Assembly: GCF_009858175.1 (NCBI RefSeq)
Contig: NZ_CP047393.1
Location: forward strand, 2,108,001 to 2,172,000
From: Pontibacillus sp. HMF3514
GTDB lineage: Bacteria > Bacillota > Bacilli > Bacillales > BH030062
Direction of reading: 5' to 3'
Length of the DNA stretch: 64,000 bases
The notes under the pieces are model-generated. The model was given only the letters and a program-made list of their open reading frames with translations. It searched no databases and was not told the origin of the DNA. The position numbers and the translations under genes are program-made. This document shows positions 1-64,000 of the stretch, piece by piece (within the stretch, counting starts at the first letter, position 1; each line of letters starts with the position of its first letter).

Positions 1-371
1 CCATCCTTATTCATTGCTATAGCATTCATAGTAAAATCTCTACGTGAAAGGTCTTCTTCAATAGATGATACATATTTTACTTCATCAGGATGTCGAAAGT
101 CATTGTACTCACCATCTATACGGAAGGTAGTTACTTCATAGGATTCTCCTCTATAGCGAACTAAAACCGTTCCATGATCAATCCCCACTGGAATAACCTT
201 ATCAAATAATTCGATGACTTCATTAGGTTTGGCTGCAGTAGCAATATCGATATCGCCAATTTCCTTACCTAATAATTGATCCCTGACCGCACCTCCTACA
301 AAGTACGTATCATGTCCATTTGATTGGAGGTGCTCTATTACCGGCATTGCATCTATAAACTTCTTATCCAT
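1..371 (-). CDS. cca: CCA tRNA nucleotidyltransferase, N-terminal part (cut by window edge)
   Basis: This enzyme adds or repairs the 3' CCA end of tRNAs. About 123 codons are visible, all from the N-terminal nucleotidyltransferase head. Seen: VGGAVRD near residue 25, the metal-binding pair in GDIDIAT near residue 40, and RRDFTMNA near the window edge, all typical of class II CCA-adding enzymes. I start at the ATG at 371 (MDKKFI) because AAGGA lies about 9 nt upstream; an ATG at 380 directly abuts that Shine-Dalgarno sequence. The gene lies immediately downstream of bshA (12-nt gap), so it is probably in the same operon. The C-terminal half is outside the window. Confidence 0.93.
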   Translation of the reverse strand, partial: MDKKFIDAMPVIEHLQSNGHDTYFVGGAVRDQLLGKEIGDIDIATAAKPNEVIELFDKVIPVGIDHGTVLVRYRGESYEVTTFRIDGEYNDFRHPDEVKYVSSIEEDLSRRDFTMNAIAMNKD

Positions 372-383
372 ATTGCTCATTCC

Positions 384-1523
384 TTATTCTACTGTTTGAA
401 GAAGCTCATCATAAACTTCTTCATATTGTTTTACAACCGTTTCTGAATGAAAGTCTTGATTAACCCTACGAAGTCCATTTCTTGAAAACTCTTGCCATTT
501 TTCTATGTTCGTTAAGAGTTCAATGGATTTAGTTGAGATATCCTCTATATCTCCAAGGTCACAAATATAGCCTGATTCACCGTTTTGAATCACTTCTGGT
601 ATACCTCCAATATTCGTACCTATACAAGGAACACCGCAGGCCATAGCTTCTAATAAAACCAAACCAAAACTTTCTTTAGAGGATAGTAAGAGTTTTAAGT
701 CAGATATGGATAACAACTCTGATACATTTTCTTGCTTGCCGAGAAAAATAACACGATCACGCAGCCCTAACTCACTAACAAGTTGACAGACAGTAGAATA
801 TTCAGGTCCATCCCCAACAAGTAACAATTTCGCATTCACTTCTTTAACAATACGTACAAATGAGTAAATGACATCTTGAACACGCTTTACTTGTCGAAAA
901 TTAGATATATGTATAATAACTTTTTCATCCGATTGAATACCGTATTCTTCTCGTAAATGATTCGCTTCTTCCCTTTGTCTATATTCTCGTTCATCCACGA
1001 AATTATAAATCACGTCCATGTCTCTACCTACATTAAGCATATCTCTTGTTTGATTAACTAGACTTTCTGAAACAGCTGTCACCCTGTCTGAACGTTCAAT
1101 CCCAAAACGAATCATATTTTTCAGACTAGGATCGACTCCTAACACGGTTATATCAGTTCCATGAAGGGTCGTTACAATTTTAACATCATGCTCTACCATT
1201 TCCTTGGCTAAAATCGCACAAATCGCATGAGGCATAGCGTAATGAACATGAAGAATATCAATTTTTTCTCGATTTATAACCTCAGCCATTTTATTTGCAA
1301 GCGCGAGATCATAAGGTGGGTATTGAAACACAGGATAGTGGGTCATTTCAACTTCATGATAATAAATATTTGGATAAATGCGCTTTAATCGAAAAGGAAT
1401 ATTCGATGTAATAAAATGAATTTCATATCCTTTTTCAGCTAAAAGCTTTGCTAATTCAGTGGCAATTACACCTGATCCCCCCACAGTAGGATAGCAGGTG
1501 ATACCAATTTTCGTGCGATTCAT
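384..1523 (-). CDS. bshA: N-acetyl-alpha-D-glucosaminyl L-malate synthase (bacillithiol step 1)
   Basis: A GT4-family glycosyltransferase that joins GlcNAc from UDP-GlcNAc to L-malate, the first step of bacillithiol synthesis. The 379-aa product has the N-terminal Rossmann half with YPTVGGSGVIATELA, and in the C-terminal half the donor-site EX7E motif ESFGLVLLEAMACGVP. The reading frame stays open upstream to 1586, but the ATG at 1523 is preceded by AAGGGTGAG and gives the usual length. It starts only 4 nt after the mgsA stop. In B. subtilis the deacetylase gene bshB1 lies between these two genes; here it is absent, so the second step must be encoded elsewhere. Confidence 0.93.
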   Translation of the reverse strand: MNRTKIGITCYPTVGGSGVIATELAKLLAEKGYEIHFITSNIPFRLKRIYPNIYYHEVEMTHYPVFQYPPYDLALANKMAEVINREKIDILHVHYAMPHAICAILAKEMVEHDVKIVTTLHGTDITVLGVDPSLKNMIRFGIERSDRVTAVSESLVNQTRDMLNVGRDMDVIYNFVDEREYRQREEANHLREEYGIQSDEKVIIHISNFRQVKRVQDVIYSFVRIVKEVNAKLLLVGDGPEYSTVCQLVSELGLRDRVIFLGKQENVSELLSISDLKLLLSSKESFGLVLLEAMACGVPCIGTNIGGIPEVIQNGESGYICDLGDIEDISTKSIELLTNIEKWQEFSRNGLRRVNQDFHSETVVKQYEEVYDELLQTVE

Positions 1524-1527
1524 GTTC

Positions 1528-1941
1528 TCACCCTTGTTTTTTATTATGATGGATGATTTCTCTCCAATGGAGGTCTCCCCGTTCAATAGCGTGTATCATA
1601 ATTTCAGCCGCAGCTAAATTCGTGGCTAACGGAATTTGATACACATCACATAGCCTCATCAAGGCACTAACATCTGGTTCATGTGGTTGGGCTGTTAAGG
1701 GGTCTCTGAAAAAGATGATGACATCCATATCATTTTGAGCAATATATGCACCAATTTGTTGGTCTCCACCTAATGGACCTGATTGAAATCGATGCAAGGA
1801 AACTCCAGTTGCTTCTTCTATTCGTTTACCTGTAGTCCCTGTAGCAAAAAGGTTATGCTTCCCTAAGATATGTGAATAAGCAGTAGCAAACTGAACCATA
1901 TCATCCTTCTTTTTGTCGTGTGCAATTAATGCGATGTTCAT
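1528..1941 (-). CDS. mgsA: methylglyoxal synthase
   Basis: Converts dihydroxyacetone phosphate to methylglyoxal and phosphate, a bypass that relieves sugar-phosphate stress. The 137-aa length is standard for the family. Visible signatures are GTTGKR near residue 35, [12 protein letters not shown] with the expected catalytic Asp60, and FFRDPL near residue 78. AAAGGAGA precedes the ATG. It lies between dapB (14-nt gap) and bshA (4-nt gap), indicating one transcript. Confidence 0.95.
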
Positions 1942-1955
1942 TAGGCAATCTCCTT

Positions 1956-2756
1956 TTACTCTAATAAATTCTCTAAACCGTAAACGAGTACATCAAGTTT
2001 CAATACATGTTCAACAGCTAATTTCACACCAGACATAAAGGATTCACGGTGGTAAGAATCATGCTTTAACGTTAACGTTTGTCCATCAGAACCGAAAACG
2101 ACTTCCTGATGTGCAATTAGTCCAGGTAAACGAACACTATGAATCTTCATGCCATCTAAGTCTGCTCCACGAGCACCTTCTAACGTCTCTTTTTCATCTG
2201 GGTGACCTTGTTTCTTAGATTCTCGTGCTTCTTGTATTAATTCTGCAGTTTTAACGGCTGTACCACTAGGTGCATCAAGCTTTTGATCATGGTGGCGTTC
2301 AATAATTTCAACATCTGGAAAGTATTTCGCTGCCCATTTTGAAAATTGCATCATCAACACTGCTCCTAATGCGAAATTTGGAGCAATCACCACACCGAGT
2401 TCTTTCTTTTCAGCTAAGTCTTCTAGTTCTGCTAATTGATCCTTCGTAAAGCCAGTTGTTCCTACAACAGGACGAATGCCATATTCTAATGCCAATCGCG
2501 TGTGCTTATACCCAAACTCTGGTGTAGTAAGATCAATTAAGACATCTGCCTGTACATCTTGAAAACATTGTTCTACATCATCATATATTGGTGCATCAAA
2601 TGCAGGTAGACCTTCAACGTCTTGTACTTTTAAGCCAGCATTCTTTCGATCTATACAAGCAACTAACGAAAACTGCTCTTCCTTCTCTATCATTCGGAGA
2701 GCTTCACTTCCCATTTTCCCTCTTGGTCCTGCTACAATTACATTTGTATTACTCAT
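1956..2756 (-). CDS. dapB: 4-hydroxy-tetrahydrodipicolinate reductase
   Basis: NAD(P)H-dependent reductase of the diaminopimelate/lysine pathway, also feeding spore dipicolinate. The 266-aa protein has the N-terminal dinucleotide motif GPRGKMG (residues 10-16) and the catalytic segment [15 protein letters not shown] (153-167), with His155/His156 and Lys159 in the expected places. GGAGGATTATA precedes the ATG. Its start overlaps the end of the upstream ypjD-like gene by 8 nt, implying translational coupling. Confidence 0.96.
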
Positions 2757-3102
2757 TATAATCCTCCTCTATTTTCGTCCAACGGTCTTTATCTCTTACT
2801 TCAAATTTATCCATAACACGGTTGAAACTTTCATCTATATCGATATCTAAGGAATTCGCAAAACAAAGCATGACAAATAATAAATCACCATATTCCTCTT
2901 CCAAAGCTTTATCATCTTCTGATTTCTTTTTAGGCTTTTCTCCATAATGGTGATTAATTTCACGTGCTAACTCCCCAACTTCTTCTGTCATACGTGCGAG
3001 CATACTTAATGGGGAAAAGTAACCTTCTTTAAACTGAGATATATATTTATGTACTCTTTCTTGCATTTCAACATTTGTTAAGGAGTCTTCTCTATTTTTC
3101 AC
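2749..3102 (-). CDS. ypjD: MazG-like nucleotide pyrophosphohydrolase (YpjD type)
   Basis: A small all-alpha NTP pyrophosphohydrolase of the MazG superfamily, probably a house-cleaning enzyme; its substrate is not established from sequence. Metal-binding acidic clusters are visible in [12 protein letters not shown] and [11 protein letters not shown]. The frame is open to 3129, but the GTG at 3102 (MKNREDS) has AGAGGG six nt upstream, so I prefer that start, giving 117 aa. It is the first gene of the dapB-mgsA-bshA-cca transcript. Confidence 0.87.
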
Positions 3103-3279
3103 AAACATCCCTCTTTCACTATGTATCAATATTAACCTCTCTTCATGTTAGCTAAAAGGACGGACTTTGACAAATTTTTTAATCGAAAAATACCATTGAT
3201 GAAGTTTGTTGCCAAGCGATTTTAAAGGTAAATGACACTTCATGTTACATAGATGGGAATAACTCTATAAAAACTTCGA

Positions 3280-3308
3280 TTGCTCCACTAGATACGTTTG
3301 TCTATAAT
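3280..3308 (+). promoter_or_regulatory. sigma-A-type promoter of ypjC
   Basis: TTGCTC (3280-3285), a 17-nt spacer and a perfect TATAAT (3303-3308), with the ypjC start about 25 nt downstream. Read by eye; not tested. Confidence 0.6.
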
Positions 3309-3332
3309 GAATGGAGTAAAGGAGGCATGTCA

Positions 3333-4217
3333 ATGCAGTTTCTTGGAGTACGTTTAGTAAATACTTTATTTATTTTACTGGGATCAGCTATATTTAGCTT
3401 TGGTGTAATCTACTTTAATATGCAGAACAATCTTGCTGAAGGCGGATTTACAGGGATCCTATTAATATTAGATCATTTTGGATTACCGATTGCTATCATG
3501 AACCTTATTTTAAACATTCCCGTATTTATCATTGGATGGAAACTACTTGGTCGGAATACGCTGGTATATTCGCTTATCGGAACATTTGCAGTATCATTCT
3601 TTTTATGGTTTTTTGAATTACCGTTTTTCATGGATAACGTTCATTTTGAATTACAAAATGAAATGATTATTGCTGCACTATTTGCTGGTGTGTTTATTGG
3701 GTTAGGTCTTGGTATTATCTTTCGTAGTGGAGGTACTACAGGTGGTGTTGATATCATTGCCCGACTGGTTCATAAATATGCCGGATGGAGCATGGGACGT
3801 ACCATGTTCGTGTTCGATGCTTGTGTGATTTCTGCTTCAGTCCTTATTTATCTTGATTACATACAAGGGATGTACACATTGATAGCTGTCTTTGTAGGAG
3901 CAAGGGTTATTGACTTTATTCAAGAAGGTGCTTATGCAGCACGTGGTGCAACCATTATCTCTGGAGAGAGCCAGGCTATATCCGCTAAGATTATGAAGGA
4001 GATGGATCGTGGTGTAACAGTTTTAGCTGGTAAAGGGAGTTTCACTGGGGAACGTCGCGATGTACTCTATTGCGTTGTGGCACGAAATGAAATTGTTCGG
4101 TTAAAAAATATTATTCATTCCGTTGACCCTCATGCTTTTGTGGCAGTTACTTCCGTTCACGATGTTCTTGGTGAAGGTTTCACATTAGATGAGAACAAAA
4201 ATCCTATTGAGAATTAG
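3333..4217 (+). CDS. ypjC: YitT-family membrane protein (DUF161/DUF2179)
   Basis: Integral membrane protein of unknown function, with about five hydrophobic segments in the first 190 residues (including the Gly-rich GLGLGIIFRSGGTTGGVDII region) and a soluble C-terminal DUF2179-like domain. I start at the ATG at 3333 because AAAGGAGG is 8 nt upstream; the ATG at 3327 is only 2 nt from it. It is transcribed divergently from ypjD and convergently with the metalloprotease gene at 5186, with a composite repeat between the two 3' ends. Confidence 0.88.
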   Translation: MQFLGVRLVNTLFILLGSAIFSFGVIYFNMQNNLAEGGFTGILLILDHFGLPIAIMNLILNIPVFIIGWKLLGRNTLVYSLIGTFAVSFFLWFFELPFFMDNVHFELQNEMIIAALFAGVFIGLGLGIIFRSGGTTGGVDIIARLVHKYAGWSMGRTMFVFDACVISASVLIYLDYIQGMYTLIAVFVGARVIDFIQEGAYAARGATIISGESQAISAKIMKEMDRGVTVLAGKGSFTGERRDVLYCVVARNEIVRLKNIIHSVDPHAFVAVTSVHDVLGEGFTLDENKNPIEN

Positions 4218-4402
4218 AATTTAACCCTCCCTTTTTTGGCTAATAAGCTATTGATAAATGAAATGAAGTAGTTCAGTTTTGGAGCCCAAAATGTAATGCG
4301 GGTCCTTAATTGGACTACTTTTGTTTGTAACGAGGATTTTTTTATTAGCAAAGTTATTCAGTAATATGGTAGTTATCTTGAATAACTGTTTTAGTGAGAG
4401 AG

Positions 4403-4578
4403 GCGGTTCCGTTGCTATTGTGGAGTGCGGTGGGCTTGGGAACGGGTTGCTTTCCCCGGACGAACGATCGAGCCTCCTCATACGCTACGCTTCTTGCGGG
4501 GTCTCGCTCGCCCGTTTTTCCGGAGGAGTCAACCCGTTCCCAAGCCCACCTTAGCCGAATGGTGATGGACGGAACCGC
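4403..4578. repeat. hairpin element A, copy 1 (176 bp)
   Basis: Terminal inverted repeat GCGGTTCCGTT near one end and its near complement at the other. Inside, a 21-nt stem arm at 4429-4449 pairs perfectly with 4530-4550. The core contains a CCTCCTC and TGCGGGGTCTCG block shared with hairpin B. All four A copies are exactly 176 bp. Confidence 0.88.
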
Positions 4579-4599
4579 AGCGATATGAGGAGGTAATGC

Positions 4600-4788
4600 T
4601 TACGGACATTTGTTCCGCTATTTCACCTTAAAATGGTTTTTCTAAAGAGCTTACGGACATTCATTCCGCTAATTGCTGCAAATCACCTTAATAAAGAGCA
4701 ATCTGTCACAAATAAGGTACCATATGTCCGTAACGAACCTCGAAATGCCTTAAAAGTTCAAAATAAAGGAACAGATGTCCGTAAGGGT
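4600..4788. repeat. hairpin element C, copy 1 (inverted CTTACGGACAT motifs)
   Basis: Four copies of a CTTACGGACAT-type motif: two forward (near 4600 and 4650) and two reversed (near 4725 and 4775). The outermost pair forms an 18-bp inverted repeat with one mismatch. It is present only in composite copies 1 and 2. Confidence 0.8.
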
Positions 4789-4806
4789 TAGAGCTCAAAT
4801 AACTAG

Positions 4807-5038
4807 GGTCCGTTAACCTCCATAAACGCAAAGGGGTGAAGGAAACGGCAAACTCCAGTGGTAGCAAAGGGCTGACGAGATCCCGCAGAGAGCTTGCGAA
4901 CGAGGAAGCTGAAAGTAAATAATGAAGATCGACTAAGACCGCCACATCGTGTGGCAACGTCGACCTACCCCACGTCGTGTGGGGCAGCAGGAGGCTTGCC
5001 GTTTCAATGAACCCCTTACTCTTTTCCAGCAACGGACC
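4807..5038. repeat. hairpin element B, copy 1 (232 bp)
   Basis: Bounded by GGTCCGTT and AACGGACC. Inner arms around AAACGGCAA and TTGCCGTTT pair, and two compact hairpins sit in the middle: GCCACA/TGTGGC and CCCCAC/GTGGGG. Confidence 0.85.
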
Positions 5039-5133
5039 TCCACTGCACATTATCTCGATTCCAAGTCTTCAAGATAAGGGGGCTAAAATGGAATATGAAA
5101 AGCTGTCTAAGTTGTATGTATAAGAGTACAACA

Positions 5134-5174
5134 TAAAAAAATGAGCACCAATTGAATTTCAATTAGATGCTCAT
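5134..5174 (-). terminator. rho-independent terminator after the metalloprotease gene
   Basis: ATGAGCA and TGCTCAT arms plus inner AATTGAA/TTCAATT pairing, followed on the minus strand by seven T. Confidence 0.85.
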
Positions 5175-5185
5175 TCCGTTATTTA

Positions 5186-5869
5186 TTAATCTTCGTTCAT
5201 TCCAATAAACATTAGTACAAAACGTATTAGCTCAAGTAAAGCAACAAGAGCTGACGCAACGTACGTCCATGCTGCTGCATTTAATACTTTCTTTGTTTCA
5301 CGTTCTTCGTTATTTCGAATAACTCCCGTTGAGACTAACTGCGACATTGCACGATTGGATGCGTCAAACTCAACAGGTAAGGTAACGAATTGAAACAGAA
5401 CCGCTGCAGCGAAAAATACAATCCCAATACCGAAAAGTCCTGTCATATTTAATAAGGCACCACCGATAATTAAAAAGATGGATAAGTTTGATCCTAAACT
5501 AGCAACAGGAACTAACGTATGACGAAGCCTTAAGAAAGCATAATCCTGTGAATCCTGAATCGCATGCCCTACTTCGTGAGCTGCAACAGCTTGCGCAGCT
5601 GTTGAAGGCTGATGATAGTTATCAGAAGACAAATTCACTACTTTTTTACGAGGGTCATAATGGTCCGAAAGCATGCCTCGTGTTTCATGAACTTGTACAT
5701 CATATAATCCGTTATCATCTAATATTTTTCGAGCAACTTGTGCCCCAGTCATATTTGAAGAGTTCGGTACTTTTGAATACTTTTTATACGTTTTTTTCAC
5801 TCGCATTTGCGCCCATATTGGGATAATGATGATAAATGCTAAATAGATGAGATACGATCCTAAACCCAT
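5186..5869 (-). CDS. neutral zinc metallopeptidase of the YugP family, membrane-bound
   Basis: A 227-aa membrane protein with the zinc protease motif HEVGH at residues 98-102 (context VAAHEVGHAIQDS). Hydrophobic helices lie at residues 5-22, about 115-160 and 195-222. This fits the Zn_peptidase_2 family typified by B. subtilis YugP; the substrate is unknown. GGAGGAATGAAAC precedes the ATG. It ends the ypjA-ypjB gene string and has its own terminator. In B. subtilis yugP lies elsewhere, so its presence here is a lineage-specific placement (recalled, not checked). Confidence 0.88.
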   Translation of the reverse strand: MGLGSYLIYLAFIIIIPIWAQMRVKKTYKKYSKVPNSSNMTGAQVARKILDDNGLYDVQVHETRGMLSDHYDPRKKVVNLSSDNYHQPSTAAQAVAAHEVGHAIQDSQDYAFLRLRHTLVPVASLGSNLSIFLIIGGALLNMTGLFGIGIVFFAAAVLFQFVTLPVEFDASNRAMSQLVSTGVIRNNEERETKKVLNAAAWTYVASALVALLELIRFVLMFIGMNED

Positions 5870-5941
5870 GTTTCATTCCTCCATAGATGTGAAGTTAACT
5901 TGTTCTTCCTAAGAATATTTTAGTCAAAAAAGGTTAAACCG

Positions 5942-6736
5942 TCAACTACCTCGCTCTTTATGTTCTTTTTTATCGTCACTCTCACCTCTATATTTTCTCC
6001 AACCTACATAAGATAATGTACTAATTATGAGCCCACCTACAGAAAAGAGAAGCCATATAAATCCAGGTTCTTCAGTAAAGCTTTTCTCTTCCTTTTTTTC
6101 AGCAGGTATCGCTTTTAAATCGCTTGAGAGTGAATGAATAAATGTTAACTCATCTTGCTTATTTTCACCAGATAAAAAAGCAAGGAATGATTCTTGATGT
6201 TCTTTCATCATTCCATATTCTTCTTTACCTAACGACACTTTCAAAGCTGGCAATAAACGCTCGTACAATGAATAAAGATGTTGTATCGATGCATTTGTTA
6301 TTTGTTCTGCTTCAAGTACACGTGCAATCTCATCTTCTAAATAGGACTTCCAAGTAACCCATAGAGCATCATGTTCATTCCAAATTGAATCATAAAGTAA
6401 TACTACGGTTAAAGCCCTATGGTATTTCTCTTCTGCTGAGGTATTTGTATCTTGAAGAGCAGACTGAGTTTCGTTTATTAGTGTAATTAATTCATCATAG
6501 GATAGTTTCTCTTCAGGAACGATCGAATGCATTTCGTTCACTCTTTTCAATTCCTCCAATTTTGTGATTGCTGCATGATTATGTCCTTCTTTAACAAATT
6601 GTAAGAATTGATATGTAGTTGTTTTGATTTCATCATAATTCGTTTCACTAGCTTGAACATGATTCACCATTACCAGAGAGAATACCAATACAATACTTAA
6701 GACAACTTTGGCTCGTACAATAATATTTTCTTTCAT
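5942..6736 (-). CDS. ypjB: sporulation protein YpjB
   Basis: A 264-aa protein with an N-terminal signal peptide (hydrophobic core VVLSIVLVFSLVMVNHVQA, residues 10-28), an alpha-helical extracytoplasmic domain, and one transmembrane helix near residues 226-245 followed by a short charged tail. This is the architecture of YpjB, a sporulation-associated protein of undefined biochemical role. GAGAGGGGAGCG precedes the ATG. It lies 66 nt after ypjA, probably in one transcript. Confidence 0.82.
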   Translation of the reverse strand: MKENIIVRAKVVLSIVLVFSLVMVNHVQASETNYDEIKTTTYQFLQFVKEGHNHAAITKLEELKRVNEMHSIVPEEKLSYDELITLINETQSALQDTNTSAEEKYHRALTVVLLYDSIWNEHDALWVTWKSYLEDEIARVLEAEQITNASIQHLYSLYERLLPALKVSLGKEEYGMMKEHQESFLAFLSGENKQDELTFIHSLSSDLKAIPAEKKEEKSFTEEPGFIWLLFSVGGLIISTLSYVGWRKYRGESDDKKEHKERGS

Positions 6737-6802
6737 AACGCTCCCCTCTCAATACCTTCTGATTACAATGTATGAAAAGGGAGACAAGTATATGACTTTA
6801 TA

Positions 6803-7393
6803 CTAGAGGTTATAGGTCTTATACAAAGATTTACGCACGGTAAAAACATAGGCAAGCGCAATGGACACAATACTTAGCCAAAATGTGAAGTAGCCAATTT
6901 CATTCATATATGTCATCAAACTCCCATATACAGGCATCATTTCAAAAACATAATCGATGATGTCATTATGTAGGGTCCAAATGCCAGCGAATACTAAATG
7001 TCGAATTTTAATCTTATAGTAAGGTGTGTATAAAAGACCTTGAATGGCCATTGCCCCATGTGAAGCAATCAGCATAAAACCAGTAGGGCTTAAGCTACCG
7101 TTTACCAATAGTAATAAAACGTTCATCACAACTGCCCAAATTCCGTATTTAAATAATGTCACAACAGCAAGGGCTTCTATATAAGGAACATTTCTCCCCA
7201 TTATAAAGAAAGCAAGAAAAACACAAAAGAACAGACTAGCAGTTGGACTGTCAGGTACAAAAATTAAAAAATAATCAGGTGTCACGGCCAACTGACCTCG
7301 ATACCACCAATAGCCATAAATCGTCCCTAAAACATTGACGATGAATAACCATATTAGAAAAAAACGATTTGTTAATACATAACGAATCATCAC
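6803..7393 (-). CDS. ypjA: DUF1405 membrane protein YpjA
   Basis: A 196-aa polytopic membrane protein with roughly five or six hydrophobic helices and no enzymatic motif I recognise. Homologues sit beside qcrABC throughout Bacillaceae as YpjA; the function is unknown. GTG (7393) and ATG (7390) are both feasible after GAGGGATATC. It follows the qcr terminator, so it is probably transcribed separately from qcrABC. Confidence 0.8.
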   Translation of the reverse strand: MMIRYVLTNRFFLIWLFIVNVLGTIYGYWWYRGQLAVTPDYFLIFVPDSPTASLFFCVFLAFFIMGRNVPYIEALAVVTLFKYGIWAVVMNVLLLLVNGSLSPTGFMLIASHGAMAIQGLLYTPYYKIKIRHLVFAGIWTLHNDIIDYVFEMMPVYGSLMTYMNEIGYFTFWLSIVSIALAYVFTVRKSLYKTYNL

Positions 7394-7430
7394 GATATCC
7401 CTCGTTTACATAATAATAAAGCTGAAGTTA

Positions 7431-7466
7431 GAAAAAAAGAAGTTGGCGACTTCCATGCCAACTTCT
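7431..7466 (-). terminator. terminator of qcrABC
   Basis: A 10-bp stem, AGAAGTTGGC with GCCAACTTCT, followed on the minus strand by a seven-T run, 21 nt past the qcrC stop. Confidence 0.9.
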
Positions 7467-7486
7467 ACAAATAAACTTAAAATGTA

Positions 7487-8260
7487 TTATTCACTAGCTT
7501 TTTCACTTACAGACTTAATAAATTCAGCAAGTTGTTGTAATTCTTTGTCACTACCTTTAAACTGACCGGCAGGCATACTTCCAATACCGTTTTTAGCGAT
7601 ATCTTTGATTTCTTCAACTGACTTATCTGTCTGAGTTAAAGCTGGCCCAGCATTACCACCCTCTAAGTTACCACCGTGACAGCTTGCACAGTTTTGCTTG
7701 AAGATTTTGTAACCTGGCTTCTCTTTATCAATCTCAACCGTTTCAACAATTTTTCCAGACTCAGCACGTGCTTCCCAATCTACGTGGTCAGCAGCTTCCC
7801 AAGTTAGCCAAATCGTAGCCGCAACACCTAAAAGCATCATTCCATTTGCAATTGGACGCTGAAAAGGACGGCGACCTGGTCCGCGATCTAAGAAAGGCGC
7901 AAGTAGAAGTGCACCGAAAGCTAATCCTGGAATAATAAATGCACCTAATACAATATATGGTCCACTCGCAAACTCATATTTCAAGAACTGATAAAGGAAC
8001 AAGAAATACCAGTCAGGAAGTGGGATATATCCAGCATCAGTTGGATCTGCCATTTTTTCAAGTGGTGATGGTGCTACTACCGTAAGCACTAGAAATCCAA
8101 TAAGGAAAACTGCACCTACTAACCATTCTTTTAATAAGAAGTTCGGCCAGAACGCTTCAGTTCTACCCGGATACTCTGAATAATCTTTTGGTATATTCGG
8201 TTTCTTTTCGGCAGGGATACGAGAATCTCCTACGAATTTCATACCTTTTCCCCTATGCAT
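7487..8260 (-). CDS. qcrC: menaquinol:cytochrome c reductase, subunit IV/cytochrome c fusion
   Basis: Third subunit of the Bacillus-type bc complex. The first ~150 residues hold three transmembrane helices resembling subunit IV of b6f complexes. The C-terminal domain faces the cell exterior and carries one covalent c-type haem: CASCH at 191-195, with Met229 in GIGSMPAGQF as the likely sixth ligand. The 257-aa length matches the family. AAAGGAGGGAACGCT precedes the ATG. It is the last gene of qcrABC and needs the cytochrome c maturation factors resB/resC/resA at the other end of the window. Confidence 0.95.
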   Translation of the reverse strand: MHRGKGMKFVGDSRIPAEKKPNIPKDYSEYPGRTEAFWPNFLLKEWLVGAVFLIGFLVLTVVAPSPLEKMADPTDAGYIPLPDWYFLFLYQFLKYEFASGPYIVLGAFIIPGLAFGALLLAPFLDRGPGRRPFQRPIANGMMLLGVAATIWLTWEAADHVDWEARAESGKIVETVEIDKEKPGYKIFKQNCASCHGGNLEGGNAGPALTQTDKSVEEIKDIAKNGIGSMPAGQFKGSDKELQQLAEFIKSVSEKASE

Positions 8261-8294
8261 AGCGTTCCCTCCTTTACTTTACAAATTCTTCATC

Positions 8295-8969
8295 TTATAG
8301 TGGTCCAGAAATACCTTGTTTACGGATCATAACGAAGTGTGCACCCATTAAACCAAACAAGGCAGCCGGAAGGAAGAATACGTGAATGGCAAAGAATCGT
8401 GTTAACGTCTGTGCCCCAATAATCTTCGGATCACCAGCTAATAACGTTTTCAATTCAGTTCCGATTAGTGGTGTTTGTTCAGCAATTTGTAAACCAACCT
8501 GTGTTGCGAAGAATGCTTTGTTATCCCAAGGAAGTAGGTAACCTGTGAAACCTAGACCAAGCATAACGAAGAAAATTAATACACCAACAACCCAGTTTAA
8601 TTCACGTGGTTTTTTGTAAGCGCCCTGGAAAAATACGCGCAATGTATGTAAGAACATCATTACGATAACGAGACTGGCACCCCAGTGGTGCATACCGCGT
8701 ACAATTTGACCGTAGGCAACTTGGCTTTGAAGAAACTTTACTGACTTCCAAGCATTCTCAATGTCAGGAACATAGTACATCGTTAAGAACATGCCTGATA
8801 GTACTTGGATTACAGTAATAAAGAATGTTAAACCACCAAAGCAATAAACAAAGGCAGAAAAGTGGTGGGCAGGGTTTACGTGTTCAGGTACTTCGTGGTC
8901 TGCAATATCACGCCATAATGGAGTAATATCTACACGCTCGTCCACCCAATCATATAGTCTTTGAAGCAT
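8295..8969 (-). CDS. qcrB: menaquinol:cytochrome c reductase cytochrome b subunit
   Basis: A 224-aa cytochrome b6-type subunit with four transmembrane helices carrying the haem-ligating histidines (HHWGASLVIVMMFLHTLRVFF near residues 93-113 and AIHVFFLPAALFGLMGAHF near 193-211). The N-terminal DWVDERVDITPLWRDI segment is characteristic of Bacillus QcrB. AGGAGGTGAAGTAAGAC precedes the ATG. It sits 3 nt after qcrA. Confidence 0.96.
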   Translation of the reverse strand: MLQRLYDWVDERVDITPLWRDIADHEVPEHVNPAHHFSAFVYCFGGLTFFITVIQVLSGMFLTMYYVPDIENAWKSVKFLQSQVAYGQIVRGMHHWGASLVIVMMFLHTLRVFFQGAYKKPRELNWVVGVLIFFVMLGLGFTGYLLPWDNKAFFATQVGLQIAEQTPLIGTELKTLLAGDPKIIGAQTLTRFFAIHVFFLPAALFGLMGAHFVMIRKQGISGPL

Positions 8970-8972
8970 GTC

Positions 8973-9488
8973 TTACTTCACCTCCTGATTCGGTACAATT
9001 TCACCTAAGTATAAAACGCCATCTCTAACTTCTGCTTTGTATTGATCTAATGGAGCAAGTGGAGGTGTTCCCGGAACATTATCACCATTTTTTGTGTAAA
9101 GTCCTCCATGACAAGGACAATAATATTGGTTTGCATATTCTCCTTCTTTTTTCCATTCAACAATACAGCCTAAGTGTTTACAAATTGGTGAAAGGGCTAC
9201 GATATCGCCTTTTTCATCTTTGTATACCCAAGCAGTTTTAGATACAGTTGATTTGTACCATGCATCGACTTGCTCATAAGAAAAGTCTACACGCGTAGGT
9301 GTTTTTGTAATACTCGACACCTCTGTACCCGTAGCAATGTAATCTCCTGCTTTTTGAGGTTTAAGCACAGGATCAACCGCAAAGCGTACCATTGGTGCAA
9401 GCATTCCTGCTGCCATAAATCCACCTACACCGGTTAATGTGTAGTTCAAAAATTGTCGACGGGATACTTGTTGTTTTTTGTTACTCAT
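8973..9488 (-). CDS. qcrA: menaquinol:cytochrome c reductase Rieske iron-sulfur subunit
   Basis: A 172-aa Rieske protein. The N-terminus has a twin-arginine-like signal (SRRQFLNY) before a hydrophobic anchor. The [2Fe-2S] ligands are in CKHLGC (103-108) and CPCHGG (124-129), and the two extra cysteines form the usual disulfide. The frame is open to 9521, but AGAGGGGGGAAAACA before the ATG at 9488 decides the start. First gene of qcrABC. Confidence 0.96.
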   Translation of the reverse strand: MSNKKQQVSRRQFLNYTLTGVGGFMAAGMLAPMVRFAVDPVLKPQKAGDYIATGTEVSSITKTPTRVDFSYEQVDAWYKSTVSKTAWVYKDEKGDIVALSPICKHLGCIVEWKKEGEYANQYYCPCHGGLYTKNGDNVPGTPPLAPLDQYKAEVRDGVLYLGEIVPNQEVK

Positions 9489-9564
9489 TGTTTTCCCCCC
9501 TCTATCCATATAATCCAACATTTCATGGTAAGATTCAATTCACACAGTTTACTAGGACAATATT

Positions 9565-9593
9565 ATGATAGCGCAAACAAAGGGCCTGGTCAA
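9565..9593 (-). promoter_or_regulatory. sigma-A-type promoter of qcrABC
   Basis: On the minus strand TTGACC (9588-9593), a 17-nt spacer and TATCAT (9565-9570), about 75 nt before the qcrA start. Confidence 0.65.
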
Positions 9594-9621
9594 TAATGTT
9601 ATTTCAATCCTTGTTCGTGAA

Positions 9622-10089
9622 TTATTCTTGCCAATATGTTGTGATTAATTCCATAACTTGATCAATTTGTGTTCGAATCATATTTTGTGACTCTTTACTC
9701 TGTAAATCATGAGTCTGTCCAGCTGGCACCCAAATTAAATTCCCATGTAATTTGCTCTCTCTTTTCTTCCACTTGTTGTCAAATGTTAAGAACAAAATGT
9801 GTTTAAACCCATTAGCTTGTGCATGCTCAACTAAACCATTAAGCTTTGGGATTTCCTCACTATAATCTCCATCTAAAAGATAAGAATAAGACGGTGCCAA
9901 AAAAATTCGACCTTTGTATTGTTTTTCAATTTCATTCACAAAGATGTCCATTAATTCTGCATGTAAGGCTAGTCTTTTGGTATCCTCGTCGCTACGTGAA
10001 AAGGAGAATGGTACGAAAGGGACTAAAAAAGTATCTACATACTCCTTGGCCTGAACGTACATATCCATATCATTGTAATTCCATTTCAT
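9622..10089 (-). CDS. ypiF: DUF2487 protein YpiF
   Basis: A 155-aa cytoplasmic protein matching YpiF (DUF2487) by position and by its MKWNYNDMDMYVQAKEYVDT start. No catalytic motif is apparent and the function is unknown. It begins after AAAAGGAGTAAAAATA. It lies between ypiB and qcrA, with a terminator upstream and the qcr promoter downstream, so it may be monocistronic. Confidence 0.8.
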   Translation of the reverse strand: MKWNYNDMDMYVQAKEYVDTFLVPFVPFSFSRSDEDTKRLALHAELMDIFVNEIEKQYKGRIFLAPSYSYLLDGDYSEEIPKLNGLVEHAQANGFKHILFLTFDNKWKKRESKLHGNLIWVPAGQTHDLQSKESQNMIRTQIDQVMELITTYWQE

Positions 10090-10199
10090 TATTTTTACTC
10101 CTTTTTCTACAACTATATATAAGCACTGTTTTCATATGTTCTTCCTTAAATTCTAATTTATTACGCCATAAAAATAAACGATATTTTCTTTTTAGACAA

Positions 10200-10226
10200 G
10201 AAAAAACCCCCTAGAGCTTTAGGGAG
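10200..10226 (-). terminator. terminator overlapping the ypiB stop codon
   Basis: CTCCCTA/TAGGGGG stem followed on the minus strand by a six-T run; the ypiB TAA lies in the 5' arm and loop. Confidence 0.7.
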
Positions 10227-10773
10227 TTAACTTCTTTTGCAATTGATTCAATTGTTGAGATAGCTCCAAAAAACGTTCTTGATCTCCGCTATCAAGTGCT
10301 TGATCAATTTGTTCCATTAGTTTCTTCGTTTGGTATTCTGAAATAGATGTTTTTAAAACATTCTCAGCAACTTCTTGATCCTTTTCTGTTATAAAATAAT
10401 CATTAGGGATAAAAGGATTTTCTACAAGTACTGCCGCATACTGTGCACATTGATGTGCGCTCTTAAAGTTTAATTGAATATACACAGGCTCATTTCGATT
10501 CAAACGAATATCATGAAAGGACTTCTCAGCATCTGTGGTCATAATTTGATCTTTATAAAAACGAAACGGGACTTCATCTACGCAATGCGTCGATATGACA
10601 ATTCCTCGTGGGCAAAAGCGAGCTTCCTCAACAAAATGCACATTCTCCATAATGGTATCATGGTTAATTAAATAATTAAGGATCCAGACACTTTCCCGAC
10701 GCTTTAATTGATAGTGATTCAAAAACCAACGGACAAACTCTTTCTTATCCTCTACTGATACAGGCATTTTCAC
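10219..10773 (-). CDS. ypiB: UPF0302 protein YpiB (IDEAL-domain protein)
   Basis: A 184-aa protein of the UPF0302 family. The N-terminal ~140 residues form the family domain ([23 protein letters not shown]). The C-terminal ~40 residues ([23 protein letters not shown]) fit an IDEAL domain, a short helical motif in several Bacillus regulators. The biochemical role is not established. Start is GTG at 10773 after GGAGGGCTTAAG. It follows ypiA by 41 nt. Confidence 0.85.
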
Positions 10774-10814
10774 CTTAAGCCCTCCTTTTACAAGAGAGAA
10801 GACTTACTTATGAT

Positions 10815-12071
10815 TTACTCGGTGGTGTGAAGTCGTGACAAGAACGCTTCTACTTCTTCATCAGTTGATTCAATGGAGAGATAGCGATCAAGTACATCAC
10901 GAGCTTCTTTTACCCTCCCCTCTTCTACTAGAAAATAACCGTATTCCTTCAAGAATTCACTGTCATCTTTAAATGCATTATATGCATCTTGGTATCCTTT
11001 TAATGCCTCTTTATAATATTCTAATTCATTATTTGCTCGGGCTAACTCCCAAGTATATAATGGATCTTCTTCATTCATTTCATGAAGGTAATCTAATAAA
11101 TCCTTAACCGCTTCATAGTCTCCATCTTCTTTATAACGTTCAACAAGGAATAGTGCAGCTTCCTTATATCCAGGGTCAAGCGACAATGAAGTTCTAACAA
11201 GTTGATAACCATCCTGTTTTTGTTCTAAACGGAATGCTAACGTGCCTGCTAAATAAAAGAGATCTTTATTAAATTCATCTTTCTTTAAGCCTTTTTGAGC
11301 AATATCATATGCCTCGTCCAACATGCCTTCTTGCTCATATGCTTCTGCAAGCAAAGGATAAGCAGATTGATAAAATGGATCTTCTTCAATAAGCTTATTC
11401 CATACACGAATGGCTATATCAATACGGTTGGCCTGATAAGCAGTAAAACCGTAACGGAAAAGAATATCAGGTGTAAAGTCATCTGATGCTTGGAAATAGT
11501 CTAACGCCTGTTCAAAGTCCCCTAGAATCGCATAGGCTTCAGCTAAACGTAACGGGATTTCAGTTTCTCCCATTTGCTGATTTCTACGTAGCGCTTTTTC
11601 ATAATATGGGATTGATTTTTGATATTCGCCCGTTGAAAATGCCAACTCACCTAGCGCAAAGTCGATAACAGGTTCATTCGGTTCAATATTTTTGGCAGAT
11701 AGTAGCTTTGTCTCAGCTACCTCAAATAAACCTTGAGCTTGATATAAATCAGCAAGCTGAACTAAAGCACTTAAATACTCTTCGTCCCCTTCAGGGATTT
11801 CGTTTAACAGATCAATCGCCTGTTCATCTTGCTCTTGATCGATATAAATTTCAGCCAACATAACGGTTAATTCATGTTCACCTGGGAATCGAGATTTCAA
11901 CTCAAGCAAGATTTCCTTGGCTTCATCTTCCATCCCCCATTGCATAAACATTTCTGCAATTGTATATTTCTCCTCGTCATTTGCTCGAGATAATTCTGTT
12001 CTTAATGTTTCTATAGCTTTCTCTGATTTTCCTGCATTCATTAGTTGAATGGCTTCTTCAATACCTTGCAT
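10815..12071 (-). CDS. ypiA: tetratricopeptide-repeat protein YpiA
   Basis: A 418-aa protein built almost wholly of helical pairs with the TPR pattern (for example LPLAEAYEQEGMLDEAYDIAQ, AEAYAILGDFEQALDYF), about ten to eleven repeats. It is acidic with no signal peptide, so it is a cytoplasmic scaffold of unknown partner. AAAGGGTGTAGGC precedes the ATG. It sits 12 nt after the orphan gene at 12084 and precedes ypiB, so the three probably share a transcript. Confidence 0.88.
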   Translation of the reverse strand: MQGIEEAIQLMNAGKSEKAIETLRTELSRANDEEKYTIAEMFMQWGMEDEAKEILLELKSRFPGEHELTVMLAEIYIDQEQDEQAIDLLNEIPEGDEEYLSALVQLADLYQAQGLFEVAETKLLSAKNIEPNEPVIDFALGELAFSTGEYQKSIPYYEKALRRNQQMGETEIPLRLAEAYAILGDFEQALDYFQASDDFTPDILFRYGFTAYQANRIDIAIRVWNKLIEEDPFYQSAYPLLAEAYEQEGMLDEAYDIAQKGLKKDEFNKDLFYLAGTLAFRLEQKQDGYQLVRTSLSLDPGYKEAALFLVERYKEDGDYEAVKDLLDYLHEMNEEDPLYTWELARANNELEYYKEALKGYQDAYNAFKDDSEFLKEYGYFLVEEGRVKEARDVLDRYLSIESTDEEVEAFLSRLHTTE

Positions 12072-12083
12072 GCCTACACCCTT

Positions 12084-12962
12084 TCATCGATGCGTGAAGT
12101 GATTCGGTATAGAAATGTATGTTAAGTGTCCATATCCTTTTTCATCATTCATTTCTACATGAGCACGAATCACTTTACCACGTAACACTGTAACATATGG
12201 TATAGCTCTATGATAAAACATTTGATCTGGCGCTTCAATTTGTCTCTCGTCATTTATATATAAATTATAGTCAGCGTCACCTAAAGTTCGAATATCCCCT
12301 TTATACGGAGAGATACCTGCAGCATATAAATTCCCTACACTTAAAGGCAATTCATTAAGAGGATCAGGTAAAGTTCTAATATCATAAGCATTCATAATCA
12401 TATCCCATGTCTTTCTCAAATTCTTTTCAGTAGCAGGGTTTGGAAAGACCGGGACAATAGGTATAAAAGAACTCCCTTGAGCCTGTGCGAGCCACTCCCA
12501 TTTTGTGATATTTAGAGAGTTTTCATCTTTTACTTCGGCTATAATAAAGGGAGCTTTTTGACGCGCAAAATAACGAACTATTTCAGGGTCAATACGATGT
12601 AAAGAAATTCTTGGAGCAACCATATAATCAATAGCCATTATTTCTAAATCACGTTTGTATTTCTCCCACATGATTTTCATTTGTTTCTTGGAGTGGATGG
12701 GTAACTGTGTAATTAACATCGTACATCCTCTATAAATATAACGTCGAAGCAATGCAGTTCTATAGGGTGCATCATATAAAGGGAACTCCAAGTCGATATA
12801 AATTTTCCCTGGACCAATCCAAAAAGGGTCAATGACTAAGTTCTTGGTTTTGTTTTCCACATTACTTGTTTCACACCATTTTCCATCCCTAACCGCAAGT
12901 TGTAGTGGCTTCCATTGGTTGCGAACCAAACTATTCGTCGTATTGATACAATAAGCCTCCAT
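12084..12962 (-). CDS. hypothetical protein, amidohydrolase-like without metal ligands
   Basis: A 292-aa protein I do not recognise as a named family. The N-terminal strand pattern, IDPFWIGPGKIYIDLEF near residues 45-61, recalls the PGxIDxHxH start of dihydroorotase/adenine-deaminase amidohydrolases, and RGCTMLITQLP recalls their GGVTTVVDMP. C-terminal TVLRGKVIRAHVE resembles their closing strand. The HxH zinc pair and the metal-bridging lysine context are missing, so if related it is probably catalytically inactive; this is inference. AAAGGGGACAAGAGT precedes the ATG. It lies between aroA and ypiA, where B. subtilis has no counterpart that I recall. Confidence 0.75.
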   Translation of the reverse strand: MEAYCINTTNSLVRNQWKPLQLAVRDGKWCETSNVENKTKNLVIDPFWIGPGKIYIDLEFPLYDAPYRTALLRRYIYRGCTMLITQLPIHSKKQMKIMWEKYKRDLEIMAIDYMVAPRISLHRIDPEIVRYFARQKAPFIIAEVKDENSLNITKWEWLAQAQGSSFIPIVPVFPNPATEKNLRKTWDMIMNAYDIRTLPDPLNELPLSVGNLYAAGISPYKGDIRTLGDADYNLYINDERQIEAPDQMFYHRAIPYVTVLRGKVIRAHVEMNDEKGYGHLTYISIPNHFTHR

Positions 12963-13017
12963 ACTCTTGTCCCCTTTTTAAAGCGTGTTGTTACAAGGTA
13001 TGAAGGCTTTATATGGT

Positions 13018-14316
13018 TTATACGTGACAGCCTGTTAATGAATCAAAATCCTTAAAGAAAGACGGATATGATATAGATATACACTCTTCATCAGTTAATG
13101 TCACGGATTCATTTGTTAATAGGGAAGCAATTGCTACCATCATGCCAATACGGTGATCATGATAAGAGTTGAATTCTCCTCCTTTAAGAGGATCTTGACT
13201 CCCCTCAATAATCATCCCGTCTTCAGTTCCTGATATTGAGACACCCATTTTACTTAGTGTATCAACAACAGCTCCAATTCGATCTGTCTCTTTAAATCGT
13301 AGTTCTTCTGCATCTTTAATAACGGTTTTACCAATAGCCTGTGAAGCAACAAGCGCAATGATTGGGAGTTCATCAATAAGTCTAGGTATATCATTTCCAG
13401 AGATCGTCACACCTTCAAGCTTATCCCCTAAGACTGTTATATCACCAATTGGTTCGTCTCCAATATAACGATTGATTGATACAGATAGGTTAGCACCCAT
13501 CCGCTTCAAAATATCGATTACCCCTGTTCTAGTTGGGTTTAACCCAACGTCTTTAACCGTAAAACTACTACCAACTTTCATAGCCGCTCCACATAAAAAG
13601 AATGCTGCTGAAGAAATATCTCCTGGTACTTCTATATCCGTTGCCATTAAGGGTTGGTTTCCTTCAAGAAGAATTTCATTATCTTCTCTTTTCACATCAA
13701 CCTGAAATGCTTTGAGCATTCTTTCCGTGTGATCCCTTGTGGGTACTGGCTCTATAACTTTCGTTAATCCTTCAGCAAATAGGCCAGCAAGTAGTATAGA
13801 TGATTTTACTTGGGCACTATTAATCGGAAGCGTATAAGAGATTGGCTTTAAAGAGCCCCCTCTTACACTAATCGGTAGGAAATTCCCATCTTCTCTCCCA
13901 TCAATTTTTGCACCCATTTGTCTTAATGGTACTGTTACACGGCTCATAGGCCTATTCGTTAACGATTGGTCTCCATATATACAATTGTGGTGAGGTGAAC
14001 CTGCTAACACCCCTAACAAAAGCCTAGTTGTTGTACCTGAGTTACCTAGATCTAAAGGGACCTTAGCTTCTTCAAGACCATATAGACCTTGTCCTCTTAC
14101 AATGACGGTTTGACCATCACGTTTGATGGAGACTCCCATATTTTCAAATGCTTGAAGTGTAGATAAACAATCCTCACCAGTTAAAAAGTTTTGGATTTTC
14201 GATTCCCCTTCTGCAAGAGCTGCCAGCATAATGGATCTATGGGATATTGACTTATCTCCTGGAACACTCAATGTTCCTCGAATGCTAGATTGATGTTGTT
14301 GTGTGAGCGTAATCAT
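13018..14316 (-). CDS. aroA: 3-phosphoshikimate 1-carboxyvinyltransferase (EPSP synthase)
   Basis: Joins phosphoenolpyruvate to shikimate-3-phosphate in the shikimate pathway (named aroE in B. subtilis). The 432-aa protein shows PGDKSISHRSIML near residue 18 (catalytic Lys), LGNSGTTTRLLLG near residue 90, and ELRFKETDR near residue 340. GGTAGTGAAATC precedes the ATG. It follows hisC directly (29-nt gap); the tyrA found between them in B. subtilis is missing. Confidence 0.96.
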   Translation of the reverse strand: MITLTQQHQSSIRGTLSVPGDKSISHRSIMLAALAEGESKIQNFLTGEDCLSTLQAFENMGVSIKRDGQTVIVRGQGLYGLEEAKVPLDLGNSGTTTRLLLGVLAGSPHHNCIYGDQSLTNRPMSRVTVPLRQMGAKIDGREDGNFLPISVRGGSLKPISYTLPINSAQVKSSILLAGLFAEGLTKVIEPVPTRDHTERMLKAFQVDVKREDNEILLEGNQPLMATDIEVPGDISSAAFFLCGAAMKVGSSFTVKDVGLNPTRTGVIDILKRMGANLSVSINRYIGDEPIGDITVLGDKLEGVTISGNDIPRLIDELPIIALVASQAIGKTVIKDAEELRFKETDRIGAVVDTLSKMGVSISGTEDGMIIEGSQDPLKGGEFNSYHDHRIGMMVAIASLLTNESVTLTDEECISISYPSFFKDFDSLTGCHV

Positions 14317-14345
14317 GATTTCACTACCTTTGCATTAGTCATCTA

Positions 14346-15446
14346 CTAAAAATATTTGGAAACGGAGGATATTTTTTCTTCCATAACTTTCATAATGTGA
14401 TTCATATCTTCTTCTCTTCCCATTGTAAGTCTAATGGAATTCGGAATACCAAGAGCTTCTCCTGAACGGACTATATAACCATTTTGCAGAAGATATTCTG
14501 TCATTTCATCTCCACTAATAGGTAAGTGAATTAAAAGAAAGTTTGCTTCAGAAGGGTAATAACCTAAGCCTAAACGGTCACAAAATGCCATCATTACCTT
14601 TTTCATCTTTTCATTATGCTCAAAGGTATATTTAATAAATGATTCATCCTCAAGAGCTAACAAAGCAGCTTTTTGTGCTAGTACGTTGGTGTTAAATGGC
14701 TCTCTTGCAGGCTCTAACGTTGAAATTAACTCCTTGCTTGCAATTCCATATCCAAATCGAAGAGCAGCTAGCCCATAAGCTTTTGAAAACGTACGAGTGA
14801 TCATTAAATTAGGGTAAGTAGGGAGTGCATTTAATGAATCCGCATATGAAGAGTCTGTAACATATTCGCGATACGCTTCATCAACCACTACTAGTACATG
14901 TTCTGGACACTCTTTCATAAATTGATCAAAAGCCTCTTGGTCAATCATATTACCAGTTGGATTATTTGGATTGCACAGCCACACGACTCTCGTTTGTTCA
15001 TCGATTTGATTGAGCATCGTTCTTAAATCATGATCCCCATCTACTACGGGTACTTCTCGAACTTCCGCTCCCTCAATTAAAGCATTATGGCGATATTGTG
15101 GAAATGTAGGTGTCGCCATCACAGTATTTGTGCCAGGCTCCAATAAAGTACGACAAATAATTTGGACCACTTCATCAGAACCATTTCCAAATATGATTTG
15201 CTTTTCATCAATGTCCAAGCTTGATGCTAAAACATTTCTGATTTGGCGCGCATAACCATCTGGATAAATTTCAAGTTGTTCAACTGATTCTTGCAGCCCT
15301 TTTTGAACTTGTTCTGAAAAGCCTAACGGATTTTCATTTGAAGCTAGCTTCACGATGTTGTCCAAACCATAAGCTTCACGAACTTCTTCAATTGTTTTAC
15401 CTGGAACATATGGACTTAATTGATTAAAAATCGGTTTAGATCTCAT
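14346..15446 (-). CDS. hisC: histidinol-phosphate/aromatic aminotransferase
   Basis: A PLP-dependent class I/II aminotransferase acting on histidinol phosphate; in Bacillus the same enzyme transaminates aromatic amino-acid precursors, which explains its place among aro genes. The 366-aa protein has the Schiff-base lysine in TRTFSKAYGLAALRFGY and the NPNNPTG cofactor motif. The frame is open to 15476, but the ATG at 15446 (MRSKPIFNQL) follows AGGGGAG at the right distance. Confidence 0.92.
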   Translation of the reverse strand: MRSKPIFNQLSPYVPGKTIEEVREAYGLDNIVKLASNENPLGFSEQVQKGLQESVEQLEIYPDGYARQIRNVLASSLDIDEKQIIFGNGSDEVVQIICRTLLEPGTNTVMATPTFPQYRHNALIEGAEVREVPVVDGDHDLRTMLNQIDEQTRVVWLCNPNNPTGNMIDQEAFDQFMKECPEHVLVVVDEAYREYVTDSSYADSLNALPTYPNLMITRTFSKAYGLAALRFGYGIASKELISTLEPAREPFNTNVLAQKAALLALEDESFIKYTFEHNEKMKKVMMAFCDRLGLGYYPSEANFLLIHLPISGDEMTEYLLQNGYIVRSGEALGIPNSIRLTMGREEDMNHIMKVMEEKISSVSKYF

Positions 15447-15527
15447 TTCTCTACTCCCCTTTTCATACCTCAACATGGTTATATATTTAATGATTAATAT
15501 GCTCTACACAATCATGACATGTTGTGC

Positions 15528-16616
15528 TCATTCGACAGTCGACCATTCCTTTTTAAACATTTCAAGTTCTTGTCTTAAAGTTTTTTCTTCAAACGAGTGA
15601 AGAATGGGATATCCTGTTTCTGATAATAAAACAAAACGAATAGACTGGTGAATATTTTTCTTATCTCGCTTCATCATCTCAAGCAGTGAGTCAACATGAA
15701 TGGATCCAAGTATTTGAATTGGATAACCGTGAGTTTTTAGCCATTGTTGATATGCTTTTCTAGGCAGAAGCTTTTGTTGGGTATATCGTTCGCTTAGAAA
15801 AAGAGCAAAATCAATCCCGAGAGCCACAGCTTCACCATGGGTAATCTCCCCATAACCAAGCTCAGCTTCTAAAGCATGACCTAATGTATGACCAAAGTTT
15901 AAATAGCTACGTACGCCATGCTCTTTTTCATCTTCTTCTACTATATTGGCTTTAATGGATATACCTTTCCAAAGTAAATGTTCAATAACTTCCTTAGGTT
16001 CTTCCGAGAATTGCTCTAATTCAAAGCAGGTACTTAACATGGTTGGATCATGAATCCACGCATGTTTAATTATCTCTGCCATACCCGAACGCCATTCCTG
16101 TTCGGATAGTGTGCTTAATGTTTCAGTATCATATATAACAGAGTTAGGTTGGTGGAAGCTTCCAATAATATTTTTAGCAAGTGGGTGATTAATAGCTACC
16201 TTTCCTCCTACACTACTGTCATGAGCTAATACAGTCGTTGGGACTTGTACGTAATCAATCCCCCTCATATACGTAGCAGCTACAAAACCAGCTAAATCAC
16301 CTACTACGCCACCCCCTAATGCAATAATTAATGAATGACGATTCAAACCTTCATTTATTGCTTCTGTATGACATGCTTCAAATGCCTCAATAGATTTAGA
16401 GCTTTCACCAGCTTGGATGATATAGGTGCTAACCTTTATATCATTTCCAAGGGCAGAGACAACGTCATCTAAATAAAGAGGTGCAACGTGCGTATCCGTT
16501 ATGATCATTACTTGATCATAACGGTGTGAAAAAAAATCTTTTATCTGATGGCGGATTCCCTCTCCAACATAAATTGTATAAGGTACTGAAGCTGTTTTAA
16601 CATTAATAGACTTCAT
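15528..16616 (-). CDS. aroB: 3-dehydroquinate synthase
   Basis: NAD- and metal-dependent enzyme cyclising DAHP to 3-dehydroquinate. The 362-aa protein has the NAD-binding GGGVVGDLAGFVAATYMRGI (residues ~100-119), the metal-ligand region HAWIHDPTM, and FGHTLGHALE. Its start overlaps the aroC stop by one base (TAATG), so it is translationally coupled. In B. subtilis aroH follows; here hisC does, after an 81-nt gap. Confidence 0.96.
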   Translation of the reverse strand: MKSINVKTASVPYTIYVGEGIRHQIKDFFSHRYDQVMIITDTHVAPLYLDDVVSALGNDIKVSTYIIQAGESSKSIEAFEACHTEAINEGLNRHSLIIALGGGVVGDLAGFVAATYMRGIDYVQVPTTVLAHDSSVGGKVAINHPLAKNIIGSFHQPNSVIYDTETLSTLSEQEWRSGMAEIIKHAWIHDPTMLSTCFELEQFSEEPKEVIEHLLWKGISIKANIVEEDEKEHGVRSYLNFGHTLGHALEAELGYGEITHGEAVALGIDFALFLSERYTQQKLLPRKAYQQWLKTHGYPIQILGSIHVDSLLEMMKRDKKNIHQSIRFVLLSETGYPILHSFEEKTLRQELEMFKKEWSTVE

Positions 16617-17782
16617 TAGAAATCCCTAATCTCTTTTCGATATTGGTCTAAGGCTTCTTGTAATTGTTCAAAACGATCATGAGGAAATTGTTCTGTAAGT
16701 GCTCTTGCAAGCTCCCAAGCAACAACATGCTCCATAACTACAGAAGCTGCTGGAACAGCACATGAATCAGAGCGTTCTATACTTGCCTTAAACGGTTCTT
16801 TTGAATCAATGTCTATACTCTGTAAAGGCTTATATAGAGTAGGAATCGGCTTCATAACTCCTTTTACAATGATAGGCATCCCTGTTGTCATTCCGCCTTC
16901 AAAACCGCCCAATCGATTGGTCTTACGGTAATAACCTCTTTCTTCATCCCAATCAATCTCGTCATGGACTTGGCTTCCATTTAGGTTAGCTGCTTCAAAA
17001 CCTACTCCAAACTCTACACCTTTAAAGGCGTTTATGCTCATAACACTTCCGCCAATGCGAGCATCTAATTTTCTATCATAGTGTACATAAGAACCCACAC
17101 CAGCAGGCATTCCTTCTACCATTACTTCTACGACGCCACCGATGGAGTCTCCTTCTTTTTTTGCTTCGTCAATAGCATTCATCATTTTTTGTTCAGCATC
17201 TTTGTCTAATGTCCTAACAGGTGATTCTTCTGAGATTTCTTTTTTCTCATCACAAGATAAATCTTCGTCAAATTGTGAAGTTATTCCACCAATGTTACGA
17301 ACATACCCAATAATATTGATACCTAGAGAGGAAAGCATTTTCTTCGCTACAGCACCAGCTGCTACTCTAGCAGCTGTTTCTCGAGCTGAAGATCTCTCTA
17401 ATACATTCCGCATGTCACGGTGTCCATATTTTATTGCTCCATTTAAATCAGCATGTCCTGGGCGAGGTCTACTAATCGTACGTCGAACTTCTTCATCTTC
17501 ACCTATCGGATCTTCACCCATAATATTTCTCCAATGGGTAAAGTCATCATTTTTTAAGACTAAAGAGATTGGGGAGCCTAATGTGTACCCATGACGGACC
17601 CCTGAAGTAATCTCAATTAAATCTTTCTCAATTTGCATACGGCGTCCACGGCCATAACCACCTTGACGGCGAATTAATGATTCATCTATATCTTTTCTAT
17701 ATAGAGGTAAATTTGAAGGTATGCCTTCGATAATTGTAGTTAATTGTTTTCCGTGTGATTCTCCAGCTGTTAAATAGCGCAT
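16616..17782 (-). CDS. aroC: chorismate synthase
   Basis: FMN-dependent last step of the shikimate pathway (aroF in B. subtilis). The 388-aa product shows GESHGKQL at the start, [32 protein letters not shown], and [11 protein letters not shown], all family signatures. It is the first gene of the aroC-aroB-hisC-aroA string and is separated from cheR by a terminator. Confidence 0.97.
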
Positions 17783-17863
17783 AATAACCTTCCTTCCAAT
17801 ATGTACAGGATTTTAATAATGACTCTATCATATCCAAGAAAAAGTATCGATATGAAATTATAA

Positions 17864-17890
17864 AAAAATTGAGAACCCATAATAGGTTCT
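17864..17890 (-). terminator. terminator of cheR
   Basis: GAGAACC/GGTTCTC stem with a six-nt loop, followed on the minus strand by AATTTTTTT. Confidence 0.85.
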
Positions 17891-17899
17891 CCTGTTGGA

Positions 17900-18700
<801 letters not shown>

Positions 18701-18754
18701 CTATCTTTATCAAGCTAATCGTAATTGAACTCTTTATAGTTGTAAAGCACAATT

Positions 18755-18785
18755 AAAAAAAGAGACCAGCGTAATCGCTGATCTC
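18755..18785 (-). terminator. terminator of ndk
   Basis: A 10-bp stem (one wobble), GAGATCAGCG with CGCTGGTCTC, loop ATTA, followed by seven T on the minus strand. Confidence 0.92.
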
Positions 18786-18802
18786 TCCTTCAAAATAGTT
18801 GA

Positions 18803-19249
18803 TTAGTATAGCCAAGAAGCGTCGTTTTTATCGTAATCTACTAATTCTTCTTTATCAAAGAATAGATTGATTTCACGTTCAGCACTCTCAGGAGAGTCAG
18901 AACCATGAATGACGTTCTTACCTACTGTGATACCATAGTCGCCACGGATCGTACCAGGTAGTGCTTCAGCTGGTTTGGTAGCACCCATCATTTGACGTGC
19001 GGTAGCGATTACATTTTCGCCTTCCCAAACCATAGCAAAAACAGGACCAGAAGTAATGAAATCAACAAGCTCCCCAAAGAATGGGCGCTCTTTATGTTCA
19101 CCATAATGCTCCTCTGCTAGAGCATTAGGAATACTCATGAGTTTACCACCCGCAAGTTTAAATCCTTTTTTCTCGAAACGAGATACAATATCTCCGATTA
19201 AATTACGCTGAACTCCGTCAGGTTTAACCATAATGAACGTTTTTTCCAT
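18803..19249 (-). CDS. ndk: nucleoside diphosphate kinase
   Basis: Transfers the gamma phosphate between NTPs and NDPs through a phosphohistidine. The 148-aa protein shows [19 protein letters not shown] and the active-site [16 protein letters not shown] with the catalytic His. The frame runs open to 19339, but GAGGTGGAGAAA before the ATG at 19249 and the family length fix the start. It has its own promoter overlapping the end of hepT and its own terminator. Confidence 0.97.
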
Positions 19250-19310
19250 TTTCTCCACCTCTTCGTATGTAGTTAGATTTATGAAAGCGTTTAAATATGA
19301 ACCGATAAAA

Positions 19311-19339
19311 ATTCTATCAAATTTTCCGAAAAGTAGCAA
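19311..19339 (-). promoter_or_regulatory. sigma-A-type promoter of ndk
   Basis: Minus strand TTGCTA (19334-19339), 17-nt spacer, TAGAAT (19311-19316), about 60 nt before the ndk ATG. Confidence 0.55.
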
Positions 19340-19345
19340 ACCCTT

Positions 19346-20323
19346 TTAAGACTTTCTTTTTCCAATATATCGAGCGATACTCTTAAAAGTTTGTTTTGCC
19401 TTTTGTTCAGGAAGCTGTTCTAGAGCTTCATACGCTTTATTTAAATAACGTTCACTTAATGATAAAGAAGCTTCTATTCCTGGAGAGTTTTTAATATGAT
19501 TCACAACGGATGTTAAATCTTCTTGAGAGATTTCTTGTTGCCCTTGTTGGAATAAGGTTTCTAATTTATGCTTAAAGTCATCGTCCTGTGCAATCGCATA
19601 GATGACAGGTAATGTGATATTTCCTTGTAATAAATCACTTCCAGCAGGTTTACCTAGCTCTTCTTCTGTTGCAGTAAAGTCCAGAACATCATCAATGATT
19701 TGATAGGACATTCCAACGTAATAGCCATATTGGAAAAGAGCTTTCTCTTCCTTGGCAGATACATTAGCCGCTATTCCTCCAAGTTGACAACTCACCGCTA
19801 TTAATAGAGCAGTCTTCCGTTTGATACGACGTAAATACGTACGGAGGTTTTGATCCCAATTAAATTTATCTTTAATTTGTTCAATCTCCCCTAAACATAC
19901 TTCCACAATCGTTTCAGACAAAATACGATGAGCTTGAGGTTTTTGAAGGTTAGAGAGGCATTCAATGGCCCTTGCGAAGATATAATCACCCGTGTACATG
20001 GCAATGCGGTTATCCCATTTAGCCTTAATAGTCGGCTCCCCTCGCCTTAATTCGGCTTCATCAATCACATCATCATGAACTAAAGAAGCCATATGAATTA
20101 ATTCTAAGGAGACAGCAACATGTTTCATCCGTTCTAAATCATAGTCCCCAAATTTTCCAGCCAATAAAACAAAAACAGGACGGATCCTTTTTCCGCCTGC
20201 TTCAAGTAATTGGGTGGATGCTTCTCGTAGGACGTCATTCTCCGCCTGAATCGTTTCATTCAACGCTTTTTCTATTTTATCTAAATCATTTTTCAGAAAT
20301 GGATATATCATCGCTAATTTCAT
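19346..20323 (-). CDS. hepT: heptaprenyl diphosphate synthase component II
   Basis: Catalytic subunit of the two-part prenyltransferase that makes the C35 side chain of menaquinone-7. The 325-aa protein carries both Asp-rich motifs, DDVIDEAELRRG near residue 85 and DDVLDFTATEEELGKPAGSD near residue 210. AAGGTGACTTCA precedes the ATG at 20323 (MKLAMIYPF), preferred over an ATG at 20332. It follows menG by 11 nt; hepS, the partner subunit, is at the operon start. Confidence 0.94.
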   Translation of the reverse strand: MKLAMIYPFLKNDLDKIEKALNETIQAENDVLREASTQLLEAGGKRIRPVFVLLAGKFGDYDLERMKHVAVSLELIHMASLVHDDVIDEAELRRGEPTIKAKWDNRIAMYTGDYIFARAIECLSNLQKPQAHRILSETIVEVCLGEIEQIKDKFNWDQNLRTYLRRIKRKTALLIAVSCQLGGIAANVSAKEEKALFQYGYYVGMSYQIIDDVLDFTATEEELGKPAGSDLLQGNITLPVIYAIAQDDDFKHKLETLFQQGQQEISQEDLTSVVNHIKNSPGIEASLSLSERYLNKAYEALEQLPEQKAKQTFKSIARYIGKRKS

Positions 20324-20334
20324 TGAAGTCACCT

Positions 20335-21066
20335 TTAAGAATCATTCTTTTGGGATGTAGATGGCTTTTGCCCCATATGCATGGCGGCAACACCTCCCGT
20401 ATAACGCTTTACAATTACGTTTTCTAACCCAGCACGCTCAAACATACTCTTTAACTGTTTTGGTCCTGGAAAATCTTTTGCTGATTCGTATAGCCAAGCA
20501 TATTCATCATAACTTTTGGCAAAAAGTTTACCAAAGAAAGGCATCACATATCGGAAATAAATATAATACCCTTGTTTGAAACCAATCATGGAAGGCTGAG
20601 ACGTCTCAAGACAAACAACTTTTCCATTTGGTTTAACGACGCGAGTCATTTCTTTTAAAACTTGTTCATAATTAGGTACATTACGTAAGCCGAACCCAAT
20701 GGTTACATAATCAAATGAATTGTCCTCAAAAGGAAGATTCATGGCATCTCCATGAACAAAAGAAACAAAGTCTTTTTCTAATTCCTTTTTCTTCGCTTCT
20801 CCTACTGAGAGCATATTTTGACTAAAGTCTAAACCAACGACTTTACCTTCCTCACCAACAGAATCTGCAAGTGCCATAGTCCAATCACCTGTACCACAGC
20901 AAACATCAAGTGCATGGTCTCCCTTTTGCACATCCATGCGTTTCATAACGTCTGTGCGCCAAGCTTTATGGCGTTGAAAAGATATAATAGAGTTCATTAC
21001 ATCATATCGATTATATATTTTCTCAAAAACGTGATGGACTCTTTCGGATTTTGTTTGTTCGTTCAT
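20335..21066 (-). CDS. menG: demethylmenaquinone methyltransferase
   Basis: SAM-dependent C-methyltransferase for the final step of menaquinone synthesis (ubiE family). The 243-aa protein contains [17 protein letters not shown], the SAM motif [15 protein letters not shown] near residue 50, and [20 protein letters not shown]. It sits between the two heptaprenyl synthase subunits, 3 nt after hepS, so side-chain synthesis and ring methylation are co-expressed; the product feeds QcrABC. Confidence 0.95.
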
Positions 21067-21069
21067 ATA

Positions 21070-21873
21070 TTACCCTTCTTCCACTGCATGTTGATTAAAG
21101 TAAACGCTGTTATAAATATGTTTTTGTAAATATTGCTTTAATGCTTCAAAACGTTGTGGAAGCTGTGTGATGGACTCTTCTACAAGCAATAGATGTTGAT
21201 GGACGAATTTTTCAATGGTTCTCATTGCCTGTCCACCGCTTTGATGGACGAAACGACTTTTTAAAAGAAGTTCTAATAGCGGGGCATTTTCTCTATCACG
21301 ATAGCGGTTATTTTCTGTTTGCAAACGCATAGCTAAAAGCCAATCAGCTGCAACATCATTCATACTAGGTTTATTGACGAACTCTGCTACTCTTTGTATA
21401 AGGAGAGACTCTACTTGCTTCAGACCATCCATAACTTGATTCATACTGGCGAATTCTTGTGTATAAATTCGCATCTTTAGTTCGTTGATCTCTTTGATTG
21501 CAGAGGCTAATGTCCGAATCATAGGGAGGTCTTCAAGCTTAGATAATAAAAAATAATAAAGTCCACTATAATAATCCCCAGCTAATACTGTGAGCTGACG
21601 ATTCTTCTTTGAAAGATTGTCCTCTTTATCGGTGTTAAGTGTTACAAGTTCATGTGTATCTAAAGCTATTTGAACAAGCATTGTCGTTACAATATAGTTC
21701 TTTTGTTTCTCAATGGGTAGGTCCGAATCATTCAACACAGTTGAAAGGAACATTAGCTTATCCTCACTAATGACAGGATTAGGCAGGAATTTTGCTAAGT
21801 ATGGATGTCGGATCTCTTGTTCTATAGACGCTTTCAACTCATATATATTTAAATCATTTTGTTTCAAAGCCAT
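21070..21873 (-). CDS. hepS: heptaprenyl diphosphate synthase component I
   Basis: Non-catalytic regulatory subunit of heptaprenyl diphosphate synthase (HEPPP_synt_1 family). The 267-aa helical protein has no Asp-rich motifs, as expected; GDYYSGLYYFLLSKLEDLPMIR is the best-conserved stretch. The GTG at 21876 and the ATG at 21873 are both possible; AAAGG lies at a normal distance from the latter. First gene of hepS-menG-hepT. Confidence 0.9.
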   Translation of the reverse strand: MALKQNDLNIYELKASIEQEIRHPYLAKFLPNPVISEDKLMFLSTVLNDSDLPIEKQKNYIVTTMLVQIALDTHELVTLNTDKEDNLSKKNRQLTVLAGDYYSGLYYFLLSKLEDLPMIRTLASAIKEINELKMRIYTQEFASMNQVMDGLKQVESLLIQRVAEFVNKPSMNDVAADWLLAMRLQTENNRYRDRENAPLLELLLKSRFVHQSGGQAMRTIEKFVHQHLLLVEESITQLPQRFEALKQYLQKHIYNSVYFNQHAVEEG

Positions 21874-21918
21874 CACCTAAAGCCTTTCGTGCCGAATCCC
21901 GGCTTTTATATCATCACC

Positions 21919-21924
21919 ATTATA
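21919..21924 (-). promoter_or_regulatory. candidate -10 box for hepS-menG-hepT
   Basis: A perfect TATAAT on the minus strand about 45 nt before hepS. The -35 at 17 nt (TGTTCA) is weak, so this is tentative. Confidence 0.35.
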
Positions 21925-22024
21925 GCATTATCTATGACGATTGAACATTTATAAGTATGTATAGAATACCCATTTCAGTTTGAAAATAGGCAAGTTCATC
22001 AAATTTCATAGTAAAGGAGATGAG

Positions 22025-22090
22025 ATGGGTGAAACAAGTAAAGAAAACTTGCCGATTGGCAAGCCTTTTAAGGCGCAGACAGAGGCTTAG
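22025..22090 (+). CDS. possible small ORF (21 aa) with a strong ribosome binding site
   Basis: ATG at 22025 follows AAAGGAG by 5 nt and encodes MGETSKENLPIGKPFKAQTE plus one residue. A second frame (ATG 22020 or GTG 22030) uses the same Shine-Dalgarno sequence and reads about 40 basic residues. The 315-bp hepS-mtrB gap holds nothing else beyond the hepS promoter region and the mtrB terminator. No clear promoter or homologue is known to me; it may be chance. Confidence 0.2.
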   Translation: MGETSKENLPIGKPFKAQTEA

Positions 22091-22171
22091 TTGCACTTAT
22101 ACTTCATTCTTTCAAAATTTTCACTACGTCGAATTGCTTCTTTGCTAAAATTTTTTACTTTCTTAACGTGC

Positions 22172-22197
22172 AAAAAGAAAAGCAGAGATTACTCTGC
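22172..22197 (-). terminator. terminator overlapping the mtrB stop codon
   Basis: GCAGAG-TAAT-CTCTGC on the minus strand followed by TTTTCTTTTT. The mtrB TAA stop lies in the loop, so terminating ribosomes could interfere with hairpin formation. Confidence 0.85.
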
Positions 22198-22422
22198 GTC
22201 TGTTTCAGTGTCCGTGTACATTTCACCATGACTCGTTTGAAGCAATGCTTTACCTCTAACCTTTACCGCTGATGTATGCTCAGTAAATTGAGCGATCATA
22301 ACTTCACCTGTATCCAACTTCTCTGAATGGTGAAAACGGGTATCAGTCCCTCTTGTTAAGCCGATTACATTAACGCCATCTTCTAATGCTTTAATGACTA
22401 CAAAATCACCTGTGTTACTCAT
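22189..22422 (-). CDS. mtrB: TRAP, trp RNA-binding attenuation protein
   Basis: An 11-mer-forming RNA-binding protein that, with tryptophan bound, wraps GAG/UAG repeats in trp leader RNA. The 77-aa product keeps [31 protein letters not shown] and [18 protein letters not shown], covering the tryptophan pocket and the RNA-binding Lys/Arg residues. AAGGAGAAATTATAG precedes the ATG. In B. subtilis it is co-transcribed with folE (mtrA) next to the aro-trp genes; here neither folE nor trp genes are present, and terminators on both sides make it monocistronic. Confidence 0.96.
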
Positions 22423-22475
22423 CTATAATTTCTCCTTTATATTTCAATGCTATTCTTAGCAAATTAACTTTTATT

Positions 22476-22510
22476 AGAAAATAAGGCTGACTCATTACTA
22501 TGAGTCAGCC
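22476..22510 (-). terminator. terminator of hbs
   Basis: A 10-bp perfect stem GGCTGACTCA/TGAGTCAGCC with a six-nt loop, followed by TTATTTTC. Confidence 0.9.
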
Positions 22511-22533
22511 CTTTTAAGCCCTATATGTAATGT

Positions 22534-22806
22534 TTATTTAACAGCATCTTTAAGGGCTTTTCCTGGTTTGAATGCAGGAACCTTGCTAGCTGAAATTTCG
22601 ATTTCCTCACCTGATTGTGGGTTACGACCTTTACGAGCTGCACGTTCACGTACTTCAAAGTTTCCGAAACCAATTAGTTGTACTTTTTCACCGTCTTTAA
22701 GTGAATCTGTGATAGATTCAATAACTGCATCAACAGCTTGTGTAGCATCTTTTTTAGACAGTTCACTCTTTTCAGCAACTGCATTGATTAGATCAGTCTT
22801 GTTCAT
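22534..22806 (-). CDS. hbs: DNA-binding protein HU
   Basis: Histone-like nucleoid protein that bends and compacts DNA. The 90-aa product shows [20 protein letters not shown] and the DNA-binding arm [19 protein letters not shown]. The frame is open to 22899, but AGAGGAGGTGAATAGC in front of the ATG at 22806 and the family length define the start. It is monocistronic, between the spoIVA terminators and its own. The 474-nt gap upstream holds two terminators and presumably the hbs promoter, which I could not assign with confidence. Confidence 0.97.
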
Positions 22807-23160
22807 GCTATTCACCTCCTCTAAGTAATAAGGTTCAGGTTGAACAAAAGAAGTAATGATTACTATCCTTTGTTCACATTTTTTCAGCGTCTTATACACT
22901 TAATCACCAAGAAAACTTGATGACAAGCCTTATATTAAACGATGAGTCGAGGAAATTCAATAAAAACGGGCAAGATTCTTCATAATTCAGGCTATATTAC
23001 CATACTTATTAGGCTTTACCAGTCTATTTTACTGAATAATCAAAATATTACTCTACACCCTCAAAACCCTTGAGCCACAAGGGATATAGCAGCACTATCA
23101 CTCACCAGAATGTTCAGAATTCTTAAAGGAATAGCTACTTACAAAAAATCAAAAAAATTT

Positions 23161-23200
23161 TTTAAAAAAATACAACCCTAGCCTCGTTCAGCAAGGGTTG
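23161..23200 (-). terminator. second terminator downstream of spoIVA
   Basis: CAACCCT/AGGGTTG stem with a 14-nt loop, followed on the minus strand by TATTTTTTTAAAAAA. It lies about 80 nt beyond the first spoIVA terminator. Confidence 0.75.
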
Positions 23201-23254
23201 CGCCTTTATTTTGATCATTCAGTAAAGTTTAAAAGTGGAGTATTTACTCTTAAA

Positions 23255-23282
23255 AAAGAAAAAAAGCGGCGAATAACCGCTT
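23255..23282 (-). terminator. terminator of spoIVA
   Basis: AAGCGG/CCGCTT stem with a seven-nt loop and a long T tract on the minus strand, overlapping the spoIVA stop. Confidence 0.85.
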
Positions 23283-24759
23283 ATAATATAATTGCGATTA
23301 ATCCGCCATTTCCTTCATTGATAATTCTCTGTAGAGTTTCTTGTAATTTATACTGAGCGTTCTCTGGCATTAGAGATAGCTTTGCATTGATTCCTTCTCG
23401 TACGATGGAGTTTAAAGAGCGTCCGAAGATATCTGAATTCCAAATGGACAGTGGATCTTCCTCGAAATCTTGCATCAGATAACGAACTAGCTCTTCACTT
23501 TGTTTTTCTGTGCCGATAATTGGAGCAAACTCTGACTCTACATCCACTTTAACCATATGGATTGATGGGGCAACAGCTTTTAACCTTACACCAAATCTGG
23601 ACCCCTGACGAATAATCTCAGGCTCCTCTAAAGACATTTCATGAACAGAAGGAGAAGCTATGCCATATCCTGTTTGTTTAACCATAGTTAATGCATCTGC
23701 AACCTGATCATACTCACGTTTTGCATGTGCAAAATCTTGCATTAGCTGAAGCAAATGATCTTTACCTCTAATTTCTTCGCCAACAATTTCTTTTAACACT
23801 TGATCATATAAATGGTCAGGTGCTTGAAGGTCTATCTCAGCTACCCCATCACCCATTTCCATACCAGAAAGTTGAGCCGTGTCAATATAATCGTAATCAC
23901 CGAATTGGTTTACAACTCTATCTACATCTCTCAAGCGTTTAATATCCTGTACAGTCTGTTGAATAGCATCCTGATAATTCTTTCTAAGCCAGTGGTCTTC
24001 GTTTAAAACCATTACCCAGCTTGGTAGATTAACATTCACTTCAAGCACTGGGAATTCATATAATGCTTCACGTAGAACGTTATACACATCATCTTCTCTC
24101 ATGCTTTCAACACTCATAGCAAGCACAGGAATATCATATTTTTCCTGAAGTTCTTGACGTAGCATTTCTGTTTCTTGGCTATGTGGTTTAACAGAGTTAA
24201 CAATCATGATATAAGGTTTTCCGACTTCCTTCAGTTCTTCTACCACTCGTTCTTCAGCTTCTACATAATCTTCACGTGGAATCTCTCCAATTGTTCCATC
24301 TGTTGTTACAACAACGCCAATTGTTGAATGCTCTGTAATTACTTTACGGGTGCCGATTTCCGCTGCATCATGAAATGGAATTGGTTCTTCATACCAAGGT
24401 GTGTTAATCATTCGAGGGCCATCTTCATCCTCATACCCCTTTGCACCTTCTACGGTATAACCCACACAATCAACAACTCTAAAGTTAACGTCCAATCCTT
24501 CATCTACATGTACTTCGACAGCTTGATTTGGTACAAATTTTGGCTCTGTGGTCATAATTGTTCTACCTGCTGCACTTTGAGGAAGCTCGTCTTGAGCACG
24601 GGCACGTTCACCCTCATCTTGAATGTTTGGTAGTACGACTGTCTCCATAAACTTCTTAATAAATGTAGATTTACCTGTTCGAACCGCACCGACTACTCCT
24701 AAATAAATATCTCCATCAGTTCGTTTTGAGATATCTTTGAAAATATCAACTCTTTCCAA
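23281..24759 (-). CDS. spoIVA: stage IV sporulation protein A, spore coat ATPase
   Basis: Mother-cell ATPase that polymerises on the forespore surface as the basement layer of the coat. The 492-aa protein has a Walker A-like GAVRTGKSTF near residue 20, VDCVGYTVEGAKGYEDEDGP, and the conserved C-terminus GGLIAIIL. I choose TTG at 24759 (M/LERVDIFKDI) because GGGAGG lies 8 nt upstream and the length then equals B. subtilis SpoIVA; the upstream ATG at 24780 adds seven residues without a ribosome binding site. A sigma-E-like promoter lies just upstream. Confidence 0.97.
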   Translation of the reverse strand: MERVDIFKDISKRTDGDIYLGVVGAVRTGKSTFIKKFMETVVLPNIQDEGERARAQDELPQSAAGRTIMTTEPKFVPNQAVEVHVDEGLDVNFRVVDCVGYTVEGAKGYEDEDGPRMINTPWYEEPIPFHDAAEIGTRKVITEHSTIGVVVTTDGTIGEIPREDYVEAEERVVEELKEVGKPYIMIVNSVKPHSQETEMLRQELQEKYDIPVLAMSVESMREDDVYNVLREALYEFPVLEVNVNLPSWVMVLNEDHWLRKNYQDAIQQTVQDIKRLRDVDRVVNQFGDYDYIDTAQLSGMEMGDGVAEIDLQAPDHLYDQVLKEIVGEEIRGKDHLLQLMQDFAHAKREYDQVADALTMVKQTGYGIASPSVHEMSLEEPEIIRQGSRFGVRLKAVAPSIHMVKVDVESEFAPIIGTEKQSEELVRYLMQDFEEDPLSIWNSDIFGRSLNSIVREGINAKLSLMPENAQYKLQETLQRIINEGNGGLIAIIL

Positions 24760-24833
24760 GTGTGATCCCTCCCGATCCATTTACTTCGCCTGGATATGCA
24801 AGACATAATCTCTTACGAATCTTTGACATTACA

Positions 24834-24864
24834 AGTCTATGACGTTGTCCTAATAAATTATGAC
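24834..24864 (-). promoter_or_regulatory. sigma-E-like promoter of spoIVA
   Basis: Minus strand GTCATAATT (24856-24864), 14-nt spacer, CATAGACT (24834-24841). This fits the mother-cell sigma-E pattern (TCATATT, 13-15 nt, CATACANT) and the known early mother-cell timing of spoIVA. The rest of the 250-nt gap holds only the yphF terminator. Confidence 0.6.
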
Positions 24865-24950
24865 TAGTTTTTGTGAAATCTTTCTCTTAAGTAGAATGGG
24901 GCTTCTTCAGTAGAAAAAACCTCCTCTTCTTTATATATCATTGAAAATGA

Positions 24951-24980
24951 AAAAAGATGCCTGATAACAGACATCTTTTT
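24951..24980 (-). terminator. terminator of yphF
   Basis: AAAAAGATGtCTG/CAGgCATCTTTTT hairpin with loop TTAT and a T tract. Confidence 0.85.
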
Positions 24981-25009
24981 GATAAAGTTAGTAAATATTT
25001 TTATATAAC

Positions 25010-25732
25010 CTAAGATCCTTTTTGGTAAAAAACAGGCTCACCGTCTTTTACAGTGTAAGGCAATGAATATGCAGGAACGATCGCTGAGTGATCCGCAAGA
25101 AGGAATCGGATATCATCCCCATTTACATAATTATGGTCATACTCTTGTAAGGCATTATAAAGATCTTGTCGATAATCTATATAAAGATTTCCATCTACGT
25201 CCATCAAAATTGGTAAACGATTACCTGAATATGGACTAACGACAGTTGGAGGCTCATCCAAACCAATTAACTCATAATTAATTGAATAGATATCTTCAGC
25301 TACTTCTTCCTTAAATGGAGGGTATTTATGTTCATTTCGATATGCGATCAAGCGCATATTTACGTCTCGCACATCTTGAATTGTACGTAAATCAATCACT
25401 TTTACTGTAGGATCTTCTTCAGGGGTTATAATCACATACTGATATACTCCCCCTCGTTCATAAGAATTCCCAGGTAATTCAGACATAATGCCCGTTTCTT
25501 TTAATCGTTCAAAATTCACAGGGTATTTTCTGAAGATCGGAACATCTTGCTCTCTTGTTTTAATCGGTAATTCCATAGGATGTTGTTCAACAAATTGATC
25601 AACAGCCTTTTGTACAGTATCTAGCTGTAGTTGGTTAGGCGTTTGGTTTTTGGCCAAACGGTTCTCTGGATATAAACAACCAGATAATAAAAAAGTGGTA
25701 AGTATCATCATACTCAATAACTTACGGTGCAT
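25010..25732 (-). CDS. yphF: lipoprotein YphF (function unknown)
   Basis: A 240-aa predicted lipoprotein: MHRKLLSMMILTTFLLSGC gives a lipobox LSGC with the lipidated Cys at residue 19. The mature part is a soluble extracytoplasmic domain without a known catalytic motif. Position between spoIVA and yphE matches B. subtilis YphF. GGAGGAATAAAC precedes the ATG. A spore or cell-envelope role would be a guess. Confidence 0.82.
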   Translation of the reverse strand: MHRKLLSMMILTTFLLSGCLYPENRLAKNQTPNQLQLDTVQKAVDQFVEQHPMELPIKTREQDVPIFRKYPVNFERLKETGIMSELPGNSYERGGVYQYVIITPEEDPTVKVIDLRTIQDVRDVNMRLIAYRNEHKYPPFKEEVAEDIYSINYELIGLDEPPTVVSPYSGNRLPILMDVDGNLYIDYRQDLYNALQEYDHNYVNGDDIRFLLADHSAIVPAYSLPYTVKDGEPVFYQKGS

Positions 25733-25753
25733 GTTTATTCCTCCGATTTATCT

Positions 25754-25951
25754 TTACGATGTTGGACCGCTTAAGACAATATAAAAGATAATAATTCCAG
25801 CAAGAATCATAAATATGTACGCCAATATAGCAACAATGACACTGATTACGCCTTTTAACTTAAGACGACTAAGCATAATTAAGCCGATCGCTAAAAACAT
25901 AAAAATCATTCCTGCAAAAGAGATATACATGTTTAACATCGATTCAGACAT
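25754..25951 (-). CDS. yphE: DUF2768 small membrane protein YphE
   Basis: A 65-aa protein with two hydrophobic helices (MYISFAGMIFMFLAIGLIML and VISVIVAILAYIFMILAGII), matching the DUF2768/YphE family in size and location. AAAGGAGCTGTCAAT before the ATG at 25951 decides the start; the open frame to 25978 adds nine residues. It lies 21 nt upstream of yphF. The function is unknown. Confidence 0.8.
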   Translation of the reverse strand: MSESMLNMYISFAGMIFMFLAIGLIMLSRLKLKGVISVIVAILAYIFMILAGIIIFYIVLSGPTS

Positions 25952-26127
25952 ATTGACAGCTCCTTTTGCGTTTGACACAACTTAACGAATGTCATTATAC
26001 CACACGTATGGCATAGACTGTAGGTTGAAGAAATTGAATTTTTTATGAAATCAAGTTTATTTGATATATTTGTTCTATTAAAGCCCCCTTATCTGGAAGA
26101 CTTGGTTTCGAGATAAAGTGCTGAGGA

Positions 26128-26359
26128 GGTCCGTTGCCGAAAAAAGAGTAAGGGGTTCATTGAAACGGCGATACTCCTGCTGCCCCACACGACGTGGGGT
26201 AGGTCGACGTTGCCACACGATGTGGCGGTCTTAGTCGATCTTCATTATTTACTTTCAGCCTCCTCGTTCACTCCGTTCTCTGCGGGGTCTCGGCCGCCCT
26301 TTCTACCACTGGAGTTCGCCGTTTCCTTCACCCCTTGATGTTATGGAAGTTAACGGACC
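26128..26359. repeat. hairpin element B, copy 3 (232 bp)
   Basis: Same 232-bp length and GGTCCGTT/AACGGACC ends as copies 1 and 2. The inner arm reads AAACGGCGA against TCGCCGTTT, where copies 1 and 2 have AAACGGCAA against TTGCCGTTT: one compensated pair. Confidence 0.85.
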
Positions 26360-26497
26360 CAAGGATGAGATCATTTAATATCATGCTTAAGGTGATTTTA
26401 TTTTAGATACTACCCCCTCTACATATAAGGCTTTAGATCACTATAAGAAATATTTGATTTAACCACAGATTTTAAATCAGAAAACCTTACGATAGCT

Positions 26498-26673
26498 GAG
26501 GTTCCGTTCATCACCATTCGGCTAAGGTGGGCTGGGAAACGGGCTGACTCCTTCGGGATAACGGGCGAGCGAGACCCCGCAAGGAGCGTAGCGGATGAGG
26601 AGGCTCGATCGTTCGTCCGGGGAAAGCAGCCCGTTTCCCAGCCCGCCGATCTCCACAAAAGCAACGGAACCAC
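26498..26673. repeat. hairpin element A, copy 3 (176 bp)
   Basis: Stem arms at 26526-26546 and 26627-26647 differ from copies 1 and 2 at three paired positions, each time on both sides, plus one G-T wobble. Confidence 0.88.
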
Positions 26674-26765
26674 TCCGCACCAGCTTATTCAACATAACTG
26701 CCAAATATCGAATAACTCTTTTGATAAAACAAATCCAACTATGCAAGGAAACAATATGTAAACAT

Positions 26766-26802
26766 GAAAAAGCCGAGGTAGTAGGGGCATACATACCTCG
26801 GC
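26766..26802 (-). terminator. terminator of the SpoVIF-family gene
   Basis: GCCGAGGTA/TACCTCGGC stem with a 13-nt loop, followed on the minus strand by TTTTT. The ~110 nt between this hairpin and the gene hold nothing I recognise. Confidence 0.75.
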
Positions 26803-26912
26803 CTTAGATATTTGACTAAACACTACCCATCACACAGCTCTACATGATATACTGCTGCGATTTATAGTATGCGAATAATATTGGATCTGCATCCTCATAT
26901 GCCTATCCAAAC

Positions 26913-27167
26913 CTATTTTTTAAACATTTGATTTAACTGATTCATATCCATATTGTTTTCTGTAATAGCTTTAACAATTTTATCTTCTTTTTCTTTCGAA
27001 ACGGGCTTACCAGCCATTTTAGAAAGTTGTTTTACAAGATTACGTACAGTTTTTTCATCTTGAAAATTTGCATGCTTAACAGAATCCGCCACTTTCATGA
27101 TTTCATCTGGTGAAAGATTTGCTTTTTTCTGTAGATGATCAAAAGCCTTCTTTTGAAATCCGCTCAC
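26913..27167 (-). CDS. SpoVIF-family sporulation protein
   Basis: An 84-aa basic, helical protein with the family core LSPDEIMKVADSVKHANFQD and KPVSKEKEDKIVKAI, matching SpoVIF-type proteins involved in spore coat assembly. It may be a paralogue rather than the spoVIF orthologue. The start is GTG at 27167, seven nt after AGGAGG; the upstream ATG at 27185 lies inside that Shine-Dalgarno region. It lies between gpsA and the composite element, in place of nothing I recall in B. subtilis. Confidence 0.82.
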   Translation of the reverse strand: MSGFQKKAFDHLQKKANLSPDEIMKVADSVKHANFQDEKTVRNLVKQLSKMAGKPVSKEKEDKIVKAITENNMDMNQLNQMFKK

Positions 27168-27255
27168 ACTGCTTCCTCCTAACATAATTTTCGTTCAAAA
27201 TAGTATATGCGGACTAAGAAAAGGCGTGAGGTATTATCTCGAAAAAAGGTTTTCA

Positions 27256-27298
27256 TATTTAAAACCCGACCTCCATCCAATTAGATGAAAATCGGGTT
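27256..27298 (-). terminator. terminator of gpsA
   Basis: AACCCGA/TCGGGTT stem with inner TCATCT/GGATGG pairing and a TTTT end on the minus strand. Confidence 0.7.
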
Positions 27299-27356
27299 CA
27301 ATTTTATGGGTGAAAAATGGATTAAACTTTAGTAATGAAGCTAATCTATAGTTTCT

Positions 27357-28379
27357 TTATAAAATATCCGTAAGGTCTTCCATTTCATGACGACGCCCTC
27401 TTGTCATAAGCTGGTCCACAACATCTTTCGGGTGCGCATGATTAAATAAAATTTGCTCAATACCTTCTGTAATTGGCATTTCTACCTGTTGTTGTTTGGA
27501 TAATTGGTAAGCAGCATTCGTCGTACGAACACCCTCTACCACCATTCCCATATGCTCTAAAACCTCTTCTAGAGGCTGTCCCTTACCGAGCATATGCCCC
27601 GCACGGTAGTTACGGCTATGAGGACTTGTACAAGTGACAATAAGGTCTCCCACACCTGTGAGACCAGCAAATGTGAGCGGCTTAGCACCCATCGATGAGC
27701 CAAGTCTAGCAATTTCAGCCAAGCCTCTTGTGATAAGAGCAGATTTAGCATTATCTCCATAACCTAGGCCATCAGAAATACCAGCACCTAAAGCAATAAT
27801 ATTCTTAAGAGCACCGCCAAGCTCAACACCAATTACATCAGGGTTTGTGTACACACGAAAGTGTTCATTGATAAAGAGGTCTTGAGCCTTTTCCGCTTCT
27901 GACATCGTAGCGGAAGATACCGTAACTGTAGTCGGCTGGCGTAAGCCTACTTCTTCAGCATGGCTTGGACCACTTAGTACGACTACATCTTCATAAAAAT
28001 CATTCGGCAATTCTTCATTAATCATTTCGGAGACACGCTTCAAAGAATCGGGATCTATTCCTTTGGTGGCATGAATAAGCGTAACCTTATTGGAAAGAGT
28101 CTCTTTTAGCTGCTGACATACTTCTCGTATCGCTTTTGTAGGCACCACCAAAACAACGGCCGTAACATCTTTTACAGCCTCAGAAAGATCCGTATAAGCT
28201 GTTATTGAAGATGGAATTGTTGCATCTTTTAAATATCGCTCATTCTTGTTGGTAGTATTTATTTCATCTGCTTGTTCTTTACGGTGAGTCCATAAACGCA
28301 CATCATGTTGATTATCTGCTAAAACAATGGATAGAGCTGTTCCCCAGCTTCCTGCTCCAAGAACTGCAACACTTGCCAT
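27357..28379 (-). CDS. gpsA: glycerol-3-phosphate dehydrogenase [NAD(P)+]
   Basis: Makes sn-glycerol-3-phosphate for phospholipids from dihydroxyacetone phosphate. The 340-aa protein has the Rossmann motif VLGAGSWGTALS at the start and the active-site lysine in GGALKNIIALGAGISDGLGYGDNAK. The ATG at 28379 has GGGGGA eight nt upstream. It lies 15 nt after der, as in B. subtilis (yphC-gpsA). Confidence 0.96.
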   Translation of the reverse strand: MASVAVLGAGSWGTALSIVLADNQHDVRLWTHRKEQADEINTTNKNERYLKDATIPSSITAYTDLSEAVKDVTAVVLVVPTKAIREVCQQLKETLSNKVTLIHATKGIDPDSLKRVSEMINEELPNDFYEDVVVLSGPSHAEEVGLRQPTTVTVSSATMSEAEKAQDLFINEHFRVYTNPDVIGVELGGALKNIIALGAGISDGLGYGDNAKSALITRGLAEIARLGSSMGAKPLTFAGLTGVGDLIVTCTSPHSRNYRAGHMLGKGQPLEEVLEHMGMVVEGVRTTNAAYQLSKQQQVEMPITEGIEQILFNHAHPKDVVDQLMTRGRRHEMEDLTDIL

Positions 28380-28394
28380 GTGCACATTCCCCCT

Positions 28395-29705
28395 CTATTT
28401 TCTTTGTCTAGCGAATATCTTAATAGGTGTTCCTTCGAATCCAAATGCTTCTCGTATACGGTTTTCAAGGAAACGTTCATAGGAGAAGTGTAGAAGATCT
28501 GGATCGTTAACAAATACAACAAAGGTTGGTGGTTGTACAGAAACCTGTGTTGCGTAAAAGATTTTTAGTTTCTGCCCCTTTAAGGATGGAACTGGTTTGT
28601 ATGCTAAAGCATCCATGATTACTTCATTTAATATATTCGTCTGAACACGTTTTGTATGATTTTCACTTGCTAGAAGAATGCTCGGTAATAGTGTGTGCAT
28701 ACGTTTTTTTGTTTTCGCCGATAGATAAACAATTGGAGCATAATCAAGAAACTGGAATTGTTGCCTTACTTTATCTTCGAATTTTTTCATCGTTTTATCG
28801 TCAGTTTCAATGGCATCCCATTTGTTCACCACGATTACGACACCTTTTCCTGCTTCATGGGCATAACCAGCAATCTTTTTATCCTGTTCAATAATACCTG
28901 TATCAGCATCAAGCACAACCAACACTACATCGGAACGCTCAATTGCTTTCAACGCACGAAGTACACTGTATTTTTCTGTTGTTTCATACACTTTCCCTTT
29001 TTTTCGCATACCAGCCGTATCAATAATGACATAATCTCGATCATCTTTTGTAAAAGAGGTATCAATAGCATCGAGTGTTGTACCTTCTATTTCACTTACA
29101 ATAACACGCTCTTCACCTAAGATTGAGTTCACTAGAGAAGACTTTCCTACGTTCGGACGACCAATTAAGCTAAAGTGTATGGTATCATCATCTTCATCCG
29201 GCATAGCTCTCTCAGGAAAATGCTTAACTACTTCATCAAGCATGTCACCCAGGCCCAGTCCATGTGTACCCGAGATTGGGAATGGCTCACCGAATCCAAG
29301 TGAATAAAACTCATAAATTTTTTCTTGCATTTCTGGATTGTCAATTTTGTTCACTGCTAAAACAACAGGCTTATTTGATTTATACAATAGATGAGCAACT
29401 TCCTCATCTGCGCCTGTAATTCCATCGCGACCGTTAACCATAAAGAGGATGACGTCCGCTTCATCAATTGCTACCTCTGCTTGTCCTCGCATTTGTACAA
29501 GAAGAGGTTCATCACCTAATTCAATTCCACCTGTATCAATTATATTAAAAGTGGTATTTAACCATTCTGCTTCAGAGTAAATACGGTCTCTTGTTACTCC
29601 TGGTGTGTCTTCCACTATGGAAATACGTTCACCTACAAGTCTGTTAAAGATTGTTGATTTCCCTACGTTTGGACGACCTACCACTGCAACTACAGATTTT
29701 CTCAT
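28395..29705 (-). CDS. der: ribosome-associated GTPase Der (EngA)
   Basis: Essential double GTPase for 50S subunit assembly. The 436-aa protein has two G domains: [11 protein letters not shown] with DTPGVTRD and NKID, then [11 protein letters not shown] with DTAGMRKKG and NKWD, and a KH-like C-terminal domain. The ATG at 29705 after AAAGGGTG is preferred over the open frame to 29729. Confidence 0.97.
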
Positions 29706-29899
29706 GAAAGGTTCACCCTTTCTTATCAATTTCGTTTTTCAGATTTTTGTTTCATGTGTTCATTCTACATGAACACTTAACTTTTTTATTTTAGCAAAAG
29801 GATTGATAAGTAACAATGTTTTTCTTATCATACCAAGTTCTGTGATGTTTCATGAGCTTTCTTTATCAATACCCAATCAAAGGGACAATTGAATCTTAT

Positions 29900-30502
29900 T
29901 TACGTTTTTATTCCAGCTTTTCGTTTAACTATTTCCGTTATGGTGTTTTCCATCCAACTTGTTAACTTACTAACTAAATTCGTTATCACAATCAGTAAAA
30001 TAACGACGCTATAAATATCCAAAAAACCTTTGTCACCTACAGCATCTTGGAAACCATAATCCATAAGAATGAAGGAATAAATGATTTCTCCTACCGAAGC
30101 TCCAAGCCCCCAAATAGCAATTCTTAGCCACATAGAGTGGTGTATAAACAGGACAAGAAGAAAAGCTAATAATGAGTAGATGAGAAGTCGTGGAGCAAAT
30201 ATCCACACTGGGCTAACCATTTCCCACATTAAGGCTCCAACATAACCTATAGAAACCGATAACGCTAAACAAGTGGTTCTGATTTGTTTTGAATGTAAGG
30301 CTATTATGACTATTGAGGTTATTGTAATAAATAAATTAGATGCATTGATTAGAATGAAACTTATTTCAACTTCAAAAGAGGCTGTAATAATAAGCAATAA
30401 CAGACTAACTGAAATCCAAGTACGCTTTTGGGATTTAGGCATAAAGAAATATACTGTAATCCATAAAAGCCAATTTATATATAAAAAATATATGCCATCC
30501 AT
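29900..30502 (-). CDS. yphA: membrane protein YphA
   Basis: A 200-aa protein with about six hydrophobic helices and a basic C-terminal tail. Size and location upstream of der match B. subtilis YphA, whose function is unknown. The ATG at 30502 (MDGIYFLYINWLLW) has GGAGGAAACTATT in front and is preferred over 30538. Confidence 0.78.
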   Translation of the reverse strand: MDGIYFLYINWLLWITVYFFMPKSQKRTWISVSLLLLIITASFEVEISFILINASNLFITITSIVIIALHSKQIRTTCLALSVSIGYVGALMWEMVSPVWIFAPRLLIYSLLAFLLVLFIHHSMWLRIAIWGLGASVGEIIYSFILMDYGFQDAVGDKGFLDIYSVVILLIVITNLVSKLTSWMENTITEIVKRKAGIKT

Positions 30503-30610
30503 AATAGTTTCCTCCATCTCACTCCTCATTATGGACAAAAGCCTTCATTCTAATCATGTATATTGCGTCTCATTCGATACACAATAAGGGAAAGTAAGGG
30601 AGGTTTTCTT

Positions 30611-30745
30611 ATGGGAAAAGATCGCCAGGAAAAACGTTTGAAGCAAAAACGTCGTGTTGAAAGCGACCGCGATCCAAAATCACATCCAAAAGGTAGCACG
30701 TACATGGATACACCCGAACAAGCTCGTGAAGATCAAAAACGCTAA
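30611..30745 (+). CDS. ypzI: small basic protein YpzI
   Basis: A 44-residue highly charged protein (MGKDRQEKRLKQKRRVESD) of the YpzI family. GGGAGGTTTTCTT precedes the ATG. Upstream, TGTATA - 17 nt - CACAATA loosely resembles a forespore sigma promoter, an inference that needs expression data. It is convergent with fni and shares a bidirectional terminator with it. Confidence 0.82.
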   Translation: MGKDRQEKRLKQKRRVESDRDPKSHPKGSTYMDTPEQAREDQKR

Positions 30746-30775
30746 GGTATTAGTGTAATAATATTTATCTACAAT

Positions 30776-30810
30776 AACGAAGCTCAGAGTAAAATACTCT
30801 GAGCTTCGTT
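30776..30810. terminator. bidirectional terminator between ypzI and fni
   Basis: A perfect 16-bp inverted repeat (30776-30791 with 30795-30810) with a three-nt loop in the convergent gap. The terminal T tracts are short. Confidence 0.75.
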
Positions 30811-30833
30811 TGATGATCATATCTTTTATTAAC

Positions 30834-31865
30834 TTACAAACCTGTAGAACGCTGCTCTAGCCATGCTTTTGTACGGCCTGTAAAAATGTGTGGTTTGCCG
30901 TCTAACATGTACGTATCTTTTGCACCTAAGACCATCATTGCAATTTTAAATTCATGATGGATGTGGTTGATCTCATCAACTAACGTTTCGAGATCATCTT
31001 TAATTAAGATGCGAAGAAGGTGGCCTGCCATTCCAAAAGCATTAGCACCTAAAACAAACGCTTTAGCACCGTCTAGACCGTTCCGCATACCTCCTGATGC
31101 AACCACATTACATTCAGGATAAACGCTTTTAACCTCTTTAACTGAAATCGCAGTTGGAATGCCCCATTGATTAAAGGATTCAAACGGTTGCTTTCTACGT
31201 TTATTTTCAACTTTTGAAAAGTTTGTTCCACCTTTTCCACCCACATCAATATAAGATACACCTATATCCTTCAATTGCCTTGTAGATTCCATCGAAATTC
31301 CAAAGCCGACTTCCTTAATAATAACAGGAACATCGACGCCGTTTACTATTTCTTCAATTTGCCGAAGTCGTTCGGAAAAATCACGATCTCCCTCAGGCAT
31401 AATTAGTTCTTGTAGGACATTAAGATGAATTTGTAAGGCATTCGCCTCTAACATATCTACTGCCACTTTAGCTTGGTCTAAAGTGGCTTCACTACCGATA
31501 TTGGCAAAAACAATCCCATCGGGGTTTTCACGTCTAACGACTTGATAGGTTTGCCTTTCTTTCTCATCTTTTAATGCAGACATTTGAGAACCTACGGCAA
31601 GAGCAATGCCCGTCTCTCGAGCTGCTATTGCTAAGTCCCGATTAATGGCTTCCGTTTTTTCTCCACCGCCACCAGTCATCGCATTGACAAAAAGAGGCGA
31701 ACTTAGAGAAAGTTCGCCTAATTGAGTCTGAAGAGAAATATCATCCCAGTGTATATCGGTTAAGCTTTGATGAATGATTTCAACTTCATCAAAGCTATTA
31801 ACACCCATGTCTTCACGGTTTAGCGCATGTCTAATGTGCTCTAATTTTCTTCTTGATCGACTCAA
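30834..31865 (-). CDS. fni: isopentenyl-diphosphate delta-isomerase, type II
   Basis: FMN-dependent isomerase interconverting IPP and DMAPP, supplying the isoprenoid pool used by hepS/hepT. The 343-aa protein shows NAMTGGGGEKTEAINRDLA near residue 60, IHLNVLQELIMPEGDRDF, and GGKGGTNFSKVENKRR near residue 210. The start is TTG at 31865 (MSRSRRKLEH), with GGTGAT just upstream. It follows rpsA by 15 nt. Confidence 0.93.
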   Translation of the reverse strand: MSRSRRKLEHIRHALNREDMGVNSFDEVEIIHQSLTDIHWDDISLQTQLGELSLSSPLFVNAMTGGGGEKTEAINRDLAIAARETGIALAVGSQMSALKDEKERQTYQVVRRENPDGIVFANIGSEATLDQAKVAVDMLEANALQIHLNVLQELIMPEGDRDFSERLRQIEEIVNGVDVPVIIKEVGFGISMESTRQLKDIGVSYIDVGGKGGTNFSKVENKRRKQPFESFNQWGIPTAISVKEVKSVYPECNVVASGGMRNGLDGAKAFVLGANAFGMAGHLLRILIKDDLETLVDEINHIHHEFKIAMMVLGAKDTYMLDGKPHIFTGRTKAWLEQRSTGL

Positions 31866-31880
31866 TAGTATCACCAAATA

Positions 31881-33017
31881 TTATTTTAATTTGTTTAGTT
31901 TGTCTCCAATGAAGTCTCCTAGTTGAAAACCAGAATCATCATCTTTTTGGTACTGCTCTACTTCAGCACGAGATTGGTCTTCTTCAAGTTCCTTGATACT
32001 TAGAGAAATACGTTTTTCGTCCTCATTTACATCTAGAACTTTTACTTTCACCTCTTGTCCTTCTTCAAGAACTTCTTGAGGTGTACCGATATGACGGTTT
32101 GCAATTTGAGAAATGTGAACAAGACCTTCAACACCAGGTAGAAGTTCTACGAATGCACCAAAGTTCACTAAACGGCGTACAGTACCATCTAGTACATCAC
32201 CTGGACGCACTTTGTCTTCTACTTGATCCCATGGACCTGGTAGAGTATCTTTTAGTGATAGTGAAATACGATCATTGTCACGGTCTACTGAAAGAACCTT
32301 CACACGGATTTTTTGGCCCTCTTCAACTACATCAGAAGCTTTATCTACATGCTCATGAGCTAGCTGAGAAATGTGCACAAGGCCGTCCATGCCACCAATG
32401 TCTACAAACGCACCAAAGTCTGTAAGGCGCTGTACAGTACCTTCAAGAACTTGGCCCTCTTCTAAAGATTGCATTAACGCTTGCTTTCTCAATTCATTCT
32501 CATCTTCTACAACAGCGCTGTGAGAAAGTATGACACGATTTTGCTCACGATCAAGTTCAATTACTTTTAGTTTTAGTGTTTGTCCTTTATATTCATTAAA
32601 GTCTTCAACATAGTAAGTTTCAACAAGTGAAGCCGGAATGAATCCTCGTAGACCGACATCTACTACTAGACCGCCTTTAACGATATCCTTCACTTCAGCT
32701 TCAAATACTTCGCCAGTTTCAAGTTTAGACTCAAGGTCTTCCCATGCTGTATCTGCATCAACAGCGCGTTTAGATAAGACGACTTCATCATCTTCAACCT
32801 TTTTCACTTTAAGCGTTAATTCATCACCTTCAGAGACAACATCTGCTGCCTTTTCAACATGAAGGCTTGAGATCTCGCTGATTGGAATAATTCCATCTAC
32901 CTTATATCCAACATCAACAAGAACCTGCTTGTCCTCAACTTTAACAACCTTTCCTGTTACAACATCTCCAACAGTTAGGTTTGGCATGTTTTCCATTCCT
33001 TGATTCATTTCGTCCAT
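31881..33017 (-). CDS. rpsA: 30S ribosomal protein S1 homologue
   Basis: A 378-aa RNA-binding protein with four S1 domains, beginning near residues 17, 102, 188 and 273, each with the VGxKVxGxV/GFIP..GLVHISQ pattern. Gram-positive versions lack two of the six domains of the Escherichia coli protein. AAGGAGGATTTTAA precedes the ATG. A perfect TTGACA lies at 33097-33102 on the minus strand, but I see no convincing -10 at 17 nt. Confidence 0.95.
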
Positions 33018-33115
33018 TTAAAATCCTCCTTAATTCCGCCACCACCAGCCATAATTTTATTATTCTTTGTTCTAACTTCTAACATTTATGGCTTTTTGTC
33101 AAGCAAAATATCCTA

Positions 33116-33697
33116 TTATCTATTATGATCTAAAAGCTTCTGAATGTCACCCATTATGACATCTGTAACCTCTTGTGAGGAAGCTTTTCGCTCTCTTAAT
33201 TCTGCCATAGGTACAGGTTTTCCATAAACAACTCTAAGAGGTTCTTTGCTTTTATAGGATCCGATAATAGCGCAAGGAATTACGGTTGCTTCAGAACGAA
33301 GCGCGAAGAACCCTGCCCCAGCCAACCCTTTCTTGAGTTCACCAGTTTTACTTCGAGTACCCTCAGGAAATAAACCCAAAACGTTCTGATCTTTCAACAC
33401 ACCTAGTGCTTTTCGAAGGGCCTCTCGATCTTTCATTCCTCTTTTCACTGGAAAAGCATGAATTTTACGTAGTAACCAACCTAATGCTTTCTTTTCGAAA
33501 AGCTCCTCTTTTGCCATGAAATAAATGTCACGAGGAGCTGTAATTCCCACAACAATAGGATCATAATTCGAAATATGGTTCGAGCATATTAAAACTGGAC
33601 CCTGATCAGGAACGTTTTCTTTCCCTTCTACTTTTATTTTATATTTCGGATAAAAGATAGCAGCACAAACTGATTTAGCAAATGTGTATAAACTCAT
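33116..33697 (-). CDS. plsC: 1-acyl-sn-glycerol-3-phosphate acyltransferase
   Basis: Acylates lysophosphatidic acid to phosphatidic acid at the membrane. The 193-aa protein has the catalytic NHISNYDP (HX4D) near residue 38 and the substrate-binding FPEGTRSKTGELKKG near residue 117. It sits 12 nt after cmk; in other Bacillaceae a plsC gene follows cmk in the same way. Confidence 0.93.
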   Translation of the reverse strand: MSLYTFAKSVCAAIFYPKYKIKVEGKENVPDQGPVLICSNHISNYDPIVVGITAPRDIYFMAKEELFEKKALGWLLRKIHAFPVKRGMKDREALRKALGVLKDQNVLGLFPEGTRSKTGELKKGLAGAGFFALRSEATVIPCAIIGSYKSKEPLRVVYGKPVPMAELRERKASSQEVTDVIMGDIQKLLDHNR

Positions 33698-33709
33698 AAC
33701 CCATTCCCC

Positions 33710-34384
33710 TTAGTCTTTTTTCTCATCGACCTTACTTAATATTTTACCAGCAACTTCATCTATACTTAAAGAAGTTGTATCAATTTCGATTGCATCATCA
33801 GCCTTCAATAAAGGTGATACTTCTCGCTCTGAATCTAATTGGTCTCTTTTTCGAATCTCATCCTTAAGTTTCTCTAAATCAGAAGAAAATCCTTTTTCTT
33901 GATTTTCTTTATGTCGTCTTTCTGCACGTTCTTCTACGGATGCTATTAAAAAGATTTTTAACTCGGCATCAGGAATGACGTGGGTGCCGATGTCTCTTCC
34001 ATCCATCACAACGCCTCTCTTTTTAGCCAGTTGTCTTTGACGGTTTACCATCTCCTCACGTACAGAGCCATGTTGAGCTACAATGGATACATTAGATGTG
34101 ACTTCCTGGTTTCGAATTTCCAAGGAAACATCCGCCCCATCTAACTTAGCAACCTGTCCTTCTTCTGTTTGGACCAAGTCTATTGTGGTATTTTGAAGTA
34201 AATGGTACATGGCTTTCTCATCATCTAAAGACACATCTTGTTGTAGGGCTTTATAAGTTAAAGCTCGATACATTGCCCCTGTATCAATATAGACATAAGA
34301 TAGTTTGCTTGCGACGATTTTGGCCACTGTACTTTTACCAGCAGCTGCTGGTCCATCAATGGCAATTGCGATTGGTTTCTCCAT
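33710..34384 (-). CDS. cmk: cytidylate kinase
   Basis: Phosphorylates CMP and dCMP. The 224-aa protein carries the P-loop [12 protein letters not shown] near residue 11, [16 protein letters not shown], and [34 protein letters not shown] precedes the ATG. The upstream 147-nt gap contains a TA dinucleotide run and the ypfB terminator. Confidence 0.96.
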
Positions 34385-34474
34385 AAAAATCCCTCTTTCA
34401 CATTACAATTTATTCTCTTTTATATATATATATATATGTAAATTTATAAGTCGAGTTTAAAACCCTAGGGATAA

Positions 34475-34507
34475 AACAAACAAGCAGGATGGTCCTGCTT
34501 GTTTGTT
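34475..34507 (-). terminator. terminator of ypfB
   Basis: A perfect 15-bp stem (34475-34489 with 34493-34507) and three-nt loop, followed by TTTTATC on the minus strand. Confidence 0.8.
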
Positions 34508-34531
34508 CATGTGTACGTACCCAAGTATTCC

Positions 34532-34732
34532 TCAAAATGATAACACATTTTGAAAGAACTGGTCTATTGTTTGAATGACTTTACCATCTTGAATTTTATT
34601 TACACCAAAGTATTCATAGACAGGATTAATGTATAGTGCCATATCTGTGTTGAGGATCATCCATTGCACAATAATTAGTAGCACTGCATGAAGAAAGATG
34701 AGAACAAGAACCCAGCGTTCAATTCGTTTCAT
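34532..34732 (-). CDS. ypfB: small membrane protein YpfB (DUF5359)
   Basis: A 66-aa protein with one N-terminal transmembrane helix (WVLVLIFLHAVLLIIVQWMI) and a soluble tail, matching the DUF5359/YpfB family in size and position between cmk and ypfA. The function is unknown. AAAGGTTGATTAGAGA precedes the ATG. Confidence 0.78.
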   Translation of the reverse strand: MKRIERWVLVLIFLHAVLLIIVQWMILNTDMALYINPVYEYFGVNKIQDGKVIQTIDQFFQNVLSF

Positions 34733-34788
34733 TCTCTAATCAACCTTTTTAGGGATAGTGTTACCACTATCTTTTATCTCTATTCGGT

Positions 34789-35454
34789 TTACAAAACGCC
34801 TCGTCTACGATTAGCAAGCTGACGCTCAAAACAAAAACGGATAATAAGTTGACGATCATTTTCGTCAATCTCCTCAAATTCAAGTGATATCTTATCTTTT
34901 TCCTTAGCATTTCCTTTCCAGACACGAACAACACGTGATAAAGTTTGAATATACTGAGTTTCACCTGATGCCAAAGGAATCACAAACCATACTTCTATTC
35001 TATCCTCTTGTTCCAATTCAACGTTCGGGGATGAAATGACAGCTGCTCCCCCTCCACTTATATCTACTGTTGTACTTGTGAATGTTGGTCCAGATCCTGT
35101 AGGAGGATGAACTGATACATCTACAGCTGTTTCTACCCTTACATATTGTCTACGCTGGATACGAAGAATTTGTTCTTTTCCTGGAAAATGTAATGCCAAA
35201 ACAGGAATATTTAGTTTCTTTCTTCCTCTTACCTCTGTTTCAAATACATAAACCGATTCATCTTTACCCACAAATGACGCTTTAAATTGAGTTCCCTCAA
35301 AGAAAAAGCCTGTTTTTCCTGTAGTCTGATTCACAGGATAATCTATGTACAAGACATCATCGTGGTATTCGACTAACTTACACCTGAAAACTTCCGCCTC
35401 TTCCTGATCGGAATGTTTTAGTTCTATAGTTATAGGCATACCTATCTTTAACAA
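34789..35454 (-). CDS. motI: PilZ-domain c-di-GMP receptor, flagellar brake (YpfA/MotI)
   Basis: A 221-aa YcgR-type protein: an N-terminal YcgR-N domain (residues 1-90) and a C-terminal PilZ domain with the c-di-GMP motifs RRQYVR near residue 105 and DISGGGAAV near residue 139. In B. subtilis the orthologue (DgrA/MotI) binds MotA and stops flagellar rotation when c-di-GMP is high. The start is TTG at 35454 after GAGGGAG. It lies upstream of ypfB and downstream of ypeB. Confidence 0.9.
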   Translation of the reverse strand: MLKIGMPITIELKHSDQEEAEVFRCKLVEYHDDVLYIDYPVNQTTGKTGFFFEGTQFKASFVGKDESVYVFETEVRGRKKLNIPVLALHFPGKEQILRIQRRQYVRVETAVDVSVHPPTGSGPTFTSTTVDISGGGAAVISSPNVELEQEDRIEVWFVIPLASGETQYIQTLSRVVRVWKGNAKEKDKISLEFEEIDENDRQLIIRFCFERQLANRRRGVL

Positions 35455-35556
35455 GATACTCCCTCTCCCCCTGATCAGAATGACCTAACACTTTACACTA
35501 TATTATGTCAAAGATAGTGAGAAACACGCAAGCTACTTTATATATATATTTAATCA

Positions 35557-35590
35557 ATAAAAAAAGAAAGGTGTCGAAACACCTTTCTTT
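35557..35590 (-). terminator. terminator of sleB-ypeB
   Basis: A 12-bp stem AAAGAAAGGTGT/ACACCTTTCTTT with loop TTCG and a seven-T tail; it abuts the ypeB stop codon. Confidence 0.93.
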
Positions 35591-36927
35591 TAGGATGTAG
35601 CAAAATTCATTTCCGCTTCTTTTAGTTTTTCTACTTTTTCTTCCATGCCGTCTTCAGCATTAATGAAAATACGATAAGTACTTCCACCTAAGGTACCAAG
35701 AAACTCATAACAAAGCACTTCTTCATTTAAGTCATTTTCAATAACCGCTAAATGACTCTCTTGTATTTTCACACTTGGATTCACTTTATCTTGAGCTTCT
35801 TCTTCACTAAGTGATGGCTCTGGAATGTCTCGCTTTTGATGATTCTTTAAAAAGTTACGTGCAGAGAGACCTAATATATCTCCGTTATCTAAAGCAACTT
35901 TTACTTGTAAGGAATCAGGATAAATCCTAACTTGATCTTGTACATATAAAAAGCCAAACACACCAACATTTTCGTACTGACTGCTTTGATAAGGGTCCAT
36001 GCTATCAAATTTATTCTTTTTCAAGAACGATTTAGCTTTCTCTAAACTTTGATACAAACTAATCGAAGGTTCTTTTAGTTTTCTCTCTACTAAAACGTTG
36101 ATAGGGTGTCCACCTTGAACAGATAAATCCATATATCCATTTTTTTGTTTGCTTCGATATGATACAGAATAAGTTGGAATATCTGCACCTTTTCCACTCT
36201 TCGTAATATTAACCTTAGCATCTTTTGGTACTTCAAAAATATTGGTTGCTTTCTCTCGAGCCTTTTCTTCTGAAATGTTTTCTCCTGATATATTTCTGTA
36301 TTTGTGATTATCTTTAGATGCACCTGTAAATGTAGGCCCTAAATCACCTTCCGAGTAGCCTTCTACATTTTTTTCAACCGTTTTAAATCCATCAATAATT
36401 TTATTATCAGATTTTTCATTTGTCGCTAATGCTAATTGGACGTCCATCCAACGAAGGTTATCATTCAAAACCATATATTGAACTTTTCGAAGTTGTTTTT
36501 TTATACTTCCTGATTGCTCATATAATTTCTCTAACAATTTAACTTCATCGTCTTTTAAAGGGTTCTTATTCAAATCACGAATCGCCGTACGATAGCTAAA
36601 TTCTCCAATATTGGCCAAAAACTCTTCCGTTTTATTAAATGGCATTAAAGCTAATGGTAATTGCCCAACATCATTATGCGCTTCTGATGTAAGTCTCCAT
36701 ATATCAGCAAGTTGAGGAGAAAGCTGTTTTTGAGAATTCATAGCTAAAGTTGTTCCAATCTTATCGTGCAATAAGTTCAATTGATAAGTTAAATCATGGA
36801 AGGCACGTTGATAGGAGTTTTCTGCTTGAATTAAAATAGCATTCTTTTCCTGATGCTCTTGATAGCCCCATACAGCTGTCCCTGTAATACCAACCGTTAA
36901 CACGGCAATTAACAGCCAACGAATCAT
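35590..36927 (-). CDS. ypeB: germination protein YpeB
   Basis: Partner of the cortex-lytic enzyme SleB, needed for SleB stability and localisation in spores. The 445-aa protein has an N-terminal transmembrane anchor (residues 3-19) and C-terminal PepSY-like modules. The ATG at 36927 after AAAGGATG is preferred over 36945, which abuts the sleB stop. It is the second gene of the sleB-ypeB operon. Confidence 0.93.
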   Translation of the reverse strand: MIRWLLIAVLTVGITGTAVWGYQEHQEKNAILIQAENSYQRAFHDLTYQLNLLHDKIGTTLAMNSQKQLSPQLADIWRLTSEAHNDVGQLPLALMPFNKTEEFLANIGEFSYRTAIRDLNKNPLKDDEVKLLEKLYEQSGSIKKQLRKVQYMVLNDNLRWMDVQLALATNEKSDNKIIDGFKTVEKNVEGYSEGDLGPTFTGASKDNHKYRNISGENISEEKAREKATNIFEVPKDAKVNITKSGKGADIPTYSVSYRSKQKNGYMDLSVQGGHPINVLVERKLKEPSISLYQSLEKAKSFLKKNKFDSMDPYQSSQYENVGVFGFLYVQDQVRIYPDSLQVKVALDNGDILGLSARNFLKNHQKRDIPEPSLSEEEAQDKVNPSVKIQESHLAVIENDLNEEVLCYEFLGTLGGSTYRIFINAEDGMEEKVEKLKEAEMNFATS

Positions 36928-36945
36928 TTTGACACATCCTTTCAC

Positions 36946-37767
36946 TTATTTACAGAAGATATGCTTTCCGATTTCTTTTATTTGAGGACGACTCCATATC
37001 CAATCAGAGGTCGCAGTGTTCGGGTTAAAGTAATAAAGTGCATTTCCAGATGGATCCCATCCATTCATTGCGTCCATAACCGCTTGTTTAGCTGTTTCAT
37101 CTGGAGTTAACCAAATTTGACCATCACTTACCGCAGTAAATGCACGGGGTTCAAATATAACGCCAGATACGCTATTTGGGAATGTTGAACTCTCCACACG
37201 GTTAATAATAACCGCAGCAACTGCAACTTGACCGACATATGGTTCGCCACGGGCCTCTCCATGGACAGCGTTTGCCATTAGCTTAATATCATTTTGGGAA
37301 TAACCTGTAGGAACATTCACTGAGGTAGGTTGAGCATCTTCATTACCTTGTCCTCCCCCTTGATTTCCACCTTGATTGGTTTGCCCGTCCCTGGGGGCAC
37401 CACCGTAATAATTCACATCTTCACCAGCTGCAATTTTCCGCTTAACATATTGCTTATCATAGTTCGTGACACTAATTAATTTTTGCTTAGTTGTAGGTCC
37501 TACTAAACCGTCTACGGTTAGACCGAAATCCTTTTGGAAGTTTCGTAATGCCCAATAGGTCCCCCATCCAAATACACCGTCAATATTTCCTTCATAAAAG
37601 CCGATATATTGGAGTCTAGATTGGAGTTCAATAACATCATCACCTGTCGCACCTTTTTGTAAAATACGCTGACTAAATGCATGAGATTCATTGTCTCCGC
37701 TAGATGTAATCGAGATCGCTAGCAAAGCCACAATCATGATCATAGATACACGTTTTATTAATATCAT
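36946..37767 (-). CDS. sleB: spore cortex-lytic enzyme SleB
   Basis: Lytic transglycosylase that degrades muramic-lactam-containing cortex during germination. The 273-aa protein has a secretion signal (residues 1-30), a peptidoglycan-binding domain (LQKGATGDDVIELQSRLQY to about residue 92), a Gly/Asn/Gln-rich linker (~115-145), and the SleB catalytic domain (hydrolase_2) starting at NDIKLMANAVHGEARGEPY with the catalytic Glu. GGAGGAGCGGCAGG precedes the ATG. Expression should be forespore-specific; I could not assign a sigma-G promoter with confidence. Confidence 0.95.
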   Translation of the reverse strand: MILIKRVSMIMIVALLAISITSSGDNESHAFSQRILQKGATGDDVIELQSRLQYIGFYEGNIDGVFGWGTYWALRNFQKDFGLTVDGLVGPTTKQKLISVTNYDKQYVKRKIAAGEDVNYYGGAPRDGQTNQGGNQGGGQGNEDAQPTSVNVPTGYSQNDIKLMANAVHGEARGEPYVGQVAVAAVIINRVESSTFPNSVSGVIFEPRAFTAVSDGQIWLTPDETAKQAVMDAMNGWDPSGNALYYFNPNTATSDWIWSRPQIKEIGKHIFCK

Positions 37768-37951
37768 CCTGCCGCTCCTCCTGCAATTTGAGAATCAGTA
37801 TTGTCCACAATAGTTTCTGATACTCACGTAGATTTATACATGAAAAAGAAAGCTGAGCAGTTTAGTTATAGATGTAAGAAAAAAATGAGGAGATAGAAAT
37901 CTTATTCCGTTAAATGGCAGTAATCTGGAATAAGCATCTGAGTGAGAGGGT

Positions 37952-38118
37952 GGGTTCGTTGCTTTTGTGAGGCGTGGGGGTCATTGAAACGGCAATACTC
38001 CTGCGGAAGACCGTCCAAGCCTCCTCATCCGCTACGCTCCTTGCGGGGTCTCGGCCGCCCTTTCTACCGCGGGAGTTTGCCGTTTCCTTCCCCCCATTGG
38101 AATGTAGGTTAACGACCC
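37952..38118. repeat. hairpin element B, short variant, copy 4
   Basis: Keeps the B arms (AAACGGCAA/TTGCCGTTT) but lacks the two central CCCCAC and GCCACA hairpins. Its core, with CCTCCTCATCCGCTACGCTC, matches the core of element A instead. Confidence 0.8.
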
Positions 38119-38268
38119 CAGCTCTAATTAGTTGATCTTCCATAGCGCATCAAAAGTATTATATGTAGATCAGAAATGCCATAAAAACGCTTTATCTCAG
38201 GACTCTAACCCCCTTTTATCTTGTTAAGGTGCAACTAACAAATACCAAACAGAAACACTTATTACGCT

Positions 38269-38444
38269 GCGGTTCCGTTAATCTCATTACGGCTAAGGTG
38301 GGCTGGGAAACGGGCTGACTCCTCCGGAAAAACGGGCGAGCGAGACCCCGCAAGAAGCGTAGCGGATGAGGAGGCTCGATCGTTCGTCCGGGGAAAGCAG
38401 CCCGTTTCCCAGCCCGCCGCACTCCATTAAAGCAACGGAACCAT
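38269..38444. repeat. hairpin element A, copy 4 (176 bp)
   Basis: Stem arms 38297-38317 and 38398-38418, of the same sequence type as copy 3. Confidence 0.88.
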
Positions 38445-38507
38445 ACTCACCTTATCTCGAAATCAAGTCTTCCAGATAAGGGGGCCTTAATGGAATAAAT
38501 GCACAAA

Positions 38508-38533
38508 CAAAAAAGCCTACAATAAGCAGGCTT
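38508..38533 (-). terminator. terminator of prsW
   Basis: AAGCCTGC/GTAGGCTT stem with a T tract on the minus strand, overlapping the end of the gene. Confidence 0.8.
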
Positions 38534-39222
38534 TACGCATTCCATTTTTTCTTTTCTATAGGAACTACTTTGTTCCGATACTCGTTTGCTTTTTTCACCT
38601 TACGAAGGGCTAGTAACCATAATAAAATCATAAATGGTGTTAAAATATATATCCAATAAGTACTCCACATTTCTAAAATCAAGTCATAAAAGCCATGTAA
38701 AATTATAGGAAGGAGCAACGATACTACGAGTAGTTTAGACTTTTTAGAGGGAAGATCTGAAGTTTTTGCCTTTCCCATATAATATCCCATAAGAACCCCA
38801 AACAAAGCATGGGAAGACACGGGGAAGAATGCTCTACCCACAGCTACTTCAATACCATTTGCAAGCAAATACAGAATATTTTCTATTGTCGCAAACCCTA
38901 AACTAATCGAAACACCATATAATATACCATCATAATGACCATTAAAGGATGTATGTTTATAAACTACATATAAAAATATAAACCATTTAAAGAATTCTTC
39001 CAAAGATCCTGAGAGGAGGAAGGATTGACTCCATGCTGCTTGAGCAACACCTTCTGTCTCAAAAGCATATTGAATGAACATAATCGGAAACACTAGAAGG
39101 GCTCCCATTATAAATGTACGTATGATCATTGAAATAGGGTCATGGTCGAAACGGTCTTTTAAATAGAAGAATGACATTAACGACAGACCAGGTGCAATAG
39201 CCGCTGATAACAATGTAAACAC
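38533..39222 (-). CDS. prsW: PrsW-family intramembrane metalloprotease
   Basis: In B. subtilis PrsW performs site-1 cleavage of the anti-sigma-W factor RsiW. The 229-aa protein has about seven hydrophobic segments and the family motif SLEEFFKWF (EExxK) near residue 75, plus IENILY and SSHALFGVLMGYYMG with the metal-binding His. The start is GTG at 39222 after GGAGGAACGGTT. It is transcribed divergently from ansA. Confidence 0.9.
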   Translation of the reverse strand: MFTLLSAAIAPGLSLMSFFYLKDRFDHDPISMIIRTFIMGALLVFPIMFIQYAFETEGVAQAAWSQSFLLSGSLEEFFKWFIFLYVVYKHTSFNGHYDGILYGVSISLGFATIENILYLLANGIEVAVGRAFFPVSSHALFGVLMGYYMGKAKTSDLPSKKSKLLVVSLLLPIILHGFYDLILEMWSTYWIYILTPFMILLWLLALRKVKKANEYRNKVVPIEKKKWNA

Positions 39223-39312
39223 AACCGTTCCTCCCCTTCCAATTCTATCCCATTCATCGTATCATGAACGTAGTAGAAAGAAAATATTGAAAGAAAACTG
39301 TAGGTGATGATA

Positions 39313-40281
39313 ATGAAAAAAATTCTAATTTTACATACTGGCGGTACGATCTCCATGAAGGAAAACAAACAAACTGGAGAAGTTGCTCCACAAGGAGAGC
39401 ATCCACTTCTAGAAGTGTTACCTTCTTTATCTGGAATAGCAGATATACAAGATGAAGTTTTATTCCATATTCCTTCTCCACACATGACTCCTAACCATAT
39501 GCTTACGTTAGGAAAAAGAATTCATGAACGCCTTGCGAATGAAGATATTGATGGAATTGTTGTAACACACGGAACTGATACACTTGAAGAAACAGCTTTT
39601 TTTCTAGACATTTACTTACAAACACGTAAACCTGTAATCGTAACGGGCGCAATGAGATCAATTAATGAGGTTGGTTCTGATGGCCTTTATAATCTTATGA
39701 CATCTGTCAGAGTAGCATGCTCTGAAGAGGCTCAGGATAAAGGGGTTTTAGTTGTCATGAATGATGAAATTCATACAGCTAAGAACGTCACAAAAACTTC
39801 AACCAGTAACATTGCTACATTCCAAAGCCCACAATATGGTCCTATTGGAATTATTACAAAGCGAAATATCTTATTCCACCATTCATTAACTAGGAGAGAA
39901 TCCTATCCAGTACAGCATTTAAAAAAGCAGGTTGGCCTTGTTAAAACCTATGCTGGTATGGAAGGATCTATCTTCGAAGCCTTTGAGAACGCTGGTATAG
40001 ATGGCCTGGTAATTGAAGCACTTGGACAGGGAAATGTTCCACCAACAATTGTCCAACCCCTGCAACAATTATTAGATAAAGAAATACCTATAGTTCTTGT
40101 ATCCCGTTGCTACCAAGGAATCGTACAAGATGTTTATAGCTATGAAGGTGGAGGGAGCTCACTAAAAGATATGGGCGTAATCTTTTCAAACGGCTTAACC
40201 GGTCCGAAAGCACGAATTAAACTACTGATTGCGTTAGAAATGACAGATAATCATAATGAACTGATGGCCATGTTTGCTTAA
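39313..40281 (+). CDS. ansA: L-asparaginase, type I
   Basis: Hydrolyses asparagine to aspartate and ammonia. The 322-aa protein has LHTGGTISM with the nucleophilic Thr near residue 12 and VVTHGTDTLEETAFFLD near residue 80, and lacks a signal peptide, so it is cytoplasmic. The ATG at 39313 after GGTGATGATA is preferred over 39304. A weak TTCCAA - 17 nt - TATCAT lies upstream. Unlike B. subtilis there is no ansB (aspartase) downstream; the next gene is convergent ypdA. Confidence 0.92.
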   Translation: MKKILILHTGGTISMKENKQTGEVAPQGEHPLLEVLPSLSGIADIQDEVLFHIPSPHMTPNHMLTLGKRIHERLANEDIDGIVVTHGTDTLEETAFFLDIYLQTRKPVIVTGAMRSINEVGSDGLYNLMTSVRVACSEEAQDKGVLVVMNDEIHTAKNVTKTSTSNIATFQSPQYGPIGIITKRNILFHHSLTRRESYPVQHLKKQVGLVKTYAGMEGSIFEAFENAGIDGLVIEALGQGNVPPTIVQPLQQLLDKEIPIVLVSRCYQGIVQDVYSYEGGGSSLKDMGVIFSNGLTGPKARIKLLIALEMTDNHNELMAMFA

Positions 40282-40302
40282 TGCACACGGAAGAGGTGAT
40301 AG

Positions 40303-40393
40303 AAGCATACTAGTTGCCGGGCGCTGGAGCTGTATGTGGCCACGCCCTCACAAAAGAGTTATACACAAGCAAATAACTTTATAATTTCCATAG
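40303..40393. repeat. degenerate short intergenic repeat (type D), copy 1
   Basis: Shares GCGCTGGAGCTG, TGGCC and TATAATTTCCATAG blocks in the same order and spacing with 47948-48053. Both copies sit just after a plus-strand gene and before a bidirectional terminator. Confidence 0.45.
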
Positions 40394-40441
40394 AAAAAGA
40401 TCCGCTCCCCTATCTATTAAGACTAGGGAGCGGATCTTTTT
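40394..40441. terminator. bidirectional terminator between ansA and ypdA
   Basis: A 16-bp perfect stem (40394-40409 with 40426-40441), with A/T tracts on both sides, in the convergent gap. Confidence 0.93.
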
Positions 40442-41417
40442 ATTCTTCACCCGTTATATCTTTTGCGATGTGTTCACCGTGATGACGGCCATTTTCAATA
40501 AAGATCTCATTATTGTTATAGCCAGCTGCAATCACACCTGAAATATAGATCCCAGGAACATTTGTCTCCATCGTATTTTCATTGAAAGTTGGTCGTCCTG
40601 TTTCTTCATCAATGGTTACACCCATTTTTTGTAGAAAACCATGGTCAGGACGGTAACCTGTCATGGCAAAAACGAAATCATTATCGATGACTTTTTCTTG
40701 ATCGCCAACCTGATAGTAAATGTGATCTGTATCGATTTTAGTAACATTTGCATTAAATTCCATGGATACGACACCTTTATCTACTAATGCAGTAAACTCA
40801 GGTAAGATCCATGGCTTTACGCTTTGAGAATAATCGGATCCTCTATACAAGACGGTTACATTCGCTTCTGCTTTCACCAGCTCTAGCGCTGCATCTACAG
40901 CAGAGTTTTTACCGCCAATTATCGCAACATTTTTTCCAAAGTATGGGTGAGCTTCTTTGAAGTAGTGACTTACTTTATCTAGGCTTTCCCCTTCAATACC
41001 CATGTAATTAGGTTGATCGTAATATCCTGTAGCAATTACTACTTGATTAGCTTTATAAAATGTCTGCTCACCAGATTGTTTTTCGGTGCAAACTTCAAAG
41101 CCATCCTCTGTGTTATGAACCTTCATAACACGTTCATATGTGTTCACACGCAATTCTTTTCTTCTTGAAACAGAACGATAATAAGCTAATGCTTGATTAC
41201 GTACTGGTTTTTTATGTTCTGTAATGAAGGGTACTTTCCCAATTTCAAGTTTTTCACTTGAACTAAAGAATGTTTGGTGTGTTGGATAATGATAAATTGA
41301 GTTTACAACATTCCCTTTTTCAATAAGGAGTGGATTAATCCCTCTCTCTTGTAATTCGATAGCTGTGGACATTCCACATGGGCCAGCTCCTATGATGATT
41401 ACGTCTTCGGTTTGCAC
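40440..41417 (-). CDS. ypdA: YpdA-family bacillithiol disulfide reductase
   Basis: An FAD/NADPH flavoprotein of the thioredoxin-reductase-like family that reduces oxidised bacillithiol. The 325-aa protein has IIGAGPCGMSTAIELQ at the start (FAD), IIGGKNSAVDAALELVKA near residue 165 (NADPH), and AMTGYRPD near residue 250, and lacks the CxxC of true thioredoxin reductases. The start is GTG at 41417 after AGAGGAGTGAAC. It fits with bshA at the window start. Confidence 0.92.
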   Translation of the reverse strand: MQTEDVIIIGAGPCGMSTAIELQERGINPLLIEKGNVVNSIYHYPTHQTFFSSSEKLEIGKVPFITEHKKPVRNQALAYYRSVSRRKELRVNTYERVMKVHNTEDGFEVCTEKQSGEQTFYKANQVVIATGYYDQPNYMGIEGESLDKVSHYFKEAHPYFGKNVAIIGGKNSAVDAALELVKAEANVTVLYRGSDYSQSVKPWILPEFTALVDKGVVSMEFNANVTKIDTDHIYYQVGDQEKVIDNDFVFAMTGYRPDHGFLQKMGVTIDEETGRPTFNENTMETNVPGIYISGVIAAGYNNNEIFIENGRHHGEHIAKDITGEE

Positions 41418-41461
41418 AAAAGTTCACTCCTCTATAATTAACAAACATTAAATTTCATTAA

Positions 41462-41499
41462 AATAAAAACATCTCCCACCAATATAATGATAGGAGATG
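41462..41499 (-). terminator. terminator of the glutamate dehydrogenase gene
   Basis: GCATCTCC/GGAGATG stem and TTTTTATTTT tail on the minus strand. Confidence 0.8.
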
Positions 41500-41516
41500 C
41501 CTTAAAAAGATTCAAC

Positions 41517-42797
41517 CTAAATCCATCCACGGAAACGTGCTGCTTCAGCCATTTTTCTTACACCGACCATATAAGCAGCTAAACGCATATCAATACGTCT
41601 CGTATCTGCCGTGTTATAAACCGTATTAAATCCTTTTACCATAACTTTATGAAGTTTCTCTTCAACTTCTTCCTCGCTCCAGTAATAACCCTGGTTGTTC
41701 TGAACCCATTCGAAATAAGAAACGGTTACACCACCAGCTGAAGCTAAAACATCCGGAACAAGTAAGATATCTCGTTCAGAGAGAATGCGTGTCCCTTCCA
41801 TAGTAGTAGGGCCGTTTGCCGCTTCAACTACGATAGAAGCCTTTATATTATGAGCATTGTCTTCTGTGATCTGGTTCTCAATTGCTGCTGGAACTAGAAT
41901 ATCACAATCTAATTCAAGCAATTCTTCATTTGTAATGGTATTTTTAAACAAGTTGGTCACAGTCCCAAAACTATCTCTGCGATCAAGTAAATATTCAACA
42001 TCTAAACCTTCAGGATCATGTAATGCACCTTGCGCATCAGAAATACCAATGACTTTAGCTCCTGCATCATACATAAACTTAGCTAGGAAGCTTCCTGCAT
42101 TACCAAAGCCTTGAATAACTACGCGAGCTCCCTCGATGTTAATATCTTTCTTCTTTGCTGCTTCTTCTATGCAAATGGTAACACCTTTTGCTGTAGCAGA
42201 TTCTCTACCGTGAGACCCACCTAAAACAAGTGGTTTTCCTGTAATAAATCCAGGATTATTAAATTCATCAATTCGGCTATACTCATCCATCATCCAAGCC
42301 ATAATTTGTGAATTGGTAAACACGTCTGGGGCTGGTATATCTTTGTTTGGTCCAACAATCTGACTAATTGCACGAACATAGCCTCGGCTTAAACCTTCAA
42401 GCTCTCGGAATGACATTTCACGTGGATCACAGAGGATACCACCTTTACCTCCACCATAAGGTAAGTCAACAATTCCGGCTTTAAGACTCATCCAGATTGA
42501 AAGAGCTTTTACCTCTTTCTCTGTTACATTGGGGTGAAAACGTACACCGCCTTTTGTTGGTCCAACTGCGTCATTATGTTGAGCACGGTAGCCCGTAAAA
42601 ATCTTTATAGAGCCATCGTCCATTCGTACAGGAATTCTAACTGTCATCATTCGAACAGGTTCTTTTAATAAATCAAATACCTCTTTCGGATATCCAAGCT
42701 TATCAAGGGCATTACTTACAACGGTTTGTGTAGATTTTAATACATCTAGTTTGTCATTATTTTCGTTTCCAGAGTCTGCTACTTTATCGGCTACCAA
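41517..42797 (-). CDS. gudB: NAD-specific glutamate dehydrogenase
   Basis: Catabolic glutamate dehydrogenase (RocG/GudB type) producing 2-oxoglutarate and ammonia. The 426-aa protein carries the active-site region KAGIVDLPYGGGKGGILCDP near residue 105, the catalytic PAPDVFTNSQIMAWMMDEYS, and the Rossmann GFGNAGSF near residue 220. The start is TTG at 42797 after GGGAGG. From sequence I cannot separate GudB from RocG; the position next to ypbH/mecB matches gudB. Confidence 0.92.
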   Translation of the reverse strand: MVADKVADSGNENNDKLDVLKSTQTVVSNALDKLGYPKEVFDLLKEPVRMMTVRIPVRMDDGSIKIFTGYRAQHNDAVGPTKGGVRFHPNVTEKEVKALSIWMSLKAGIVDLPYGGGKGGILCDPREMSFRELEGLSRGYVRAISQIVGPNKDIPAPDVFTNSQIMAWMMDEYSRIDEFNNPGFITGKPLVLGGSHGRESATAKGVTICIEEAAKKKDINIEGARVVIQGFGNAGSFLAKFMYDAGAKVIGISDAQGALHDPEGLDVEYLLDRRDSFGTVTNLFKNTITNEELLELDCDILVPAAIENQITEDNAHNIKASIVVEAANGPTTMEGTRILSERDILLVPDVLASAGGVTVSYFEWVQNNQGYYWSEEEVEEKLHKVMVKGFNTVYNTADTRRIDMRLAAYMVGVRKMAEAARFRGWI

Positions 42798-42859
42798 TGA
42801 ACTAACCTCCCATGAAAATTCAGTTCAATCTAAGTCCATTCCCATTTCTTTCAGAGAAT

Positions 42860-42887
42860 AGTATACATGTTCTAATTGATTATGCAA
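42860..42887 (-). promoter_or_regulatory. sigma-A-type promoter of gudB
   Basis: Minus strand TTGCAT (42882-42887), 16-nt spacer, TATACT (42860-42865), about 60 nt before the start. The remaining ~280 nt up to the mecB gene are AT-rich with only the mecB terminator visible. Confidence 0.5.
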
Positions 42888-43140
42888 ACAAGAAAAAGAA
42901 GATTTTCATGTAACTGTATCCAATAAACATGTAAGCGATTTCATTATAAATTCCTTTTCTTAAACTTTCAATAATCTTTTACCACTATTAATATGTGCTA
43001 TTACTATATTCTTCATTATCCTAACATGTTCAATTGAAATGTTGTACTCAAAACCTCCTTAATTGATGAATTTTTTTCTATAAATTTCGGCTAATTATGT
43101 ATAAGATTCGCTATGCGATACAATCTTCGATCATTTTTTC

Positions 43141-43172
43141 AAAAAAAGATCGACCATTGTTTCGATCGATCT
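43141..43172 (-). terminator. terminator of mecB
   Basis: AGATCGA/TCGATCT stem followed by a seven-T tract on the minus strand. Confidence 0.8.
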
Positions 43173-43175
43173 CGT

Positions 43176-43757
43176 TTAATAAAAATATTTAATTACTTGT
43201 TGAATGGCTAACTCTTCAAAAATTGGTTTTCCATATTCCAACAATCGGTAATTCGTTATTGTACTAGGTGATGCAAACTCGGACATAATCGCAATAATAT
43301 GTTCACGATTCTGTTTTTTCAGATTCTCCTCACCTAGGCGCATGTAATAATAATCATCGAAATGATGGACTTCTCCTCCATCTAAACCTAAATGATGTAA
43401 ATGCTGACTTACTTGTATAATATCCTCAAAAGTACTAAATGCAAATATCATTTCTTTACTTTCATCTAATGTTACTTTCATTTCAATGTAATCATCATCA
43501 AAGTCATCATCTAGTTGATCATTTTGGGTAACGACAATTAACATGCCCTGAGCTTGTAACAAATGAACCTGAACGGACAACATTCCGAAAAGCTCAATTC
43601 CTAATTCATCTGTCGCTTCATACATCATATCGTGAAATAACTGGTGTACTCGAGGTAAGTCATACCATAAATCATCGCGCGTTATTCCACGCTCAACAAG
43701 ATCATCAAACGTGAGAAAAATCTTGAATTTATTATGAGAAAGCTTCTCAAGACGCAT
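43176..43757 (-). CDS. mecB: MecA-type adaptor protein (MecB/YpbH)
   Basis: Adaptor that delivers substrates to the ClpC AAA+ protease. The 193-aa protein has the N-terminal substrate domain (MRLEKLSHNKFKIFLTFDDL) and the C-terminal ClpC-binding domain (IFAFSTFEDIIQVSQHL to the end), joined by an acidic linker (DDDFDDDY). Its place next to gudB suggests YpbH rather than MecA, which is usually near spx/yjbF. AGGGGGGATGA precedes the ATG. Confidence 0.9.
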   Translation of the reverse strand: MRLEKLSHNKFKIFLTFDDLVERGITRDDLWYDLPRVHQLFHDMMYEATDELGIELFGMLSVQVHLLQAQGMLIVVTQNDQLDDDFDDDYIEMKVTLDESKEMIFAFSTFEDIIQVSQHLHHLGLDGGEVHHFDDYYYMRLGEENLKKQNREHIIAIMSEFASPSTITNYRLLEYGKPIFEELAIQQVIKYFY

Positions 43758-43870
43758 TCATTCATCCCCCCTGAATGCATTTAAATTTCTTATCTTAGTA
43801 TATGTTTATTTTTGCAAAATGGTACTGTTTAATAAAGTATATGATGGAAAAGCTAGGGGGACAAGTCTTT

Positions 43871-44779
43871 TTATAAAACATTTTCAAGCCATTTTTCCCA
43901 TTCTTCCTTATTTCCCCCAACGATAAATGGTTCAATACGTTGTTTTTCTTCGTCTGGCAACATGTCATAAGCATATCCACCAAGCCCTATCTTGAGGTTA
44001 GGAAAGGTATCTTGTAAAGCCTTTGCTAAATCTACAGTTACTGGGATATTTTTCTTCATTGTACATGACATAAATAAAAACTTAGGCTCAACTTCTTCTA
44101 TAATGACATCCACATCACTAGGTGCAATGCTTTGTCCCAAATAAATCACATCATACCCCTTACGCTTAAGAAATAAGGTAAAGATAAGCAACCCTAACTC
44201 ATGCTTTTCATTCGGCCCGCAAACACAGATCGCTTTAGGAAGCAATTGATCTGTTGGGAGTGAAATGAGCATCATTCCTATTCGAGAACGCAAGAAATTG
44301 GTTGCAAAGTGTTCATGAGCACTTGTTATTTGATTCTCTTCCCACAATTGGCCAATCTTCACTAAAGATGGACCAATAATTTCGATCGCAACTTTTTCAG
44401 GTGAAAAAATACTAAATACATAATCCAACTTCTTGTGAGCTTCCTGTTCATTAAATGAAAGTAAAGCTTCAAGAATTTCTTCTGAAAAAGATTCGATTTG
44501 ATCTTGTGGAGCAGATTCATTTTGCTCAGTGCTAGCTAAATGGTTTTGATTATTTTCTAATAAGGAAACAGCTTGAGATATTGTAAAGCCTCGATTCACT
44601 TTATCAATCAACCACTTTAATATCTTTATATGTTCATCAGTGTATAACCGATGTCCCGCTTCATTTCGGTTAGGCCGTATCATTTTATAGCGTCTTTCCC
44701 AGGCACGCAATGTACCAGGTTGTATTCCAAGCAAGTTCGATACAGCTTTGATGTTATACTTTCCTTGCGTGCTAGCCAT
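43871..44779 (-). CDS. MerR-family regulator with a CarH/LitR-like B12-binding domain
   Basis: A 302-aa regulator with three parts. Residues 8-75 form a MerR winged HTH (AVSNLLGIQPGTLRAWERRY, AGHRLYTDEHI). Residues ~95-175 form a four-helix cap with W146-x9-E156-H157, the adenosylcobalamin-capping signature of CarH. Residues ~182-302 form a Rossmann domain with E191-x-H193-x-x-G196, exactly 41 residues, then Ser238, and Gly267-Gly268: the B12-binding pattern, with His193 as the likely cobalt ligand. The ATG at 44779 has GGAGG eight nt upstream. Family knowledge says such proteins repress in the dark and release DNA in light. The target here is unknown. Confidence 0.88.
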   Translation of the reverse strand: MASTQGKYNIKAVSNLLGIQPGTLRAWERRYKMIRPNRNEAGHRLYTDEHIKILKWLIDKVNRGFTISQAVSLLENNQNHLASTEQNESAPQDQIESFSEEILEALLSFNEQEAHKKLDYVFSIFSPEKVAIEIIGPSLVKIGQLWEENQITSAHEHFATNFLRSRIGMMLISLPTDQLLPKAICVCGPNEKHELGLLIFTLFLKRKGYDVIYLGQSIAPSDVDVIIEEVEPKFLFMSCTMKKNIPVTVDLAKALQDTFPNLKIGLGGYAYDMLPDEEKQRIEPFIVGGNKEEWEKWLENVL

Positions 44780-44872
44780 GCGTATGTCCTCCAAAGCGTT
44801 ATTTTCTTTATTATAAGCCAATTTCAGATTTGTGTAAAATACGTATGACTTTTGAATAACCTTTGCAGAGGG

Positions 44873-45607
44873 TCATGTGGATTTAATCGTTACTACATAA
44901 CAGTTTCCTTTACCACTAAATAAAGATGATAAACGAGAAGTTTGATAACTTCCACCTTTCAAGAACTGAGTTTGACGACTCTCATGATCTATGTAGTCAT
45001 GTGAGGACCCGCTTAAAACAACATGGATTTGTTCCCTTTCTGAAGGATCCAATTTAAAAAAAGAATTAAGATTGTGAGTAGCTAGTATATGAAAGGATCC
45101 TTTAGCATCCTGGTTAGCATATTTTGTATTCACTTTCCTGTGTTTTAAATCATCTAATCCAATTAAACTGAGCACATCCCCTTCTAAGGATTCAAAGTTA
45201 ACTGCAGAATTAGCTAGTATAGTTACATTACAGTCCAATAACATTGCATCTAACTCACGAAAATCCCCTTCATAATCACGATCTCCCCACACAAAGAATA
45301 TAGGGACTTGAAGCATCTGAAGCGTTTTAATATTATTACGGACTTTTGAGAGGGCTACACCTTTTTTGGAAAGGTCCCCTCCAATAATAACCATATCAAC
45401 TTTTTCATGGATACTTTCAATTGTTTCAGTTAGCACTTTTCTTGAACCTATATCTGAAATAAAGAATATACGAACTTCTCCAAAGGTCTCAGGAAGGTCA
45501 TTGCATACAAAATGGGTTCGAACTACTCGATCATGTCGAGAAAACCCATATCTATAAAGAAATAATAATATCACCACAAGAACAATTATTCCAACAATAA
45601 TGTACAC
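44873..45607 (-). CDS. ypbG: membrane-anchored metallophosphoesterase-like protein YpbG
   Basis: A 244-aa protein with an N-terminal transmembrane helix (residues 2-18) and a calcineurin-like phosphoesterase fold. The metal-binding motifs are eroded: DxH reads SDIGSR, GDxxxxG reads GGDLSKKG, GNHD/E reads WGDRDY, and GHxH reads SGSSHDY. Several ligand histidines are therefore missing, so catalytic activity is doubtful. It is directly followed on the genome (one-nt spacing) by the small membrane protein gene at 45608, its upstream partner in transcription. Confidence 0.78.
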   Translation of the reverse strand: MYIIVGIIVLVVILLFLYRYGFSRHDRVVRTHFVCNDLPETFGEVRIFFISDIGSRKVLTETIESIHEKVDMVIIGGDLSKKGVALSKVRNNIKTLQMLQVPIFFVWGDRDYEGDFRELDAMLLDCNVTILANSAVNFESLEGDVLSLIGLDDLKHRKVNTKYANQDAKGSFHILATHNLNSFFKLDPSEREQIHVVLSGSSHDYIDHESRQTQFLKGGSYQTSRLSSLFSGKGNCYVVTIKST

Positions 45608-45991
45608 TTAACCTCGCTCCTTGATTGTTTTCTTACGTTGTTTTAAATAAGAAAGCAACGTAATGAAAGAATACATAAATGAAAAAAGGAAGAAAACTAA
45701 AACCATTTTTGCAGAATACTGAATTAAGGATATTGGTGTGGCATACATGAAAAGACCAATGATTGATTTAATGGGAGAAGATTTTCTAAGCAAAGAAATA
45801 TGTTGTAAAAGAAGAGCATGACTCATGAAACTAATAAAAAAAGCCACACTTCCTAAGAAAAAATCTACAGGATATAAAACACAAAGCATAATTGAATCCA
45901 TAGTTAAAGGGACTCGTGCAAAAGGGATTACTAAAATTGAGAAGAAACATCCTGTTAGGGCTATTCCTCCCCAAAACAGCATGAAAATCAT
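45608..45991 (-). CDS. hypothetical small polytopic membrane protein
   Basis: A 127-aa protein with about four hydrophobic segments and a basic C-terminal tail. I do not recognise the family; it occupies roughly the place of ypbF in B. subtilis. The ATG at 45991 (MIFMLFWGG) has GGAGGTG nine nt upstream. That Shine-Dalgarno sequence lies inside the 3' arm of a long hairpin that also looks like the terminator of the upstream CBS gene. Confidence 0.65.
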   Translation of the reverse strand: MIFMLFWGGIALTGCFFSILVIPFARVPLTMDSIMLCVLYPVDFFLGSVAFFISFMSHALLLQHISLLRKSSPIKSIIGLFMYATPISLIQYSAKMVLVFFLFSFMYSFITLLSYLKQRKKTIKERG

Positions 45992-46035
45992 GAAAAACAC
46001 CTCCATATAGACAAGATATGTCTATATGAAGGTGT
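45991..46035 (-). terminator. hairpin that is both terminator-like and holds the Shine-Dalgarno of the next gene
   Basis: On the minus strand 46035-45997 folds with 6 bp, one mismatch, then 10 bp around a five-nt loop, and is followed by TTTTTC. The 3' arm contains GGAGGTG, the ribosome binding site of the gene starting at 45991. Confidence 0.75.
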
Positions 46036-46049
46036 ATAGTCAAACTGTC

Positions 46050-46682
46050 TTACCCTTCTTTAACATCTAATATACGGAAACCCGCTTTTTCAAGTTTATT
46101 AACAAAACGATCAATATTATCTTTCTTTTCAATTTTAAGTACTATTCGACGAGCTAACTTATCTGTCTCATCAAAGGTAGCTAAGGAAATAATATTTTCA
46201 TGATATTGCTTTACAATTTCAGATAGTCGCAAGATTCTTCCCTCGGATTCCTCAGAAGTAAATGCAATTCGAACTCCCGCTCGTTTCATTCCAAACGCAC
46301 TTTCAAATTGCTCAATAACATCATAGCGACTTACAATGCCGAGAAACTTTTGATCTTTATCAATGACTGCTATGATCGGAAACCCTTTAAATGCAGTTAA
46401 TGTGTGCTCAAAGACATCATCTTCTGTAATATAAAGGTCAGATTGCCCATAAAACTCCTGGACTTTTTTCTCTTTTAAAAAAGTATCCCTATCTAAATCA
46501 CTCTTAAAAAATGCTTGATATATCATTTGTCTTGAAATTAAACCAAGAAATTTTCCATCTTGAACAACAGGCATCCCTTGGAAGTCCTTCTCATTCAGCC
46601 TTTCTAATACCTCACCTAGTGTTGCCTCAACATTTGTAATTAGTGTTTTGTGTGCTGGTTTCATCATACTTTTTACGAACAT
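46050..46682 (-). CDS. CBS-CBS-ACT domain protein (AcuB-like)
   Basis: A 210-aa cytoplasmic protein with two CBS domains (residues ~5-58 and ~75-130; each with the GxxVV/DxxF..GIVSR pattern) and a C-terminal ACT-like domain (~135-208). This layout resembles AcuB and other small-molecule-sensing proteins; the ligand is unknown. There are no acuA/acuC neighbours, so I do not name it acuB. The ATG at 46682 has AGAGGTG six nt upstream and is preferred over the GTG at 46691. Confidence 0.82.
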   Translation of the reverse strand: MFVKSMMKPAHKTLITNVEATLGEVLERLNEKDFQGMPVVQDGKFLGLISRQMIYQAFFKSDLDRDTFLKEKKVQEFYGQSDLYITEDDVFEHTLTAFKGFPIIAVIDKDQKFLGIVSRYDVIEQFESAFGMKRAGVRIAFTSEESEGRILRLSEIVKQYHENIISLATFDETDKLARRIVLKIEKKDNIDRFVNKLEKAGFRILDVKEG

Positions 46683-46848
46683 AGCCTTCACCTCTTATGA
46701 CAAATAATCATTACATGTAAGTTATATTTCGATAGAGATAAAAAAATCCCTTCTTCCTTTATGTATTTCTTTTCGAATCAGACAAGTTATCAAACCATAA
46801 ACATGAGATGAATGCATTTTTGACTACGATTAGGAAGGAGCGACTAGT

Positions 46849-47064
46849 GTGTTTACACAAGTGAAATATTGGAACCCATATATAAGTCCATTTGACCCTT
46901 GCCCACCTATGCGCGTTAAAAGCTACCAGACTCCACCCAACCTTTATATAGGCTTTCAACCACCAAATATGGAACAGTATTCTCCTCGCCAAGCGTTACA
47001 TTGCGGGACACTATGGCCTGCGTTTTTTAGCCCGTATCCAAGTGATGGGAGGGAAGAAGAATGA
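46849..47064 (+). CDS. cotJA: spore coat-associated protein CotJA
   Basis: A 71-aa Pro/Tyr-rich coat protein (ISPFDPCPPMRVKSYQTPPN; ALHCGTLWPAFFSPY). The start is GTG at 46849 after AGGAAGGAG. First gene of cotJABC; it overlaps cotJB by 4 nt. A weak CATAAACA box upstream could belong to a sigma-E promoter, expected for this operon, but the match is poor. Confidence 0.92.
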   Translation: MFTQVKYWNPYISPFDPCPPMRVKSYQTPPNLYIGFQPPNMEQYSPRQALHCGTLWPAFFSPYPSDGREEE

Positions 47065-47324
47065 GTAAAACACTACCTCCAGAGTATTATGAGTTGCTAG
47101 AAGAGCTTCAAGCAGTGGATTTTGTTTTAGTGGAACTTACGTTGTATTTAGATACACACCCAAATGATTACAACGCCATTCAACAATTCAATCATTTTGC
47201 CAAACAGAGTAAGCAATTAAGAAAGCAATATGAAGAACTTTATGGGCCTCTCATGCAATATGGAAAAAGTTACTCAGGCTACCCTTGGAACTGGGATGAT
47301 GCCCCATGGCCTTGGCAAGTTTAA
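47061..47324 (+). CDS. cotJB: spore coat protein CotJB
   Basis: An 87-aa coat protein with the family pattern YYELLEELQAVDFVLVELTL and a closing SYSGYPWNWDDAPWPWQ. Its start overlaps the end of cotJA (ATGA), so translation is coupled. It is part of the inner coat module with CotJA and CotJC. Confidence 0.93.
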   Translation: MSKTLPPEYYELLEELQAVDFVLVELTLYLDTHPNDYNAIQQFNHFAKQSKQLRKQYEELYGPLMQYGKSYSGYPWNWDDAPWPWQV

Positions 47325-47371
47325 AGTTTGAAGCTTGAGATCAGGAAAAATAGAAAAGGAGGTCATTTCTT

Positions 47372-47941
47372 TTGTGGAATTACGAAAAAAAGCTCCAGTA
47401 TCCAGTTCGTGTAAGTACCTGTAACCCTCGTTTAGCAAAATTTTTAATTGAGCAATATGGTGGGGCTGACGGAGAGTTAGCAGCTGCACTACGATACTTA
47501 AACCAGAGATATTCTATTCCTGATAAAGTAATTGGCTTGCTAACCGATATCGGGACTGAAGAATTTGCTCATTTGGAAATGATTGCAACAATGGTATATA
47601 AATTGACTAAGGATGCAACCCCAGAGCAAATGAAAGAAGCTGGACTCGGTGCTCATTACGCGAACCACGATAATGCCTTATTTTATCAAAATGCTGCCGG
47701 CGTTCCCTGGACAGCATCTTATATTGCAGCAAAAGGAGACCCTATCGCTGACCTCTATGAAGACATTGCTGCTGAAGAAAAAGCAAGAGCCACCTATCAA
47801 TGGATTATTAATATGTCAGACGATCCTGACTTAAACGATGGACTAAAATTCCTGAGAGAAAGAGAAATTATACACTCCCAGCGCTTCCGGGAGGCCGTTG
47901 AGATATTAAAAGAAGAAAGAGATAAACAAATTTATTTCTAG
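47372..47941 (+). CDS. cotJC: spore coat manganese catalase-like protein CotJC
   Basis: A 189-aa ferritin-fold protein of the manganese catalase family. It shows the ligand motifs TDIGTEEFAHLEMIA near residue 60 and DIAAEEKARATYQW near residue 132, and EREIIHSQRFREA near the C-terminus. The start is TTG (MWNYEKKLQYP) at 47372 after AAAGGAGG. Last gene of cotJABC. Confidence 0.95.
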   Translation: MWNYEKKLQYPVRVSTCNPRLAKFLIEQYGGADGELAAALRYLNQRYSIPDKVIGLLTDIGTEEFAHLEMIATMVYKLTKDATPEQMKEAGLGAHYANHDNALFYQNAAGVPWTASYIAAKGDPIADLYEDIAAEEKARATYQWIINMSDDPDLNDGLKFLREREIIHSQRFREAVEILKEERDKQIYF

Positions 47942-47947
47942 GGTTCA

Positions 47948-48053
47948 AAAGCGTAAGCGCCCGGGTAGCAACGTATATGCTTGACGCTGGAGCTGGAGGT
48001 GGCCCCACTCTTATTTAGAGTTCGTAAAAGACACAAAATTTATAATTTCATAG
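47948..48053. repeat. degenerate short intergenic repeat (type D), copy 2
   Basis: Contains AAGCGTAAGCGCCC and GACGCTGGAGCTGG and ends in TATAATTTCATAG, as at 40303-40393. The opening resembles a common Bacillaceae intergenic repeat with an AAGCG-AAGCGCC start that I recall from other genomes. Confidence 0.5.
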
Positions 48054-48056
48054 ACA

Positions 48057-48099
48057 ACAAAAAGGACTGCTCTCCTTAAGAAATAGAGGCAGTCCTTTT
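48057..48099. terminator. bidirectional terminator between cotJC and ypbE
   Basis: AAAAGGACTGC/GCAGTCCTTTT stem with an 18-nt loop in a convergent gap. Confidence 0.88.
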
Positions 48100-48109
48100 C
48101 ATTATGTAA

Positions 48110-48772
48110 CTATTGAGGTATAAGAAGCGTCTGTCCAACATAAATTTCTTCTGCTTCTAAATGGTTTGCTCGTATAATGCGCTTTTCCCCATCTTTACTT
48201 TTGTAAAATTTCATTGAGATGGAAAATAACGTGTCGCCTTCCCTCACCACATATTCTTTATATGTAGGGGTTACACCATCTTTCGTGGAAGCAACGTCAT
48301 CTTTATTGGATGTTTCATTATTTCCAGCAGATTCATCTAATGCTTTTTCACTCGGTTCTGTTTCCTCTTTATTGTCTAAGCCTAAAACAGTTTCTGGCGA
48401 TTTTTTATAACGGGTTAACTCCAACATATAACTAGCATCAGATGCTTTAGCAGACTGCACAGAACCAAGTACTCCCCCTGATTCATCCTGCTTCCCCCAT
48501 AAATTATAAATAGGAATTAATAAGGTAAGAATAATGAATAGCACAATTAAGAGCCGAATAACAGGATAACGAACTTTCCACTTATACCCTGTCTTCTTAT
48601 CTTTGTGTGTTTCACTTCTCGGTGGAAGATTTAAAACATCTAAGTCCTCATCGTTTGACTCATAGTACTTATAATCATCTACTTTTTCTGCCATACCTTC
48701 TTCATTCGTATGATGCATTCTTTGCCTTAGCACTTGAGCTTGATCTTCAAACTGTTCCGACGAATTCGACAT
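48110..48772 (-). CDS. ypbE: LysM-domain membrane protein YpbE
   Basis: A 220-aa bitopic protein: cytoplasmic N-terminus (~1-65), one transmembrane helix (IRLLIVLFIILTLLIPIYNL, ~71-90), an acidic Ser/Glu-rich linker, and a C-terminal LysM domain (YVVREGDTLFSISMKFY to the end) that binds peptidoglycan. It is the last gene of the ypbB-recS-ypbD-ypbE string. The function is unknown. Confidence 0.85.
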   Translation of the reverse strand: MSNSSEQFEDQAQVLRQRMHHTNEEGMAEKVDDYKYYESNDEDLDVLNLPPRSETHKDKKTGYKWKVRYPVIRLLIVLFIILTLLIPIYNLWGKQDESGGVLGSVQSAKASDASYMLELTRYKKSPETVLGLDNKEETEPSEKALDESAGNNETSNKDDVASTKDGVTPTYKEYVVREGDTLFSISMKFYKSKDGEKRIIRANHLEAEEIYVGQTLLIPQ

Positions 48773-48776
48773 CCCA

Positions 48777-49358
48777 TCACCCCATTATTTTAAAACGAAT
48801 CAAGAGTCCTAATATAAAATCAATCATAAAATGTGCTGTAATGGTTACAAATAAATTACTTGTAACTTCAAACATCCACCCTAAATAAAAGCTAATTAAA
48901 AGAACAGATATAAGTAAAACTGGTTTTGTTAAATAGCGAATATGCATGAATCCAAAAGCAATGCTTGCAGTAATATAGCCAAATGTTGTGTGAATTACCC
49001 CCCTGAATAAGAGCTCCTCAGCAAAAGCAACAAGGAAAGCAATCCATAATATTTCTAAAACCGGTCGATTACGGAATACTTTCTGATTAATTCCTCCATC
49101 ATCATAAAATCTTTTAGGAAGGACAATCATTAATAATACATCAATAATAAGAACAATAAACCCTGCTGAAACACCATAAATTAAGATTTCATTAACATCA
49201 TACTTCCATAAATCTAGCCATTTCGTCAATGAAGGAAATAAAAATAAACTTGCAATCACTGTAATCGCAAGGATAATCCCTTGAGTTAAATATAAATGGT
49301 TCACCACTTGACGATCAGATAATTGTTTTATGATTTCAGCTTGGTTTGTCCACTTCAT
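48777..49358 (-). CDS. ypbD: CPBP-family intramembrane metalloprotease YpbD
   Basis: A 193-aa protein with about five transmembrane helices and the CPBP/Abi motifs FAEELLFRGVI (EExxxR) near residue 120, FGFMHIRY and a later conserved His. The substrate is unknown. The ATG at 49358 after AAGGGGATTATA makes it overlap the end of recS by 23 nt; the alternative at 49376 would overlap more. Confidence 0.87.
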   Translation of the reverse strand: MKWTNQAEIIKQLSDRQVVNHLYLTQGIILAITVIASLFLFPSLTKWLDLWKYDVNEILIYGVSAGFIVLIIDVLLMIVLPKRFYDDGGINQKVFRNRPVLEILWIAFLVAFAEELLFRGVIHTTFGYITASIAFGFMHIRYLTKPVLLISVLLISFYLGWMFEVTSNLFVTITAHFMIDFILGLLIRFKIMG

Positions 49359-50892
49359 TATAATCCCCTTGTACAAAAATCCTTTTTAGCTCCATTTCCC
49401 AATTCAATGTTTCTGGGGCAGGTGTTTGATGTTTTACAAACCATTTATCAAAACGAAAATCGCAATAATCACAACAGAAGCCGGTTGGCTCTTTTAGAGA
49501 AGATTGAAAAGGCTCATACAAATACGTTCGCCTACACTCATTTTGATGAACCCAATGAAGTAGCCTTGAGAGCTTCTGCTGCTTCAGATTCATTCTTTCT
49601 TCAATAAAGGCTTGAATATGTTGAAAAGCTTTATTCCATTCATTTTCATCATAGAGAATACTTCTTCCATCTATCATATCATGTTTCTCGAATTGATATT
49701 TTAAAAACCGCCAATGAATTTCATTTATTTCTAAAAATGATTCGACTTCACTATCTTGAAGTGGAAGGAACTTATTTTCATTAGCAAGATAAGCTAAATA
49801 ATTCATGACTTTTTGAATGGTATGTTCATCTGGCAACTCACTTTCAAATAACTTCCGAGGAATTTCACCATCCCCGGGTGCATACAACGTTAAACTAACA
49901 CTTTGCTTCCCATCTCGCCCTGCACGTCCGATTTCCTGTAAAAATGATTCTACTTGAGAAGGAATATGGGCATGTATAATCAGTCGAATATCTGGCTTGT
50001 TCACTCCCATACCAAAGGCACTTGTACAGCATATTACATCCAATTGATTGTTCATAAATTGTTGTTGGATCAATAAACGGTCCGTTTGTTCCATTCCTCC
50101 ATGATAAAAGGCAATCCTTAGATCACTTAAAGCATGAGATAGCTCATAAGCAGCCTTTTCTGTCCATTGCCTACTGGTAAAGTAAATCATAGCTGGTACA
50201 CGACCTTCAGATAGCACCTGTTTCATTCTTTCTAGTTTATCTTGCATACTATCTAAGTGTTCTATAGCAAAAGCAATGTTTTCGCGATCCATGGGATAAA
50301 TGTGCTTCTTCATGTTTGGCCGGCCAATTTGCACCATAATATCCTGCTGAACTACCATAGGAGCTGTTGCACTTAATGCCAAAACACGGGGTTCACCTAA
50401 ACGTCGTAATACTCGATCTAGTTTTAAATAATCCGGCCGAAATTCGTGCCCCCATTGTGAAATACAATGAGCTTCGTCAATGACGAAAAGAGAAACATTT
50501 ACTTGTTCTTCAAGCTGTTGTAAAAAGTAATTGTTTTGAAGCATCTCAGGTGAACAATATATTAATTGATAAGCGCTCAGCCTTGTCATGATATCTTTCT
50601 TTTGTTGAAAATCAAGAAAACTGTTGATCGCTGTGACCTGTTTATAACCTTGCTGTTTTAATTGCTTCACTTGGTCAACCATTAATGATATAAGAGGTGA
50701 TACGACTATGACAGTCCCTTCCATAAGTATAGAAGGGAGTTGATAGCACATGGACTTACCAGTTCCTGTTGGTAGAATTCCTAGTACGTCCTCCCCTTTC
50801 ATTAAGTCTTCAATAATTTCTTTTTGACCCTCACGAAAAGAAGTATAGCCAAAAGCTCGTTGTAAATGATCTTCTAATCGTAATGTATTCAT
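49336..50892 (-). CDS. recS: ATP-dependent DNA helicase RecS (RecQ family)
   Basis: A 3'-5' helicase of the RecQ family used in replication-fork repair. The 518-aa protein has Walker A PTGTGKSMCYQLPS (GTGKS 43-47), DEAHCISQWGHEFRPDY, motif VI QEIGRAGRDGK, and a C-terminal zinc-binding cluster starting ECRRTYLYEPF and ending CCDYC. It lacks an HRDC domain, as RecS does. It is preceded by ypbB with a 13-nt gap. Confidence 0.94.
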   Translation of the reverse strand: MNTLRLEDHLQRAFGYTSFREGQKEIIEDLMKGEDVLGILPTGTGKSMCYQLPSILMEGTVIVVSPLISLMVDQVKQLKQQGYKQVTAINSFLDFQQKKDIMTRLSAYQLIYCSPEMLQNNYFLQQLEEQVNVSLFVIDEAHCISQWGHEFRPDYLKLDRVLRRLGEPRVLALSATAPMVVQQDIMVQIGRPNMKKHIYPMDRENIAFAIEHLDSMQDKLERMKQVLSEGRVPAMIYFTSRQWTEKAAYELSHALSDLRIAFYHGGMEQTDRLLIQQQFMNNQLDVICCTSAFGMGVNKPDIRLIIHAHIPSQVESFLQEIGRAGRDGKQSVSLTLYAPGDGEIPRKLFESELPDEHTIQKVMNYLAYLANENKFLPLQDSEVESFLEINEIHWRFLKYQFEKHDMIDGRSILYDENEWNKAFQHIQAFIEERMNLKQQKLSRLLHWVHQNECRRTYLYEPFQSSLKEPTGFCCDYCDFRFDKWFVKHQTPAPETLNWEMELKRIFVQGDYNEVDKPS

Positions 50893-50905
50893 AAAAAATC
50901 CACCT

Positions 50906-51934
50906 CTACTGTGATGCTAATACTAAACGGATCTGAAAATAACTATAATCATCTTCCAAAGCTTCTTTAATGACCTTTAATTTGTTGGTGTTTAAGTGAT
51001 TTGCCACACGGGAAATGTTTTGTACCGCTTCGGTTGAAACAAATTGTTCAACTGAGAAAGAGGGATCCACCAAGGCAATTTCAACGACATGATCTTGAAT
51101 TGTACTGGTTTTTAAACGTCTAATTCTTGTAATGGTTTCAAATGGGTGACCTTTTCGAAGTAATTCTAACGTTTTTTTAGCCGATTGTGTTATCGGTAAT
51201 TCTTGAACCAAGTCATTACAAAAACCAAATAAAAATGGATAGGATTGAGGAGCGTTCAAAACATTATGCAGTAGAAAGTGAATGGCTGATGTTAAATAAA
51301 CATCAACATCTAGCTTTTTTAAGTCAAAATGAAATGCAAGCTGCTCTTTACTCAATCCATACCGGTGAACCCCTGTCATTCGTTGAGTCAAAAATTCTGC
51401 TAGCCATGACGGGAACTGAGAAAACAAGTCGTGTATTTCATTGTATAGGTGATCGAGGAGATTTTGTAAATCATGTTTTTCATGTTGATATTTTGTTTTC
51501 ACCCATTGTAGGATCTCTTTTCGTTCATCGATTGGAATAAATTGATTCTGACCTTGTTCAATATTTGAAGCTGTCTGAACAAATAATAAAAATCGCGACC
51601 AAAATAATTGGTCCATTTGATGGTATTGTAAACCATTTAGCCATTGAATTGACTCGACAGTGTCGCGTTGTATCTCAGATAACCCATGTGATGTAACCAG
51701 ATATTGACCCTGCTCCTCTAGAATAAACCCTTTAGCTTGAAGATCTAGAAGTTCTTGGTGTAGCTCTTCTCTCTTTAGTGAGCGGCAAATTCCAAATAAA
51801 GAAGTGAGGTTATAAGCGTGAATATCTTGGAAAGTTTGGGATGATCGTTTACCTACAAGCATATGATAGATGGCGGCTTCTGTTCGCTCACCTTTAAATG
51901 CGGAAATACTATGTATTAATAAATGTTGAAACAA
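50906..51934 (-). CDS. ypbB: YpbB, HTH domain protein cotranscribed with recS
   Basis: A 342-aa protein whose C-terminal ~100 residues (HPFETITRIRRLKTSTIQDHVVEIAL) form a helicase-associated HTH_40 domain. In B. subtilis ypbB always precedes recS, and the pair may act together; the biochemical role is not established. The start is TTG at 51934 after GAGGTAGCTACA. Confidence 0.86.
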   Translation of the reverse strand: MFQHLLIHSISAFKGERTEAAIYHMLVGKRSSQTFQDIHAYNLTSLFGICRSLKREELHQELLDLQAKGFILEEQGQYLVTSHGLSEIQRDTVESIQWLNGLQYHQMDQLFWSRFLLFVQTASNIEQGQNQFIPIDERKEILQWVKTKYQHEKHDLQNLLDHLYNEIHDLFSQFPSWLAEFLTQRMTGVHRYGLSKEQLAFHFDLKKLDVDVYLTSAIHFLLHNVLNAPQSYPFLFGFCNDLVQELPITQSAKKTLELLRKGHPFETITRIRRLKTSTIQDHVVEIALVDPSFSVEQFVSTEAVQNISRVANHLNTNKLKVIKEALEDDYSYFQIRLVLASQ

Positions 51935-52003
51935 TGTAGCTACCTCACTTTTTTAAGCGATATTTTATATCCTGATGTGGCCCGTCCCCTAGACGATTTA
52001 ATG

Positions 52004-52032
52004 TTGAAAAGTTTAAAAAGTAGCTTTACAAT
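52004..52032 (+). promoter_or_regulatory. sigma-A-type promoter of fer
   Basis: TTGAAA (52004-52009), 17-nt spacer, TACAAT (52027-52032), about 90 nt before the fer ATG in the divergent ypbB-fer gap. Confidence 0.65.
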
Positions 52033-52119
52033 AAGATTGAGGCGAATGTTTCCAAATCAGGATACTTATATATGTATTAATAGATCCTTTTCGGATCATG
52101 ATTTTATAGGAGGGTATGA

Positions 52120-52371
<252 letters not shown>

Positions 52372-52379
52372 TTGTTTAG

Positions 52380-52408
52380 ATCCCTTCACTACAAAGTGGA
52401 GGGATTTT
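52380..52408 (+). terminator. terminator of fer
   Basis: ATCCCT-CACT/AGTG-AGGGAT stem followed by TTTTT. Confidence 0.85.
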
Positions 52409-52414
52409 TATATG

Positions 52415-52867
52415 TTATGATATTGAAAGTTTTTTCAGTTTGTCTAACGCTTCTTCTTGATCAAAAGAACTAAAATATCGGTAGAATTGATCATCGATTA
52501 TTCGATAATGTTGGCTAATTACATTTTGCTGAAGTGTAAAGCCACCTCGTTCTTCTACTTTTGACCACCAAACTTTACCGCCCATAGTTCGTTGTTTCGG
52601 ACGATCAACATGCTCATGAGCTACTGTTTCCAAAACCTCAATCGGTTCAGCTCCAAGTGTGTTTTGAATAACTTCGCTGTCTCGAAATAGTGCACACATT
52701 GCAACAACAGTCGTCCATCCTGCTCCAGTGCGACCCTTTTCGATTTGGACAAGTGTTTTTTTAGAGATTCCTAAAATCACTGCCATGCGATCCTGTGTGT
52801 ACCCATTCTCCACACGTACAAGCTTTAGTTTTGACGAAAGTTGTTCAACGATCATTTGTTGATCCAT
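52415..52867 (-). CDS. XRE-type helix-turn-helix transcriptional regulator
   Basis: A 150-aa cytoplasmic protein. Residues 11-65 are an XRE-type HTH (KLKLVRVENGYTQDRMAVIL, SKKTLVQIEKGRTGAGW). The C-terminal half (KVWWSKVEERGGFTLQQNV) is unassigned. The start is uncertain: ATG at 52867 after GGTGACACAA, or 52879. It is convergent with fer and divergent from ppa, so it could regulate ppa; that is speculation. Confidence 0.8.
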   Translation of the reverse strand: MDQQMIVEQLSSKLKLVRVENGYTQDRMAVILGISKKTLVQIEKGRTGAGWTTVVAMCALFRDSEVIQNTLGAEPIEVLETVAHEHVDRPKQRTMGGKVWWSKVEERGGFTLQQNVISQHYRIIDDQFYRYFSSFDQEEALDKLKKLSIS

Positions 52868-52944
52868 TTGTGTCACCATTCCAATCTTATTTCGATAACA
52901 ATATTTTAACACGTTCTCTACTTTCCTTCCTACTAAAATGTTGA

Positions 52945-52950
52945 TATAAT
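52945..52950 (+). promoter_or_regulatory. extended -10 promoter of ppa
   Basis: TGATATAAT (TG-n-TATAAT) with no good -35, about 50 nt before the ppa ATG. Confidence 0.5.
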
Positions 52951-53000
52951 ATGAAGCCGTAGGCACATACATAAATTTTGTATCAATAGGAGGATGTCGT

Positions 53001-53489
53001 ATGGCTGAAAATAAAGTATTAGACGTGTTTATCGAGATTCCGACAGGAAGTCAAAACAAATATGAATATGATAAAGAACAAGGTGTCTTTAAACTAGACC
53101 GTGTACTATTCTCTTCTCAATTCTATCCAGCTGAATATGGGTACATTGATGAAACACTCGCGTTAGATGATGACCCTTTAGATGCATTAGTACTAGTAAC
53201 AAATCCAACATTCCCTGGTTGTGTTATTGAATCTCGCGTTATCGGATTCCTAAACATGATTGATGATGGTGAAGAAGACCAGAAGCTTCTAGCTGTACCA
53301 ACAGAAGATCCTCGTTTCAAAGATGTACACACACTAGATGATGTACCTCAACACAAACTTGAAGAGATTGCTCATTTCTTCAAGACGTATAAAGATCTTC
53401 AAGGTAAGATTACAGAAATCGGAGAATGGGAAGGCGTTGAAGCAGCAAACAAGCTTATCGACGATTGCCTAGCTCGTTATAAAGGGTAA
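53001..53489 (+). CDS. ppa: inorganic pyrophosphatase, family I
   Basis: Soluble hydrolase that removes pyrophosphate. The 162-aa protein has EIPTGSQNKYEYD near residue 12, EYGYIDETLALDDDPLDALV with the signature acidic residues near 56-62, and FKTYKDLQGK. It is the E. coli-type family I enzyme, not the family II (PpaC) enzyme of B. subtilis. AGGAGGATGTCGT precedes the ATG. Confidence 0.96.
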   Translation: MAENKVLDVFIEIPTGSQNKYEYDKEQGVFKLDRVLFSSQFYPAEYGYIDETLALDDDPLDALVLVTNPTFPGCVIESRVIGFLNMIDDGEEDQKLLAVPTEDPRFKDVHTLDDVPQHKLEEIAHFFKTYKDLQGKITEIGEWEGVEAANKLIDDCLARYKG

Positions 53490-53502
53490 TAACTTTAATA
53501 GG

Positions 53503-53535
53503 AAAAGCAGTGCATCATGAGTGCACTGCTTTTTT
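53503..53535 (+). terminator. terminator of ppa
   Basis: AAAGCAGTGCA/TGCACTGCTTT stem followed by TTTTTTATTTT. Confidence 0.9.
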
Positions 53536-53600
53536 ATTTTACTTATTCTATTAAAGGCCCCTTATGTTGAAGACTTGGATTCGAGATAATGTGCAGTGGA

Positions 53601-53832
53601 GGTCCGTTGCTGGAAAAGAGTAAGGGGTTCATTGAAACGGCAAGCCTCCTGCTGCCCCACACGACGTGGGGTAGGTCGACGTTGCCACACGATGTGGCGG
53701 TCTTAGTCGATCTTCATTATTTACTTTCAGCTTCCTCGTTCGCAAGCTCTCTGCGGGATCTCGTCAGCCCTTTGCTACCACTGGAGTTTGCCGTTTCCTT
53801 CACCCCTTTGCGTTTATGGAGGTTAACGGACC
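53601..53832. repeat. hairpin element B, copy 2 (232 bp)
   Basis: GGTCCGTT/AACGGACC ends, CCCCAC/GTGGGG and GCCACA/TGTGGC central hairpins; same length as copies 1 and 3. Confidence 0.85.
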
Positions 53833-53849
53833 CTAGTTATTTGAGCTCT

Positions 53850-54039
53850 AACCCTTACGGACATCTGTTCCTTTATTTTGAACTTTTAAGGCATTTCGAG
53901 AGTCGTTACGGACATATGGTACCTTATTTGTGACAGATTGCTCTTTATTAAGGTGATTTGCAGCAATTAGCGGAATGAATGTCCGTAAGCTCTTTAGAAA
54001 AACCATTTTAAGGTGAAATAGCGGATCAAATGTCCGTAA
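53850..54039. repeat. hairpin element C, copy 2
   Basis: Inverted CTTACGGACAT-type motifs as in copy 1, in the opposite orientation. Confidence 0.8.
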
Positions 54040-54060
54040 GCATTACCTCCTCATATCGCT

Positions 54061-54236
54061 GCGGTTCCGTTAATCTCCATTCGGCTAAGGTGGGCTTGGG
54101 AACGGGTTGACTCCTCCGGAAAAACGGGCGAGCGAGACCCCGCAAGAAGCGTAGCGGATGAGGAGGCTCGATCGTTCGTCCGGGGAAAGCAACCCGTTCC
54201 CAAGCCCACCGTACTCCACAATAGCAACGGAACCGC
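54061..54236. repeat. hairpin element A, copy 2 (176 bp)
   Basis: Terminal GCGGTTCCGTT/AACGGAACCGC is a perfect 11-bp inverted repeat. The 21-nt stem arms 54089-54109 and 54190-54210 pair without mismatch. Confidence 0.9.
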
Positions 54237-54285
54237 CTCTCTCACTAAAACAGTTATTCCACATAACTGCCATATAACTGAATAA

Positions 54286-54344
54286 GAAAAAGCAGTTCCA
54301 TTAGGTAGTACAACATGAGTTTGTACTACAAAACAGAACTGCTT
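54286..54344 (-). terminator. terminator of sigX-rsiX
   Basis: Two-part stem (AAGCAGTTC/GAACTGCTT enclosing GTAGTACAA/TTGTACTAC) with a T tract on the minus strand. Confidence 0.88.
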
Positions 54345-54353
54345 AGCTATCAA

Positions 54354-55799
54354 TCAAGGTGCTGTTCCTGGTGGAAAGTTAAAAGGCTTTGGATTTAATA
54401 AATCAGGAACTTGAATTGCTTCATTTAGATTGTAAGCACCGTATCCGTATTTTTGTTTTGGTGCATTATTAAACTTAACCTCTGTATATCCATATGATTT
54501 AGCTGTCATTAGAAGCGCTTCTATCATCGCAAGAGGTTTGTCACCAAAGTTTGAATCATTCGTTAAAGTGACCTGTAATGTGTCACCTTGTGCCGTAATT
54601 GACTTGAACGTTACACTTTGAGGAATAACCGGCTTAACATACTTAGCTGGTACACCTTTTTTCATTAGCTTCAAAGCATTAGCAATGGTTTTTTCTTTTA
54701 TTGAAATAGGTGCTAAAAAGCCTGGTCTATTCTCACCATTTTGGTAGAACATATAGGCTCTACCACTCAACTCTTCAATTTGAATTTCTTTCTGAACCCC
54801 AATATTAGAAAAGTTCAGTCCAGTGTTTCCTTCTCGTTGTAACTGAATCGTTTGAATACCATGTGGTCGAAACATTTCCTTAAGAGCATTAATAAAATTC
54901 TGTTCCTTAGTCTCTCCTTCTGGCAATGAATAACTTTTTGGGAAATTCGCCACAACAAGGTTCTCATCTTTTTTTAGATTAAATGTTACATCTTTAAAGG
55001 CATACTCTTGAATGCCCCACTCATCTGCTTTTACAGATCTCGCAATAGAGTTATATACTTCATTTACAGATCCCCAATTAGGTGGTGCAATAATTGTAAT
55101 TGGGATCATCACATTCGAATCAGCACCCATCACCGCTACTGTAGCAAACTTGTCATGAGGTCGATTAGCAAATACATAGGATTCCTCGAGTTTACGGTGA
55201 CCACCTATTTCCTTCTTTTGCTTCTCACCTTCTTCTTTACTAGTGATATTCGCTTCAGATGACTCGTTATGATTTGATTCATTCGAAGGGGCACCATCCG
55301 AGCTACTATCACTTGATTCTTCTTCCTCTGAAGGGGCAATAGAGTTGATATTTGCTTCTTTATTATTTTGGTCGCCATTCTGGTGGGTACCCTCATCAGC
55401 CTTACTTTCATATGTGTCTGCCTGGTCTTGATTAGAACCATCACTATTACCATCAGCGGAATTATCTCCACCTTCTGATGTGGAAGACTTACTTTCTTCT
55501 TGGAAACCTTCTAGATTGGCTTCATCACTAGAAGACTCTCCTGAATTTTCTGCAGTATCATACGTCCCGTCAAACAGCCAAGACATCGTGGTTATAATAA
55601 ACAACAAGACTGCAGCTGCTGATACGGTTGTCACTAACCAAGGTTGTTTATAAAATGGTGTTTTAACAGGTTCTGCCGAATTCAAACGAGAGGATATATT
55701 ATTATACAGTTCATCTGGTGTTTGACGATCTTCAACTTCTGGCATATTTTGCAGGAGGTTTTGTAAGTCATCTTCGGTGTAGTTCTTATTTTGCTTCAC
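54354..55799 (-). CDS. rsiX: anti-sigma-X factor RsiX
   Basis: Membrane-spanning anti-sigma factor paired with sigX. The 481-aa protein has a cytoplasmic N-terminus (~1-50), one transmembrane helix (LVTTVSAAAVLLFIITTMSW, ~50-69), an unusually long Ser/Glu/Asn/Asp-rich linker (~70-190), and an extracytoplasmic C-terminal domain. B. subtilis RsiX is about 370 aa as I recall, so the extra length is mainly the acidic linker. The start overlaps the end of sigX by 14 nt, giving the 1:1 coupling usual for ECF pairs. Confidence 0.88.
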   Translation of the reverse strand: MKQNKNYTEDDLQNLLQNMPEVEDRQTPDELYNNISSRLNSAEPVKTPFYKQPWLVTTVSAAAVLLFIITTMSWLFDGTYDTAENSGESSSDEANLEGFQEESKSSTSEGGDNSADGNSDGSNQDQADTYESKADEGTHQNGDQNNKEANINSIAPSEEEESSDSSSDGAPSNESNHNESSEANITSKEEGEKQKKEIGGHRKLEESYVFANRPHDKFATVAVMGADSNVMIPITIIAPPNWGSVNEVYNSIARSVKADEWGIQEYAFKDVTFNLKKDENLVVANFPKSYSLPEGETKEQNFINALKEMFRPHGIQTIQLQREGNTGLNFSNIGVQKEIQIEELSGRAYMFYQNGENRPGFLAPISIKEKTIANALKLMKKGVPAKYVKPVIPQSVTFKSITAQGDTLQVTLTNDSNFGDKPLAMIEALLMTAKSYGYTEVKFNNAPKQKYGYGAYNLNEAIQVPDLLNPKPFNFPPGTAP

Positions 55800-56328
55800 T
55801 GTTTATCCCCTCCTCTTGATCCTCTTGCATGAGTTTTTGAAGTGTCTTCATTCCTCGATGTTGTGTCGTTTTCACCTTACTCACGCTCATACCTAATATA
55901 TCAGCGGTTTCTTGGATTGACATGGATTGAATATATCGCAATATAATCACACTCTTTTGATCTAAGGAACAACGGTCTAAGCATCTATAAATTTTCTGGA
56001 TTTCTTCATTTTGAAGAGCTACTTCTTCAGGTTCTGGTTGGTCATCCTGAATAAGATGTCCCTTCTCACTCCAGTCAAAGAATTCAAGCACACGGTTACG
56101 TTTACGTTTTTGCTTCCTAAAATGATCAATCGCTACATGACGCGCAATAGAGAAAAGCCATGTTTTTTCACTACTATCACCTTTAAAGCGATCATAAGAA
56201 TTCATTACTTTAATATATACTTCTTGAACGAGATCCTCAGCTTGTTCCCGGTTTTTTACCATATAAAATAAAAATTGAAAGACGTCTTTATGGTAATTCT
56301 CATAGAGCTCTTGAAAGACCGATTTCAT
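55786..56328 (-). CDS. sigX: ECF sigma factor SigX
   Basis: A 180-aa ECF sigma factor. Region 2 spans ~15-80 (MVKNREQAEDLVQEVYIKVM, TWLFSIARHVAIDHFR) and region 4 spans ~115-170 (LDQKSVIILRYIQSMSIQET and ADILGMSVSKVKTTQHRGMK). In B. subtilis SigX alters cell-surface charge (dlt, pss) and resistance to cationic peptides. It lies beside res genes as in B. subtilis and has an autoregulatory promoter. Confidence 0.92.
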   Translation of the reverse strand: MKSVFQELYENYHKDVFQFLFYMVKNREQAEDLVQEVYIKVMNSYDRFKGDSSEKTWLFSIARHVAIDHFRKQKRKRNRVLEFFDWSEKGHLIQDDQPEPEEVALQNEEIQKIYRCLDRCSLDQKSVIILRYIQSMSIQETADILGMSVSKVKTTQHRGMKTLQKLMQEDQEEGINSEAK

Positions 56329-56354
56329 TCATGAACCTCCGTTCATAAGATATA

Positions 56355-56380
56355 GTCGTTTATGTATCCAAAAAGTTTCA
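56355..56380 (-). promoter_or_regulatory. autoregulatory ECF promoter of sigX-rsiX
   Basis: Minus strand TGAAACTTTT (-35, from 56380), 16-nt spacer after TGAAAC, then CGAC (56355-56358). This fits the AAC / CGwC pattern of ECF sigma factors in the W/X/M group, about 27 nt before the sigX start. Confidence 0.65.
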
Positions 56381-56472
56381 CACTTCATTACTATAAAATA
56401 TTTTCCTTAATTTGAATAGGGAAAAACAACCATTTGGTGATTTTATACACCTGAATTCACACACTTTAGGAA

Positions 56473-56509
56473 TAAAAAAAAAGCATTGAATCGAATAGCG
56501 ATTCAATGC
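56473..56509 (-). terminator. terminator of the B12 uptake pair
   Basis: A perfect 11-bp stem GCATTGAATCG/CGATTCAATGC, five-nt loop, and nine T on the minus strand. Confidence 0.93.
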
Positions 56510-56554
56510 CCTTTAGTAATACTTATATGAAAGCAGTTAGGTTCATTTACTATT

Positions 56555-57106
56555 TTAGAGATGGTTTACTTCTTTTAATGAATTAAAAGACTTTACATTC
56601 TTATCGTCTTTCTCCAAAAAACGAATAAATAATTTCGAAAGAACAGGATATAAAAGAACCATAAAGATAACATTCCCAACGGCATGATACGTATCATACA
56701 TAAGACCACTTAAATAATAAGCCCAGAAATGATTACCAATTGTTCCATAAGTTAGTGACATAACTAAACCGTAACCATACCCTACAAGAGCACTAAAGAA
56801 TGCTAAAACCCAAATAGGCATTGATTTACGATACTTACCTATGAGGCCACTGATCAATCCAATAATCCCCCAACAGAGTATTTGAGGGAGTGTCCATATT
56901 CCCATTCCTAGTACAAGGTTAGATAATATCGTAGATAAAACAGCTAAAATAACCCCTTCAACTGGCCCTAACCATATTCCGCAAATGATGACTAAGGTGC
57001 TAACAGGTTGAACATTTGGTAGGTAGAATAAGCTAGAAAATAATATTCTTCCTACTGTAGCCAGTGCTGCTAACATAGCCAGTAAAGTTAGTTTTTGCGT
57101 TTTCAC
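56555..57106 (-). CDS. ECF transporter S component, probable cobalamin/corrinoid
   Basis: A 183-aa substrate-binding membrane subunit with six hydrophobic helices and the N-terminal LTLLAMLAALATVGR motif that docks S components onto the shared EcfAAT module. Substrate B12 is inferred from the upstream cobalamin riboswitch and the adjoining DUF4430 lipoprotein. The start is GTG at 57106, directly after the lipoprotein stop and preceded by GGGAGTG; the open frame to 57196 overlaps the lipoprotein gene and is not used. No EcfA/EcfT genes are present here, so it must use a shared module. Confidence 0.84.
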   Translation of the reverse strand: MKTQKLTLLAMLAALATVGRILFSSLFYLPNVQPVSTLVIICGIWLGPVEGVILAVLSTILSNLVLGMGIWTLPQILCWGIIGLISGLIGKYRKSMPIWVLAFFSALVGYGYGLVMSLTYGTIGNHFWAYYLSGLMYDTYHAVGNVIFMVLLYPVLSKLFIRFLEKDDKNVKSFNSLKEVNHL

Positions 57107-57110
57107 ACGA

Positions 57111-57557
57111 TCACTCCCAGCTATGCATATCCCAAACCACTTTATCACCTGGCTCTTGTTCGTATTCCTTCGCTCCCACTTCTGCTTCTTTTCCATTTAC
57201 GGTGTAAAACCAAGCCATTTTTTCGCTTTGTTTAGCTTTTACACCTTCAATTGTGGTGATAAATCCGCCGCTTGCTGCTTTGATCTCGAAGTTATTTTTC
57301 ATAACTTCCATAACAGAAGTACCTTCTTCAATTTCAACTTCCTTTTCAGCAATAACTTTCTCTCCATTGTTTTGAGATACAGTTACTTGGACAACTTCTT
57401 GTTTTTCTTCTTGCTTTTCTTCTTGTTTTTCTTCTTGTTTCGTTTCATTGTTGTTCTCACTAGTTGTGGTTGGTGACTCTTCTCCACCACACGCTGCTAG
57501 AGCCCCTAGCATAAATAAACTTACAATCATCACACGTAACATTTGTTTCATTTTCAT
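57111..57557 (-). CDS. DUF4430 lipoprotein, probable cobalamin-binding
   Basis: A 148-aa lipoprotein: signal peptide with lipobox LAAC (Cys23), a linker of four imperfect KQEE repeats, and a C-terminal DUF4430 domain (VTVSQNNGEKVIAEKEVEIE to VWDMHSWE) related to the beta domain of intrinsic factor/transcobalamin. AGAGGTTGG precedes the ATG. It is the first gene after the cobalamin riboswitch and is coupled to the S component, so together they probably take up B12. Confidence 0.86.
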   Translation of the reverse strand: MKMKQMLRVMIVSLFMLGALAACGGEESPTTTSENNNETKQEEKQEEKQEEKQEVVQVTVSQNNGEKVIAEKEVEIEEGTSVMEVMKNNFEIKAASGGFITTIEGVKAKQSEKMAWFYTVNGKEAEVGAKEYEQEPGDKVVWDMHSWE

Positions 57558-57630
57558 CCAACCTCTCCCAAAAAAATTAGTGGTTTCATTGCCTAATGGA
57601 GAGGATCAGACGTTGGACGTCCAGGAAATA

Positions 57631-57669
57631 TAAAAGAAAAAGCTTTTCCCGCTATGGAGAAAAGCTTTT
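57631..57669 (-). terminator. expression-platform terminator of the cobalamin riboswitch
   Basis: An 11-bp stem (57659-57669 with 57638-57648) and TTTTTCTTTT tail on the minus strand, lying between the aptamer and the lipoprotein start. It would stop transcription when B12 is bound. Confidence 0.85.
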
Positions 57670-57770
57670 GAGTACGACTGTTATTCCATGATCATTTATA
57701 TTAAATAAAATGCCATGTTTAATCCCGGTCGTCTCAAACGCTCAATCCTCGAAGCTTTGAAACGCTAGAT

Positions 57771-57931
57771 TCAGGCAGGTCTACTGACTTGTGCATCATC
57801 CTACTTCGGGCCCTTCCCATACGTCATTCCGTACAGTGGAACTCCCTTTCGTACACACTTACAGTTGCGAGGACAGTTCTGGCTTTTAACCAGATTCCCT
57901 TTTAAGCTCAAATATCTTCTGAGCACCTTCA
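57771..57931 (-). promoter_or_regulatory. cobalamin riboswitch aptamer
   Basis: On the minus strand: AGGTGCTC opening with a GCTCA/TGAGC hairpin, AAAAGGGAA, AGCCAGAACTGTCCTCGCAA, CTGTAAG, and the closing CAAGTCAGTAGACCTGCC. These blocks in this order are the hallmark of the AdoCbl-type aptamer. It is oriented toward the DUF4430/ECF-S pair, with a terminator following it. The gap 57558-58040 holds nothing else. Confidence 0.92.
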
Positions 57932-58040
57932 TCCTACATATTGTGTTGTCATTAAACATATTAGCATACCTTACCATCGAAGCAAAGGTACATTTGTGCA
58001 AATTTGTTTCATAGGGAACAAGATTGTTCGCCAAATCTGG

Positions 58041-59804
58041 CTATCTTTCGCTATATTTTGGGATTTTAAACATAAAGGTAGTCCCTTCATCCACTTTACT
58101 ATGAACGGAGATAACCCCTTTGTGAGCTTCTACGATATTTTTAGCAATAGCTAGGCCAAGACCTGTTCCGGATTTACCTTCTTCCCTTTTTCTAGATTTG
58201 TCCCCTTTATAAAAACGCTCAAAAACAAATGGAAGATCTTCTTCTGCAATTCCAGCTCCATAGTCTGTAACAGAAAATTGAATATAATCATCAAGACTTC
58301 CAATTGAAACCAAAACATCTCCGCTAGATTGTGTATGTCGAATTGCATTGTCAATTAAATTCGTAAGGACTTGTTCAATTCGATCCGGATCCATAACCGT
58401 ATAATCGACATTATCCGCAATTTTTAGAGACAAATTTACATCATGTTGGTATGCCATACCTTGAAACTTCTTCGTGATTCTTTCTACAAAGTCTGGAATA
58501 TAAACAGATTCCTGATTTAATTGAATATGTCCTGCTTCCATTCGAGCAAGGTCCAACAACTCATTAACCAAACGTCCCATTCTTAGAGATTCATCATAAA
58601 TGATTTTAGCAAGTTCATTTTTATCTTCTGGACTCTCTGCTACATCATCTACAATCGCTTCACTATAACCTTGCAACATTGAAATAGGTGTTCGTAATTC
58701 ATGAGACACGTTGGCTATGAAATCTTTACGAAGTTTATCCAATCGACGCTCCTCAGTCATATCCCTAAGTACAGCAACTGCACCACGAACAAAAGAGCGG
58801 TCGTAAAGTGGAGTCATAATAACAACCCAACTACGCCCTTGTATATTTAGTTCAGTCATTACTTCTTTTTCTAAAGAGATTACCTCTTGCAACATCTTTT
58901 GAAGTTCTTCAGGTAACTCTTTGCCATGAGAGTAACCATAGTTTTCGTAATGCCATGCCTCTATAAATTGATCTGCAGGCGGATTAGTAACAAGCATATT
59001 ACCGCTTCGATTCAATGTAATAACACCATCTGCCATAGATCGCAAAATACCTGATAACTGCTCTTTTTCCTGATTAAGTGCATTAATATGGAATTTAAAT
59101 TGTCGCCCCATACGATTAAAAGCCATAGCTAATTCCCCGATTTCATCATGGGTTAAAATCGGAACTTTCGTATTAAATTCGCCTCTTGCTAACTCAAATG
59201 CCCCTTCTCTCATTTTACGAAGTGGCGCAGTAATCCTAGTCGATAAAAAGAAAGCAAAAATAGTCGTTAATATAATGGCTATGCCAGCACCTAACAATAT
59301 GATCTTAGTCGTCTGTGAAGTCGTTTTTTCAACAAACTTTAATGATTGGTAGACATAAACAGCTCCACCATCTCTTTGAAGAGGGTGACCAACAATCATG
59401 ATGTTAGTGTTTGTAGTAGGTACAACCTCTTCCTGTTTAATTGGTTCTCTTTGTGTTAATACTTGCGACAACGTTTCATGATGGAAGATCCACTTCACTG
59501 GTACATCTGGAATCGAATCATTAAATTGGTCAGATTCCCAGTAATCATCCTGACTAAAGACAATGACTATACGACTAGATGGATCTATTACTTGCTCTGC
59601 GATGGACAGCGCTAAATCACGATCTTCATGTTCTTCTACAATGTTGGAGATCTTTTCAGCTGACTGCATTAGCTCTTGTTCAGCTTGAAAGACATGATAA
59701 TTTTCAAAGAACTCAAGCAACAGCACAGTTAATATAAATAAAACAAAGGATACTAGAAGTAAAATGGTAAACCATAGCTTACCAACGACACTCCGCCAAA
59801 ACAT
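58041..59804 (-). CDS. resE: sensor histidine kinase ResE
   Basis: Membrane kinase that senses oxygen limitation/nitric oxide and phosphorylates ResD. The 587-aa protein has a first transmembrane helix (~10-30), an extracytoplasmic sensor (~31-165), a second helix (~172-192), HAMP, PAS (~250-340), the phosphoacceptor HELRTPISML near residue 372, and the ATPase boxes NLIDNAIRHT, DYGAGI and GTGLGLAI. Its ATG overlaps the resD stop (TAATG). Confidence 0.93.
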   Translation of the reverse strand: MFWRSVVGKLWFTILLLVSFVLFILTVLLLEFFENYHVFQAEQELMQSAEKISNIVEEHEDRDLALSIAEQVIDPSSRIVIVFSQDDYWESDQFNDSIPDVPVKWIFHHETLSQVLTQREPIKQEEVVPTTNTNIMIVGHPLQRDGGAVYVYQSLKFVEKTTSQTTKIILLGAGIAIILTTIFAFFLSTRITAPLRKMREGAFELARGEFNTKVPILTHDEIGELAMAFNRMGRQFKFHINALNQEKEQLSGILRSMADGVITLNRSGNMLVTNPPADQFIEAWHYENYGYSHGKELPEELQKMLQEVISLEKEVMTELNIQGRSWVVIMTPLYDRSFVRGAVAVLRDMTEERRLDKLRKDFIANVSHELRTPISMLQGYSEAIVDDVAESPEDKNELAKIIYDESLRMGRLVNELLDLARMEAGHIQLNQESVYIPDFVERITKKFQGMAYQHDVNLSLKIADNVDYTVMDPDRIEQVLTNLIDNAIRHTQSSGDVLVSIGSLDDYIQFSVTDYGAGIAEEDLPFVFERFYKGDKSRKREEGKSGTGLGLAIAKNIVEAHKGVISVHSKVDEGTTFMFKIPKYSER

Positions 59805-60520
59805 TAGTCACCCACAACCTCAAATTTATATCCGACACCCCATACAGTTACGATCATTTTTGCAGCATCTTTAGATACTTTGCTTAATTTTTCACGTAAA
59901 CGTTTCACGTGTGTATCGACTGTACGAAGATCTCCGAAAAATTCATATTGCCATACTTCTTTTAGAAGTTCCTCGCGGTCAAAGACTTTATCGGGAGATT
60001 GAGCTAGAAATAGTAATAATTCATATTCCTTTGGTGTTAAACTTACATTTTTACCATCTGCTAATACACGATGGGCATCGTTATCTATTGTAAGGTGTTC
60101 AAACTCAATTACATCTTTAGCAGCTGTTTCTGTTTGTAAGAATTTTGTTGAGGAAGAACGACGTAGGAGTGCTTTCACACGTAAAACGACCTCTCTTGGA
60201 CTGAATGGCTTAACGATATAGTCATCTGTACCAACCTCAAACCCTTGAACACGGTTGGACTCTTCTCCTTTAGCCGTAAGCATAATAACTGGAGTAGCCT
60301 TCTTTTCACGTAACTCCTTACAAACCTCTATTCCATCTATACCAGGTAGCATTAAATCTAATAAAATCACATCAAAATCTTCTTCTAAAGCGATTTTTAA
60401 TGCTTCTTCTCCATCTTCCGCCTCTGTTACTTCAAAAGCTTCTCTTTCAAGATACATTTTAATTAATCGGCGAATACGTTCCTCATCATCAACTACTAAA
60501 ATTTTTGATCCCTGTTCCAT
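59804..60520 (-). CDS. resD: response regulator ResD
   Basis: OmpR-family regulator of aerobic/anaerobic respiration; in B. subtilis it activates resABC, cta, qcr and nitrate-respiration genes. The 238-aa protein has a receiver domain with DD at residues 11-12, phospho-Asp in DVILLDLMLPG near residue 54 and Lys in DDYIVKPFSPRE, then a C-terminal winged helix (LTPKEYELLLFLAQSPDKVF). AAAAGGGGGAGCTC precedes the ATG. Confidence 0.95.
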   Translation of the reverse strand: MEQGSKILVVDDEERIRRLIKMYLEREAFEVTEAEDGEEALKIALEEDFDVILLDLMLPGIDGIEVCKELREKKATPVIMLTAKGEESNRVQGFEVGTDDYIVKPFSPREVVLRVKALLRRSSSTKFLQTETAAKDVIEFEHLTIDNDAHRVLADGKNVSLTPKEYELLLFLAQSPDKVFDREELLKEVWQYEFFGDLRTVDTHVKRLREKLSKVSKDAAKMIVTVWGVGYKFEVVGD

Positions 60521-60557
60521 GTCAGAGCTCCCCCTTTTGCTTAATCATTCTTAATGT

Positions 60558-60592
60558 GTAAAAAAGGCTACAAATCTAACGATTCGCAGCCT
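60558..60592 (-). terminator. terminator of resABC
   Basis: AGGCT/AGCCT stem with further imperfect pairing, followed by six T on the minus strand, between resC and resD. It allows resDE to be expressed separately. Confidence 0.75.
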
Positions 60593-60605
60593 CTTTATTG
60601 TAATT

Positions 60606-61808
60606 CTAGGCATAAGAGTGTAATCCTGCAATAATTAGATTTACTGCAATCAGGTTAAACATAATGATTGCAAACCCGATCACGGCTAACCATGCTGAAC
60701 GCTCTCCATGCCAACCGTTAGAAAGTCGCAAGTGTAAAAACCAAGCATAGAATAACCAAGTGATTAATGCCCACACTTCTTTAGGATCCCAACCCCAAAA
60801 ACGGTTCCAAGCTTGTTGAGCCCAAATCATTGCAAAGATTAAAGCTCCAAGCGTAAACACCGGGAAACCAATTGCAACTGCACGGTATGATACTTCATCA
60901 ACAAGGTCTGGATTTACACGATGTAATGCAGGTTGAATCCAGGCAGCTACTCTCTTACGTAAAATAAGTAATGTGAGACCATACAAAGCTAATCCTGTGA
61001 TAATTGACCAAACAAGTGTATTAAGCTTTCTAGCTGCTTGTTCACCTTTCAACCAACCCGGAACTTCTACTAATGGTTTCATAGCTCCTTCTGTAAGTTG
61101 TTTATGATCATGAGGTCCAAATAATGGAGGTAAAGTATATTCTGATTGTACTGTAATCTCCTGACCATCATTATCGGTAGCTTGGAATTCAAATACATTT
61201 TCATATCCACCTATACGGAACGCGATTGTAATAAGAACAAATCCTATAGTGGCATAAAGTGTATAAATAATGAATTCTAACCAAAACGTTTTCTTATTCA
61301 ATGTGGATTGATCAATTGTTCGTATTAAGTAAATAAGACCTGCAGCAAAGCTGACAGCTAAAATCGCTTCTCCAATCGCTGCTGTTGTAACGTGAATGTA
61401 CAGCCAATGTGTTTTAAGTGCTGGTATTAATGGTGAAATTTCTCTTGGAAACATTGATGCATACGCAATAATTAATAATGCTACAGGCAAAGTGAATAGC
61501 CCTAGCAAGTGAAAACGGTAGATAAAGTAAATAACAATAAATGCAAATACAAACATCATACCGAAGAAGGTTGTAAACTCAAATAAGTTACTTACAGGTG
61601 CGTGTTGGCTCGCAATCCACCTTGTAATAAAATACCCTACCTGTGAGATAAAGCCTATAATTGTAATCGCAATCCCAATGTTACCGGCTTTCGAATACTT
61701 TGTGGCTTTTTCTTGTTCTTTAATTGTAGCAGCAAAAAAGACCGTAGCAATTAAATAAAGGACAAATGCAGTGTATAACAAATAACTGCTTATTGTACTT
61801 AGTTCCAT
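60606..61808 (-). CDS. resC: cytochrome c synthetase ResC (CcsA/CcsB type)
   Basis: Haem-handling subunit of system II cytochrome c biogenesis. The 400-aa protein has about eight transmembrane helices and the WWD-type haem motif [19 protein letters not shown] near residue 335, with flanking conserved histidines. TAAGGAGGAATAGGA precedes the ATG. Works with ResB to attach haem to QcrC and other c-type cytochromes. Confidence 0.95.
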
Positions 61809-61842
61809 TCCTATTCCTCCTTAACCTCCTTTATCAAGTCGG

Positions 61843-63477
61843 TTATTCTTTACGTTCAAGCTGATCATTAGGCTCAGGAATACTTGTCCCAGCAATAACT
61901 TGTTGGATATCTCGTTTTAATCCATACCAGTTTTTATTCGTATGACCCGCTATCCATAAGCCGTTTTCACGAGGTTGCACCCAAATACGTCGATGGTTCC
62001 AATACATGCCTTGAATAACACCAATCATAAAGATGAATCCGCCTAAACCAAGTATCGGTAGAGTAAGATCTTTGGTAATGGTTAAACCTGTAACATCTCT
62101 CATTTCAACATTTGTTATGCCAAGCTTATAGTCATTTGACTCAGAAGGATCAATGTTAAACCCTACTCCTAACATGCTTACCTCAGGTTCATTTGGATTT
62201 TCAGGTGTATAGATATTAAACACTAAAGCTGGATTTCTTGGATACTTCGATTCTGTAATCGGTTCACCATTCTCCATTTTAAATTCAGGATAGTATTTGT
62301 CCAAAACAACACGATAGCCATTATCAAGCTTATATTCTTTTTTAGGATCAATGAGATCAACTGTAATCTCACCAAGTGACTCTTCGTTTGGGTCACCTTT
62401 TTCATGTAACTTAAATGACATCGATTTGAATTCATTTAATTGATAAGTTGTTTGATAGAGACCAAATCCATCGATCTTTAATGGTCGGTTTACTTGAATA
62501 GATCCCTCTTTCACCTTTTCTAGCTCTGGTTCTGCCCCTGGAAGCGAATCATCTGTACGTTGATAGAGAACAGCATCAGTTTGATAATTTTTCGGTACAC
62601 TGCCACCCTCTTTTTGAATGGCTTCCTTATACCGCTCATCGTTTTCATCATATACTTCTACAAAGAAATCCTCGTTCTTTATGTAGTATTCTCCTTCTGT
62701 ACCTGGGATCACTTCTGTTTCCCCTTCACGTACCCACAATTGTTCATCTACATACATAGCAGGCACAAATCGAAGAAGAGCTCCGATTAAGAAAATGATA
62801 AGACCAATGTGATTTACATAAGGACCCCACCTTGAAAAGCGTCCTTTTTCCGCTAATAGGTGGCCGTCTTGTTCCATTACTTTAAAGCGGCGTTCCTTAA
62901 GCTGTTTTAAAAGGGTTGCTTTCTCTTCATCTGTAACATTTTCAGCTTCTCCAAAGACGCGTTGTCGCTTTAAAAAGGATTCGTGTCTTACAGGTTTCTG
63001 CTTCTTCAAAGCTCTATATAAAGGGACTACACGATCAATACTACAAATAACAAGAGAAATTCCAATTGAAGCAATCAGCAACATATACCACCAAGAACCA
63101 TATAGATCATGGAATCCAAGTTGGTAATAGATTTTCCCAGCTAATCCGTAGTTCACTTCGTAATACTCATCTGCAGGCAAAGCCGATTGATTATTCATCT
63201 CTTGAGGAAAAATGGTTCCTAAAGATGAAGCCAATAATGTTATGGCGATCAACCATACACCTACTTTAACAGATGAGAAAAAATTCCAAATCTTATCCAC
63301 GAACGATTTATTATAGGTTTGGGAACGGCGTGCACTTCCATCATAGCGCATATTTAAAAGCTTATTATGTTTATTACCATCAATATGTTGGTTTTGTTCC
63401 ACAGGCTTTCCGCATGATTCACAAAGCACAGTACCTTCAGGATTAATGTGTCCGCATTCACACTTAATTTTGTTCAT
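61843..63477 (-). CDS. resB: cytochrome c biogenesis protein ResB
   Basis: Second subunit of the system II haem ligase. The 544-aa protein starts with a small zinc-ribbon (CECGH...CESCGKP, residues 5-20), then transmembrane helices near 75-92, 130-148 and 218-235, a large extracytoplasmic domain (~240-485), and a final helix (GLGGFIFMIGVIQGMYW). GAGAGGGTAACGCA precedes the ATG. Confidence 0.94.
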   Translation of the reverse strand: MNKIKCECGHINPEGTVLCESCGKPVEQNQHIDGNKHNKLLNMRYDGSARRSQTYNKSFVDKIWNFFSSVKVGVWLIAITLLASSLGTIFPQEMNNQSALPADEYYEVNYGLAGKIYYQLGFHDLYGSWWYMLLIASIGISLVICSIDRVVPLYRALKKQKPVRHESFLKRQRVFGEAENVTDEEKATLLKQLKERRFKVMEQDGHLLAEKGRFSRWGPYVNHIGLIIFLIGALLRFVPAMYVDEQLWVREGETEVIPGTEGEYYIKNEDFFVEVYDENDERYKEAIQKEGGSVPKNYQTDAVLYQRTDDSLPGAEPELEKVKEGSIQVNRPLKIDGFGLYQTTYQLNEFKSMSFKLHEKGDPNEESLGEITVDLIDPKKEYKLDNGYRVVLDKYYPEFKMENGEPITESKYPRNPALVFNIYTPENPNEPEVSMLGVGFNIDPSESNDYKLGITNVEMRDVTGLTITKDLTLPILGLGGFIFMIGVIQGMYWNHRRIWVQPRENGLWIAGHTNKNWYGLKRDIQQVIAGTSIPEPNDQLERKE

Positions 63478-63507
63478 TGCGTTACCCTCTCAATCTTCTA
63501 GGTGCGC

Positions 63508-64000
63508 TTAAGATTCTGGTACGATTTCTTGTAAATGACCTTCTAATTTATCTAGTGTCAATCCACCAACGACTTTGTTTACAACTTCTCCATCTTCATT
63601 AATAAAAAATGTTGCTGGTAAGTATCCTACTCCATAGGCGTCATTCACCTGATACGTTTTATCATGAAGAATTGGAAATGTCAGGCCATAGTCGTTTAAG
63701 AAATCTTCAATGACTAGTCGACTATCATCTAAACTAACCGCTACAATCTCGACACCTTTTTCTTTGTACTCAGGATACAACTCTTGCATGTATGGCATCT
63801 CTTTCTTACAAGGTGGACACCATGTCCCCCAGAAGTTTAACATAACACCTTTTCCTTCTAATTCACCTAGTGATAAAGTATCTTGTTCCATATTTACTGT
63901 TTTTAATTGAAAGTTAGGAGCTTGATCTCCTTCTCGTATGACCTCTTGATCACCCTTGGTTAATGTAGAATACAATGCAAAGACCGTTGCAGCAGCAAGT
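63508..64000 (-). CDS. resA: thiol-disulfide oxidoreductase ResA (5' end beyond window)
   Basis: Membrane-anchored thioredoxin-like protein that reduces the apocytochrome c cysteines before haem attachment. The visible part has the end of the N-terminal anchor (LAAATVFALYSTL), the thioredoxin fold and the active site GTWCPPCKKEMPY. Because the frame continues to the window edge as an anchor helix, the ATG at 63975 is internal and the true start lies outside. Confidence 0.94.
   Translation of the reverse strand, partial: LAAATVFALYSTLTKGDQEVIREGDQAPNFQLKTVNMEQDTLSLGELEGKGVMLNFWGTWCPPCKKEMPYMQELYPEYKEKGVEIVAVSLDDSRLVIEDFLNDYGLTFPILHDKTYQVNDAYGVGYLPATFFINEDGEVVNKVVGGLTLDKLEGHLQEIVPES

Follow-up and report, generated by a model that had tools for sequence, protein, structure and literature searches.

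The window, a 64,000-nucleotide stretch of the Pontibacillus sp. HMF3514 genome, contains four copies of a hairpin designated as hairpin A, at 4403–4578 (copy 1, minus strand), 26498–26673, 38269–38444 and 54061–54236 (copies 2 to 4, plus strand), with model scores of 155.6, 163.6, 163.3 and 164.1 bits, respectively. The positions of these copies, their uniform length of 176 bp and their 21-bp stem had been described in an earlier note on this DNA and were verified. The near arm of the stem is GGTGGGCTTGGGAACGGGTTG or GGTGGGCTGGGAAACGGGCTG and pairs with the far arm. At arm positions 9, 12 and 19 the double-sided differences that had been claimed are present, as is the alternation of T-A and T.G at arm position 3. 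The earlier note grouped copies 1 and 2 against copies 3 and 4, which is wrong: copies 1 and 4 have the stem type TTGGGAACGGGTT and copies 2 and 3 the type TGGGAAACGGGCT.

The 176-bp unit, correct in length, is only the inner module of a repeat of approximately 600–750 bp that also contains a second, homologous hairpin (hairpin B) in inverted orientation. This gene-free composite of 0.6–0.75 kb is ordered as a short P end, hairpin B, a spacer, hairpin A and a short Q end. Its limits in the window, set by eye, are 4354–5096 for copy 1 (read on the minus strand), 26070–26715 for copy 2 and 53543–54285 for copy 4 (both plus strand). Copy 3 (37902–38498, plus strand) has its ends exchanged and reads Q-B-spacer-A-P. 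Hairpin B is located at 4805–5040 (plus strand, inverted to A; 79.2 bits), 26126–26361 (minus; 73.1 bits), 37951–38120 (minus; 153.1 bits) and 53599–53834 (minus; 79.2 bits). The spacers of copies 1 (4600–4784) and 4 (53855–54039) each contain three partial palindromes TTACGGACANNNGTTCCGCTA, with 0–2 and 1–2 mismatches, respectively. In copy 1 the P end (5050–5096, minus strand) holds the small hairpin TTATCTTGAAGACTTGGAATCGAGATAA and the Q end (4354–4389, minus strand) reads CAGTTATTCAAGATAACTACC...GAATAA. The P and Q ends of copy 4 lie at 53543–53589 and 54250–54285 (plus strand). Small imperfect hairpins were read from the profiles of both the P and Q ends. Terminator-like hairpins of the neighbouring genes, recognized by eye, adjoin copies 1 and 4. 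The second hairpin, the element ends and the signs of mobile DNA described below were absent from the earlier note.

Rfam scanning of the window gave matches above the gathering score for Bacillaceae-1 (RF01690, 68.3 bits) at three sites, 4917–4983 (plus strand), 26184–26250 (minus) and 53656–53722 (minus), all within module B, and no match in module A. Hairpin B of copy 3 is thus the one of the four without the match. In further selected loci, RF01690 was found in 13 of 20 (all 13 from the own genome, one being copy 4 of the window), 2 of 7 and 1 of 20. Bacillaceae-1 has been published as a candidate RNA (PMC2864571). It sits inside module B in three of the four window copies, but it is a 67-nt insert in the hairpin rather than the whole element, and it is missing from many B copies. 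These scans of the family returned only the Bacillaceae-1 insert for a repeat that is present in most sampled genomes of the order. A caution for this RNA candidate is that it may be carried along as a passenger of mobile DNA.

In the own Pontibacillus genome, 90 elements with P and Q ends were delimited. A two-part module pattern, which an intact copy can match twice, had 122 matches and the P end had 114 with up to three mismatches; a chance origin of the repeats was dismissed because the reversed and control patterns gave 0 matches in both cases. Some elements carry tandem repeats of approximately 21 bp between the same P and Q ends. The sister species has other or inverted interiors at several orthologous sites, and in one comparison the interior there is a tandem array. 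The colinear and inverted coverages in the comparison with genome G002 are blurred by the near self-complementarity of each hairpin, and at one locus (L097) the G002 sequence includes a run of N. No clean empty site was found in G002; the single element-free site (L037), where the 7 bp present are too short for a hairpin, is not clean. Such differences in the interior at conserved sites make the two sister species well suited to testing how short dispersed repeats recombine. The layout of a minus-strand hairpin followed by a plus-strand one recurs in loci of other Pontibacillus genomes.

The covariance model of the hairpin was built from 26 sequences, after L187 (chimeric) and L158 (defective) had been excluded from 28 representatives, and it has only 29 pairs, probably owing to a register problem between A and B. 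With up to 22 candidates scored per genome, matches to the model came from 86 of the 120 genomes sampled in the order and from 54 of 73 genera; four of the 120 genomes are Pontibacillus, three of which contributed sequences to the model. Twenty of the order-wide loci were taken for folding, one of which was too short to fold. Module A had no match among plasmids. For the hairpin of L208, from genome G011, there were matches in 15 plasmid records, from Priestia, Peribacillus, Bacillus, Paenibacillus, Radiobacillus and Niallia, and no match covered more than 80 per cent of the query. The A/B family is a repeat of many spore-forming bacteria in which the fold has been kept while the letters have changed.

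Covariation of the fold was examined by an event-based test in which Fitch changes were counted on a FastTree tree, which is only approximate because the copies recombine, and substitutions were re-placed at random columns in 200 shuffles. Among 247 non-overlapping module matches, 57 were truncated and excluded; the remaining 190 were reduced to 158 by merging identical sequences, because some of them are the same place in overlapping loci. Hairpin A (92 sequences, 59 pairs) showed 23 compensatory double changes against an expectation of 1.67 ± 1.29 with a shuffle maximum of 6, and hairpin B (66 sequences, 54 pairs) also showed 23, against 1.62 ± 1.20 and a maximum of 5. A column-pair statistic similar to that of R-scape gave a weak result, four significant pairs of which two are base pairs of the structure, on a joint alignment in which A and B are out of register with each other. 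These counts support conservation of the fold by compensatory change in both hairpins, and the fold conservation proposed from four copies is upheld far beyond them. The retention of the fold in both A and B in this manner suggests that the folded form matters to the element.

Young copies of the hairpin in related genomes link the family to IS1595-type elements. Genome G110 contains 20 near-identical 175-bp copies with GGCTCTGTTAAA ends, and exact 8-bp target duplications abut 16 of them, while none of 380 mispaired flanks were equal. Ten 235-bp relatives are also present in G110, and six of the seven taken for reading have exact 8-bp duplications. L208 of G011 has an exact 8-bp duplication, and L211 and L214 match at 7 of 8 positions; four of the eight loci read (L201, L205, L207, and L212) have no such end pair. 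IS1595-family transposases were identified with NF033547 at 205–216 bits for three proteins. Five loci exceed the Pfam cut-off, none of them in G110, and each has an GGCTCTGTTAAA end or two: both ends, GGCTCTGTTAAANNNNANTGTTGAT, are present at L265 and L270, together with exact 8-bp duplications, and L266, L267 and L268 have a single one each. One end of a G110 MITE fits the whole GGCTCTGTTAAANNNNANTGTTGAT pattern and the other is one difference off. G110 itself has only two sub-threshold fragments of an IS1595 transposase (L269 and L271). On these seven IS1595 loci the hairpin model matched only at L266, outside the IS. For ISApl4, a member of the IS1595 family, AT-rich repeats of 8 bp have been reported (PMC12561309), and a 165-bp IS1595 MITE of Haloquadratum walsbyi is tabulated with an IR of 25 and a DR of 8 (PMC3852290). 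The likeness of these elements to the hairpin family lies in ends starting with GG, AT-rich 8-bp target duplications and short gene-free derivatives; in addition, the end sequence of the family flanks IS1595-family transposases in related genomes. The differences are that the hairpin here, with its compensatory changes, is conserved across many genera, and that the Pontibacillus composite has two inverted hairpins and diverged ends, in a genome that yielded no IS1595 transposase.

Other movers were also considered. The look of the ends had suggested the IS6 family, which was rejected as no PF13610 match above the cut-off was found in six genomes. ISL3 transposases (PF01610) are encoded by three genes in two of seven genomes (a single gene in G110 and two in G108); the flanks read around these genes are devoid of paired GGCTCTGTTAAA-like ends, and this family was rejected too. 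A candidate autonomous copy in G110, an 891-bp end pair with a 133-aa open frame, showed no transposase and no target duplication and was dismissed as the autonomous copy, and no transposase was present among the listed open frames at the lone ends L260 and L262.

The composites of the own genome were compared with this pattern. With an anchor lacking in 2 of the 90 elements in each end profile and in 4 in the duplication test, no 8- or 9-bp repeat stands out at matched offsets around the ends of 86 elements; the excesses listed are of 3–5 bp, with the largest inside the ends. The P and Q ends TTATTCCRTTAAA are only loosely like GGCTCTGTTAAA, and PF12762 detected no IS1595 transposase in the own genome, G002, G001 or G004. 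In another Pontibacillus genome (G005), exact GGCTCTGTTAAA adjoins hairpins at three places, and 3 of 20 stretches contain composites with IS1595-like ends, whose 8-bp flanks have 1, 2 and 1 mismatches (up to one mismatch occurred in 64 of 1376 control comparisons). Because the window composites show no target duplication, their link to IS1595 is only indirect.

Taken as a whole, the sequence comparisons suggest, with a probability of roughly 0.7, that the hairpin belongs, as a module, to a family of non-autonomous insertion elements without genes (MITEs), most likely moved by an IS1595-type transposase, and that the Pontibacillus composite is an old, recombining form in which the fold was kept. 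These elements are spread through the order of the Bacillaceae, and in species with young copies the hairpin stands between short inverted GGCTCTGTTAAA ends flanked by 8-bp AT-rich target duplications. Since these ends and duplications are like those of IS1595-family IS, an IS1595-type transposase acting in trans most likely moved the hairpin. In Pontibacillus, two mutually inverted hairpins are built into a composite of 0.6–0.75 kb with its own P and Q ends, which may have moved by the same route. The own-genome copies look old and would now change mainly by recombination between copies, swapping or inverting the interior while the flanks and outermost ends stay. The folded form that counts may be cruciform or hairpin DNA during mobilisation, or RNA. 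That the fold has outlasted the changes in its letters is most likely due to movement of the element by a known type of transposase, one still present in some related species. A hairpin repeat of most sampled genomes is thereby tied to its likely mobilising enzyme family, and the family has enough young and old copies to ask whether the fold is selected, as DNA or RNA, or maintained by arm-to-arm repair.

The fold could instead be kept as a functional structured RNA, of the host or selfish, that is transcribed from the module, with mobility incidental. The strong covariation and the published candidate RNA inside hairpin B are in agreement with this reading, although the 26-row alignment gave only a small covariation term and one of the four window B copies is without Bacillaceae-1. 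Between RNA and single-stranded or cruciform DNA, the alternatives named in the earlier note, the balance of G.U over A.C on the module strand tips only mildly: the ratio is 10:2 on internal and 35:21 on terminal branches (two-sided binomial 0.04 and 0.08). Counted on base pairs that the folds of the two strands share, the events combine to 45:23, and the cells are 37:16 (A) and 32:14 (B). The excess, though small, occurs in both A and B on opposite strands, and these opposite directions, together with an almost random orientation relative to tandem genes (26 of 60), leave an RNA function doubtful. The paired changes could also be made by correction between the arms of a long quasi-palindrome, through repair or template switching, rather than by selection of the fold. 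As arm copying would give, 18 of the 46 double changes are double transversions, a proportion close to that in one-sided changes (72 of 158), and in a young copy (L145, which occupies the place of L029) one of just four differences is a flip from C-G to G-C. The caveat of arm repair had already been raised, and its fast form fails: among 49 nearest-neighbour copy pairs with up to four differences, 33 one-sided changes were found against one double change, so any arm correction is not fast. Mismatches in the B stem that recur in many copies, and the T.G at A arm position 3 that is fixed in two large subfamilies, would likewise be removed by quick correction. Slow repair may still operate, and arm correction as the source of the paired changes is on the whole unlikely.

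The host might keep the composites between genes as bidirectional terminators or insulators. By mechanical gene calls, 60 of the 90 elements are flanked by tandem open frames, 27 by convergent ones and only 3 by divergent ones, and an element or remnant is also present at 10 of 11 orthologous sites looked at in the sister species. Avoidance of promoters is, however, also expected of a tolerated parasite; the flanking genes of copies 1 and 4 have adjoining terminator-like hairpins of their own, and a tandem array can occupy the same site in the sister species, which makes this role quite unlikely. Very unlikely, in our estimate, is a cassette system in which fixed docking sites with ends of approximately 15 bp stay through speciation, and a dedicated recombinase reading the P/Q hairpins exchanges a folded payload, whether tandem repeats or a hairpin pair in either orientation, the fold being selected as a recombination substrate. 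Mobilisation as single strands, of the IS200/IS605 or REP/RAYT type, would use the end hairpins as recognition sites. IS200/IS605 elements and REP/RAYT palindromes make no target duplication and have asymmetric ends. The small imperfect hairpins in the P and Q ends and the lack of target duplications at the own copies agree with such a route, but the relatives have 8-bp target duplications and symmetrical inverted ends shared with a DDE transposase, so that it is disfavoured for the relatives and highly improbable overall.

Two other described repeats are similar in architecture. The BOX elements of pneumococcus (PMC3049150) are likewise modular and gene-free, combining fixed modules at the ends with variable middles and strong folding, but the present elements have two large inverted hairpins and IS1595-type relatives. 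A MITE of Porphyromonas gingivalis with an internal minisatellite (PMC4596501) belongs to another host; in layout it resembles the elements with tandem repeats of approximately 21 bp between P and Q ends, an array that is here one of several interiors.

The four copies of the 176-bp hairpin (hairpin A) lie at 4403-4578, 26498-26673, 38269-38444 and 54061-54236 as located in the earlier note; all are 176 bp long with a 21-bp stem, and copy 1 is carried by the minus strand. Double-sided differences also occur, as described, at arm positions 9, 12 and 19. The two stem types, which had been assigned to copies 1 and 2 versus 3 and 4, were observed in copies 1 and 4 versus 2 and 3. Each copy is embedded in a longer repeated unit, a gene-free composite of short P end, hairpin B (homologous and inverted to A), spacer, hairpin A and short Q end. 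In copy 4, P, B and Q are located at 53543-53589, 53599-53834 and 54250-54285, respectively, and the spacer between B and A holds three copies of a partial palindrome. P and Q are swapped in copy 3. A covariance model detected four A and four B hairpins in the window, with B always on the opposite strand to its A.

The Pontibacillus sp. HMF3514 genome (3.98 Mb, one contig) contains 90 elements bounded by one P and one Q end. With up to three mismatches allowed, the P-end pattern gave 114 matches there and the reversed pattern none. An array of ~21-bp tandem units replaces the hairpins between the same ends in some elements, and tandem-array interiors with the same kind of ends were seen at L093, L101, L102, L107 (where only a Q end was detected) and L114. 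According to mechanical gene calls, the open frames flanking the 90 elements are tandem (60), convergent (27) or divergent (3), and 26 of the 60 elements between tandem genes run in one direction relative to those genes. One composite (L065, 938-1716) is immediately downstream of a 5S rRNA gene.

The elements are probably miniature inverted-repeat transposable elements (MITEs), a known kind, here with an unusually well kept fold. A profile built from the four window copies retrieved A and B jointly, and the 190 full-length matches reduced to 158 distinct sequences, of which 92 are A-like and 66 are B-like; they come from this genome, the sister species G002 and a few relatives. Substitutions were re-placed on random columns along the tree in 200 shuffles, the trees being approximate because the copies recombine. 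Compensatory double changes numbered 23 in A (1.67 ± 1.29 expected), spread over 20 different pairs, and 23 in B (1.62 ± 1.20 expected), spread over 17 pairs. The conservation of the fold proposed in the earlier note is supported by double changes far above the shuffles. Support from a column-pair statistic was weak, with only four significant pairs, two of them in the structure, for the joint A and B alignment; a 26-row alignment supported no more than 29 pairs, its covariation term being small, and both alignments are out of register between A and B. In a chimeric hairpin of G002 (L187, 1542-1714), the left arm is of type B and the right arm of type A, and the two are mismatched in mid-stem.

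Counted at base pairs that both strands' folds share, terminal branches carry 106 one-sided changes and 8 double changes, internal branches 24 and 29, respectively, and nearest neighbours within the genome (up to four differences) showed 33 one-sided changes versus 1 double change. One-sided changes are mostly young. If selection acted on a one-strand RNA, G·U would be expected above A·C among lasting mismatches; the ratios are 10:2 for internal branches and 35:21 for terminal ones, a mild excess in this direction. Copying between the hairpin arms would fit the double changes as well, of which 18 of 46 are double transversions, near the share in one-sided changes (72 of 158). However, mismatches within the B stem recur across copies, and T·G at A arm position 3 is fixed in two large subfamilies. 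These recurrent and fixed mismatches are easier to reconcile with selection for a particular shape than with quick correction.

In G110, another genome of the order, exact 8-bp direct repeats adjoin GGCTCTGTTAAA...TTTAACAGAGCC in 16 of the 20 copies listed; the remaining four have repeats of 9, 7, 2 and 0 bp, and 0 of 380 mispaired flanks were equal. Ten pairs were found for a 235-bp relative that carries an additional insert, and six of the seven examined have exact 8-bp repeats. Among eight order-wide loci examined for ends, the repeat pair is exact at L203 (G110) and L208 (G011) and agrees at 7 of 8 bases at L211 and L214, and no such ends were found at L201, L205, L207 and L212. Three composites with IS1595-like ends in another Pontibacillus (G005) have degenerate 8-bp flanks with 1, 2 and 1 mismatches, where 64 of 1376 control flanks had one mismatch or fewer. 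An 891-bp segment of G110 (L250, 1001-1891) lies between perfect GGCTCTGTTAAA ends and contains an open frame of 133 aa; with no transposase or target duplication seen, it is possibly a passenger-carrying relative.

IS1595-family transposases were above the cut-off at five loci in 4 of 21 genomes, and all five loci have at least one GGCTCTGTTAAA end. Both ends and exact 8-bp duplications are present at L265 and L270. At L266 (G005), one end matches and the left one has diverged; TTATAAAT stands on both sides if the left end starts one base inside the first-guess limit. Three of the proteins scored 205–216 bits with the NCBIfam IS1595 model. Published accounts of this family include 8-bp AT-rich repeats (PMC12561309) and a 165-bp MITE with 8-bp repeats (PMC3852290). 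The IS1595 transposase gave only sub-threshold fragments in G110 (L269, L271) and no match in the Pontibacillus sp. HMF3514 genome. The hairpin family thus has a good link to IS1595; for the window's own composites, the link is indirect. The IS6 and ISL3 transposases were tested as movers and do not fit. Eight places in the Pontibacillus sp. HMF3514 genome (L239-L246) score equally, below threshold, against the IS240 transposase domain, with a 289-aa open frame, and are probably another insertion sequence. Among open-access papers (titles and abstract openings of the matches listed), none was seen to describe the composite or to link its hairpin with IS1595. BOX elements (PMC3049150) are the closest modular analogue of the composite. 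Stem-loop repeat families Bhal-1 and Bhal-2 are reported in Bacillus halodurans (PMC2267715).

The composites were compared with G002 at 11 sites having both flanks inside the stretches taken. Ten of them hold an element or a remnant of one in G002, and L037 lacks the element; both species share the flanks and some of the outermost bases at L100, L034, L004, L044, L097 and L001. The G002 interior is a tandem array at the window copy 3 site (L034) and at L097, where its record has a run of N. At the window copy 4 site (L001) it is inverted, with 670 of 718 bases matching in the inverted sense. The inverted match also exceeds the colinear one at L040, L004 and L081, less clearly so given the near self-complementarity of each hairpin. 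At L016, L044 and L006 the match is mainly in the colinear sense (best colinear pieces 81–86%, flanks 90–94%), and the G002 version of L100 is truncated. Recombination between copies most simply explains other or inverted interiors at the same sites. At two places in G002 (L148, 4605-6758 and 13926-16289), flanks of different Pontibacillus sp. HMF3514 elements adjoin (L032 with L012; L013 with L015), which suggests chromosome rearrangement with breakpoints at the elements. Other intergenic stretches, at 40281-40395 and 47940-48059, are also of unequal length in the window and in G002; at the former, the G002 version contains repeated small hairpins.

Similar hairpins are common among Bacillaceae genomes. 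The hairpin model found matches in at least 86 of the 120 genomes sampled in the order, representing 54 of 73 genera; no more than 22 candidates were scored in each genome, and the E-values are rough. Among 20 loci from 20 genomes, 19 were foldable with a median z of −6.5; the outer stem is absent in L206, L209 and L210, and z is weaker than −3 in L204, L206, L209 and L216.

The Rfam Bacillaceae-1 motif (RF01690) lies inside hairpin B in three of the four window copies (4917-4983, 26184-26250 and 53656-53722). It was also found in 13 of 20 further hand-picked loci, all 13 from the Pontibacillus sp. HMF3514 genome and including window copy 4 (L001), and in 2 of 7 and 1 of 20 loci of two other hand-picked sets. 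Since this candidate RNA sits in a hairpin of a mobile element, its published standing as an independent RNA merits re-examination. A cobalamin riboswitch is located on the minus strand of the window at 57757-57945.
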